Source: Thelephora terrestris
Taxonomy: Eukaryota; Basidiomycota; Agaricomycetes; Thelephorales; Thelephoraceae
Reading direction: 5' to 3'
Assembly: GCA_015956445.1 (NCBI GenBank)
Contig: WIUZ02000023.1
Span: forward strand, 496,001-560,000
Length of the DNA stretch: 64,000 nt
Shown here: positions 1 through 64,000 of the stretch, one piece after another
How the letters are laid out: the number at the start of each line of letters is the position of its first letter
Position numbering within the stretch: position 1 is the stretch's first letter
Notes under the pieces: generated by a model
What the model saw: the letters and a program-made list of their open reading frames with translations, nothing else
What the model was told of the DNA's origin: nothing
The model's database searches: none
Position numbers and translations under genes: made by a program

Positions 1-3000
1 GAGATTCCTTCCCGAGAGTCTCCGTCATAGGTTAATTGGTATTTTGAGGTCCCGATTAGGCAGCAGCAGATATACAGCACTTTCTCAATGTGCTCTTTCG
101 ATGGGTTTGCAGCATATTGCGCAAGTTTGGTGACTGTGAAGGCAATATCAGGTCGGGTACCCAGCATGAGGTATAGTAAGGAACCAATTATGGTTTGGAA
201 CCTGCTTCATCTTTCCAGGCATGCTTCCTCTGTCAATGGAGTCAGCACATACCCGGCCGGGAGAGGGGTTGCTGTAACTTTAGCATTCTGCATTCCACAT
301 TGCTCAAGGACTGTTTGGAGGTAGGCGCATTGATCTATAAAAATCTTGCTGCCATGTCTGGTGATCCTCATGCGGAGGAAATCAGTTAAGTCCCCTAAAT
401 CCCTGGTTTCCCATATTTTCATAAACTCCCCCTTGAGCTGCTCCGTGAGTGCTGTGTGGGGTCCGGTGAAGATGGCGTCATCTACGTAGATTAACGCAAT
501 TATGAATCTTCCATCTTTATCCTGGTAAATGAAAATCCCTGCGTCTGAGCTCAAGGATTTGAATCCAAGCTTTTCCATGGACCATTTCAGGGCTCGCCAC
601 CATGCGAGTCCGGCTTGTTTCAGTCCATAGAGGGCACGCTTTAAGTGGAGAACATGAATTTCTTTTCCTGGAGCTACGAATCCCTCTGGTTGCTCCATGT
701 AGATCTCCTCGTCGAGTTCGCCGTATAGGTATGCATTATGAACATCAAGTCCTTTAAGGACCCATCCTCCGAGGGCAGCCATTGCAAATATTAGGCGCAC
801 TGTCTCGAATCAGACAACGGGGGAGAACACAGCATCATAGTCCATTCCCTCGGCCTGTGAGAAGCCTTTTGCTACTAAGTGGGCTTTCTTGCGACCATCT
901 GGTTTTTGGTCGAATACCCAGCAGTTTTTAATAACCTTGTGGCCTCAAGGGTGCTCTACCAGGTCGTATATGTTTCGCTTGCGAAGAGCTTCCAACTCTT
1001 CGTTGCAAGCTGTCCTCCATTCCTCGGGCTCAGCCTGTGGTAGTGTGGCGATGTCTCGGTATTTCCATTCTTTTGGAGTTTTTTCGCTGGTGGTTGGTGA
1101 GACAGCCTTTGAAACTAAGAGGTTTTGGAGTTCTACTCCCCCTTCCCGGCATAGCCTAGCCAGAAGGGCATCAGTGTCTTCCTCAGGGGTGGTAAATCCA
1201 GATGGTTCAACAGATTTCTCAACTTCATCTTCGGACTCTGACGCCGCTTCAGTCTCTTCCTCAGTGGAGGATTCTCTTTCAGGAAGTGGCTGTGTGCTAG
1301 GTCCAGGAACTGTTTTTGCTCCTGAACTTCGCCCATGCCTTGGTGCTACAGAAAAGTCTCCAACAACCTTCTTCCAATCCTTCATTCGCCGGGTAGACTT
1401 CAATATTTCTACCGGATGTTTACCTCCACAAACATTGCCGGGCTTGGCTGGTACTTTCCACTCATGCTGAGACCTCCAAGCTTTGACTGGTGATGGAGGC
1501 ATAATTGTCGGCGGAGCGGGTGGCGCATCCTCAGGGTCAGAATCAGAGCTAGAGCTGGGGGTAGGCGATCTTGGCGGCTCCGGGCTGGGCGCTCTAGATT
1601 GCACCGGTGTCTGTGGCTGTGGTGCGGGCTCAATAGCACGTTCCTTGCCCTTTGAGGAAGGCTTGGGGGTAGGTTTGGGACACGCTGAGGGTGCTGCGTC
1701 ATCTCCCTCTTGTCCTCCTGGAAGGGGACACTGGCAGTTACCGTCTTTGTGACAGTGATGACTGGGTAGGGGTGGCGCCGTAGATTGCAGCCGTGTGTTA
1801 CGCCGTGTACTGGCAGTTGGGCACTTGGGAAAGTGCAACTCATTGAAGGTGGCCTGAGCAGTGGAGAAGATAATATTGTTAGGTCCATGCATAAAGATCC
1901 ATCCTTTTCCTCCTGGGTGAGTACCCAGGTAGGTCATCAATTCTGATTGGAGCGTGAGTTTATTTAACCGCACTTCTTCTGGGATGAAGATGTAGGCTCC
2001 GCAGCCAAGAACCTGAAGATGATCAACCAAAGGCTTACTCCCATTTAGTAGTTGGAATGGAGTCTGCCAGTTTAGGCGACGGTTCAGCGTTCGGTTGTAG
2101 ACATGAGTTGCGTGGTCAAGGGCAAATTCCCACCAAGACTGAGGGAGGCAAGCCTGCAGTCTCATGGATTCTTCTTTATCCATCAATGTTCAAATAATCC
2201 TTTCCGTGTGACCATTCTGTTGGTGTGCATGTGGGATAGATTGGAGGATCTCAATCCCTTTTTCCTTGAGCATCATCGTAAAGGTTAGGGACGTGGATTC
2301 TCCCCCTGCATCAGACATCCATCGCTGTACTCTTTTCTGGTATTTGGTCTCAACCATTGCCAGGAAGTGCCTGGTGGCCATAAGTGCGCCATCTTTAGTG
2401 CGCAAATTCATGGTCCAGGCATGTGAGGTATAGTTGTTATAGAAGACAATTGAGTACTTGTACTTGCAGTAGGATTCAATGGGGAAGGTTTTTAGATCTG
2501 AATGGATCAACTCGAAAGGGGCACTTGCTCTGATGTTGGATGGGGGAAAGGTTTTATTGGTCATCTTTCCTTGCGCGCATCCAGAACAGAGGTGCTCTTT
2601 TGGGATTTTGACATGACAAAAGTCCTTGACATGTTTCCTGGCTTTTTGGATCACTTCTTTAGAGGGGTGAGCCAGTCGGCGGTGCATGATCTCAAAATCA
2701 GCACTGTAAATGGTCTCAATTGTAGCTGCAGTAAGTTGCGCTCCGAGGAGAGTCCTGATGACGTAAATACTGTCATCCTCGGTTCGAGGGTAGAAGGTAA
2801 GAAACTCTGTTTCTTCCTCATAAAGCAAGATTTCGTGAGCACTCCCCCTCGAGAAGAGTCTGCTTTTTAGGAACTGGCCAAGTGATAGTAGCCTGTGGCA
2901 GATATCTGGGACGTGATAAACGGCGCTCAGTCTGACGGCCTTTTCATTAATGTAGAGGATTACTGTTCCATTACTGACAATGGTTGTGAAATTTGTCGCA

Positions 3001-4336
3001 GTCCTAAGAGGAATGGATGTGATGGCCTCATATTCAACAAAATCATTTATGTCAAAAGTAAAGTGCCGGGTTGCTCCAGAGTCAAGCATCCACATGGCTT
3101 CAGTTTCACTCGGGGCGGACAAGGTAAGACAAATATATTTGGAAGCAACTACTGAAGAATTACGTATATCTTCAGGTGCTGTGGAGTTGTTAGTTTCGTT
3201 ACTCAACACTTGATTTGTTTCATACCTTCTGCCAAGGCCAGATGGACCGGCAACCGACGCAGGGGACACAACATCCATCTCATCATCCGACCATCCCAGG
3301 CTTACCTCATCCTTGCCTGGCGGGGTACGCGCCTTTTTGCGGGGGCGAAGATCGACCATCTGCTCACAAGAGTGCTCCAGCCTTTCGAGGGTCTCAATCG
3401 TGGGCTTCATGCTTATGTGTGCTGCAAGATCCCTAGCCTCCTGTACAGAGGGGTAGAAGGAAGGGGTTCCTGCGCCTTGACAATGGACAGGGAGATGGTG
3501 TATGGGGAAAGCCGCCATGGAGGCAAAGCTGTAGTCCATTGCCGACATGCTGGAAGAAGAGGGGACCAGAGTTTGTTGAGAGGGGAGAGGTGCTGGTGCC
3601 TCCTCAGTTTGCTGGGCCTGCTGGAATCTTCCACGACCACCTCTCTGTCCTCGATGGTTTCATCCTCGGCCTTGACTCTGGGGCTGGCTCCCATCGTGTT
3701 GCTGCTGTTGTTGCTGGAAATTTGGGTTTCCAGGGGTGCGCTGTACGTTGGACAACTTTTGTGCTTGTTGTCTGGGACGATGGGAACCAGACTTCTGCTC
3801 CCAGGCCAGTTTGACCATTTTCCTCAGCTCAGCGACATTTACATTGTTGATGCTGTCAGCCTGACAGAGGATCTGGGCGAGGTAATCGTAGTAGGGTGGC
3901 ATCCGGGATAGGATCATCATGGCTTTGATGAAATCCGGGATCTCTGCCTGGGCTTTGGTAAGTCGGCCAAAATGGGCCAGGATTTTGTCGATCGCCAGGA
4001 TAGGATCTGCATTGGCGGGAATTTGTATATCCAGAGCGCTTTTGAACTCTGAATAGACACCCATTACTCTGGGTTTTCCGTATTCCTCCTCAATTGCCTG
4101 CCAGCATCCTCCTCAGCCTTGTGCTTTGCCTGAATGTCAGGGCTTAGCCTCAGGAAGATGTTTCCCAAGGCTTTGGAGTTGTTATCCTCCCACGCTTCGA
4201 GCGCATCTTCATCAATTTCTTTGCCGCCCTCTGTTTTAACGGGTTTTCCCTTCTTCATCAGTCTCCACTGTCCTTGTGCCATCAGAGAACTTTTGATGGT
4301 GGGAGCCCAACACTGATAGTTGGGGCCTTCGAGGAC
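1..4336 (-). pseudogene. Ty1/copia retrotransposon gag-pol, decayed, cut by window edge
   Basis: This is the polyprotein of a copia-type LTR retrotransposon. Reading from about 4336 downward there is a gag domain (motif LEGPNYQ..W at its start), an arginine/glycine-rich gag tail near 3660, a protease with the LDSGATRH motif near 3080, a GAG-pre-integrase H-x-C-x2-C region, an integrase core (HSDL, SDAGGE, HTERI) ending near 2190, and a reverse transcriptase with the YVDDAIF active site near 490. RNase H would lie beyond base 1. The frame is broken by four in-frame TGA codons (3660-3662, 2190-2192, 945-947, 810-812). A one-base deletion near 4104 lies in gag and a further frame change lies near 210. 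All four stops are TGA at positions where arginine is expected, which suggests CGA to TGA transitions. The element cannot make a full polyprotein. The 5' leader is displaced by the insertion at 4434-7733. Confidence 0.93.
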
Positions 4337-4433
4337 GGGGACGAGAGAGTGTCACGAATCCACTTCTGGGAACAAAAGATCAGCCAGGTAGTTAATGAAA
4401 TTCGTGCCATCAAGACCCATCAAAGCAGCCTGA

Positions 4434-7400
4434 TGTCAGGAACATGGTATTTTTAAAACTTTTTATAACACGCTCTTTCTTTGAACTCTTCTTACCACTT
4501 CTTATGTTTTGAATGCTTCACACTCCTTATCCTTCACACCAATCATTCAAAAACACACACGCGCGTACTATTCCCAGCGAATCCACATGAGCTATACAAA
4601 GTGCTATCATTGCCCTATCAGAAATCAACTCTATCTACGGCAGGCCTGAAGGTCATCAACTGTCCGTCTCGGAGATCATAGTGTTGGCCCCTCCTCGCTA
4701 GGACCTCCCCGAACATAGCGTCACCGTCTTCTGCACTCAGCTGAACGACCAGTTCAAGCCGATAAGAAGAGATGCCTTCGAGCGGACCGATCAGCCTCCC
4801 AGATGTCACCGAACTCTGGAACACTTGGTCCCACATCTCCATCACTGGGTGATTGCTCGGCAACACTATTGATGTAGTCGGCAAGTGACCCTCCGTCTCC
4901 CTCGTCGGACCCCTGGGTGGGATCCTGTCTTGCGAGTCGAAGCTGGTGGCGAAGCTGGATCTCCGACTCGACCTGTCGGTAGGGACGGTTGACCCAGCAG
5001 CGGAACTCTCGTCCCCCATTGCGACCAGACTGGTCACCATCCGACTCAACTGGACGCGGGTACGGGTAAGCCGAAGGAGCCATGCGATGAGCAAGACGGC
5101 GTCGAGAGCGTTTGCAACGTTGCCCCTTAGTCACCGGACGTACCTCGGCGACCCTCGGAGCCTCTTCGGCTCGGTCAACCTCCATGACCTCATCCTCAAT
5201 CTTCACCAACTGACGGATTGGCTGCAAGACACAGCGCCCACAGTTCTCCTTGTCGGAAGCAGCCAAAGTCGAAGCCGGACCCGGAGTCGGAACAGGAACG
5301 GAGTTCTCAACCGGAGGCGTCGCATAGGACGATGGGTTAGGAGATGGGAGTACCACCTCGTCGGCGTACTCCAGCTCGAATGGAACGTCGGCTGTCCCCT
5401 GACCAACCAATTTGGGACCCTCCTTACAGTTGCAGGTCTTGGCCTGCAAGGACTCGACCTGTGCTGTCAACACAGCCACCACGTTCTCAAGTTCCTCAGT
5501 CTAGAAGAAGTGTCAGCTTCCCTCATTTCGTCTTTGAGATGAGGAAAGCTACCTTTTCATCCCTTCTGGCCAACGCCCCCTTGATATTGTTGTCCCGAAC
5601 CTTCAACCCTGCGATCAACTCCTGATGATTGGCAACCATTGCCTCCAACGCTTCATTCGTTCCTTGTTGGAAGGCTGCCAAGGTCTCCTTCATTTGAAGA
5701 CCTTCCGCTGATAAACGAAGGACGTCTGCCTTCGCCTCTTTCACCTCACGCTCCAATCGTTCCACCTAGGCAGTCTGATTAGTCGAGAGTCATACTCGAA
5801 TATTCAGACGGAAAACCTACCCGGCTTTCTCCCTCCCGAACGAGCGACCACAAAAGGCTAGTGGAAGCGGTGGCATGGCGGACAGCCCGAGGAACAGTCG
5901 CTCCGTGCTCCAATAGGTCCTGATCGTAGATTCCCCTCTGCAGGGTGTACCAGAGCTCCTTCTTGATCGGATGCTCCAACTCTCCAAACCTACCCCTCAT
6001 CTGGAAGGCCACCTTCTCGGCGATGATCGCGCGGACCCAGAGCTCATCGTCCCAGGTCAATCCCACCAAGTGAGGCATCGTCTCCCTGAGACGTTCGGCG
6101 TCCACTTTTGTGACGACCTCCAAGATCTAGAAGCCGTTAGTTTGACATCAACGCCAAAAGAATGTTCCTCTACCTAGAGGAAGGCGTTAGTGCAAACATA
6201 CTAAGCTCTAGGTCTCCCCCATACCTGGTCATCCGTGGTATAGGGAGTCCCCGCCGCACAGGCATAGGTCTTGTGAGTGGCGGCACGACGGTCGATGCGA
6301 GAGATGGTAGAGATGCTGTTGGCAACCTTGTAGGTATGGTTGTTGGGGAAGGACATGTTTTGGTAAGATGATGGGGAAGTTGCTGGTCTTGCTGATCAAG
6401 GATGGCTCCAAGAAGACGTCCTTCTTATAGCCTAGATCGGTGATCCTTCACGTGACCTACCTCGACGAACCTCATTGGTCCGGGTCACATCAACTTCCGC
6501 CCCTGTACCATCATCGTCGGCTTACTACATCAAGCTGACACCTCGGCCCGCGGGACGGCCTTGGAAGAACTTTGTTCCAGAACGCTTAGAACGCGCGCGC
6601 ACTAAAAATAGGTCTCAAGACCCTGATGACCCCTTTATGACATCACGAACCCCCTTTACGACCCCTCATGACTTTATGATTACGATCAACCCTGGACCCT
6701 GATCACACACGTGGACAGTCACATCACAGTCTCCTAACCGGAGGAAGGAATCGCCGTTATTCGGAAGGAGTGCCTTAGACTCCTTTTGTTTAGCCCAGCA
6801 AATGTGGAGTAGCCGTTAGCGTGAAACGCCGGCGAATCTGTAATCCCTCATGTCCCATGAGTCTAGGCTTGACCTCCTCATGTTCGGACGTACGTTGAGG
6901 TTGCCACTAGTCCGTGATGCTGTTACCGCCTACAGACAACAAGGGATGTTTGCATGGCTCTACTCCCGAATCCGCTGGTACAACTATGTAAAGGGAGATT
7001 GCCACCTGACCCTTGGGTGTGATCCCCAGGTACGAACTTTCATGACCCCATGCCCCTATTTCTTTTAGGACTAGTGTTATCTTTACCCCTATGTTTCATG
7101 CGGACATTCCTTATCTTTTATGCAATCCTTCACACGCTAGTAAGGCCCTTTGTCCTTTATTCTCCCACGCGTCACCTTTGTTCGCTTCCCTTACTTAGCG
7201 TTCTCACACTCCTTATCTCCCTTTGTTCTGGACTTGATAAGGGTATATTAGGGTATTGACGTCATGGCCACTCCTTTAGTATAAGTAGCAACTGTGGCTG
7301 TATCGTAGTACCTTAGTTTTGTTAGCTCAGGAAATCCTCTGCCCTTCTCAGCCCAGTTGCAGTTAAAGGACAAGTCAGAGTTTCTTGTTTGATCCAAGAC

Positions 7401-7733
7401 ATCCCCATCTGCTCTCCCTCCCGCTCTGCACGTCAACTGCGCCTCGTAACTATAGACTCCCAGCAGTCATATTAGAACACCTCGAGCGTCCAGTCGATCA
7501 ACTGGTGGAGTCATCAATCCTGTTGTAGAGATCAACCCTTGCTTGTTAAACCGAACGAAGTACGGTTTAGGTTGGGTTTCTCTTTAGGATTTCGACCTGA
7601 CTTGTAGTGACCTCGGACAACCTACCGGAAGAATAGAGACGTGATCGTTCTCTCACAAGCTAGTTGGACTAGTGAGTACTCTGCGGAGTCGGCTCAGTGC
7701 ACTGGTAGTAGTTGGGGTAGAGTGGCCCTGACA
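4434..7733 (+). mobile_element. Giant TG...CA element, diverged copy (3.3 kb), with 5-bp target duplication CCTGA
   Basis: The unit begins TGTCAGGAACATGG and ends GTGGCCCTGACA. It is flanked by identical 5-bp direct repeats CCTGA (4429-4433 and 7734-7738). TG...CA ends plus a 5-bp duplication are the signature of a retroviral-type integrase. No RT, integrase, transposase or internal LTR pair is visible. The first ~115 bases match, in inverted orientation, the start of the LTR at 8753-9220. The last bases and a TCGGACAACCTACCGGA block near 7613 match the 2.93-kb elements at 16204 and 60990. A TATA-like TATAAGTA at about 7279 reads rightward. It carries a minus-strand multi-exon gene. Interpretation as a solo giant LTR is inference; a non-autonomous DNA element is the alternative. 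Confidence 0.8.
4618..6357 (-). CDS. Element-borne coiled-coil protein, diverged family member
   Basis: I do not recognise a named family. It is the gene carried antisense inside the 4434-7733 element and is a diverged homologue of the genes at 16454-18204 and 61921-63670. Exon 1 starts at ATG 6357 (MSFPNNHTYK) and ends near 6225 at a GTATGG donor. Exon 2 covers about 6126-5820 and begins with the sequence ILEVVTKVDAERL. Exon 3, about 5765-5523, is a charged coiled coil (RLEREVKEAKADV). A cysteine-containing exon starts near 5480. A candidate final 85-nt intron in the 5.15-5.05 kb region (GTGACT...CGTCCAG) moves the reading into the frame that ends at 4618. Exon order and phase match the two better-preserved copies. 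No signal peptide or membrane segment is obvious. Exon borders were read by eye, so small errors are possible. Confidence 0.6.
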
Positions 7734-7770
7734 CCTGAGGGCAGTAAGTGGTTCAGCAGGAAATGAGAGA

Positions 7771-7860
7771 GTGTCAGGTGATCAGAAGATGTCAGGTGAT
7801 CAGAATATGTCAGGTGATGGGAATATGTCAGGTGATGGGAATATGTCAGGTGATCAGAGC
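7771..7860. repeat. Five tandem copies of an 18-bp unit
   Basis: The unit is ATGTCAGGTGATSRGAAT-like and repeats at 7771, 7789, 7807, 7825 and 7843 with one to three substitutions. Because the period is a multiple of three the repeat is open in one frame (MSGDQ/MSGDG), but there is no sign that it is translated. It lies at the left end of the LTR-like block, so it probably reflects replication slippage in U3 or in the LTR end. Confidence 0.85.
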
Positions 7861-8162
7861 ATGATCAAGGCTATGTGTGGAAACCCATCATGTGACTTAT
7901 CACATGATTTGTTGCCCAACCAAACAAGGCCAAAGACAGATGACCAAATAGTATCAAATAGTATCATGTGACTTGTTGGATGGGAATATATATAAGGAAA
8001 GGTGTCTCAGACCTTTCTCTTTTTCCATCCTCAATCTTCTTTGTAATCACTATCATTAGTTTCAATATATCAGAGTATAAACCATACTCTATTCTCACCC
8101 TTCTATTTGTTTGATGGGCAAATCAATTGCCTGAAGTGTGAACCCTCAATACACTCCTAACA
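7772..8162. mobile_element. LTR-like sequence (TGTCAGG...CCTAACA), orientation unresolved
   Basis: A 391-bp segment starts TGTCAGGTGATC and ends CTCCTAACA. It holds a TATATATAAGG box near 7987 followed by a CT-rich stretch, as in the promoter half of an LTR read on the plus strand. Its left end is a five-copy 18-bp tandem repeat. The bases just outside (GAGAG left, TCTTC right) are not a target duplication. It is therefore either an end of a longer element, a recombined solo LTR, or an eroded one. No convincing primer binding site follows. Confidence 0.45.
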
Positions 8163-8736
8163 TCTTCTCATTGGTTACAGGTATCAACCAAGAGAACAAA
8201 CCCCTCTATCCCCACATCCATCTTCCTCTGCCCCTACATACCACCTCCCTAGACATCTCCTCCAACCCCCTTTCCATCCCCAACACTGATCCTCTGACAT
8301 CAGAACAAGCTTAGGCTGGTAACCCTGACAGAGAGGTAAGTTGGGACAACATGTTTCTTTGGTTTGGGGGGTGGAAGTGCCTACACCCAAAACAAGAGTC
8401 ATCAGTTAATGAACACTTATATGCCAAATGCAATGAAAGAGGGAAGAATTAGTCTTTCCCTTTTAAGGATTACTTTAGTGAGAGGTTTATTGCATGTTGC
8501 CTCAGTCCACACCGTTGGCAGATGTTAATCAACTACCCTCCCCTGTGGGGTCTACGAATGTGTGTTGTGCTCAGCTTAGCCAATCACTGTTTCATCCTCT
8601 TTTGGGGTTTTGACTTTGTTCTAAGTCCCCTTCCTGCGCAGTGGATAGTGCAGTGGCAGCCTTTAAGGCGCACTGAGGTAAGGCTAGAGCCTGTCCAAGT
8701 GCAGCCACAAGGGCGCAGAGTGGAACACAGGGCGTA
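8163..8736. other. Spacer between two LTR-like sequences, no gene seen
   Basis: No supported coding region, RNA gene or repeat was found in this 570-bp stretch. It lies on the internal side of the minus-strand LTR at 8753-9220 and may be the untranslated leader of that element. It contains only short open frames with no recognisable motif. Confidence 0.5.
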
Positions 8737-8752
8737 GCCCAGGCTCATAACC
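8737..8752 (-). promoter_or_regulatory. Retrotransposon primer binding site, tRNA-iMet anticodon half
   Basis: On the minus strand the LTR end CTCAACA is followed without a gap by GGTTATGAGCCTGGGC. The GGTTATGAGCC core is complementary to the anticodon stem-loop of initiator methionine tRNA (GGCUCAUAACC). Priming from this internal half-tRNA is known for copia-type elements. The position directly next to the LTR end supports the call. Confidence 0.65.
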
Positions 8753-9220
8753 TGTTGAGCAGGTAGAGTATATTCTATACTACTACATGGCGTACTCTAT
8801 TCCTTACCTGAGAGGGGAAGATGTAATAGTGCAAGTGAGGGTGAGAGAGAGAGAAGCGATTAATTGATCTATTTACACATGTGGGGTATATATATCTATC
8901 TACTCTATTGGCGTCACAACTATACAGTGTGACTGATGCAGGGTCCGTGCGGCGGCTTAAGGCACTCGCACGTCATACTGATCGATCGGATCACTGATGT
9001 GATACCGTTGCTTTGGGTCGCTTATTCAGCACTCTCTGGCATCGGCTCTCACTCAAAGCGGTGGAGCTGGTTGACCCATTGCCAGGCACAGACCTCCGGT
9101 TCAACAGAATGCAAGGGATGAAAGAAAGGGAGTGTGAGGCATTCAAACAATAAGAAAAGATAAGAAGAGTTCAAAGAAAGAGCGTGTTATAAAAAGTTTA
9201 AAAATACCATGTTCCTGACA
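8753..9220 (-). mobile_element. Minus-strand LTR of a probable copia element
   Basis: Read on the minus strand this 468-bp unit starts TGTCAGGAACATGG and ends CTGCTCAACA, that is TG...CA. It contains a TATATATACC box near 8895 and a CT-rich stretch after it, and it abuts a half-tRNA-iMet primer site at 8737-8752. It would be the 5' LTR of an element running leftward, plausibly the copia at 1-4336. However, about 590 bp of unexplained leader and two other insertions lie between. Its outer end is inserted in the helicase reading frame that resumes at 9224, so that gene is cut here too. Confidence 0.65.
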
Positions 9221-9518
9221 CCCACAAGGCACAAGGGCTCATGCTCCCTCATGTTTCTGTTGATCTTGCTGGCTGCAAAGGAATGGATGCGCCATATGTC
9301 ATGGTCTCAAGATGCCAAAGCTTAGGTGGACTACTGGTCATGCGACCGTTCCCCAAGTCCAAGATTACCTGTTGCTGGTCCCAGGAAGCAAGGAACGAGT
9401 CCACCCGAGTTGACCTTTCCCGGTGGCAATCAATCGCAGTGCACGGCTCACTGCAGGAACAAGAATCCGCAAAAGCACACTTGGCCTCAGAACACAGTGA
9501 CCACTCCACATTGGTTGA

Positions 9519-10019
9519 CACTGGGGGCAGGGGCACCTGGAATCGGTGATTACATCTTGATTACATGGTGAATTCATGTGCACTTTTCAATAATTGTGAT
9601 CGCCAATTCCAGGTTGATTACATCTCAAATGTTACCTTGACATGTAATCCAACCAATATTCACCAATTACATTTGAAATGTTCTCGACAAATGTTTCTGA
9701 GATGCTTTTGACCTGTCGGCAAAAATGATATTGCAATGTAATCAGCATGTTCTTCAATCATCCGAGATGTAATCTAAATGCACTCAAAAACATGAGATGT
9801 TTCCACAATGTACCCACTGGGCACATTCAGGAAACATTGCTTGGGAACATCTTGAGGAAATTTCAAATGGAGTTGGTGGCAACAGTTGGATTACATGTCA
9901 AGGTAACATTTTAAATGTAATCAACCTGGAATCGGCGATTACAATTATTGAAAAGTGCACATGAACTCACCATGTAATCAAGATGTAATCACTGATTCCA
10001 GGTGCCCCTGCCCCCAGTG
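9519..10019. mobile_element. CACTG palindromic miniature element 1 (501 bp), TSD TGA
   Basis: It begins CACTGGGGGCAGGGGCACC and ends with the inverted form, ...GCCCCTGCCCCCAGTG. It is flanked by TGA (9516-9518 and 10020-10022). Most of its length is an inverted repeat, so a single strand folds into one long hairpin. It has no coding capacity. CACTG/CACTA ends with a 3-bp duplication point to a CACTA-like transposase acting in trans. Confidence 0.87.
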
Positions 10020-10155
10020 TGAACAACTCTTCCTGGATGGAGGCTCTGAGAATCCAGGTCAAGTGGGAGAGCTTGTTCGGCGACTGCAGGATGATGATCG
10101 CAGTATGTGCAAGTTCATATCGCTACTCATAGTGGACGCACTAAATTCTCCCATT

Positions 10156-11030
10156 CACTGGGGGCAAGGGGTGGTGTCCCAATCCAGAACATTGCAAGTT
10201 CATCACAAGGAAATGGACGATGTACCTGGCAAAAACCAACCCAGTACATCACAAAGACATTCTGAATTTTCCAGGCCAATCGCCTTGCAGTGTTCCAGGA
10301 CAGAAAATGGTCATTACATTTACAGTGTCCCAGTGATGTTCTCATTAGGCAATCCATGGAAACATTCAAAATTTTCCCAAAGAATGTAACCTCGACGTCG
10401 ACAGTCGGTGCATTTACAATGTTCCTGGTCAGGAAAATTCAAAATGCACCCAAACAGTGTATTTGCAGTGTTCCGGGGTGGTACATCCAGAATGTACTGG
10501 TGCTGCCGACTGCAATCTACTGAGTTCAGCAAACATCAGGAACACTGCAGGAACACTGCAAGGAAACTGGAAAACTGGGAACATTTTGAATGAACTTGTG
10601 ATGTTCCCAGTTTTTCCAGTTTCCTTGCAGTGTTCCTGCAGTGTTCCTGATGTTTGCTGAACTCAGTAGATTGCAGTCGGCAGCACCAGTACATTCTGGA
10701 TGTACCACCCCGGAACACTGCAAATACACTGTTTGGGTGCATTTTGAATTTTCCTGACCAGGAACATTGTAAATGTGCTGATCGTCAACATCGAGGGAAC
10801 TTTCTTTGGGAAAATTCTGAATGTACCCATGGATTACCTAATGGGAACATCACTGGAACACTGTGAATGTACTGACCATTTTCTGTCCTGGAACACTGCA
10901 AGGAAATTGGCCTGGAAAATTCAGGATGTCTTTGCAATGTACTGGGTCTGTTTTTGCCAGGTACATTGTCCATTTCCTTACAATGAACTTGCAATGTTCT
11001 GGACCGTAACACCACCCCTTGCCCCCAGTG
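10156..11030. mobile_element. CACTG palindromic miniature element 2 (875 bp), TSD ATT
   Basis: The ends are CACTGGGGGCAAGGGG and its inverse, flanked by ATT (10153-10155 and 11031-11033). The two halves are inverted copies meeting near 10590. The central block TGCAGTCGGCAGCACCAGTA appears on both arms, along with many GGAACACTG/CAGTGTTCC motifs. No gene is present. It is inserted in the same helicase reading frame as element 1. Confidence 0.87.
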
Positions 11031-11527
11031 ATTCTTGAATCTTAGCTCAGACATCGAAACAACCACGTCCTAACGACACATCAGCCACTTGTCTTACCAA
11101 GAGAACTCAGACTTATCCCTGAAGGCTGGTATGGCAGACGCTTATGCTTGCCTATTTCACCATCAGCCCGGACGCCACAATATCAACATCCTCATGACAC
11201 AAGCCACCTGTTTACCATCAGGCCGAATGCACGATCTTCTCCTATCTTCAACGTCAACACCACATCCTCATGACCCAACAACCCCTCTTAGAAAGAAAAG
11301 ACAGATTTGCCGCCTGCAGCTGGCAAATCCTTGGCCACTCGATCTGCTCAAACCCCTCATTCTTATCCCAAATTGTCAATCTGCAACATACTCGTGACAC
11401 ACTGGTTCGCGGACTTAGTAAGCGACTTACTAAGACCCCCCCACGGGTGGTCAGCACATATAAGGCAGCTTTGAACACCCCACATACACTTCCCCACCCC
11501 CACTCAGATCCCCACATCCCTCTCTCA

Positions 11528-12805
11528 ATGACTGACAACCTTTTGCCTGGCATGTCGTTCCAGGACCACACTGGTCGTGATGGCATTTATGCTTCCTGCC
11601 ACAAGAAATTCATTGATCATCCTGACTCGCTTGCTCGTATTAACTTCGGTTCAGACTTCCTCGCCCAAACCAATGTATGGCCTGTCGACCGCTACGCCAC
11701 TCGCTTCTATCAACCTTCGGACATTGACCAGGACCTCGCCATGACACTCTTTGGTGAAGTCTTGGATGAGTCCAATGGAACTGGCCTCGGTGCGAAAGGC
11801 GGCTCAAAGCGCACCAATGTAAGCCCTTCTTTTGGTCTCAACTTTGCCTCGCTGATGTATTATGTAGCCCAAGTTCATGGATCCCATCAGGATCAAAGAT
11901 GTCCTCACACTAGGAGTCCCAACTGATGCAGACAAGCCGCTTGTTGACCTCTTCAATGACCAGATTGTTACCCTTCGACAGGTTGTCGAAGAGCTCCCTG
12001 TATCCCCTGGTAGCGAGGCATGTAAAATTCCTTGCTCAGGGTTATATCCTCACTTACAACTTCACTTAGGACTATAAGAAACGGGTGCAGTGGACCAAAC
12101 ACAGGATGGGCGCCATTGACCCTTCAATCATTTCTGTCAACTTGCCATACAAGTATATGGTATGTCACTCCGGAGTTATTTACTCTTGATCGACCTCACC
12201 TTTGCTTACAGCAACCGCCTAAGCCAGCTGCATCCGCAAAGTTGCAAAAGTGCATGTCGGACAAGGACATTGGTGACTCGAAGCCAGGTTTGTATTGAAC
12301 TGTCTTCTGTGCACTTAGTTTGTAAGCTCATCCTTACACAGACCAGATTTTGTTGACATCCACCTATGAACCTGACAGGATGGGCGATTTTGACCAGAGT
12401 CTCAAACTCCAGGGTGCTCAATTGACCCAGCAGCCGATCTACGATCAAGACTCAGAGCTCGTTCCACCGTGTAAAGCTCCATTCGTGTTTAGGAAAGGCG
12501 CCTTGATCGCGGTCGAAGCTCAACTTTCGGTCTTTCATTTCGTCAACGATCCCAAAGACCCTAATCATGTAGGTTCTTTTCTTTGTACCTCCTGCGCCCT
12601 CAGCTAAAATTTGTTCCAGCTCTTTCAACTTTCGGCCTCCAGGGTGAAGATATTGGCGCCATCTCCCTTGGCATATCAGGAGCTAAAACCCTTCCACCCC
12701 CTTCCTCAAAGGAAAGTCCTCCCATCCCGCAGCTCCATGATTGACACAATGATGCTCAAAACCAGTGGAAAAGCCACAGGTTCGAACATGGACCTCAACA
12801 CCTAA
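11528..12805 (+). pseudogene. Unrecognised multi-exon gene, decayed
   Basis: Not recognised. The first exon starts at ATG 11528 (MTDNLLPGMSFQ) and reaches SKRTN, where a GTAAGC donor begins a short intron ending near 11870. The next exon contains KFMDPIRIKDVLTLGVP and QVVEELPVSP. A frame change near 12010 is followed by LAQGYILTYNFT and a TAG at about 12070, and the same frame then continues DYKKRVQWTKHRMG. A later exon (12350-12570) reads PDRMGDFDQSLKLQGAQL and ends around FVNDPKDPNH. The continuity of protein-like sequence on both sides of the stop argues for a once-functional gene with one frameshift and one nonsense change. No known domain, signal peptide or membrane segment is visible. 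Confidence 0.45.
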
Positions 12806-14006
12806 TCCTGGGCAACTCAAGAAAGCCAACATGGCACAATTTTGCTGCCTATCTTTCTTCGGTCAAGTTGTTGTACTGATATACAAGTGCCTTCTCCCTA
12901 TGTGATTATTCCTGTAGCTACGTCTATGTACTGGTCTTGTTGAATCATCAAACCTCAGTCACAAATTGCTCCTCGGTTCTGCCACCTGTTTGTATTATTT
13001 AGTGCAGTATCGTAAATAAATAAAATAAGAGGAGAACACGAACAAAGAAACCCAATTTGATTGACTGGCCGATCCAAATGGCCGCACTTGGGTGTGATGG
13101 TGTAATCACTTTTACGCCATCCATCAAAATCCCTGTCGGGCGTTCAAACTTTTCATGCAATGCTGCTTACTAAGGGTAGAGTCACCACACCTCTTTGCTC
13201 GATGAGAATTGAGCATTTGATGGGTTGCCACAAAAAATTTGCCTGCATCTTTGTAAGGTCATTTATAAACTAGAATCACTCGTAGCTATGCCAATGTGTT
13301 GGTACCAATATCTTATTTTGAATCACTATTCTACCGTCCTGGGTGTTGCCGCTTGCCGGCCCTAGTCCTTGTTTCCTTTCCTACTGCATTGCAGAGTTGT
13401 TCAAAAGATATCCTCCGCATCTGGTTTGCACTGTGGTCTTCCAGCCAACATTGTTCAAACACCCTCCCCAGATTTTTGGCGGATCTGAGGTGTGCTGCCT
13501 CCTCCGGTTTCTCCAGTCCAGTTCCCTCAATGTTTAGCCACATTGACATCAATGTTAAAATCCAGCCGGAGCTTGGCTGGACTGGTGCGGGGCTCACATA
13601 AGGCCCTTGGCCGTTCAAATAACTGTAACAAAAATTCACATACCTCATGGGAAACCATCTCAAAGGGGTAGAAATTGACTGTCTTGTCAGCCCAGATGCA
13701 TGAAATGTGTTTTATCCCTGGTAAAAATTTCAACCTGTGTTCGTAGGTAATGGTATCTATTGATCTCCATCATTGGAAGAATTTTTTCCAACAGTATATT
13801 AGACCTGGACTCAACATCACACATGTTTTGGGCCCATGGCCACAGCAGAAGGTCTGTCAGTGTTCAGAACTAATAGGTGTGATTCACTGGCATGAATGAG
13901 CAGAATCATCCCTCGTGACATACATCTAAATTTGGGTACAGCAAAATAGAGTAACTTGTCTACTACTAAGTACACACAAGCTGAGTACTAGCCGCAAAGA
14001 AATACA
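12806..14006. other. Gene-free interval; right part is the 3' flank of NACHT-WD40 gene A
   Basis: No supported gene. From about 13330 the sequence resembles the region just downstream of NACHT-WD40 gene B (24420-24680), for example the GTCTTCCAGCCA block near 13437 and near 24450. The duplication that made the two receptor genes therefore included their 3' flanks. Confidence 0.5.
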
Positions 14007-16203
14007 TCAATGCCACAAAACACCTGAACGGGGTGAAACATCATGGAGAAATGGAAGCAGATGCATGTAGTGGGGGAGTCTGAGCCTTTGATGAAGAACA
14101 TAGGTTGTTATGGACCTCTTCCAAACACAAACTTCTAGATCAGAGATGGATGAAAAGAAGCGACCATCAGAGGAGAACGACATCATGAAAACCGGGTGGG
14201 TTGGAATGAGGCTGTGTTCCAGAAGGAACCGGGAGTCTAGAACATCCCAGACTGAAAGTGTATCTTCAACAGCAATGCCAAGTTTGGAGTGAGCAGGAAG
14301 GAAATGAAACCTACTCCACTCCGTATAAGCGGTCTTGTCTGGCAGAGCAAAGGATTCAGTTATTGCTGGTGTGTGTACCAAGGTGAATTCGGCTTCCCAT
14401 ATGTCAATGGACCCTGGTTTTACAGTGGCAAAACAAAGATGTTCACCATGAGTCCAAATTGGGGGTATGATGCGTGTTTCTGGAGGACAATAAGGGGATG
14501 TATGGGTCAAAGAGAGAAGGTTGTAGGTAGCAATGGAAATTAGGCTGGGGTTGAGTCGTGAGCTACCTGAAACTGCAAGTATCTTTCCATCCACAGAACA
14601 TGCAGATGAGAAGAAACACTCAAAGTTCACATCAGAAGAGGAGACAGTACCAACTGGACCACCTGTCTGAATGTCCCAGCTAATGAGCCCCTCCCCAGAA
14701 CATTGGGTTAAAGTGTGACCGTCTGGGGAGAAACTAAGCTTGGATGAACCACAACCATGAGGGAACCCAAAGGTGTTACGTCGCTCAAGAGTTGCTGCAT
14801 CAAGAATTTCTATTGCCCAGTTTCTGGCGACAGTGATGAACCTGTTGCAAGGTGACCACACCACTGACTCGTAAAATTCATCAATATGCATGGTTGCAGG
14901 AATTGGGTCCCATGAATTTGGTAACCCCTGCACAACCCTTGTTGAGGGACAGGCATGTTGGTTGTACAGCTCACGTACAATTGATGTTTGGGGGGATAGG
15001 GGGAGTGCTGAGATATAGATGTGTGGTGCTGATGTGCTGATGACGCCAAAGAACATGAGTATGAAGTGGAGATAATCTCTGGCAAGGTTTACAGTTTGCG
15101 GCACCTGGATCCAGCCTGATAAGCTTTTGGGGAACAACAAACAATGAGATACAACATACATCTGACCACTTTTCTGTCCTTTCCATTGCATCAACTGCTT
15201 CACTTGTGGCACCAAGGACGCTGAGTACTTCCAGCCAACACAGAAACTTTTCCTCCAGAAATTTGGTCAAGACAGGTGTGATTTTGAGTTTCTGGGCCAG
15301 TCTCATGTCTTTGAGGTGCTTGTGCCATGATCTACAGGCGTATTCCAATGCTTTGTCAATGTGTTTTTCTGCTGTCTGCTTCAGGTCCTTGACCTCTGTG
15401 TTGATGACCCCATCCGGAAGCTTGCACAGGTTCCGCTCCAGCTTTTTGTTCATCAGTTCAAGACAGCCAATCAGGAGTGCCGTGTGTTGATCATCAGGAG
15501 GTTGGAGGCAAAACCTCAGATCCGCACACCGGGTTGGATCAATGATGTAGTCAGGAAAGGACTTGTGGAAGGGTTGAACAGGATGGTCAACATTCTCCTG
15601 GAGGATGAGGAGCGAGTGCATCGATGACAGGAGGGTTGATATGTATGTGATATCAAAGCCTAGGATTGCAGCGATGGTGGATGGAGAAAGAGGATTTGTG
15701 ACGAGTATCACAGCACCAAGAACCAACCGGACCTTGGGATCGTTCTCTGGGTCGTCGTCACCAAAAGCCTCGCGGAGAATTGTAGTGTAGAGTGAGTCAA
15801 GTGTAGCGCCCGCTCCAAGTTTAGTCTTCCCCTCGGACCTGCTCTCCTGTGACCGTATGAGCCTGTCCACTTGTTCCCTGGGGCTCATGTTCTTGAGGCC
15901 AATGAACCTAACTGTGGCCATTGCATAGATGAACAGCCCTGCGGTGCGTGTACACAGCAGGTCCAGCTGTTCTTCGGTCGGCCAGTCGTCCAATCCGTAT
16001 TGATGGCTCTTGATCTCTGCGCATTTGTGTTTATAGAACAGCCATATGTCATTATTGACTCGATCCGGCTTGACATCGTGAAGGACAAATACGTCTGTGA
16101 CCTTGGCCAACAGCGGGAGACGGAACCCATTTCGAATTCGTGGCTCTGGGCGACCGGTGACGAAGAACTTTACCCTCGGGATCTGATCCACAAATTGGCC
16201 AAG

Positions 16204-19135
16204 TGTCAGCGCGCTGAATTTCATTCCCTTTTTGAACCATTTTTTACACCCAACTTGCGCCCACTTTCCTTACCTATACCCCTTTCTTATTTTATCATTT
16301 CCTTATCACGACTCACACGTCATCAAGAAACACAGACAAGGACACTGATGATATTACACAAGGCGCACAGCGAAGACACGAGGCTATCAAACCGACGAAG
16401 TTGGATCCGCCCGGACTCTATGGACGAAGACTAAGACGTACAAACCCTGGTCGTCAAGACCTAGTCTGCCAGTACTCCTCAGCACTGGCAACCTCCTCCT
16501 CCGTCCCCTCCGAGGCATTCTCGTCGACTTCCTCGTCGACCATCTCGACGACCCGAGCTTCCTCCAGACGATGAGCGACGGCCAACTGAACCTCGGCGCG
16601 AAGGCGGTTCCTCGCTGAATCGACCATAGTCTGATCCAGAGTCCTCTGGACTGACCAACCCTCCACCCTCTCGGTCAGTTGAGCCACCAGGCGAACAGCC
16701 TCCGCTGCACGCTGGACCGACAAGAGCGTAAGGTCGGTTAAGCCGTTCACGTCGACGGACTCCACCGGAATCAGCTCGCCGCGATCCACGCGATACTGTA
16801 GCATCGTCGCATCGGAATAGGACGGTGGATTCGATGTCTCCACCCTGGCGGACAATGTTGGGATTACTGGGATGCATGCGGTGCGCTGGACGAAGTGCCC
16901 CGCGATAAGGAACCCAACGACGAGCACGGATAGAACGTTGCCCACGCACCGGCGAGATCGACGGAGGCGGGATCGGAACGGCCACTTCGTTCTCCCCCGC
17001 GTACTCCAACTCGGGAGAACTGCTAACCGGATTCACGGCCGTCTCCTCAGACGTCTCGCGAACGACCTCCTCCCCGCCATCAGTATGCGCAGGTGTGCGG
17101 TACGACCCATCGGAAGCTAAGAAGAGATGTCAGTGGACAAGCCAAATATGTCAACCGACATCCCACCTATGGGAGAAGCCATCCGATCAGGTATCAACTC
17201 GTCCTCGGACTCGTCGCGGACCGCAGCCACCGAACGAGTGCGGCAGTGACACAACCGCTCACTCATCGACTCGACCCGAGCACCCAACAACGGCAAAGCG
17301 TCGTCCAACGTATCGACCTAGGAATGGCATGAGCTCTCTTGGGCAAAGACCAGGAGAAGTCGCACCAACCTTGGTGTCGAGCTCATTCAGAGCCCTTCTA
17401 TGACGATTGAGCCGTCGGTCGACCTTGATCAGGTCTCGTTGAATGGTGTCATCCCGTTCCTTCAAGGACTCGACCAACCGATTGTGTTCTTCACGCATCG
17501 CCAGCATCTCGCTCTCAAACGTGACGCGAAGCGTATCGTTCATCAGGAGCAGCGTTTTCTTCATGTCCAACGCTTCCGAGTACATCCTACGGGCATCATC
17601 TTTCGCTTCCTTCACCTCACGCTTCAGCCGCTCATTCTACAAGCCTGTCAGTGTTATCCCACAAGCGGGATGCACAGACCAACTCACCGCTTTCTGTTCG
17701 GTCCTCAAAAGGAACCAGAGACGGTGACCAACGGCTGCTGTAAAGTGTTGCGAACGAGTCGCTCCCGGCCACCTTCCTTCGCCATTTCCCAAGTCATAGA
17801 TTCCCATCTTCAGAAGACCCCATAATGATGACGCCACCAGAGTCTCCCATGGCATACGCAACTCGGTGTCAAACGTGACCCCGCGCATAGACTCTTGCAA
17901 CTTGTGGTCAATCAAGTTGTGGTACCACAGCTCGTCGTCTATGGTCAAGTAGTTGGGAGGCTTGGCTATCGTCGCCTCCAGTTGTCGAGCATCCACTTTG
18001 GCGGCAACCGCGAAGATCTACGATGCGATGTCAGTTGTTGCCAGCAAACAGCGACACGTGACGTCGCACCTCGCGATAACTAGGGTACGCCACGTTGGCG
18101 TTCGGAAGGAAGTAACTCTTGTTCTGTACGGAGCGCGGATCCGCAGACTCGATGGTAGCGGTGCTGTTCTCAGCACGGAAGACACGATCGGAGATCATGG
18201 GCATAATGGATGAGTAGTTGGTTGGTGGGATTGTTGATTTGGGAAGAAAGGAGTTTGATGGATCCAATGGCCGGTTCGCACTACGCTTTATTCGATCCTC
18301 GACAGCGCCTGCACCCTATTCGCCATTGGCTCGGCCCATCGTTTCACCGGTCCAGACTCCTCATACATTCACCTTCGACATTCACGCCCCACTCGGTCCT
18401 TTGTTGTCCCGATCGGACGAGCTGACGCGTCGTCCCCTCATTGGTTCACCCTTGCATGTGATATTATCCTTTGTCATTTCTTTCCCACACGACGTCATGA
18501 CCCCTTTCTTATTTTCTCACGAACCCTGACCCATTAGTCATTCCTTTATCATTTCAATTCTATACTCCGGGCCGCTTACTGTTCGTGCTTACTCTCGGCC
18601 CTTCTTTGTTCCGAGTTATTATTAGATAGGGTTATCTATGTCCCGGCCACTCTCTTATATAAGTACCAGTAGAGTAGCTGAGGACTCCCCATCTTTGATA
18701 TCTCGGGAAGTCCTCTTCTCCTTGCAGCATCGGTGTATTTGCTGTAGGCCACTGAAGAGCTTATCGAGTAACTCCTTGAACCGTTCGCTCTCCTCTCTCA
18801 CTCAGTCTTGATCCTTAACCGGTGTTTGAAGCGAGCTCGGACACGACATCGAGTTCCGCACTGCTCTTTGGATCAAGTCATCAGTTTGAGGCGCCATCCT
18901 CGGGCTCTTGTATCTGCCCTCAGAAGACGATAGGGATCTACCTGATAGAGGCTCGGCACTCCTGCTGTGAATTCGGACAACCTACCGGAGAACGCTCGTC
19001 CATCGCGTTTTGGACCACGAAGACTTTGGGTGGATATAGGGAAGTCGTTCCCCCTTTGCCCCATTGTTTCTTGTTGGTTGGAGTTGCGACTCACCAACAG
19101 CACTGGTACCTGAAGGGCGAAGAGTGGCCCTGACA
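16204..19135 (+). mobile_element. Giant TG...CA element (2932 bp), TSD CCAAG, inside NACHT-WD40 gene A
   Basis: It starts TGTCAGCGCGCTG and ends GAGTGGCCCTGACA, flanked by CCAAG at 16199-16203 and 19136-19140. The paralogous gene B reads TTGGCCAAGGACAG without interruption near 27692. This shows the empty site and confirms both ends. The two ends share only TGTCAG as an inverted repeat, and no LTR pair or mobility gene lies inside. TTATATAA at 18655-18662 is a possible core promoter, followed by about 480 bp to the right end. A complete six-exon gene lies on the minus strand. The unit is near-identical to 60990-63922. Confidence 0.9.
16454..18204 (-). CDS. Element-borne coiled-coil protein, six exons, 493 aa
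   Basis: Function unknown. Exons read by eye are 18204-18070, 18017-17688, 17636-17370, 17317-17167, 17116-16950 and 16885-16454. They total 1482 nt with every junction in phase and GT-AG introns of about 50-64 nt. The start at MPMISDRVF is chosen because it aligns with the start of the diverged copy (MSFPNNHTY). Exon 2 holds a conserved tryptophan-containing block (DDELWYHNLIDHKLQ, SSLWGLLKMGIYD). Exon 3 is a long coiled coil (NERLKREVKEAKDDARR...). Exon 4 has a CHC motif. The last exon is helical and acidic, ending EEYWQTRS. The whole gene lies antisense within the TG...CA element, and its promoter must lie in the 450 bp between 18204 and the TATA-like palindrome at 18655. No transposase or nuclease motif is seen. 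Confidence 0.72.
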
Positions 19136-19601
19136 CCAAGGACAGAAAGGATTGCAGAAGCGGGTTCGTCATCTTTGCATTCGTCCAACGCGTCAATCAC
19201 AATCACAGTTGAGATCGCGGATTCTACGAGGGGCTGGACAATCAGCTTGTCCATCTGGCCATACAAAGACTCGTGGGCGACCTCTGGATCCGACCGTACC
19301 AGCGTGACGAAGATCGACCGGAATTTGGTATATGTCCGCGCAAGTTGGACGGCCAGGGTGGGGAAGATGAAACGGAGGTTGCTCCGGTCTTCAAAGTCTC
19401 TGGAGCAGAAGAAGGAGGCACCGAGTCGTCCCTCTGCGAAAGGCCTCTCCGCGATTGTTTGAGCAATGGTGCTCTTCCCCGTTCCAGCGAGACCGTTCAG
19501 CCAGTAACCTGGGGCTTTGTAAAAGTCGCATGCCCAGAGCTCGATCTCGTCCAGGACGGTACCGCGGGTCCCCTTGAGACATCGGTTGCGGTTGCCATGG
19601 C

Positions 19602-20497
19602 CACTGGGGGCAAGGGGTCAAATACCCAGTGGGTACATGCTGAATACATTGTGATCACAGTCAAAAAGTGATCACAATGTGCCCAGTGGGGAAAATTTGA
19701 ATACATTCAAAATGTACCTGGCCATGTGAACCCAATGTGCCCACTGGGGACATTTTGATTGCGATCACAATGTACACATCAATGTGATCTGAATGTGCCT
19801 GCTGTGCACATTTTAATTTCTTTCACAATGTCCCCATCAATGTGTCCCCAATGTACCCAGCTCATTACATAATAGTTTCTTTCACAATGTTGTCCACAAT
19901 GTGTCCAGCATGTGGCTGAGCCACTCATTCAAACCTTCTTTCACAAAGTGTCCAGTGATGTGTCCATAATGTCCCCAGGGGGTTCTTTTTGAAGTAATCA
20001 CAATGTAATCACAATATTGTTCAATTTCACCATGAACTTTCAAAGAAATCACTATGTGTATGGCTGTACACATTCTAGACACATCACTGGATACTTTGTG
20101 AAAGAATTTTGAATGAGTGGCTCAGCCACATGCTGGACACATTGTGGACAACATTGTGAAAGAAACTATTATGTAATGAGCTGGGTACATTGGGAACACA
20201 TTGATGGGGACATTGTGAAAGAAATTAAAATGTGCACAGCAGGCACATTCAGATCACATCGATGTGTACATTGTGATCGCAATCAAAATGTCCCCAGTGG
20301 GCACATTGAGATCACATTGATGGGTACATTGTGATCGCAATCAAAATGTGCCCACTGGGCACATTGGGTTCACATGGCCAGGTACATTTTGAATGTATTC
20401 AAATTTTCCCCACTGGGCACATTGTGATCACTTTTTGACTGTGATCACAATGTATTCAGCATGTACCCACCGGGTATTTGACCCCTTGCCCCCAGTG
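19602..20497. mobile_element. CACTG palindromic miniature element 3 (896 bp), TSD GGC
   Basis: The ends are CACTGGGGGCAAGGGGTC and its inverse, flanked by GGC (19599-19601 and 20498-20500). Gene B has the empty site (CCATGGCGGTACTC near 28150). The element is a near-complete palindrome centred near 20040, made of repeated CATTGTGATC / GATCACAATG and AATGTGCCC motifs. It is non-coding. Confidence 0.9.
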
Positions 20498-21958
20498 GGC
20501 GGTACTCTACCTCTCTAGCGCAACGAAAATCGTTGAGGGTAGCCGCTTCGGCTGCAGAAGGAAGCGCGTCAGGAATCCGTCACTGAGATGAGGGAGCGAA
20601 AGGTTCTCTGACCCGAGTCCTGCAGAGAAAGTTATTTCTTTAGCTCAGGCGAAATTGGCAAGACCCACCATCGATTTAAACCCTTGGTAGACGATCCCGT
20701 TTTGTCGTGCCATCTGTTCTCCTTGTCAATATCTAAAAGAACTCCCCGCCGTGAACAAACCTGATAAGGGAAAATTGCATCTTGTAGATCTTCAAGAAGC
20801 TTCAACACATCTTCATCGCCTTGGAAATTATCGTTGAGTCTCTGCAACTCAAGTTCCCCGCAGAACAACCGTAGTTGCCCTCCGATACGTTTGAGATCAC
20901 TAAAAGGGTGTCAGCACCGGGCGCGAAGCGAAGGTGGGTGACATCATACTCGATGACTCGATCTCGGCGCCTCTGCTCTGCCACGTCACCTGGGCGAGTC
21001 GCAAAAAGTCTACCCAGTGAGTTTACCCGTGAGAGGAGCCTGTCAGCCATGTTCTTGATGGTTGCGTACTGTTACGGTGTGGTCAGCCAAAGCAAGACTT
21101 CAAGCAGGGAGTCGTGGGCTAACTTCGCGATCCGCGTAGATATCAGAGACGGTTCTAAGGAGAGACCCGAGAGGGCCGATCCCAATCATGCCCTCATTTG
21201 CGATATTTGTGTGTCTTATGGAAGCGTTGAGCGCTGTGTCCTTGTGGTCTTGCTCTGGAACCGATAGGTACTTAGGGCATACGAATAGCCACAACGATAT
21301 TAGCGCGTACCATTCTCCAATGCCACCTCTGGTCCAGCTTCCTGTATTGAGTGACCGATGTCTCCTGCTGCAAGCAAAGTCACAGAAATCCACATGAACG
21401 TTTGCCGATATGACGAGGATTGGTGGTACTCACTCATAAGACTCCCGCCTTGTTCGATATCGGGGATCGCTACAACGATTGAAGATCCTGCTATGGGGAG
21501 TTTTGGAGCTTCACTTTCCCTTTTGACAGATTCGATCCGTGAAGGCTCGGGGTTGTTCTCGTCTAGTGGAACCGGGTTGATCAACTCTCGGGTGCATAGC
21601 AAGGCAACACCGCTCACCTTTGGGGTCGACATCCAGTACTGCTCGGAAGTCGAGCGGAACGACGGCGATGTTGGTTGGGATTCCCAATAAAAGGTGCTTT
21701 GCAGGGCATCCGAGCGATTTCTTGGGCTTTTTGTTGAAGATTGCTTTTTTCATGTTGATGGTGAGACGCAGACGATAATGATCTGATCTGATCTCGAACT
21801 CAGGGGACAACCCAGACTTCGCGATATCGTTGACTCAAACGCAGGAAATCAAGGCAGATACACGTTCGAAATATCTGAACATGGAGAGACTCCGGTGCTA
21901 GAAAAAGGACCACGTTTGCATAGTCTAAGGCTCTTGAACCCACACAGCTCGACCGCCC

Positions 21959-23280
21959 TCACTTCCCTGGATCCGTTCTACCACTCTTGATGCCCTGGAA
22001 TATTTTCAGTGGGCGCATACTGGGCTTTGTAGAAACGCAGTAACACGGGCTGGGAACTAGAACGACTCGGACATAAAAACTCTCCCTCGGTATCACCCGT
22101 AAGGCCGTCACATCCATCGCCAGGCTCGTGGACCCACGTTCAAAGGAAAAGGCCGTCTCCAGTGCTCCTCCTGGCAAATACTCCTCTAATCCTCTCCCGC
22201 CGGCGAACCCTTCAAACGAAGAAGACGCAGCATGGTGGTGAGGAAGCACACCAAACGAACCATCCCCGTGTTCGGCCAAAATACTCTCCTTCGGCCTCTT
22301 CCACTGCTTGAGCCTCAACGAACTCATCAAAACGCTCACGCTCGAAGACGCCATCACCGCACCGGTCATCATCGGATGAAGACTCAAATTGAGCGGAAGG
22401 AAGAATCCCATGGCGAACGGGATACCGAGAATCTTATATATGCACGCCCAGATGAGGGTTCGTTTTATCGCGGAGAAGATGTTGGGCGACAGGTGGAGGG
22501 CTGCGACGACGCCATGTAGATCTAAACGCGTCAAGACGATTTCTGCAGCCTCGACAGCGGTGGTATTCCCGATGAAAGTGTAATACCGACGGAGGCAGCT
22601 ACGAGGATGGAGAATCGTTGATTCCTTCTCCAACCTGGGCAGAGTAACGTCAGTTCGCCAAAACAGGAACAGGCAGAACGAAGACAAAACGAACCATCGC
22701 GACGCTATCCTCTCGTCTGATCATGTCAGAGATCACTGGAGCTTTACCTTTGGGACTCATGTTCGCCCAGGCATTTGCAATTTCAATCCCGACCCTCTTC
22801 GCGACGGCCAGAGGTTGACCTGGGAGTAAAACCATCGGCGCTGGCAGTTACCAACGTCTCCAGCTCGAGAACGGCGGCGTTTGAAGGGACCCAGAATAGC
22901 TCTGCAACTTTCAACTTTCTCTCTGTTATGGCCCCTCTCTTGTTCAACTCGATCGTCCTGATGCCGCTACTTTCTTCCGAAGCCCTTCCACCCTTGATCA
23001 AGCTGCCGTTCTATGCCCAAACTCTTGTGCCAGCCATCACGGCGGTCCGAGCGTTCTGTCCGAGGGCGCAAGGACAAGCAACGACGATGAGGGAAATGCA
23101 AAGTCGAAGACAGACAGCGAATTTTGGAGAGCCGGGGTGGCGGAATATAGCAGGAAGGGAAGAATGATCCGCGATGTGGCCCACAGACATCCAAACGAGG
23201 AAGGTGACGGCGGAGAGAGATAGAACGGTTGGATCGAAAACTCCAGCAAGTTGTCAGTGAGCTTCAGTGATCGTGTTGTT
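21959..23280 (-). pseudogene. Copper-transporting P1B-type ATPase, 3' remnant with lost catalytic aspartate
   Basis: Copper P-type ATPases (CCC2/CopA family) pump Cu+ across membranes of the late Golgi. Reading leftward, a transmembrane helix with the copper-binding CPC motif (VVACPCALG) lies near 23065. It is followed by LIKGGRASEESSGIRT, the phosphorylation region, MSPKGKAPVISDM near 22750, VGEGINDSP at the hinge near 22630, and the last two membrane helices (RTLIWACIYKILGIPFAMG, HPMMTGAVMA). The phosphorylation motif expected as DKTGT reads NKRGA, so the acceptor aspartate is gone. A stop lies just after the CPC helix, and two frame changes lie around 22600 within NDSP...LSSG. The N-terminal metal-binding domains are absent. 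It is a decayed fragment with no expected activity. Confidence 0.8.
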
Positions 23281-23400
23281 GTCAGCGCCTAACTAGGGCG
23301 AACGGGCTGGGAATTGTTTACCAAATCTGGAAAAGATGACCTTGCGCGATTTAAATTTCATCGACTTGAGAACTAAATATCAAACGAAAGCAAAACAGAA

Positions 23401-23903
23401 ATGGGACGACTGAGGAGATCAAGAACCCACAAGGCTCAACGCGACACGCACAGAGCATCCAGGACGAGGGCTCGCACAAAGGATCTCGACCAAATCCAGT
23501 TAATCGACATGGATCCAAAAGTACGCGATCGTCTCTAGCTCCTGCGCGGGGGACATGCTCGAATTGACAGCGGTTCATAGAACAGGGCCAAATTGGAAGC
23601 CCAGCCTCTGGACTTGGAGAAGCCCGGTCTAGCACAACACTACTGCGTTGAATGCGCCAAGTGCGCACATACTACCACTTCTTGTCCCCTGGGAAAACGC
23701 TCATGTGCGACTTTGACAGGTACTTCGAGACTGACAATGCCCTCAGCTCGCATCGGAGAACCAAAGATCACAAGCGTCGACTGAAGCAGCTGCAAGAGCC
23801 TGCGTACACAATCGAGGAATCGGAGAGGGCCGCCGGCCTTGGTCGAGACTTGAGACGGCCGAATGTACCCCTGCACGATCCAATGGCAACCTCGCCCGAG
23901 TAG
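23401..23903 (+). CDS. BUD20: BUD20/ZNF593-type C2H2 zinc-finger protein, intact
   Basis: BUD20 is a shuttling pre-60S ribosomal particle factor that helps nuclear export of the large subunit. Three exons are read: 23401-23520, 23581-23660 and 23720-23903, total 384 nt, 127 residues. The introns are GTACGC...CATAG (60 bp) and GTGCGC...GACAG (59 bp). The N-terminus is a basic tail (MGRLRRSRTHKAQRDT) ending in TKDLDQI. PLDLEKPGLAQHYC follows, then the zinc finger C-x2-C-x12-H-x5-H (YCVECAKYF...HRRTKDH) and a C-terminal KRRLKQLQEPAYT, all matching the family's short architecture. It lies between a pseudogene and a broken receptor gene and is the clearest intact host gene in the window. The start is set by the family's conserved MGR opening. 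Confidence 0.9.
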
Positions 23904-24678
23904 ACTGGTATGCTTTGGACTTATGAATTTCGGACCCTATGTCTGACTCCCTTTCAGTCTGTCGTATTGGTATTACCGAGCTGGATCTTATGTCCTGCCT
24001 GCCTTCGAAAGTGCACTTCGCCGAGAGATGTCCTGGTAGCAGTGCCACTCGCCAATTTCCGTGACCCGCCTACCGTATCCGCGACGACATACGCCTCGAC
24101 CACCCCGCGTTTGTACTGTATCTCATGCCTGATTCGCTGTCGTCAATCGCACATGGTACATTCGAACGTGTTGGGCCACCTCGCTCCAAATGCAAATTAC
24201 TGCGCAACCGGAACATGAGATACCCATTTTTCTCACAAATCTACCCCGCCCCGAGCTACCCAATTTCGATGAATTTGTGTATTTCTCCCAGACAGGGTGA
24301 ACAAGAAATGCACACAGGAAGACAATGCACCGATACACACCCATCAATACATACCGTTCAACTTGTTGTGGTACCACAAATTGCAAACGTTCTCGTTTCC
24401 CAATGCGTCGCAGAGTCATTTAAAGGACCACGTTTGATCGTGCACTGCAGTCTTCCAGCCAGCATAGTGCAAGTAGCCTTCACAGATCTTCGGCGAATCC
24501 GAGGCAGTTACTGTAGTATCCCCCAGTAAAAAGATCAACCCGCGTTCATAGGTAACAGTATCTGTCACGGAAGACTTAAGTTGTCTACTAGTACACACAG
24601 GCTGAGTAGCAGCAGAGGTTGCAAACAAATACATCAAGGCCACGAAAAATTGAACGGGGTGAGAAGTTGAGCACTGGG
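23904..24678. other. Gene-free interval between BUD20 and NACHT-WD40 gene B
   Basis: No supported gene. The right third (from about 24420) is the 3' flank of gene B and matches the flank of gene A near 13430-14000. The remaining ~500 bp holds the 3' region of BUD20 and nothing else I can name. Confidence 0.5.
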
Positions 24679-27600
24679 TCACTCCAAAAACTCCAGGATG
24701 ACAGCTTCCGGAAGCCCATTGTGTTTCAGCCCAAGAAATCGTCCACTCCATATCCTGTCCCTATGAGATGACCTCCAATGATGCGGTAGCCATAAAAGTC
24801 GCTTCTTGGTGGGGCTCAATACCCATCCATCTTGCGTGACTTCATAACCACACTGCGAACCCCAAGGGGGTGGCTGCTGTGGGCGCATATCCGCACTTAG
24901 GGGCTTCAACGTGGTGGTGCCGGACTCGCGGTCTTCAGTGACTTCCCAACCATTCGCATAAGTTCCAAAGTTACACCAGACCTCGTGTTCACCCAGGTCG
25001 ACATGCGAGTACGCGTGAGGGAATGGTTCGAGGCCTGCAAGCAACCTCCCGGTTGACGTGTCATGGATTTGTAGACGTTGGGTCAGCAGTTCAGGAGTAT
25101 GCGTGAGCACGGCAATGCGGCTGAGATCAGGGGATATCGATTTTTCACGTGGACCGTATAGTTGTAGATCTGAGAGATCGAGCGTCGCAGTATGAGCGCT
25201 GTCCTCGACGCTCGCCCTGGCGCCGACACAGTGTTCCTCTGGTATGTTCCAAATGATGACTCTCCCCTCGCCGGCAACAGCGACAGCACTCCTTGTCACC
25301 CTCAGGCACATAATCTCCATACTTGCGTCAATATCCAACCACAGGTCACCAGACTGTAGGTCGCGAATTGTGACCGTGGTTCCCGGATGGCGCACGGATG
25401 CTGATAATACATTTTCGGAGGAGAAGTCCAGAGTGTGGGAGCGACCACTTTCGTAAGCTGAAGCACCGGGGAGGAAGTGAATTCGATCTCTGGTGTGCCA
25501 TACGTAAATTGTCTGGCCGCCGACAGCAATAATTGTTTCTCCGTCTGGTGATAAAACGGCTACCACGTACAAAGAGGGGAGTGTGACAATTTGATGAAGA
25601 ACGTAGCTTGAGGGGGACTTCTTCCAAACGTAGATGTTTCGCCCGGCGCTGGTTGAAAAGAAGCGACCATCGGAGGAGAACGACATCTTGAGACCAGCTG
25701 AGACTGGAATGTGGCTGTGGTTCAGAGAGAACCGGGAATCTAGAATGTCCCAGATCGAAATTGTATCTTGGGCAGCAAAGGCGAGTTGGGAGAGAGCGGG
25801 AAGGAACAGACACTGTCCCCGCTCTACATCAGCGATATCGTCTGGTGTAGCAAAAGATCCGATTATTGCTGGTGTGTGTACCGAGGTGAATTCGGCTTCC
25901 CATATGTCGATGGACCCTGGTTTTACAGTGGCAAAACGAAGACAATCGCCGTGAGTCCAAATCGGGGGCACAATGCGTCCTTCCGGAGCATGATAAGAGC
26001 GTGTGTGGGTCCAGGAGAGAAGGTCAAAGGTGACAATGGTGAAAACGAGGGTGAAGTCGGGGCGTGAAGAACCCAAAACTGCAAGTATCCTTCCATCCAT
26101 AGAATACGCAGATGAGAGGAAGTCAACGAAGTCCGCGTCTACAGAACCTCCTGGACCGCCTGTCTGAATGTCCCAGCTGTTCATCCTCACTTCGCAGAAT
26201 TGGGTTAGAGTGCAACCGTCCGGAGAGAAACAGAGCGGGCGATAAGGGACGCCTTTAGGGGACCGGAAGACGTTACGTCGCTCAAGAGTTGCTGCATCAA
26301 GAATTTCTATCACTCCAGATTTGACGACAGCGATGAACCTGTTGCACGGCTACCATGCGGCTGACCCCCAAAAATCCGCATCATACATGGTCGCAGGAAT
26401 CGGGTCCCACGAGATCGGTAATCCTTGCACGACCCTTGTTAAAGGACAGGCGTATTGCTCGTACAGCTTGCGTACAATTGACGTTTGGGGGGATAGGGGA
26501 AGCGCTGAGATATAGACATGTGGCGCTGACGTGCTGATGATGCCAAAGAACTTGAGTACGAAACGAAAATAATCTATGGTAAGGTCGAGAGTCCGCGGGA
26601 GCTGGACCCAGCCCGATAAGCTTTTGGAAAACAACAGAAGATGAAATACAACATACATCTGACCACTTTTCTGCCCTTTCCATTGCATCAACTGCTACCC
26701 TTGCGGCACCAAGGACGCTGAGTACTTCTAGCCAGCACAGAAACTTTTCCTCCAGGATTTGTTCAAGACAGGAGTGATTTTGAGTATCTGGGTCGGTCTC
26801 GTGTCGTTGAGGTGCTTGTGCCACGATCTACAGGCGTATCCAAACGCTTTGTCGATGTGTTGTTCTGCCCTCCACTTCAGGTCTTTGACCTCTGTGTTGA
26901 TGACCCCATCCGGGAGCTTGCACATGTTCCGCTCCAGCTTGTGGTTCATTAGCTCGAGACAACCGACCAGGAGTTCTGTGTGTTGATCAGGAGGGTGGAC
27001 GCAGAACCTTGGATCCGCACAGCGGGCTGGATCGACGATGAAGTCGGAAAAGGACTTGTGGAAGGGCTGGACAGGATGATCGACGTTCTCCTGGAGAATT
27101 AGGAGCGAGTGCGTTGATGACAGGAGAGGAAAGACGTCTGCGACATCAAGACCCAGGATTGCAGCGACGGCGGATGGAGAAAGAGGGTTTGCGGCGAGTA
27201 TCACAGCACCAAGAACCGACCGGACCTTGGGATCGTTCTCTGGGTCGTCGTCGCCGAAAGCCTCACGAAGAATTGTCGTGTACAGTGAATCGAGGGTGGC
27301 GCCCGCTCCAAGTTTGGTCTTCCCCTCGGACCCGCTCTCCTGTGACCGTATGAGCCGATCCAGTTGTTTTCTGGGGTTCATGTTCTTGAGGTCAATGAAC
27401 CTGACCGTGGCCATTGCATAGATGAACAGCCCTGCCGCACGTCCACACAGCAGGTCCAGCTGTTCCTCGGTTGGCCAGTCGTCCAATCCGTGTCGACGGT
27501 GCTTAATTTCTGAGCAGTTGTGTTTATAGAACAGCCGTATGTCGCTATTGACTCGACCCAGCTCGACATCGTGGAGGACAAACACATCCGTGACCTTGGC

Positions 27601-30583
27601 CAACAGCGGAAGACGGAACCCGTTTCGAATTCGTGGCTCCGGACGACCAGTGACAAAGAACTTGACGTTAGGGATTTGATCCATGAATTGGCCAAGGACA
27701 GAGAGGATTGCAGAAGCGGGTTCGTCATCTTTGCATTCGTCCAGCGTGTCGATCACGATCACGGTTGAGATCGCGGATTCTATGAGGGGCTGAACAATCA
27801 ACCTGTTCATCTGGCCATACAGCGACTCGTGGGCAACCTCTGGGTCCGACCGTACCAGCGTGACGAAGATCGACCGGAATTCGGTATATGTCCGCGCAAG
27901 TTGGACGGCCAGGGTTGGGAAGATGAAACGGAGGTTGCTCCGGTCTTCGAAATCTCTGGAGCAGAAGAAGGAGGCACCGAGTCGCCCCTCTGCGAACAAC
28001 CTCTCCGCGATCGTCTGAGCAATGGTGCTCTTTCCCGTTCCAGCGAGTCCATTCAGCCAGTAAGGAGGAGCTTTGTGAAAGTCGCATGCCCAGAGTTCGA
28101 TCTCGTCCAGGATGGTACCGCGGGTCCCCTTGAGACAACGGTTGCGGTTGCCATGGCGGTACTCGGCCTGTCTAGCGCAGCGAAAATCGTTGAGGGTACC
28201 CGCTTCGGCTGCAGAAGGAAGCGCGTCAGGGATCCGTCACTGGGAAAGAAGGAGCGGAAGGTTCTCTAACCCGGGTCCTGCAGAGAGGGGTCATTTCCTT
28301 GGCCCAGACGTAATTGGGAAAACCCACCATCGATTTGAACCCTCGATCTACGATCCCTGTTTGTTGTGCCATCTGTTATCCTTGTTAATATCGAAAAGAA
28401 CGCCCCGTCGTGAACAAACCTGATAGAGGAAAATTGCGTCTTGTAGATCTTCGAGGAGCGTAAACAGATCTCCATTGCATTGAACGTTATCGGTGAGTCG
28501 CTGCAACTCCAGTCCCCCGCAAAACAACCGTAGTTGCCCTTCGATACCCTTGAGCTCACTGGAAGGGTGTGTCAGCACTGGGCGCGAAGGGGGAGGGTCA
28601 CACCATACTCAATGACTCTATTTCTGCGCCTCTGCTCCGCCACGTTACCTGGGGGAGTCGCAAAAAGTCTATCCAGTGAGGTTACACGTGAGAGAAGCCT
28701 CGCAGCCACATTCTTGATGGTTGCGTGCTGTTACGGTGTGGTGAGTCAAAGCAAGATTTCAAGCAGGGAATCGTGGGCTGACTTCGCGATCCGTGCAGAT
28801 ATCAGAGATGGTTCTAAGGAGAGATTTGAGCGGACCAAACCCCACTACGCCTTCATTTGCGATATCTGGGTGGCTTATAGAAGCGTTGAGCACCGTGTCC
28901 TTGCGGCTTTGCTCTGGAACCGATAGGTGCTTAGAGCATACGAATAGCACAAGGATATCAGCGCATACCCTCCGATGCCATGTCTGGTCCAGCTTCCCGT
29001 ATTATATGACCGACGTTTCCTGCTGAAGGGCAAAGACACCGAGATCTAGGTGAACGTTTGCCGATATGACGAGGATTGGTGGGACTCACTCATAAGACGG
29101 CCCCCTTGTTCGATATCGGGGATCGCTACAACGGTCGAGGATCCTGGTATGGGGGGTTTGTATGGCGGTCGAAGTGCACAAAAAATATTCTCACGCGCGC
29201 GATGCAATCACATCGCGCGAAACCTGTCACCCCGCACGAAACTCCCCAATCATCTCGCACGAAACTTGTTGCTCACCTCGCACGTGTTGTCCCCCACGTC
29301 GCACGAGCACCCAGACTCCTCCTGAGGGGGATTCCCGCCTTTTTTCTAATAGATCCGAAGGTAGGTAGTCTATTCCGTCAGTTTTCACACTATATAGAGG
29401 TAGTTTCGGGGCGGTATTCCCATTTTTCTGACCTTCGGAACGGCCTCGGGACTTTCCGAGACCCGTGATCCGATCAATTCCTCGGTATTCCGCTTAGAAT
29501 TGCCGCAAATTGACATCCGAAAACTCGCCGAGGCGTTGTGCTGCCGCTGAGGCTCTTTTCATGATATTTCAAGTACATGTGTGTTTGCTCCTCTAGGACT
29601 CGTGACAGCCTTCCTATGTTTGTTTTCATGTTATGTTATTTTTGACATATTTTATTAGTTAGACTATTTTATTATGAATTGGTGAAGGAATGCTGAGGGG
29701 TTGAAAGCGGGCGAACCACAGTGAGGTTACTTATCTATCGAGTGGGATGCGGATTGTCTCGAAACGGGATGCAGTCAAGGCCAAAAACAGGCGAACATAT
29801 GATCAACGATATGTCGAAAATAACATAAGATAAAATCAGATGTAGGAAGGCTGTTGCAGGAGTCTCAGCGGCAGCACAACGCCAGACAACGCCTCGGCGA
29901 GTTTTCGGATGTCAATTTGCGGCAATTCTAAGCGGAATACCGAGGAATTGATCGGATCACGGGTCTCGGAAAGTCCCGAGGCCGTTCCGAAGGTCAGAAA
30001 AATGGGAATACCGCCCCGAAACTACCTCTATATAGTGTGAAAACTGACGGAATAGACTACCTACCTTCGGATCTATTAGAAAAAAGGCGGGAATCCCCCT
30101 CAGGAGGAGTCTGGGTGCTCGTGCGACGTGGGGGACAACACGTGCGAGGTGAGCAACAAGTTTCGTGCGAGATGATTGGGGAGTTTCGTGCGGGGTGACA
30201 GGTTTCGCGCGATGTGATTGCATCGCGCGCGTGAGAATATTTTTTGTGCACTTCGACCGCCATAGGTTTGGGGGCTTCACTTTCCCTTTTGACGAATTCG
30301 ATCCGTGAAGGCTCGGGGTTGTTCTCGTCTAGTGGAACCGGGTCGATCAGCTCGAATTCATAGTAAGGTAACTCCGCTCACCTTTGGGGTCGATATCCAG
30401 TGCTGCTCGGAAGTCAAGCGGACCGACGGCAATGTTAGTTGGGATTCCCAACAAAAGATGCTTCGCAGGGTATCCGAGCGATTTCTTAGGCTTTATGTTG
30501 GGTATTAGTTTCTTCATGTTGATGGTGAGACGCAGCAAACGATGTCGATCCGATCTGGTTTTGAGTTCAAGGTGAAGGGCCAC
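24679..30583 (-). pseudogene. NACHT-WD40 receptor (NLR-like), copy B, with insertion, frameshift and stop
   Basis: This is the paralogue of gene A in the same orientation, about 10 kb away. From the right: N-terminal segment (MKKLIPNIKPKKSL), a helical part with LLEDLQDAIFLYQ, then the NACHT domain. Walker A is GLAGTGKSTIAQT near 28045 and Walker B is VIVIDTLDECKD near 27750. Helices follow down to about 26760, then a WD40-type propeller of at least 540 residues (SWDIQTGG, SIDIWEAEF, ISIWDILDS, IYVWKKS, IYVWHTRD) ending ILEFLE at 24679. A one-base deletion near 26757 shifts the frame where gene A reads KFLEEKFLCWLEV. A TAG at 26350-26352 replaces the serine codon of gene A. A 1104-bp element (29161-30264) splits the N-terminal part. 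It retains the empty sites that date the insertions in gene A. Probably non-functional. Confidence 0.85.
29161..30264. mobile_element. 1.1-kb element with ~400-bp terminal inverted repeats, 6-bp duplication GGTTTG
   Basis: The ends are TATGGCGGTCGAAGTGCAC and its inverse, flanked by GGTTTG (29155-29160 and 30265-30270). Gene A shows the empty site (GGGAGTTTTGGAGC near 21500). Arms of about 395 bp are almost identical; one carries a 9-bp extra copy near the inner end. Each arm has several spaced GCACGAAAC/GCGCGAAAC motifs, likely transposase binding sites. The AT-rich centre (29570-29860) has no gene. The superfamily is not assigned. Confidence 0.82.
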
Positions 30584-30885
30584 CCGGAAACTTGAAAACG
30601 CGAGATCTTTGACTCAAACGCAGGAATTCAAGGTAAATACAAGTTCGAAATATCTGAACATGGAGACAGTTCAGTGTCACAAAAATGACCACAGTCGTAC
30701 AGTCTAAGGCTCTCCCGACGCGCGCAGCGCTAAATGACTACACCGTGAGGAACACAGCGTCCTAATATACGGCCAACGTAATGCATGCCATCCTGTTCCC
30801 TTACTCCGAGCGGGGATGGTTCAATGCCTAAGACCGCCATGACATCCCCGGGTCCGAGTGAAGTTCCCTACCCGCTCAGTGGCAA

Positions 30886-35381
<4,496 letters not shown>

Positions 35382-36586
35382 GTTGTGGGCCTCTGATCAA
35401 GGTGAGGGAGGATATGATGGCGAGTAATCGAAGAAACGATAACAGGGGATGCGCACTGGACAAACTGATGGTCAGCGCGCGCTTTCTCCCAATCAGATAG
35501 ACCTATAGTTGGCACGGAAGACGCGGAGGGTAATAGGGTATCTCCCGCTCGATGGGGCTACCGGGATTTCACCGGCCCGAGTTTCCTTTCTTGTCTTCCC
35601 TTGCAAGACCTCGGAGTCTAAGCAAAAACGGAAAAATTTCTAGCTACCGCACAGGCCCTGCCTCACGCCGTCGGATTCGTTTAATCACTGACGGCTGGGT
35701 AGGAGCCTGGCTCGCTGCCCCGTTCCCTCGTTGGCCTGGAACACCACGCGCGGTGATTGCAAAGAACGATCGACGAGCTTGGGACTTGGCGGCGCCATGC
35801 CTTGCTCATTCCACACAGGAAGGGTGAGAGCTCCGCCTAATTACGCGTGGCCATAGAATCCGAAACCTTCGCTCGTTGGAGATCCTGTATGGGTCAGGCC
35901 ACGCGTAAAGTGGATGGGGTCATCGTCCATCCTGGGCTTGCTTAGAGGCGGCGTTTGTTTTTTCAGGCCGACGGCAGAGTCGCGGTCGAGTTGTGGATCA
36001 CCATCACCGATGCCCGTCGAGGATACAACGCATTATCGTGGACCGCCGGCTTCAACGAGCTTTTAAGTTGAGCCGCGCCGTGCTCAGTTCAATGCGAGGA
36101 TGGGCGAAAACTCCGCTGAGATTGGAATGGTGGTGCATAATGATTCGCGGATATATCTCGGACCTAGCACTTGGTTGTTGACGCGATCCATCTCACCCCT
36201 CTGCAGACAGGTCGCCCGCTCTGCGCACAATCAGTAACTTTGCGGTTTTTTCACGTTCCGTGGCCTACCTAATTCGTTACCCTACTCGGGGTCATATTTG
36301 ATATTGATAGTCGCAATGGTGTCGACGTTCGAATTGTCCCAAGACAAAATACGGTTACATGCTTCAAAACACTAGACACAACTTCGTCATAAACCACGGC
36401 AGTTTATCATAGACGGGTGCTCGTGTAGACCAGCGATAAGATCACAGCCGCAGGCACAGCCATCATGGTGAGGGAAACCTTTGACCGAAACACGGCCCAT
36501 AAGCTAGCCACGACCTTCAGACGTGAAACGTTCCTGTTTCCCTAAATGAGAAAAGGTACGACCCTCACTGATAGCAGCGGAAATCC
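35382..36586. other. Intergenic interval, no gene seen
   Basis: No supported coding region, RNA gene or repeat family was recognised here. It separates the USP7-like gene from the dehydrogenase remnant; both read leftward, so the right end of this stretch would be the terminator region of the latter and the left end the promoter of the former. Confidence 0.5.
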
Positions 36587-37600
36587 TTACGCTTCGAACT
36601 GCATAGCGCGGTTCGTGAGGATATCGTATACCCCACCTTTGATGGCCTCGCCTTCCAGCCGCAAAAGGGGGCCACCGTCGGGTAAGACCCACGCAGCTCC
36701 CGTCGTCGACATGTCGCGGTCCGTAGCGGCCAATATGATGGTCCCACCGACCCGCTCGATCGGGACAAAGGCAAGGCCCGCCGCTAGCACCCTGTTTATG
36801 GTATCCAACAGGGCGGTGTCTGTTAACCTCTGTAAGGCGAGAGAGAGATTATGGAAGCACGCGGGCCACAAACCTGTGAAGAACGGATGAACGACGGCCA
36901 CCCGGATCTTCTTCTGCACCAACGGGTAGGCCAACGATCGAGTCATCCCCAATACCCCACACTTTGTCGCAGAGTACATCGGACCCGTGGCGGCGGGTTG
37001 CCAAGAAGCTGTTCTGAAATTTAGGGACGTGTGAGTGGAAACGACGCAGGAACCTACCCATCGAGCCCAGCACTACTATTCAACACATCGTCCGGCTTTC
37101 TATCGAGCTGTAAGAAGTGGATAGCTAGGTGCGTAGCTGGGATATATGCAGATAAGTGGTTGTCGCTTGGACTGTTAATGAGTTCGTTCTCCTCACTGTA
37201 TGCTGTGCCCATCAGGTTCACGTCGATAGTGGTCATCGTCGGTTTCTCTAGCTTCCCATCCTTGACCTTTGGCGTGGTGTAGTCACCGGTCTCGTTTATC
37301 CCAGCATTAGCGACCTACAAATGACCGACAACCATGAGCGCATAAAACCTGAGACACCAAGCATACCACAACGTCAACGGAGCCAAAGGCGTCGAATGCA
37401 GTCTGGAAGAGATTTAGTTGGTCTGCCCACGAGGTGACATCACAGCGTAATCCGATGGCCTCGCTGTTGCTCTTGTCAGAATTCGAACCCCATATTCGGC
37501 GGATGTTGCCAGTCTCGGCAAAGAGAAATATGATCGAAGCAAGAGACTTATGTCTTTGCCGCGCGGAAGTGATGCGGTTCGTGTCCCTCTTCCGAGCGCA
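36587..37600 (-). pseudogene. Short-chain dehydrogenase/reductase, 5'-truncated and frameshifted
   Basis: This is an NAD(P)-dependent Rossmann oxidoreductase of the SDR type. Seen from the right are LRCDVTSWADQLNLF and FGSVDVVV, then NAGINETGDYTTP, MTTIDVNLMGTAY, an intron of about 60 bp, THLAIHFLQLDRKPDDVLN, an intron near 37000, and the catalytic YxxxK block (MYSATKCGVLGMTRSLAYPL near 36970). The C-terminal region ends MQFEA. The N-terminal cofactor motif TGxxxGIG is missing, since the similarity stops near 37600. A frame change occurs after DDVLN near 37080. The active-site tyrosine and lysine remain. The truncation point adjoins the transposon-rich block starting at about 37.7 kb. Confidence 0.75.
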
Positions 37601-37838
37601 CGACCACATACTCGCGCGAGTCAAGTCTCCGCCTTCGCCCTCCTCTCTTTCTTTTCTCTTTTCTCTTCTTTCATTGCTCGGCCTTCCTTAGCAACCTCGC
37701 ATTCCTCTCGAAAATAGACTTCGTGTTACCTCTCTCCATTTCCTCGTTGGCCGAAAGCACGTGCGCACACACACAAGCTCCGAAAACCCATCGTGACGAC
37801 CTTCCAAACCCATTGGTCCGCGGCGCCACAAATACTTC

Positions 37839-38639
37839 ATGGCAGACCAAGTACCCAGAGAATTGAATGGCGAAGAGCTCAACCGAATGAGGCTATCAAT
37901 CATGGAGCACTTCAACTGCTCAGAGGAGGACGCAGCCACCCGAATGCAGTCGATATGGGACAACGCCTTTCGGAACATCTTGCAGGAAGCACCGCCCCCA
38001 CCTCCAGTTCCCCCCCAGCCTCCCGCCGGAGAAATACAACCTCCAGAAGACGAGATTGCCTTCCCCGAGATAGACGACGATGTGATGGTCGGCGATACAG
38101 TTCCATTAACCCCCTCCCTCTTCACTATGAAGAAGATACGGGCCAAAGAATACATAGACCTGTGGTACTTCACTACCGAATGATGTAAAGAGGCCAACCA
38201 CACCGTTCCTACCACCGCCAATACGTACGGTTTTCTCGACTCTGAAACAGGCATCGCTTTCCAACCAATCGATGCGGCGAGGCCCTCGAAGAAGGCCATC
38301 ACCGACGAGCACCTTTGCTGGGAACAAATCATGACTGCCAGGCACACCTTCATCACCGCAGCGCAACAGGCAGGATGGGCCCCAGAAACTCTCAAGGCCT
38401 TTGCCGAGTTCTACATCAACCTCGAAAGCCTCAAGGCTGAAGGGCGCAGCCCACGCCCCTTAATCCTCTATCACGCAGTAGTTCGCCGGCAATGGCACGC
38501 AATCACCAACCCAGGAGCGAAACGATTCAACATTAGTCGCATCAACGAGAAACTGCTCAACTCCCTCGAAAACCAGATCAGGGACTCCGATCATGAGGCA
38601 CTGCACATCAGCAAAACCACCAAAGTTCTTCACACTTAG
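37839..38639 (+). pseudogene. Unrecognised single-exon gene with one in-frame stop
   Basis: Not assigned to a named family. It starts at ATG 37839 (MADQVPRELNGEEL). An acidic/proline-rich stretch (APPPPPVPPQPP) is followed by MKKIRAKEYIDLWYFTTE and a TGA at 38181-38183. The same frame continues CKEANHTVPTT, FQPIDAARPSKKAI, WEQIMTARHTFITAAQQAG and FNISRINEKLLNSLE to a TAG at 38637. The unbroken protein-like sequence on both sides of the single stop suggests a recent nonsense change (or a readthrough site). From memory, similar proteins recur as multicopy genes in mushroom genomes, which would make this a transposon-associated gene; that is not proven here. CGGGTAG repeats start directly after the stop. 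Confidence 0.55.
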
Positions 38640-39063
38640 CGGCGGGTAGTGTTCGGGTAGCTTTCGGGTAGTTCGGGTATCCTTTGAGCGCTGTATTTCG
38701 GCGCTTCATGTTGAATCAGGAGTGGTCATGTTACGCGACGGGGCTGTGTCGCCAATTTGGGGCACGGAAGATTATGATTGGCTGGGACCTGGGCGATGAT
38801 GATTGGCTGGGATCACGGCAATTATGATTGGCTGGATCATGTTTTTTCTGGCTCATGTTTTTTTTGGGCCCGCGCTTGTTTTGCACGCATTTTGTTTACG
38901 TGATCTGTGCTCACTCAAAGTACTAAAACATATCAAGATTGGACATAACATATGGTTGGCCGATGATTGATGTATTGATTTGTCAAAAAAGAGTAGCTAT
39001 TCAAACGACCGTACAAGCAAGATGAAATATATGGACCCCGGTACCGCAACGGCTACGACATCA
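38640..39063. other. CGGGTA repeats and non-coding 3' flank of the Plavaka gene
   Basis: Right after the preceding stop codon CGGGTAG occurs four times within about 45 bp (38642-38685). ATGATTGGCTGG then occurs three times (38770-38840). No gene is seen. Similar CGGGTAG repeats recur at 45985-46030, so both places may be subterminal regions of the transposon(s) here. Confidence 0.5.
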
Positions 39064-42000
39064 TCAGAAGAGGCTCTCTCGGAAAAAAGAAAAATCCTCC
39101 TTGTCGAAGTAATGGTTGAGGAAAAATGTACGACAGCTATTGAAACACGTTCGAGCGGTGAGGCGCGCGTCAGCCTTTTCTCCGAATCTGGGGATCAGGT
39201 TCACAGGCATGCGGAGGTGGTGCAATGGAACAATGCCACCCATTGGAGACCCATCGCTCCTAAACGCTCTGCGCAAGACATACATACCGTGAATCGGATC
39301 GGGAGCAAGCCTGGCTCCTCTTGGGAGGTGGGTCTGGGGGACAATGTCGAAGCGTTCGACATATGCGAGATACAGCGGACGTGCTGTTGGAACTTCCCAG
39401 ATGGGATGGAAGATAGTGCGAATTTGACCTACAAAAAAACCTCCCACATTCTATCAGCATCCAGCCACATATTAGATATCGAGGGAAAAAACTCACCTTC
39501 CAATCCAGGAGGTGGTCGCTCAGAACTCCCCTCACCATCAACTGAGAATATTGCAGTGTCGCATCTGCCAGTGGGCCATCCGTTGCCTGGCGGAGACGCA
39601 AACAACTTACGAGGGGGAGTGAGGGTAGCAGAAGAAGGACCACCTTTGGTTTGGATCCTGACGGAATGCCAAACTTTCACGTCTTCAAAGGGTGCATCGG
39701 CGTCCCGGAGTGGTCCCCTTCTCCCTGCGATCGTGCGATGCTGTTGATCGTGGAGGTAGTGCGAGAAGAAGTCCCGTAGCGTAGGAAGAAGGTCGGGAAT
39801 GGCGAACTTGGTAGAGACGTCCACGATCCTCACGCGCGAAGTATCGGCCCTGGCATTGAGACGGAAGGCGGTGGTTGGGGTGGAGAACGTTCGTGGGAAT
39901 CGGGCGGTTGGGCGGGCTTGGGTCTCGGTTGTGGCGACGACAAACAGGTCTGTGATAGGCCGAGGTGGTCCAAAGACTTGTGCGACTTGAGGTAGCTCCG
40001 ACGTCCAGTTGTTGCCATCGCCATCACAAGTGTCGAACATCCAGTCCGGCCCAGCGGCTTGGTGAGGTGTGTATACTTCGGCCGCGGTGTGGATGGCTGT
40101 TGCGAGTTCGAAGTGCCGGCGTTTTTCATCGCGGTCAAGGTGTCGACATATCTGCGGGTAGTAGTCGTGGTTGTTGGTGTTCTCCCGGGGCGCCTTGATG
40201 AGATCAATGTGTAGACGTTCTGTGACATCTGCGGACCATTGGGGGAGTGCCCCTGACCACTTGATGCAGGAGACGATGGACTGGAGTAGCTCTAGTTTCG
40301 GGATTTGGAAGTGGGTCATCGCGGCTCCGCTCTTTCCAACACGAAGGCTCAGGTCGAGGATGATCTGCTTGAACTGGTGGAATATCTCGAGGGCCCTAGT
40401 GATGTCATTCAGGATGTCGATGTTGAGGTTGTGAAGCTGCGAGAGATACCGCAAGTCGAGGAGAGCACGGACACAGATGACAAACTCGGGACGGACACAG
40501 TCCGCGATCAAACCAAGAACGTATCGTTGAATGTCTCGATGTTCGCGACCAGTGACCTGTTTCAACAACGAGATCCCAGAAGGAAAGTGGCGATAACCGC
40601 TTCGCGGCTGGAGAAGGGCAAAGCGACGATCCAACTCAACGTCACCGATTGCTCGAAGGATCCATTTGACGTCGTGGTCCCAGAAAGACTTGTGGAGGTG
40701 GTGGAGGATCTCGACCGGAAAGACCTGTGATGGGTTCGGGAGTGTTCCGTCGGGCAGCCTCCAGTCGCGCCAAAAGGGGAGGTCAACGCCGTTGAGGCGG
40801 TGCAGTTCTCGAGCCTTGGTCGCGTAGGTGGCAACATTAGACGGGTCGAAGTGCGAGAGGTCGTTGAGAGATGCAAGGATGTCCAGAGCCGTTCGTGGGG
40901 GATGCTGGAAGGGATCGCCAAACTCTCTGAAAGTTGCCGTGGTGAGGTGGGACGTCTTTCCTGCCACGCCAGTCAACGCAGCGGCTTCAGGCGTATCGGC
41001 GATATAGGCAACGAGGGGAGTGAAACAGAAACGGGTATAGCCACCGTAGTCCCTCATCCAGGCTCCTGTCTGGGCGGTCGTCTTCAGGGGGGAGGTCACG
41101 AAATCGAGGCAGGCGTGAACAAGGCGGTTCTCTAAGATCCCGCGAATTTTCTTTTGAACGCCGACAAACTTGGGGACAGGGATCAGTGCAAGGAGTTTGA
41201 GAGCATGCGAAGAACTCGACAGGCGAACTGAGGAGTGGATGTTTGCGAGGGTGATAAGGAGAGGGTGTGCTGTGTGGTCGCCAGTCATTGCTGTGAGTCC
41301 CGTCTTGTCCGATGAGAGCACGATGCCGAGTGAGGTCGCTCCAATAGGAAGTCTTGCCTGTGTATCCCATGCCCCATCGCTTGAAATCCATTCGTTGTAT
41401 TGCCGTTCCCCGTTTGAGTCGTATTCCATTATCGGAGCGTAACTGATCTTGCCTGAGAAGAGTGGGTTTGTAAGGATCGATTCGACGCACTCAAGAGGAT
41501 CGCGATAGTATAGGACGAGTGGGGTCTTCGTGGAATAACCAGGAATGGTTACAATGGTTGATTTCCAAGGTGGCCCGCTGGGAAGCAGCTCGATGAGGCC
41601 GCGCAAAGTCCTAGCGCAATTGAAGGAAAGACCGAGGCCAGCGATCTAGTACAGGGCCGAGCTGATCAGTTTTTCATCAAACAGAAGATGGTAAACATGC
41701 GTACCGTGCTCAGCGAGAGGAAAGTGTCGATCCTCTTCATAGAAAGACCTGAAGACGAGAGGAAGGATGCGATCTCCCATTCACCTTTCGATTGAAAAGG
41801 GAAATAGATGTTGGATGCCCGCTGGTCTGCGTGTTGGTCGCTGTGGAAGTTCCCCATGAATCCGTTACTGCGACCGTGCACAAAGCCAGCGTGGGGGAAC
41901 TCTGTCGAGTGAGAGGAAGGAGGGTTTGGCGGTATTGCTGGAGGGACAGGAGGGGTTGCTGGAGGGACAGGAGGGGTTTCTGGGCGAGGAGAGGCTGGTG

Positions 42001-42118
42001 GGTGTTCCTCGTTAATAAAGAAAGTCTTGCAGCGTGAGAACCGGTGATTCATGTGTTTGAGGACGGAGGTATCGTTTGCGAAAACCATGCCGCAAGTGGG
42101 ACACGGCGTGGGGGCCAT
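39064..42118 (-). CDS. Plavaka-family DNA transposase
   Basis: Plavaka transposases are large DDE-type enzymes abundant in Agaricomycetes. The start is set at MAPTPCPTCG (ATG 42118), which opens a C2H2-like finger (CPTC...HMNHRFSRC). Exon 1 contains NIYFPFQSKGEWEIASFL and ends near 41700. After an intron the main exon (about 41645-39440) carries LLPSGPPWKSTIVTIPG, LVLYYRDPLECVESIL, RQYNEWISSDGAWDTQ, GIVLSSDKTGLTAMTGD and HPLLITLANIHSSVR, the family's hallmark blocks. The final exon (to 39064) has VGQIRTIFHP, RPLYLAYVERF and FFLNHYFDKEDF. A longer N-terminus from 42226 is open but would overlap the divergent gene starting at 42233. The frame appears intact. The transposon ends were not identified with certainty. 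Confidence 0.85.
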
Positions 42119-42232
42119 CGTGTTGGACCTCGTGTTGGCGCTGAGTACTTGGCGCCTGGGCACTGACTTAGGGGACGCGAGTAGACCGGAGGCAAGTTTC
42201 CCACAGTTCCTTCCTCTCGATCTCATCCCCCA

Positions 42233-42888
42233 TGTCGACTAAGACTCAATGCAGCTTGAACACCCCTCATGGCATCGAATCTCTCATCACACTGGTGGAC
42301 CAGATGACCTCAGTGTTGCCGGTGAGTACTTTCTTCACACCTCATTTCACGGCAGGCTCATTAATCTTGGCTTAAAGGTTGTCGACGTGGCCAGTGATGG
42401 ATCCCTTACTAGCTCAGAGGCCCAGGAGAGACTGCTCCAGGAAGTCCGAGCAAAACGAGACGCCTTCGTGCAGGAAAAGGCCCGCGTCACAAACCTCTTG
42501 AACTCGGCAATAGAGAAGGTCAAAATCTACGAGGTCCTACTAGGCATGACGGAATCGCAAGTTTGCAAGGTTGAAGATCTTATTGGGGACATTCGCTTTC
42601 GCCTTCGTGAGCGTGGCGTTCTTCTCAGCCATACCTACATTTCATCCGCCGCCCCGCCTCATACCGACATTGCCTCCGCCGGCACGTTTTTGCCAGCCAC
42701 CTCCGCCTCGCCTCTGCCGGCCCTTGATGAAACAGTTCCTCGTCAGACAGGCCCAGAGTAAGTCCACGCCATCACGTCTCGGACTCCCCTCCCCTTTTGC
42801 ACAATGCTGACACCCCCGTTGTTTTATTACTCTTTGATTGCACAGATCCCCCTTGGCGTCACCCATGCTGCACGCCACTAACTCTTAG
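42233..42888 (+). CDS. Small coiled-coil protein divergent from the Plavaka transposase
   Basis: Function unknown. It starts at ATG 42233 (MSTKTQCSLNTPHG), about 115 bp from the transposase start on the opposite strand, so the two share a promoter region. Exon 1 ends near 42321 at GTGAGT. Exon 2 (from about 42378) has the helical, charged stretch AQERLLQEVRAKRDAFVQEKARVT and a second helix near SAIEKVKIYEVLLGM, with a proline/serine-rich tail. A GTAAGT donor at 42757 and an acceptor TTGCACAG ending at 42845 would add a short last exon to a stop at 42886-42888; without splicing the frame stops at 42761. Divergent pairing with a transposase suggests element-borne cargo, but no family is recognised. 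Confidence 0.6.
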
Positions 42889-43049
42889 TCACTCCCTCGT
42901 GTTTCCTCGTGTTCTTCGTGTGCCGGGCACGTTCCTTACCACGCGACCCTGTTTGTCTCTTATATAATGCGAATGAAATTTTTTTTGTTGTTTCCTTGCT
43001 TTTGCCCCTTCTTCCACTTCCCTCCTTCGTCTTATCTCTTTTTCAATCC

Positions 43050-45340
43050 ATGCCAGCTGGCCGAGGAACAGGACGGGGAGGTGGACGGAAGCGTGGTCAG
43101 GCCACCATCACTCACTCTCACTCTGCTCACTCTGCCCCACCCGCCCCGGTCCCACCCCATGGCGCTTCTCCAGCAAACAACACCCGGTCTTCTCGCTCGC
43201 GTACTGATCCAATCCAATTCGAACAAGGCTTCGAATCCTCCTCGTCGGTCCAGGGGAAGCGTCCGCGCCCGTACCCCCAAGAGGAGGAAGTTGAGTCGCC
43301 CGCCGTTATTCCAAAAAAAATAAAAAACAAGGTCATATTTTCCAATATCTCTCGTTCCCACATCTAACCTCCCGCCACCAGTCTGCCGTCTCGCACGATA
43401 CCTCTGTGACATACGCTCACCCCGCACATATGGCTCACTCCGCAAGTACGGCTCACACTCCTAATCCAGCTCACCCTGCAAATACGTCACTCGTTGATCC
43501 ATCCCCCGGTTATCTCCATTACTCTAATGATCGCTTTGTCAATAGCAACATCGAGTCGGCCCCTCGTTATCAAGTCCCTTCTCAGGTATTCGCAAATGTC
43601 CATTCCTTGACTTCCGGTCCCGGTCACACCTCATACCACATACCCTCGGCGATGAATCCCCCAACGATGAATCCCCTCCCGCCACCCCCTCCCGCCACCC
43701 CTCTCCCACCGGCGTATCGATCGCAGCCTCCTTCGGTGATCGAATACGAGTTCATATCCGATAGCGAGGACGACGAGGAAGGTTCTGTGGTGGATGTCAG
43801 CGGCTCTGCGCTCGCGCACCAGGTATGTGGTTTGTAAATGTCGGCGAAATATACTGATTTGGTTTCGGAAAAGTTCCAGGAACCCGTACCGGTACTCGCT
43901 AACCATTGGTCTCGCAACGGTGCACCTAGACCGCCAATGTCCTCGTCGCATCAAGCTCCAGCACCGCCTCAGACCCCTGGTCAACGCCCACGCCCAACGC
44001 CCACTCCTCGGCGTCCACTCCAGCCGTCATTGCTAACGACGCTCCCTCATCAACCGGGGTATTTTGCTCCTCAGCCAGCTCAGTCGGTCGTCGCTCCTCA
44101 GCCGGTCGTCGCTCCTCAGCCGGTCGTCGCTCCTCAGCCGGTCGTCGCTCCTCAGCCGGTCATCGCTCCTCAGCCGGTCGTCACCCCTCAGCCTGTCATC
44201 GCTCCCCATCCACCTTCTCCAGTCGCTGTTGTCGTGCATCGTTCCCGCGCCGAAGTCGAGCCGTACTTCCAGCCGGGCGAGAACGCAACCAAGCATGGAT
44301 CCTGGCCGGTGAGGTGGCGAAAGTTGTTAGAGTACGCCAAGTTGTTTGCACTCCACGACCTGCTGCAAGGTAAGCAAGGTTTCCCCACGCCTCTCAATCT
44401 CAGCGAGATGGCCGGGGAGGCCCTCGTCCTTGCCTGGAAACTTTATCACAAGAGAAGCTTGCACGAAGAGCTGAACTCCCAAGTTTGTAAGGAACTCACA
44501 TCCTTTATTCGGCGGCCCTAATCTGACATCCTTTTCTTAGTCCACAATTATCGCGAGGAGCTTCGCAAACTGGTATGTGCTGGACGCCATGCCACCCTAA
44601 TATTACTGACACCACTCATTCCCCTCTCTCTCCGCAGATCGTCAGCGATATGCGAAACCATCGCGCCAAGCTTCGCGATGCCATTGTCGACATGACGTTG
44701 AGGTCCCCCGAGTTGCTCGACCCTTTGAGTCCGACCTTGTCCATCGCCGATCACGCTCGCCATCTCATAGAACACTATCGGTTCCTTGACGCCTCCTACG
44801 TGAGTCGTCAACTATTTTTCTCACTTGTTCACTAACAAAAATTCAATTATAGGAGGGCGATCGTACTCCCAAAGTCATGTACGGGTCCCCGCTCTTCGCC
44901 AAGGTCCTCTACCACATGTACACGAGCAGGACCTGGAGGGCCGTTCTTCGTGTCTCGCTTGAGGTGGACTTCCAGGACCCGGCTGCGAAGGGTTTCGAGG
45001 AGGATTGGATGCCGTGTCCTCCAACGTCCGTCCTTGCATTTGCGGGAACCCTAGTAAGTCCGTATCCCTCCCATTCTTGCATGCCGCTTACCACCGCCCC
45101 TAGACGATCAATGCCTTGGAGTGTTGCGCTGTCGGCTTCCGCCAATCCAGGGCTCCGATGGACGAGGAGTCACACCGTCAAGTCTATTCGCTTCTTTTCG
45201 CCCACCTGGAACGTGAGTTGAAGATGCCCCACGCTCAAGCACAGCTGGAGCAGGCCCTCAACATGCATCGGTAAGTGGAATCAATTCTTCCTCCCTGACC
45301 TTCTGACCTGAAGTTCTTTAATAGCTTGCGGATGAAGTAA
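43050..45340 (+). CDS. DUF6532-type protein, multi-exon, with long low-complexity N-terminus
   Basis: The start is ATG 43050 (MPAGRGTGRGGGRKRG), followed by a basic, serine/proline-rich region with an acidic patch (FISDSEDDEEGS near 43760) and an eight-fold PQPVVA repeat (44085-44205). The conserved C-terminal domain begins near 44250 (AEVEPYFQPGENATKHGSW) and continues through exons with IVSDMRNHRAKLRDA, MYGSPLFAKVLYHMYTSRT, VLAFAGT, a junction to TINALECCAVGF, and HRQVYSLLFAHLERELK, ending at TAA 45338-45340. Several GT-AG introns of about 50-60 bp fit. The domain pattern resembles DUF6532, known only from Agaricomycetes and often multicopy; the role is unknown. The neighbour arrangement with Plavaka suggests that it travels with the transposon. 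Confidence 0.65.
44085..44205. repeat. 18-bp coding tandem repeat (PQPVVA)
   Basis: About seven consecutive GTCGTCGCTCCTCAGCCG units encode VVAPQP within the DUF6532-type gene. The later copies carry single changes (VIAPQP, VVTPQP). The frame is kept because the unit is 18 bp. Confidence 0.9.
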
Positions 45341-45764
45341 AGGCTCCCTCACCCGTCTTCCACCTCCGCTCCCTCCTTTCGTCTTTGTCGCTCGGCGTCT
45401 TGCCTCCTGCTCCTCGGCGTCGTTCCTCCGCTGGTGCCGTCTTCTCGTTGTCGCCTCTACATCTTTCCTCCGCTGCTCCACCCACCAGTCTTGTCTCCTC
45501 GTGGTCGCCTCCCCTCGTGCGCCATCTGTTTTCTTTTCACATCCTCGGCCCGTGCCTTGGTCGAGGCCCTTGTTTTCTTGCCGCCCTAGAGGCCTTTTCC
45601 CCACTACGAGTACCCTTCCCTTACTTCGTAGTACAAGTAGTCTGTTCCCCGCGTCGTTTCAAATAACTACTACTTGCGTCCAACAATTGATTTGTTTTCT
45701 GCTTTCCTGCTTTCGTGCCGGCCATGACAAAACACCAAAACCTATCGGGTAAAAATACGACATA

Positions 45765-45985
45765 ACAAAATGACATTCGGGTAAGACATGAAATGAACAT
45801 TCGGGCAAAAAACATGACATTCGGGTAAGGCATGAAATGAAACATCCGACATAAAATATGACATTCGGGTAATACCTCTAAATAACATTCGGGTAGGAGA
45901 TCAAAAATGACATTCGGGTAAGGAGGCAGACTTCGCGTGGCAAACAAAGAAGACATTTTGTATTTCAGATGAAGCTACCCGAAAT
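45765..45985. repeat. Imperfect ATTCGGGTAA / GACATTCGGG array
   Basis: The motif ATTCGGGTA or ATTCGGGCA occurs about seven times with a spacing near 20-35 bp, often as GACATTCGGGTAAG...ATGAAATGA. It lies between the DUF6532-type gene and the DIRS-like ORF and is followed by denser CGGGTAG repeats to 46030. It could be a subterminal transposase-binding array. It is not a canonical TTAGGG telomere repeat. Confidence 0.7.
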
Positions 45986-47045
45986 TGCCGTTACCCGGCC
46001 GGGTAGTGCCCGGGTAGCACCGGGTAGTGGGACGAGATTTTGCTGATGCAGAAACAGGCAAGTTTGTTTTTTTTTCCCTTTCCAGAACCCAATGGAACCT
46101 CGTGCTAAACTTTCTTTCTTTCGTTCTCCCTTTCCACTCTTGCGTCGCCATCCCCACCGCAACCCACAATCTTTTTTTCCATATCACCGCCACGCAACGC
46201 AACACCTTCCTTCTCCCCTCCACCCCATGCCACGCCCTACAACAACACCACTCCTGCCCCTCGCAAATCACGCACCCCATCTGTTGGACGCCACCCCCAC
46301 AGGTGGCGATCCTCTCTAACAGAGATGCGTTTGGGCCCGGAGTAGGCTTCAGGGATAGGGGTCGGAGCACGCGACGAGAACGAGAACGAGATGTGGGCAG
46401 GCAGAGATCGTCTAGATCCCTCTCCCCCAAAGACCGCAACGCGAAACGAAAGTTTCGAAAGGACGCCCAGACTCTGAAGCATGGGCCAAGTCCGCCTGTC
46501 CGGTATGCCTCAGTCGGAAACGACACCATATCCGCCAATGTCGTGCACCCACCCTCTGGAATGGCAAAGATGAAGCACGATGCTCAAGAACGGCCGATGG
46601 CTACATCGTCGACAAGGCCGGAAGAACCCTCTGCCTCGACTGGAATCAGATCATTGGATGCTCCAAGAGATCCTCTCGACACATCCATGAATGCTCAGGA
46701 TGCGGCGAAACGTCGCACGGCGCTCAAAACTGCGGTCTCGCACAGGAGGCTCCTCCCACGCACGCCGCTGATCGCTGAGCGGTGGCACGACGCCCTCGTC
46801 TCATCGCGCCTCCTGCAGAAATACCCCAAGATACCGCTGTTTATACGAAAGGGCGCTCTCGCCGGAATCCCCCCTATCTCACAATCATTCACACCTCTTA
46901 ATAAACAATCTACAGAAGATTTGTCAGACGCCTTTAATAACATAATACAAGCAGAATTTAATAAAGGGCGATACATTGGGCCCTTCTTGCAACACGAGCT
47001 GGAGGAGGAGATAGGCCCGTTCCAGTCGTCCCCACTGTCGCTGGT

Positions 47046-48120
47046 CAGTAGTGCTTACCCAAGTTGTGACACAAACCTGGACTTTGTCCACAGGTCTGTG
47101 TGCATTAGGTCCCCTCGTTGTGTTATTCATTTACTGAGTAGATACATTCACAAATTGGTCCACGGCTTGTGTGGTTTGTACTACGAATGCCTCCCAGGTT
47201 TGTGTGAATAACAATGCCGGCCAGTATGGCTCGCTTAATGGCTGACAGCTAGCTTCTCGGGGGTGATGGGGGGTGAATACCGGCCTCCCATCAATCAGGG
47301 CCTATCAAGACGCGTTGCAACCGTGAGAATCCCTTGCATAGCACGTCCTCGCTGGCGCCTCCCTCCCATCAATTCCGGTCCCTTCTGACGCGCTGCAACC
47401 GTGCGAATTCCTCCTGCGGCGCGTCATTGCTGGCGCCTCCCTCCCATCAATTCGGGTCCCTTTCGATGCGCTGCAACTGTGTGAATCCCTCCTGCGGCGC
47501 GTCATCGCTGGTGCCTCCCTCCCATCAAGATGCCTCTATGCGGAGCAATCGTGGGAACTGCCCTTCCCATATGTCATGGCCCCTCCCGTGACATATCTCA
47601 GCCCTCCGGTATAATATTTTCTTCCCCCCTGCACGCGTTCTATATGATGTTCTGTATTAAATAAATAATAAATAAAATAAAATAAATTGTAAATAAAAAA
47701 TTAGGGTGAATAATCAGAAACACGTGAGCAGCATTGGTGACCATACCCACCCATATGCGCGCCAAAAAGAACGGCAAGGTGCCAGCTCATTGGGTTCTGG
47801 CGACCGCAGGCGCTCAAACCCAGTTGCATCGCACTTGGTTTTCCACGCAAATAATGTAGCCTTCATAATAATCTCACTTTTAGTCTGGTGTAGACATGAC
47901 AAATATATATTTACATTCCATCCGAGCCCCTCAAACACGTTTGTTTGTTGTGCATTTGCGAACAACAAACCTGCCCCGTTCTCCGATAATTTCCTTTTTT
48001 GGAATTTCCCTTTTTGGAATTTCCTTTTTTGGAAGTCAGAACAAAATTTTATACAAGTCCGCAAGCGCACCCACACGAAAATTCAACTCACGGGTCACAC
48101 AATGGAAGGGAGATCAAGAA
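47046..48120 (+). repeat. Left long terminal inverted repeat of the KDZ element
   Basis: It matches 56700-57878 in reverse. Within it, about three tandem units of 60-75 bp (near 47330-47530, GCGTCATYGCTGGYGCCTCC) form a minisatellite; the right arm holds about four. A triple GGAATTTCC(C/T)TTTTT block lies at 47990-48035. Confidence 0.85.
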
Positions 48121-48200
48121 ACATTGTCATTTGGGGGGGTCGTTAAGTCCGTCATAAAACGCGAGGCAACAGATTCAATCTACTACTGAAAACAAGCCAC

Positions 48201-51200
48201 CTAACCTTCAGCAATAATCTGAAGAAAATCTTGATAGAGGTGAGAGCCGGTGTCTGGCTCAGTGGTCCCCTCTGCAGGTTGCTCGAGGGGCTCGTCCTGA
48301 TCGGAGTGGATGTTGTCATTGTCGTTGTCTTCAGGGACGAGCGGGATGATGGATGGAACAGCATTTCGACCTCGCTGGGACGTGCCAATAAGAGCTGAAT
48401 AGTGGGCCAGCCATTCGAGGCCCAGGCCTTTGGGCTGTAAGGAGCTGTGCCAGTCATTGACAAACACTTTGATCATGTCTCGAAACATTGCTGATTTGCG
48501 ATGGGCGTAAGCTCGGAGACCCTGGAGGACATTGTCGGAGGGCGGGTTCTTGCTGTTGGCACGCTCCTCGGCACGCTCCTCCCATTTGGAGGCACTCCAA
48601 GAAAAGAAGCAAAGTGTTCGCCGCATCTCCTCCACACACAATTCCACTTCTTCCTCGAAGCGCTTTGCGCGTTCTTGAGCTCTTGCCCAGTCAACGAGCA
48701 TATACTCTTCAACCTCTTTCGTCGAGACGTTGGTGTCCTCGTCATTACCAGAAGCTTCGTTGATGGGAGGGGAGGCCTGGGCGAGATTGGGGGGTGTGGT
48801 TGTGGATGGCAGAGATCCTGGGAGGTCAGGGGGTGTGGGTGGTGCCCGCACTGTCCAGATCCATGAAGGAACAAATCTAGATTCAGAGGGCTCATCCTCT
48901 TCACGTGCCGGGCCACGGATGTCCTCCTTCTTGAGCTCCAACAAGAACTTGGCCCATCCTCCTGAAGGGTGGAGGCAGAGTAGGGCAGCGCGTGCATCGC
49001 GGTAGCGAGCACTCACCTGGGCGACCCTTACATCAAGGCCTTCCCAAACGCTCCGGGATCGCGTCATGGTTCGCTGTGTTGGAGATGGGTGCTTCTTAGC
49101 TTGAAGAACAAGCCCCCGAACAAGGCGTCGAAGACGTCGGAGGTGATCGAGGGCATCAGCGGCTTGTGCATACCGAAGCCGAAACTCGAGCGTCGGAAGT
49201 TCACTTGTGCAGCTGACATCGCGGGAGGTCAAGGGAAGAGCAGACGGAAGCCAGAGTTTCACCAACTCTGGGGCGTCAATCACGAGCTCCGGGTCAACGT
49301 CGTCAAGGAGTGCCGCACAACCTGGCATATAGATGCGTTGGGGGGAGCGAAGATTGTTGATTGCATGTGTAAGGGATCTGCGCTGGTCTTGAAGGGACTC
49401 TCGTTGATAGACGCTGCTTGAGGACGCCGTGCGGTGGCGTGATCGTAGAACACGCCTGTGAAACAGGTGAGTGTTGGGTGTGTTGTAGGTCAGGGGTGGA
49501 CGTACTGCTTCTCCTCAATATCCAATGCTTGTCGTAGGAACGCTGATGGTGTTGTCTCGTGTAGTTGGCTAGCTCCCCTTTTCTGGGCGTCGGACTCCTC
49601 CTGTAGAAACTCGCGCCTAACAGAGGCAAAAGAAACAGCTATAGAGGATTTTAGCCGTGGTCTCAAGCAGGAACAGAGAACGCACCTATGTTGTGCTCTT
49701 CAAAGGGGTTTGGCTTGCTTTTGTCACGTTTGTAGTCAGCAACCATCTTCTGCCACCGGCGAACTGTCTCCTCAGAGATAGACGTGTTGAGGGTCTTTGC
49801 AACTTCGCGCTGCGCTTTACTCCACTTCCATGCTTTCTCGAGGGATTTCCGGAGGTTGGTACCTGTAACGACTTGAGTGAGAGAGCACCACACAAAAAGA
49901 GGAAAGACTTACGTAGGTTGACGACCTTTCTCCAGTTCCAGCTACCCCAATGGTCATCAAGGATCTGATGACGAGCGGCAGGCCCATTCTCTCGCGACCA
50001 TGTCGCAAGAGACGTCGAGTGGGACCAGACTGTCTCAACACCCTCGCCGTGTGTTAACCCAACACCATCCATCAGTGCAAGGTCAAACGGACCCTGGCAA
50101 CTAGCACCGTGGCCTACAAGATGGAACTTTGGTATTGCGATGCGGAAGGAAAGTTTGTCAAGATCAATATTGAAGGGTGGGAGGTAACTGGCGAGACGAC
50201 GGCGGAGATTGATACCCCACTGGCAAGCAATGTCGTAAGTGACAAGAAGCTGGCAGATACCCGAGTCGAGGTCGTTTACAACCGAGGATGCAAAAGCGTA
50301 GTCAGTGTTGATGTATCTGAAGCAGGGAATAAGTCAAAGATGTTGAGGGGGTTAAAACACCATACCGTTCGCCTCGTTGCAAGTCAGCAGCACCATTACT
50401 CCGAACAAGCGCATGCCGACACGAGGAGATCACGACCCCAGTAGCAAGGTAACCGCGGGACGACTTGGTATAGGCGTCGCTCACCGCGTGCAGCTTTGAG
50501 CCACAAGTCATTTCCTGGAAAACATGTGTCAGTGTTGTGCGGTCACAGTGTTCAGTAAGAATACCTCTTGAGGGGGGGGGTCCTTTGAGGATTGGGAAAG
50601 ATGTAGAAGATACTTGTCATCGTTGACCATATAAGCAAGACGTGTTCCAAGGTCAGGGTCAGAGAAGGACCGGTCTTTGAGCTTTAACTTGAAGCACGCA
50701 TCAAGGGCGAGGATGAGCGTAGATTTCCAACTTACAAACATACAACAAGAGGTAAGTATGATGACACAACACTGAAAAGAGCGAACCGTATCCTACTCGT
50801 TGGCAAGAGCATCTGCATCAACATTACGACCTGGATGAGGGCATGCAGGACACTCCACTGCCATACTACCATCAGGTAGTGACTTGACACCCCCAGAGTG
50901 ATGCGCAGCACCGCCACGTTTCAGGATGTGCAGATGTACCCACATCCGATATACGAGAGAGATCTCGTTGTAACGGAACTATATATTTACGTTAGTCACA
51001 GGGCTTGCACGGACGTTAGGAACCTACGATTTCAGGCGCAAGGCCGGCGCTACTGGAAAGATGAATGATTGTGTTGTAAAAGTCATACAAGTTTGTTTTG
51101 TTCTGAGATTGAAGGTTGTGGAAGAAGCCAAGCAAGCGAAAGGAAAATGCGGTGTGTGGTCGAACTATGGTCGCGGGGAACCAGCGCATCTTGAGGAGCT

Positions 51201-51980
51201 GTCGACGCCGGTAGGCGAGGTCCCCTGGGTTGCACTCGCAGTATCGGATGACGACTTGGTGGACTCCGGTGAGGTCGAAGATGGTAAGCTGATGACGCCG
51301 AGAGGGGTGCTCGCATACTTTTCCAAGCGGGTGGTGGCCCAACTGTATAACGAGACCGAGCGCGCCAAGAAGATCAGACTTGAAGTATTCACCGTTCCAT
51401 CGCTGTGTGGTTGGTGGTCAATGGGGGTGGCTCATGGCAGGGCAAAAACCTACCTCGACACGATGGAGAGGGAGTCGACGGTGTGACGCCAAGAGGCAGA
51501 CATCACAGAAGAGATCTCGTGCACAGCAATCTGTGCATCGAAGATTTCCAGGGCTCTCGCAGACAACACACACTAAGGGATAACCATCAAGTCCGTCCGA
51601 GGACAGCAGTTCATCGAGGTATTCCTCCCTCCAGGGGAGCCACTCTGCTAGCTTTGCCTGTGGATGCGGGTTAGGTGGATATTGGGGCAAAAGGAAGAAA
51701 CGCATACCGAGACAGCTTTGCTCGAAGTCTTGCGTGCTCCCGTTTGAACTAAAACCTCCCGTTCATCATCAGATATTGGGTCCTCGGGATACAGAGTCGG
51801 CAGTAGCGACGGAGTGGGGGTGGGATCTGGGTTGAGCGCATTGAGGGAAGTGTTGACGTGGGTTGACGTGGCGCGTCCTTTCTTCGTTCGAGTCCGGTTG
51901 GTCGTCGTTACCTTTATCACGGTGTCGGCAGGGGTGGCCCTGATTGTGCCTACCCTTCGGGTCAAAATGACCTTGGGCAT
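48201..51980 (-). CDS. KDZ (Kyakuja-Dileera-Zisupton) transposase with CxC2-type cysteine cluster
   Basis: The start is likely MPKVILTRRVG (ATG 51980). Reading leftward, a cysteine cluster (CVVCESPGNLRCTDC, LFCDVCLLASHRRLPLHRV near 51500) matches the CxC2 module typical of these enzymes. QLLKMRWFPATIVRP and LYDFYNTIIHL follow, then CPACPHPGRN near 50830. The nuclease core has LALDACFKLK near 50715 (first Asp), TYDIACQWGIN near 50250 (second Asp) and THGEGVETVW near 50030 (Glu), with IPKFHLVGHGASCQGPF between. The C-terminal part has NLRSPQRIYMPG and a large last exon with PSWIWTVR, DWARAQERAKRFEEEVELC and EEMRRTLCFFSW, ending TAG at 48201. About seven short introns are needed and the frames fit. 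Expected to act in the nucleus on the element's inverted repeats. Confidence 0.88.
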
Positions 51981-52049
51981 TGGCAAGTGGAGGGAGGAGA
52001 CGAGGTGGAAGGAGGAGACAGTGATGAGGTGGCAAGATCGGATGCGCAC

Positions 52050-52684
52050 AGAGGAAAAATTGCCGCGGAATTAGCCGATCGTGAGGCGTGACTGAAGGTG
52101 TCCACTAATTCGATTTTTTGGTGGACACTCACTGTAAAAAAATTTCAACGGACTTAGAAATTTTTTTGATTGAAAATATAAACTAATGGTTTCACAACGC
52201 CACGTTCATATCGGCCGTTAATTTTTTTGACCAAGATATGAACTGGTATATTTTCTGCTAACCTACCAAGAAATATAGCGAGAACGTTTATAGTCCGTAG
52301 GTGGATGGCGAAATATCGTTGGTCAAGTGGCACGTGGCTTGCATTGAGTCGAGTGAATCTGCGGTTTCTCCACCCAACTGATCGCCAGAATTACGATCTG
52401 CCTCTCAAACGATGTTCCGTTACTGGATACACACCCTTGGCATTAAATAATAAAATAAGAGCATATTGTGTACAAATTAGTACATGGCAGAACCTCTAGG
52501 ACCGCATTGTGCTGTGTCGGAGATATCATCTCTGACCGCACATCATCTCTAACCACACATCACTTCACTCGGCTTTTGCCTCGGATATTTCATTTTGGCA
52601 CACATAGACACGTAGTATCAAACGAAAAAACAGATGATAAATTTGGTTTCTAGCAAGGGGCACTGCACAAAAGTAACGAAGCTC
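52050..52684. other. Gene-free spacer inside the KDZ transposon
   Basis: AT-rich sequence between the transposase start and the 3' end of the cargo gene. It includes a possible hairpin, GTGTCCAC...GTGGACAC at about 52098-52128. No gene seen. Confidence 0.55.
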
Positions 52685-53867
52685 TCATTCCACCCTGTCA
52701 CCACCACGCCCGCGTTTGTGTGTGATCGAGACTCGACCGCTATGGAGTGCGACTATGAATACCGAGTACGCCTCTTCTTCAGACGCTGCCCCGTGGTAGC
52801 GAGAACCACTTATGAAGTTGACGGCATTGCCAGCTTCGTCCCTGGGTAAATGTAAGGAGGGTAATGCGAGGTGTGATTTTACATACCAGTTGTTGAAAAC
52901 ACCGACAGACTGTCCCCTGAGAACAGCGTACCACTTCTTCTGCGGTCCGAGCTTGTGGGGTGGGGGATGGGTGGCAACAGCTTTCGTCCCTTTGCGAACA
53001 TCGTCTAACTTGATCATGTACGCAAAAGGGGATAGATCTTGAATCCACGACATCCCGCAGTTTTTTCTGCACTCGTGGCGACCATATAGGAGGTTGTTGA
53101 GGTCATCATCAGCCCCAATCGTTGGGAACATGTCCGGTGAGAGCAAGATGTCTTCTGGGAGCATAGGGCGGGACGACGAGGGTTCGGGAGCCTCCGATTG
53201 AGGATCAGAACTTTCGGACGAAGGACTGGGGCTGACCGGTCGCGACGCAGATACGGACACAGGGGGTAACGACTCGCTCCGACGCGACAACGGAGAGGAG
53301 TCAGGCGACACAAGCCGGTGATGTGATCTCGCTGTCTTCTGGATGGGTGGGGGCGGAGGATGTGATCTCGCCGTCTTCTGGATGGGCGGAGGCGGAGGAT
53401 GTGATCTCGCCGTCTTCTGGGTAGGCGGGGGCGAAGGCAATGCATCGTTTCTGTGGGGAAACAGGGTAGGTGGAGACGAGGTAGGTGAAGGAAGGTCCAC
53501 GTGAGATGATGAAGATACACCCTTCCCCTTCTTTTGAGGCGACGAAGAAGGTTGGGAAGATCTGAGAAGTGTCGCTGTGGAGATTTCGGGTGCATTTGTT
53601 CTGTTACTAAGATTAGGTACACTGGAAGTGGGGCCGTCGCAGTTGAAAAACAAGAACTTGCCTGAACCTGTCTGGCTGGCGGAGTATGCTATGATCTTCC
53701 TGGAATCGACGAAAAACCTGATCCACTGGGGTGGATGAGTTATTATAAAATCCAACGAAGCTGATCCACTTACCCCTTTCTGAGCCATAACGGATCGTAA
53801 AGGCATGGAGTGATGCCAGCAATTCCGCTTGCTCGTCGTCCAGGTCGCCCATGTTCAACGTTGCCAC
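52685..53867 (-). CDS. KDZ cargo: protein with C-terminal RNase H1 N-terminal (hybrid-binding) like domain
   Basis: Exon 1 starts at ATG 53867 (MATLNMGDLDDEQAELL). A GTAAGT...CCCCAG intron near 53775-53728 leads to WIRFFVDSRKIIAYS. The middle is disordered and serine/proline-rich, with three copies of a PPPPIQKTARSH unit (53320-53430). Near the C-terminus, KKWYAVLRGQSVGVFNNW and a downstream SGSRYHGAASEEEAYSVF match the pattern of the RNase H1 N-terminal/caulimovirus viroplasmin fold (WYxVxxGxxxGVFxxW ... G F xx EA). That fold binds RNA-DNA or double-stranded RNA. There is no RNase H catalytic domain. It is divergent from the gene at 54062. A nucleic-acid-binding role in transposition or in evading silencing is inference. 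Confidence 0.65.
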
Positions 53868-54061
53868 GGCATCAGCTGCGTGTGCTCGTGGCCTTCTAAG
53901 TGGGTTGTTTGGACTTGTTGATTGATGGCATCTTCCACGTGATCATCAATCATTCCACGAGTCTCGTTGGGACTTCTCATTTCTGTCTTGCCAGCACAGC
54001 ACCATTCCTCTCCACCTTGCCAGCACACCCTTCTTGTCTTCATCTCACTGGCACAACGCCA

Positions 54062-56632
54062 ATGCGCTCCAATGCCTGGACAACCCAGGAGGAATACGAC
54101 TACCTCTCATCCTTGATCCCCATGTTCCTCTCTCGCCGAGAAGTCCGCAATATCGCCCCTTTCCTTGCTGAAACGGCCATCACCTTTCTCATCAAGTTTC
54201 CCACTCGTTCGTCTACATTTGACCGCGAACAGCTGTGCACGGTACGCCCTATATCCCCATTTTAATATTCCTTGCTTACAATCCCCTAGAAGTTACGCAC
54301 ATGGTTCGGCAACCATGCCAGAACTGCTGTCAAGGGCACGGATGCTCGTCACGCACTCGATCTCTCAGGACGCGCCAACCGCCGACCAGTTCCCTTGCAG
54401 AAGTCACAGGCATACTCCTTACTCTACTACTATGAGGGTTCCAAGCTCTTTCTCGAGATGAAACATCTTTACAAGCAGTACTCGTCCGGACATCCTCCCA
54501 CACTCGCTCTTTATGGACACCTTTTTCCAAGACCCCCCGAAGACCCATCCGACACTTCCGAATCTGCAGAGGTTCCATTGGCTACAGACAATTCCACCAA
54601 CCCTGACAGCGAGCTTGCCACGGAAGGGCCTACTGACACCGACTCCGAGCCCGCACAATCGTCCCCCGCTCACTATATCCCCAATTACGTCCACTTCCAA
54701 CAAACCATCATTCGCGAGAGGGTCAAGACAATTCCGGCCGACGAGGCAGCTGCCGTTGCAAAACGCATCGATGAGCACTACGCCGCTGCTCTGAAGGCAT
54801 GGGAGCGGCCATGGATGACGACTTCCAAGGCGCTGCCTTTGCCCAAGGAGTTGCACACCTCCAGCAATGCCGGACTGTCTGAGGAGCAACTGGAGACGGA
54901 GTACTACCAAAAGTAAGTCCTTTGGCCCTTAGCCTCATGCATACCTGACCATTCGCATGTTTCAGGAATGCCAACAGGCTCAATCACTCGTTGCAGAACA
55001 TCAGCGAAGAAGTCACACGCCAGTCGTCATACCAGACCTTTTTCTTGTGGGGTGGCCCATCTGCGACAGCTGGCGGGCTGGACATCTCCTGGTATGTATG
55101 CTTTTCTTCTTTTTTTTTTTCCATGCTCATGATCTGGCAGGACGGAAAGTGGTGTCACGCTCGAGGGAGAACAAAGCTTTTCAAGTTTCCTGGGTCCAAT
55201 GTTCACCGAGCTACAAGAGAAGTACCGCCAATGGCTTCAACTCACGTATTGTAAGTTCTCATCGGGCTCCCTTTCAATATGGACACTGACTGCTTCTTGC
55301 ACAGCGAGTGAACAACTATCACGTCGTAGCGTGACTCCATCGGGTGTTGTTCCTCCCTCTTTGTCATCAAGTCGAGCCGTATCCCCTCATGGGCCGTCTA
55401 CGAACACTTGCCTTCAACTAACCGAATCCCCCTCCACTGATGATGTTCATCCGTCTTTCACTCCAGCCGTTGAAGCTCTCCCTGCTCCAGTCGTTCAATC
55501 CTCTCTTGCAGCTGTTGAACCGCCCCCCACCATAACTGTTGAACCGCCTCCCACGGTTGCCGAACCGCCTCCTCCCATGGTTGCCGAACCACCTCCTCTC
55601 GCGCATGTCCCACCCCCTCTTGTGGCCGTCGAACTATCCACCCTCGCAGTTGTCCCACCTCTCATCGCCATCAATTCACTGCCCCTCGCAGCTGCTGAAC
55701 TGTCTTCTACCCCGGCTGTTCAACCGTCTTCCGTTGACGTCCAGTCTATTTCCCCCATCATTACGGACATGCGGAGTCCTGCCGACACTGGTCTCAACGC
55801 AGAGCAGGTGCCAGCCAGCCCTCACACTGCCAATTCTACCACAACGACCTCTGACACTGACCTCTCCTCTGCTCGTCCTGGCCCCGGTTCCGACTCCGCC
55901 ATCCCAGCAACACCCCTCACTCCAACCTTCGGGGACAGCTACCCTAAGTTTATCACGCCAGGAATCCTTGCATCCCTCTCTGATGTCGCCGGCACTGAGG
56001 GGTGGTCTGATCTTGTGCAATTGTACTTGAAGTTTGAGAACCTGTCTCCATCAAAAAGCGTGAGTTCTCGCTCTCTTTCTTCTTGTTTGTTTTGGCGGCT
56101 GATTGTAGTGCAGACATCTCGCCTCCCCCACAAGCAACGACCGATCGAGGTGGATGCCTGGTTGAAGGATGCCACAGGGGTCCACCCGGTCATCTCTGAT
56201 GTTGTGGCTTATGCCGAACGTTGGAGGTTGTGGTGGGTTGAATGCCAACCCTTAAAACGTGCAACTGCAACATGGCCACTCCCTCATGAACCTCTGTCTG
56301 CAACGGAATGGGGAAAACTCCTGAATGGTGGGAAGTATGGTTTGTTTCTATTCGTGATTTCACTGTCATGGTGGGCAAGGTCTCCAGGGCTTGTTCTTTC
56401 TTCCACTGAGCTTGCTGCAGCGATCAGCGATGTGGGCTGGGTTCTTCGTCAACTTGCGGATGTCCTTACCACCCTTATACCAAAGAAACCAGGCCCCCAG
56501 CAATCAACAAATGTCCACGACACCCCCATGCTGGAAGCACCAGGCACTTCGCGAAGCAAGCGCAAGATCACGCTCACGGAGAAAGCTTCAGCTGCAGACG
56601 AAGGTTTCCAGAAGAGGTTTCGCCGAGATTAG
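54062..56632 (+). CDS. KDZ cargo: large tryptophan-rich protein of unknown function
   Basis: It starts at ATG 54062 (MRSNAWTTQEEYDYL) and ends with TAG at 56630-56632. Exons are split by short introns near 54240, 54913 (GTAAGT), 55092 (GTATGT), 55250 and 56058. The N-terminal part has KLRTWFGNHAR, like a DNA-binding or scaffold segment, then WPLP-type and tryptophan-containing blocks. A long proline/valine repeat region (AVEPPPTITVEPPPTVAEPP, 55490-55700) follows. The C-terminal block has KQRPIEVDAWLKD, WRLWWVECQPLK, TWPLPHEPL and GGKYGLFLFVISLSWWAR, then DVGWVLRQLADVL and a lysine-rich tail. From memory, proteins of this layout are highly multicopy in Agaricomycetes. No catalytic motif is visible. 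Confidence 0.6.
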
Positions 56633-56699
56633 ATTACCATTCCCCTGTTTTGACCACAAGCTCTAGTCTACGTATCTGAAAATGTAAAGACCCTGCTCC

Positions 56700-57878
56700 C
56701 TTTCCAAATTGACTCTTGATCTCCCTTCCGTTGTGTGACCTGTGAGTTGAATTTTCATGTGGGTGCGCTTGCGGACTTGTATAAAATTCTGTGGTGACTT
56801 CCAAAAAAGGAAATTCCAAAAAGGGAAATTCCAAAAAAGGAAATTATCGGAGAATGGGGCAGGTTTGTTATTCACAAATGCACAACAAACAAACGTGTTT
56901 GAGGGGCTCGGATGGAACGGAAATATATATTTGTCATGTCTACAACAGACTAAAAGTGAGATTATTATGAAGGCTACATTATTTGCATGGAAATCCAAGC
57001 GCAACGCAACTGGGCTTGAGCGCCTGCGGTTGCCGGAACCCAATGAGCTGGCACCTCACCTGTCCTTTTTGGCGCACGTATGCGTGGGTTCAGAAAATCT
57101 GGATATGGTCACCAATGCTGCTCACGTGTTTCTGATTATTCACCCTAATTTTTATTTACAATTTATTTTATTTTATTTATTATTTATTTAATACAGAACA
57201 TCATATAGAACGCGCGCAGGGGGGAAGAAAATATTATACCGGAGGGCTGAGATATGTCACGGGAGGGGCCATGACATATGGGAAGGGCAGTTCCCACGAT
57301 TGCTCCGCATAGAGGCATCTTGATGGGAGGGAGGCGCCGGCAATGACGCGCCACAGGGGATTCGCACGGATGCAGCGCGTCTTGATGGACCTGAATTGAT
57401 GGGAGGGAGGCACCAGCGATGACGCGCCGCGGGAGGGATTCACACAGTTGCAGCGCATCAAAAGGGACCCGAATTGATGGGAGGGAGGCGCCAGCAATGA
57501 CGCGCCGCAGGAGGAATTCGCACGGTTGCAGCGCGTCAGAAGGGACCGGAATTGATGGGAGGGAGGCGCCAGCGAGGACGTGCTATGCAAGGGATTCTCA
57601 CGGTTGCAACGCGTCTTGATAGGCCCTGATTGATGGGAGGCCGGTATTCACCCCCCATCACCCCCGAGAAGCTAGCTGTCAACCATTAACCGAGCCATAC
57701 TGGCCGGCATTGTTATTCACACAAACCTGGGAGGCATTCGTAGTACAAACCACACAAGCCGTGGACCAATTTGTGAATGTATATACTCAGTAAATGAATA
57801 ACACAACGAGGGGACCTAATGCACACAGACCTGTGGACAAAGTCCAGGTTTGTGTCACAACTTGGGTAAGGACCCCTG
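56700..57878 (-). repeat. Right long terminal inverted repeat of the KDZ element
   Basis: Inverted match of 47046-48120, slightly longer because its internal minisatellite (57310-57620, GGGAGGGAGGCGCCAGCAATG-like period) has an extra unit. Differences between arms are scattered single bases and small indels. Confidence 0.85.
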
Positions 57879-59518
57879 CGCTGGTACCGAAAGCTGGAAA
57901 GCCAGGCAAGTACCGCCTCATACAAAACCTGTCATACCCACACACGAACCTCCCTCTCCCCTCAATCAACTCGCAACTCAACTCAGACGACTTCCCATGT
58001 ACCTGGGGCACCTTCCGAACCATGTGCACCCTGATCTTAAACCTCCCACAGAATGCACAAGCTGCGACGCGCGACATTGCCGAGGCGTACAGGATCATTC
58101 CCTTACATGAAAGTCAGTGGGCCGGGGTCGTTGTGCGCATCTCCAACTCCCCAGATCATTTCGCGCTGAACACGAGCAACTCGTTCGGTTGCGCGACGGC
58201 AGGAGGCCTCTTTGGGCTGTTTGGAGATGCTCTGGCAGACATACTGCGCGCCAAAGGAATCGGCCCGATCCTGAAATGGGTTGACGATTTCCTCTTCATA
58301 CGAATCCCATCAAAGGAATTGCAACAATACAACGTGGAACGAGAGACAAACCGGCAGATCACGCTCTCAAACGGAGGCGCGCTGCAGAATGGGGGACGCC
58401 TTTGGTACAAAGGCAAAGTGAGGGCCGACCTAGGAGTCGAGCACTTTGCAGAAGACCTGAATTTCCCTATTCGACAACTCAAAGAGCACCGCGAACAAAA
58501 TACGTCCTACCCATACGGCTTCGATGAGATCAACAAGATCACCGACCCGCTAGGCATCCCATGGGAATTATCGAAGGACACCCCGTTCAAGTCCAAAGTA
58601 ACCTTTGCAGGCCTCGAGTGGGATCTAAAGGAGAAAAGGGTCGCTCTCCCTGAGTCCAAGAAGGAAAAGTACAGTAGGGCTATCAACGAATGGAAAGAGA
58701 AATCAACCTACACACTTGAGGACGCACGCAGGCTATACGGAAAACTATTGTATGCCTGCCATGTGGTGCCTCGTGGACGAGCCTACTTAACCAACCTCGA
58801 AAAAATGATGGGAACATTTCACGATCGCCCTTTCCTCCCACGACACCCGCCCAAACACCTCAACGACGACCTGACGTGGTGGTCAGCCCTGCTCTCTCGA
58901 ACCCCCCTATCGCGTGAAATTCCTGGAAATCGACCCATCATCGACATCCGAGCCTTCTCGGATGCCAGTTCATCTGTTGGCATTGGCATCACGATCGGCA
59001 ATAAATGGCGCGCATGGAGACTCCTCCCGGGCTGGAAAGCCTCAGGAAGAGACATTGGTTGGGCCGAAGCCGTCGGCATGGAACTCCTCATCCGCACTGT
59101 TCTCCGATATCATTCACTCCCAGGCATCAAAGTTTATGGAGACAACAAAGGGGTCATTGAGGGATGGTGGGCAGGAAGGAGCCGCAACGCTGAAACCAAT
59201 AGAGTCTTCAAACGCATTCACGACCTACTGGAAAGCACCAACACTGTCCTCACCACGCGATACATCCATACCTCCAGCAACCCAGCCGACGCTCCCTCCA
59301 GGGGTCACTACCCTGCAAAACAGTTCCTCCTTCCCCCCATCGACATACCAGAAGAGATCCAACCCTTCGTCACAAACTTTGATACCCCCCTCCAACCCTG
59401 CGAACGAGATCCTACTCGACGCCTTCCTGAAACATCCAAAGAGATCTATGAAGGGATTCTCTGGACAAAAATCCACCTCATTCTTTTGGCACACCGGTTC
59501 TGCAATGGAGAAGGATGA

Positions 59519-60523
59519 GTTGGAGTGAAGAGCAGTTACCTAAAGTGATAGAAGGTGGATAGCGATTATCCAGAGTGAGTGAGAGTGAGCGAGAGTGGGA
59601 AGGAGTCAGATAGTGGCTAACCCATTCTCAACACCCGGTCGATACCCCTGGGATTGGCTTCTGACAATGCGCCATCAAATCCCACTTGTCATCACTCCAT
59701 CCCATCAAACAACATTCTCCATTGTCAACGGTTATGCTTAAATCTCCTGATCACAAATGAATAATGTATTTATTTATGTCATTATAATTAAAATAACGAT
59801 AGTATAAATTATCCGTACCTGAAAAGATATTATAGTTCCATCTTTTTTCTATGACATATGTCATGTCATGGCGACGGGGTGGAACAGCTTCTGAGACGTG
59901 AACAGCTTCTGAGCCATGTCAAAAAAAGCTTGTTCGCTCCGCTTAGCTTCCACTTGAGCATCAGTGAAACCTCCGTCTCCAGCGTCAGCGAAACATCTGC
60001 GTCTGGCATCGGCAAAACCCTCTGTCTCTGGTGTCAGTAAAACCTCCGTCTCCTGGGGTCGGAAAAACCTCCGTCTCTGGCGCCAGCGGACCCTCCGTCT
60101 CTGGTGCCGGCGAGGAAACCCACGCTCGGCTTGGGGATAATAGCTGATACAAAGAAGTCTAAGCCACCCTCGTTCTTCTTTGCCCACTTTTCCCTGCCCT
60201 GTATTCCCCCCTGCAACCCTCCTGAGCCTTGAAATGATGTCTGGATGGCACCACCCCCCCCCCACCTAATCAAGCTCTAAATCGGAGGCCATGCGGGGTT
60301 CAGACTTGCACCTGCTTGGAATATGTGAGCAATTCCCGTACTCGTATTCATGGCTGGTTTACCGGCCATGAATGCTATGTTCTCTTTCCCTGTCTCTCAC
60401 TCTTCATTGCCGGTTTACTGGAATGAACAACAAACCGCCGTTGCTTCCTTTCCCCCATAGGTTACTTGTCATACCTGCTAACTGATTGACACATATCCAG
60501 ATCCCCAACGGCAACCTCTGCGT
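59519..60523. other. Interval after the DIRS-like ORF, no gene seen except a minisatellite
   Basis: Non-coding or unrecognised. It includes an AT-rich stretch at 59755-59830 and the 24-bp repeat described separately. The missing recombinase ORF of a DIRS-like element is not found here. Confidence 0.5.
59961..60113. repeat. ~24-bp minisatellite, about six units
   Basis: Units resemble TCAGYRAAACCTCCGTCTCTGG and repeat head to tail with 1-4 substitutions each. The repeat is open on the minus strand but no gene is supported. Confidence 0.8.
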
Positions 60524-60989
60524 TTGCTTTCACGGCGAAACCCTTCATCGATCTCCCCCCCCCCTTTGCTGGACGCAGCCAACCAAAATGATCGTTTCTC
60601 TCCAGCCCACGCTCCTCCCATGCCTACTACTCACCAAGCACCTGGCCCTCACAGGCCTATTCACCTCTACCAACCGTTCGCTGGACCTATCCCTCCCACC
60701 TCCATCGATTCACGCCCAGGCCTTCCTTTTGGAATCCCCTTGAATCAATCAGCACCAATACTTCGGCAGTTCCGTCCGCGTGAAAACCAAGCTTCGTCGA
60801 CAAGCGAGGAGAACCGAAAGAGGAGCATAGCCAGGAACAGCAACAAGACCAAGAGGAAAACCCAGGTCGCCAGAGCCTACGAAGAACCGTCAGCATCGAA
60901 CCCTGTTGACAGAAATGTTTCCGTCCTGTTTTTCCCTCTCAATGTATTGCTGTTTTGTTTTTCCAATCAACTCCACTCTCACATGCGCT
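60524..60989 (+). CDS. 5' part of an unrecognised proline-rich protein, interrupted by the TG...CA element
   Basis: The frame starts at ATG 60524 and is proline/serine-rich (PPMPTTHQAPGPHRP), then basic (ENRKRSIARNSNKTKRKTQVA). After about 60910 the sequence turns T-rich (FPLNVLLFCF) and is probably intronic. The 2933-bp element sits at 60990, and the flank resumes at 63923 with CACCTAACCCTCCTGCCAG followed by a protein-like FPQFPDSIEELQPG. An element in an intron would explain this. No family is recognised and the rest is outside the window. Confidence 0.35.
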
Positions 60990-63922
60990 TGTCAGGGCCA
61001 CTCTTCGCCCTTCAGGTACCAGTGCTGTTGGTGAGTCGCAACTCCAACCAACAAGAAACAATGGGGCAAAGGGGGAACGACTTCCCTATATCCACCCAAA
61101 GTCTTCGTGGTCCAAAACGCGATGGACGAGCGTTCTCCGGTAGGTTGTCCGAATTCACAGCAGGAGTGCCGAGCCTCTATCAGGTAGATCCCTATCGTCT
61201 TCTGAGGGCAGATACAAGAGCCCGAGGATGGCGCCTCAAACTGATGACTTGATCCAAAGAGCAGTGCGGAACTCGATGTCGTGTCCGAGCTCGCTTCAAA
61301 CACCGGTTAAGGATCAAGACTGAGTGAGAGAGGAGAGCGAACGGTTCAAGGAGTTACTCGATAAGCTCTTCAGTGGCCTACAGCAAATACACCGATGCTG
61401 CAAGGAGAAGAGGACTTCCCGAGATATCAAAGATGGGGAGTCCTCAGCTACTCTACTAGTACTTATATAAGAGAGTGGCCGGGACATAGATAACCCTATC
61501 TAATAATAACTCGGAACAAAGAAGGGCCGAGAGTAAGCACGAACAGTAAGCGGCCCGGAGTATAGAATTGAAATGATAAAGGAATGACTAATGAGTCAGG
61601 GTTCGTGCGAAAATAAGAAAGGGGTCATGACGTCGTGTGGGAAAGGAATGACAAAGGATAATATCACATGCAAGGGTGAACCAATGAGGGGACGATGCGT
61701 CAGCTCGTCCGATCGGGACAACAAAAGACCGAGTGGGGCGCGAATGTCGAAGGCGAATGTATGAGGAGCCTGGACCGGTGAAACGATGGGCCGAGCCAAT
61801 GGCGAATAGGGCGCGGGCGCTGTCGAGGGTCGAATAAAGCGTAGTGCGAACCGGCCATTGGATCCATCAAACTCCCTTCTTCCCAAATCAACAATCCCAC
61901 CAACCCACTACTCATCCATTATGCCCATGATCTCCGATCGTGTCTTCCGTGCTGAGAATAGCACCGCTACCATCGAATCTGCGGACCCGCGCTCCGTACA
62001 GAACAAGAGTTACTTCCTCCCGAACGCCAACGTGGCGTACCCTAGTTATCGCGAGGTGCGACGTCACGTGTCGCTGTTTACTGGCAACAACTGACATCGC
62101 ATCGTAGATCTTCGCGGTTGCCGACAAGGTGGATGCTCGACAACTGGAGGCAACGATTGCCAGGCCTCCCCTCTATTTGACCATAGATGACGAGTTGTGG
62201 TATCACAACTTGATTGACCACAAGCTACAGGAGTCTATGCGCGGGGTCACGTTTGACACCGAGTTGCGTATGCCGTGGGAGACTCCGGTGGCGTCATCGT
62301 TATGGGGTCTTCTGAAGATGGGAATCTACGACCTGGGAAATGGCGAAGGAAGGTGGCCGGGGGCGACTCGTTCGCAACACTTTACAGCAGCCGTTGGTCA
62401 CCGTCTTTGGTTCCTTTTGAGGACAGAGCAGAAAGCGGTGAGTCGGTCTGTGCATCCCGCTTGTGGGATAACACTGACAGGCTTGTAGAATGAGCGGTTG
62501 AAACGCGAAGTGAAGGAAGCGAAGGATGATGCCCGCAGGATGTACTCGGAAGCGTTAGACACGAAGAAGACGCTGCTCCTGATGAACGACACGCTTCGCG
62601 TTACGTTTGAGAGCGAGATGCTGGCGATGCGTGAGGAACACAATCGGTTGGTCGAGTCCCTGAAGGAACGGGATGACACCATCCAGCGGGACCTGATCGA
62701 GGTCGATCGACGGCTCAACCGTCACAGAAGGGCTCTGAATGAGCTCGACACCAAGGTCGGTGCGACTTCTCCTGGTCTTTGTCCAAGAGAGCTCATGCCA
62801 CTCCTAGGTCGATACGTTGGATGACGCCTTGCCGTTGTTGGGTGCTCGGGTCGAGTCGATGAGTGAGCGGTTGTGTCACTGCCGCACTCGTTCGGTGGCT
62901 GCGGTTCGCGACGAGTCCGGAGACGAGTCGATTCCTGATCGGATGGCTTCTCCCATAGGTGGGATGTCGGTTGACATATTTGGCTTGTCCACTGACATCC
63001 TTTTTAGCTTCCGATGGGTCGTACCGCACACCTGCGCATACCGATGGCGGGGAGGAGGTCATTCGCGAGACGTCTGAGGAGACGGCCGTGAATCCGGTTA
63101 GCAGTTCTCCCGAGTTGGAGTACGCGGGGGAGAACGAAGTGGCTGTTCCGATTCCACCTCCGTCGATCTCGCCGGTGCGTGGGCAACGTTCTATCCGTGC
63201 TCGTCGTTGGGTTCCTTATCGCGGGGCACTTCGTCCAGCGCACCGCATGCGTCCCAGTAATCCCAACGTCGTCCGCCAGGGTGGAGACATCGAATCCACC
63301 GTCCTATTCCGATGCGACGATGCTGCAGTGTCGCGTGGATCGCGGCGAGCTGATTCCGGTGGAGTCCGTCGACGTGAACGGCTTAACCGACCTTACGCTC
63401 TTGTCGGTCCAGCGTGCAGCGGAGGCCGTTCGCCTGGTGGCTCAACTGACCGAGAGGGTGGAGGGTTGGTCAGTCCAGAGGACTCTGGATCAGACTATGG
63501 TCGATTCAGCGAGGAACCGCCTTTGCGCCGAGGTTCAGTTGGCCGTCGCTCATCGTCTGGAGGAAGCTCGGGTCGTCGAGATGGTCGACGAGGAAGTCGA
63601 CGAGAATGCCTCGGAGGGGACGGAGGAGGAGGTTGCCAGTGCTGAGGAGTACTGGCAGACCAGGTCTTGACGACCAGGGTTCGTGCGCCTTAGTCCTCGC
63701 CCATAGAGTCCGGGCGGATTCAACTCCGTCGGTTTGATAGTCTCATGTCTTCGCCGCGCGCCTTGTGTAATATCATCAGTGTCCTTGTCTGTGTTCCTTG
63801 GTGGCATGTGAGTTCGTGGTAAAGGAAAGGATAAGATAAGAAAGGGGTATAGGTAAGGAAAGTGGGCGAAAGTTGGGTGTGAAAAATGGTTCAGAAAGGG
63901 AATAAAATTCAGCACGCTGACA
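60990..63922 (-). mobile_element. Giant TG...CA element (2933 bp), TSD GCGCT, inverted relative to the copy at 16204
   Basis: The ends TGTCAGGGCCACTC and ...AGCACGCTGACA are flanked by GCGCT at 60985-60989 and 63923-63927. It is a near-identical full-length copy of 16204-19135 in reverse orientation, one base longer, including gene, TATA-like palindrome and both ends. Different target duplications show two independent insertions, not a segmental duplication. Confidence 0.92.
61921..63670 (+). CDS. Element-borne coiled-coil protein, second near-identical copy
   Basis: Same six-exon structure as 16454-18204: start MPMISDRVFRAENS at 61921, exon 2 from IFAVADKVDARQLE, coiled-coil exon at about 62489-62755, an exon starting VDTLDDALPLLGARVES, an exon with ELEYAGENEVAVP, then a GTGCGTGGGC donor at 63175 and a 64-nt intron leading to the last exon that ends EEYWQTRS at 63670. 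In the last exon only a handful of residues differ from the first copy and no stop or frameshift was seen. Retention of a spliced reading frame in two independent insertions suggests recent spread or selection. The gene is antisense to the presumed LTR direction of its element. Confidence 0.7.
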
Positions 63923-64000
63923 GCGCTCACCTAACCCTCCTGCCAGATTTCCCAGTTCCCCGACAGCATCGAAGAGCTGCAACCCGGCATTCCCAGGTTT

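Follow-up and report, generated by a model that had tools for sequence, protein, structure and literature searches.

Units with the features of giant solo LTRs in Thelephora terrestris carry an intron-bearing antisense gene

The window analyzed here (C16:496001-560000, the whole stretch of 64,000 nucleotides) belongs to the assembly of the ectomycorrhizal agaricomycete Thelephora terrestris, which comprises 40.6 Mb in 60 contigs (labelled C1, C4, C5, etc.) and over which the genome-wide searches were run. It contains three units with TGTCAG...CTGACA ends, located as given in a preliminary description of this DNA, and the 5-bp target site duplications (TSDs) flanking them are all perfect (Table 1). 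One unit represents a 3.3-kb family (B), and the other two, inverted copies of each other that are 96% alike across two long arms, represent a 2.93-kb family (A). For the copy at 16204-19135, an empty site lies within the window itself, in a paralogous host segment that matches the joined 200+200-bp flanks of the insertion (Table 1).

Paralogous blocks with long ORFs, which we take to resemble NACHT/WD40-type genes, occupy positions 14007-30700, and one of these blocks bears the unit at 16204-19135. Between 46000 and 59500, a large inverted repeat (arms at 47046-48119 and 56714-57878, mostly 93-98%) encloses ORFs, among them one of 574 aa at 57794-59518 that presumably resembles reverse transcriptase; arms and ORFs probably constitute another mobile element. 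On the minus strand of 207-3548, pol ORFs are found in pieces, which we assume to be copia-like.

Table 1. Features of the window discussed in the text (positions counted from its first nucleotide; for the units, strand denotes the gag-pol sense direction).
Feature	Position	Strand	Remarks
Family-B unit, probable solo LTR, 3300 bp	4434..7733	+	TGTCAG...CTGACA ends; TSD CCTGA; same unit paired around gag-pol-like interiors at C1, C4, C11
Family-A unit, probable solo LTR, 2932 bp	16204..19135	+	TSD CCAAG; paralogous empty site; unit paired around gag-pol at C5, C23, C12
Family-A unit, probable solo LTR, 2933 bp	60990..63922	-	TSD GCGCT
TSD CCTGA	4429..4433, partner 7734-7738		Flanks family-B unit 4434-7733
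TSD CCAAG	16199..16203, partner 19136-19140		Flanks family-A unit 16204-19135
TSD GCGCT	60985..60989, partner 63923-63927		Flanks family-A unit 60990-63922
Paralogous empty site of the 16204-19135 insertion	27497..27896		354/400 flank positions identical, single CCAAG
Antisense gene, B copy, 479 aa	4618..6356; exons 6225-6356, 5821-6126, 5553-5765, 5144-5500, 4618-5049	-	GT-AG introns, open frame, wobble-position substitutions
Antisense gene, A copy, 493 aa	16454..18204; exons 18070-18204, 17688-18017, 17370-17636, 17167-17317, 16950-17116, 16454-16885	-	Open frame, 477/493 residues as in deposited P0002
Antisense gene, A copy, 493 aa	61921..63670; exons 61921-62055, 62108-62437, 62489-62755, 62808-62958, 63008-63174, 63239-63670	+	Open frame, 485/493 residues as in P0002
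B copy: TATA box (7280), presumed RNA 5′ end/self-primer segment from 7314; U3 end	7280..7325	+	Differs from the 12-nt match of the C1 element at the last of 12 bases
A copy: TATA box (18656), self-primer ATCTTTGATAT (18691-18701)	18656..18701	+	11-nt PBS complementarity in the C5 element
112-bp 5′ tip of a B-type giant LTR	9107..9218	-	Bordered by repeat 8751-9106

That each unit contains a homologous multi-exon gene on one strand had been noticed before, and spliced open frames were indeed found in all three window copies. The gene of family A has six exons (1482 nt, 493 aa), and the model agrees in length and exon joints with a deposited protein (P0002, 493 aa); that of family B has five, encoding 479 or 491 aa. 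Between its ATG and the TATA box of the opposite, LTR-sense strand, from which the gene points away, there are ∼0.45 kb in A and ∼0.92 kb in B; the distance of its stop codon to the LTR edge is ∼0.25 kb in A and ∼0.18 kb in B. The introns of the A gene are of the GT-AG type, except for one GC-AG intron in both LTRs of an element on C23. In exons 2, 3, and 6 of A, as well as 2, 3, and 5 of B, none of the three LTR-sense frames is free of stops. An alternative last exon that keeps the frame of exon 5 was abandoned in favor of the deposited model; codon-position counts switch frame there in both families, strongly in B and more weakly in A, and the last exon is the least certain part of the gene model.

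The spliced frame is intact in all 37 end-to-end A copies scored in the genome search (32 plus 5 older ones) and in all 11 B-type copies tested (both LTRs of one element plus nine other LTRs). Of two diverged partial relatives of family A, the one on C58 (83%) is interrupted by stops in exons 2 and 3, whereas that on C12 (87%) is open through exon 5. The decayed 83% relative (L002/L038, C58:731403-733592) is devoid of intron 4, with a small change beside the joint, and family B lacks this intron as well; intron 4 was either gained or lost inside a gene borne by a retrotransposon. The proteins of A and B share 32-36% identity, so the gene is older than the split of the two families.

The preliminary description had favored solo LTRs of unusual size as the simplest reading of the units and had proposed to look for pairs of them around gag-pol, with a primer binding site (PBS) and a polypurine tract. 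Such pairs exist on C5 and C23 for the 2.93-kb family and on C1 for the 3.3-kb family, which, with a single 5-bp TSD around the whole, supports that reading. On C5, LTRs at 1119263-1122194 and 1128062-1130993 enclose 5.9 kb, are flanked by AACTG, and are identical at 2931/2932 positions; on C23, those at 1909986-1912916 and 1918744-1921674 are flanked by ATGTC and identical at 2929/2931. Another two A LTRs, with 2 differences in 2934 positions and the TSD GTTTT, surround an interior at C12:1328801-1334463 (96% alike), and the LTRs of the C1 pair (family B; TSD GATTA) agree at 3299/3301. Thus, in the C5, C23, C12, and C1 elements two direct LTRs enclose gag-pol and one TSD lies outside; further family-B pairs on C4 and C11 were judged from coordinates. 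The polypurine tract adjoining the 3′ LTR reads ...AGAAGGAGGATCC in A and AGGAAGAGGATAA in B. In four more such interiors (two on C12, one each on C56 and C23), a giant LTR was present on the 3′ side in 4/4 examined.

In the C5 and C23 interiors, respectively, the gag ORF encodes 519 and 552 aa, and the pol ORF 1240 and 1278 aa. A Pfam scan of the C5 element detected a zinc knuckle in Gag and, in Pol, RVP_2 (79-177), RVT_1 (328-497), RNase H (585-691), H2C2 (796-854), and Chromo (1169-1218), with rve (871-968) remaining below the cut-off; gag-pol runs in the direction of the TATA box. The order PR-RT-RH-IN followed by a chromodomain is that of Ty3/gypsy chromoviruses. The C23 ORFs are of the same make-up, and B interiors are 68-71% alike to those of A in DNA across the aligned parts. 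No transposase was seen within the units or between paired units. Taken together, the units are very likely solo LTRs of a Ty3/gypsy chromovirus group that has very young full-length members and whose U3 owes its length of 2.5-2.9 kb to a complete intron-bearing gene opposite to gag-pol.

Genome-wide, 37 end-to-end copies of family A were obtained among 40 candidates scored of 301, and 21 of family B among 40 scored of 636, including the pairs on C1, C4, and C11; the counts are lower bounds, because the search did not list the LTRs of the C12 pair. A TSD count over copies, likewise proposed at the outset, revealed a perfect 5-bp duplication around 30/33 unpaired A copies (26/28 plus 4/5), the exceptions being L009, L024, and L046. 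Two B-type copies chosen by protein similarity alone (C12:1300402 and C1:3400148) turned out to be solo LTRs with the TSDs CTCTC and ATATA, and the B-type copies at C23:2008877 and C45:1254425 are single LTRs flanked by a TSD as well. In a subset of the 3.3-kb LTRs, a segment of ∼305 bp at positions 2284-2570 (sense numbering), in the stretch that separates the start of the antisense gene from the TATA box of the sense strand, is largely unalignable, which means that the presumed bidirectional promoter region differs between B subfamilies.

How far U3 extends was deduced from the putative priming mechanism. In Tf1, the PBS is paired by the 11 bases with which the RNA begins (PMC7175516). In family A (C5 element), ATATCAAAGAT, which lies 2 nt inside the 5′ LTR, is complementary over 11 nt to ATCTTTGATAT at LTR position 2488; in family B (C1 element), GTAACAAAACTA can pair over 12 nt with TAGTTTTGTTAC at LTR position 2881. 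The PBS is thus complementary to the first ∼11 nt of the presumed RNA, as in self-primed (Tf1/sushi-like) elements, over 11 nt in A and 12 nt in B. In both families, the self-primer segment is located ∼34 nt downstream of the TATA box. Its letters differ between A and B, yet pairing and spacing are kept, which fits the prediction of Tf1-type self-priming. Placing the end of U3 according to TATA box and self-primer suggests a U3 of ∼2.49 kb for A and ∼2.88 kb for B, with ∼0.42-0.45 kb left for R plus U5. This supports the earlier notion that the antisense gene lies inside U3, of which it spans 60-70%. Self-priming would further predict that sense RNAs begin at ATCTTTGATAT and TAGTTTTGTTA.

A 468-bp LTR (8751-9218), said to lie next to a half-tRNA primer site and to share the first ∼115 bp of the 3.3-kb copy, did not hold up as one LTR: the stretch consists of a ∼356-bp repeat (8751-9106) that abuts the outermost 112 bp of a giant LTR (9107-9218). 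The 356-bp part is matched at 39 other genomic places, and the 112-bp part accompanies it in only 2 of them; the composite recurs at C58:1770141 and C39:16906. The repeat, beside which a half-initiator-tRNA-like site is located, is presumably a copia-type LTR, as judged by that site. A short-LTR relative or ancestor of the giant LTR, as which 8751-9218 had also been considered, was rejected on these grounds.

Whether the antisense frame is under selection was evaluated in the 37 A copies, with each LTR pair counted once and a neutral synonymous share of 0.315. Over the whole frame, shared variants amounted to 200 synonymous, 33 nonsynonymous, and 0 nonsense changes (omega ∼0.08), and private variants to 130, 127, and 2 (omega ∼0.46). 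The two nominal stops were scored on the majority codon; no copy's own frame is interrupted. For exons 1-3 in 32 A copies, omega of shared variants was 0.02-0.10 in the gene frame and more than 2 in both other frames, and omega of singletons in the gene frame was 0.20-0.47; exon 4 was judged from codon-position counts. Over the 37 A LTRs, there were 0 gap intervals in 1482 coding columns versus 45 in 1483 noncoding ones. A chance ORF opposite some other feature was rejected in view of the frame-specific omega and the closed LTR-sense frames. The gag genes of the C5 and C23 elements are separated by 43 synonymous and 7 nonsynonymous changes, and their pol genes by 101 and 6, respectively; by these substitution counts, the constraint on the antisense gene is about that on gag and weaker than that on pol. 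The pattern indicates strong coding constraint for the time during which the element replicated. Resident solo LTRs are excluded from this statement because private variants are much less constrained.

The last A exon shows a weaker codon-position signal than exons 1-5 do, and little variation in any frame. At LTR positions 2400-2600 of family A (antisense numbering), within this exon, both synonymous and nonsynonymous variation is unusually low and two frames are open; dual coding, an overlapping signal, or recent gene conversion are possible causes.

In the predicted protein, the N-terminal region (∼150 aa) is conserved, residues ∼150-265 make up a coiled-coil stretch rich in heptads, and there is in addition an acidic part that includes a proline/serine-rich segment. 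No Pfam family was matched at its cut-off, which includes PF04195 (TRP28), and no solved structure in the PDB was matched with a useful E-value, so any assignment of function is a guess. Among annotated "hypothetical proteins", ∼320 match the gene, all from T. terrestris (62 A-type members plus 257 members in 71 clusters, fragments and fusions included); such proteins were deposited from contigs C11, C16, C5, C58, and C23. The only other matches were five JGI sequences (P0005-P0008 at 74-77% over 22-30% of the query, and P0018), in a protein search that sees only relatives sharing short words and may miss distant homologues in other fungi.

From the layout of the LTR, a life cycle for the gene can be proposed. 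Its transcription would start at a separate promoter within U3 that is divergent from the TATA box of the sense strand. Because the sense genomic RNA contains the introns backwards, they would not be spliced from it and would be retained through retrotransposition. U3, present once per RNA at the 3′ end, would be copied into both LTRs during reverse transcription, each insertion thereby gaining two copies of the gene, and LTR-LTR recombination would delete gag-pol and leave one intact copy. It is thus the location in U3 that would place the gene in both LTRs and let it survive in solo LTRs. Long LTRs beside an interior of 5-6 kb should recombine easily, which is in line with 3 full-length versus 33 single A copies.

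As for what the protein does, we tentatively suggest, at somewhat less than even confidence, a coiled-coil accessory regulator that may act in trans on transcription, RNA, or integration of the element; in position, its gene would be comparable to the antisense accessory genes of Grande/Retand or to HBZ of HTLV-1. An extension of this idea is speculative and rather unlikely: solo LTRs would be a permanent source of regulator free of gag-pol, jointly acting as a copy-number sensor or as element-derived immunity versus transposition, from which the host may profit. Somewhat less doubtful is that the protein is a positive helper, for example, in assembly, nuclear entry, or integration; a constraint like that on gag and the coiled coil would suit such a role, and nothing speaks specifically against it; the placement in LTRs and survival in solos, though compatible with a helper, suit a trans-acting factor.

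Alternatively, the gene could have been captured from the host and be kept for the benefit of the fungus, the solo LTRs being a dispersed host gene family. This we consider unlikely. Despite the ∼320 annotated members, the intactness of all end-to-end copies tested, and introns typical for a nuclear gene, the protein searches, limited to candidates with shared short words, returned only T. terrestris proteins and the five JGI sequences; moreover, the gene is common to A and B at an identity that places it before their split, private variants are much less constrained, and one diverged copy has decayed. Still less probable is that the antisense transcript, rather than the protein, matters by overlapping the 3′ end of the sense RNA and feeding RNAi or interference. 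An overlap of ∼1.7 kb with the 3′ end of the genomic RNA does follow from the layout, and roles of dsRNA have been discussed for plant antisense ORFs (PMC7264820), but codon-level constraint and the lack of coding indels require a protein; both roles can coexist. That the units are non-autonomous DNA transposons carrying the gene by chance, as the inverted hexamer ends TGTCAG/CTGACA, the 5-bp duplications, and the lack of a visible transposase inside might suggest, is refuted for practical purposes by the full-length elements, that is, near-identical LTR pairs around a reverse-transcriptase interior with PBS and purine tract inside and one TSD outside.

LTRs are usually treated as regulatory, noncoding ends, whereas the giant ones described here are gene cassettes; the formation of solo LTRs, commonly seen as the death of an element, here preserves a constrained, intron-bearing gene. 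The arrangement would be a natural case of introns being protected during retrotransposition by their antisense orientation, and with it, a control of copy number by solo LTRs becomes testable. The data also suggest that some 320 "hypothetical proteins" of the T. terrestris genome are carried by LTRs, a point to consider when orphan and symbiosis-related gene families are counted.

Individual traits of this arrangement have counterparts elsewhere. The sag gene of MMTV resides, like the T. terrestris gene, in the long U3 of both LTRs, but in sense orientation. HBZ of HTLV-1 is a regulatory protein with a leucine zipper whose coding sequence lies mostly outside the LTR; the HIV-1 LTR is of normal size, and the LTRs of Tf1 are short and without a gene. 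HBZ and related antisense genes of retroviruses are transcribed from the 3′ LTR (PMC10186651); the likeness, by description, is in the position of an antisense accessory gene, and HTLV-1 is an animal retrovirus. In HIV-1, an antisense protein gene (HAP) has been described within U3-R of the LTR, with a 25-nt overlap where the sense RNA begins; the abstract of that work mentions no introns, as opposed to the spliced gene found here (PMC1654176). With Tf1/sushi elements, those of T. terrestris have in common an 11-base self-primer, the gag-pol layout, and solo LTRs (PMC7175516).

Plant Ty3/gypsy elements are known with an antisense ORF between pol and the 3′ LTR (gene23 of Grande, RIRE2, and ORF4/TRP28 of Retand; PMC7264820, PMC11963269). 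These share with the T. terrestris elements an accessory gene opposite to gag-pol that is conserved across the family; its function there is described as unknown, with nuclear or DNA-binding features reported for some (PMC7264820, PMC11963269). A plant solo LTR is devoid of the antisense gene because the gene sits between pol and the 3′ LTR. In contrast, the T. terrestris gene lies wholly in U3, is duplicated with the LTR, has 4-5 introns, and does not match PF04195. A fungal Ty3/gypsy element with an extra antisense gene is Boty of Botrytis cinerea, whose brtn is, by description, likewise found between pol and the 3′ LTR (Zhao et al, 2011, cited in PMC7264820 and PMC8365987), hence in a position different from that in T. 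terrestris. The aORF-3R type defined by Grande, Retand, and Boty thus does not accommodate a gene within the U3 of the LTRs. A spliced antisense gene that is contained entirely in a fungal LTR, and that persists when the LTR becomes solo, was not found described in the open-access literature searched.
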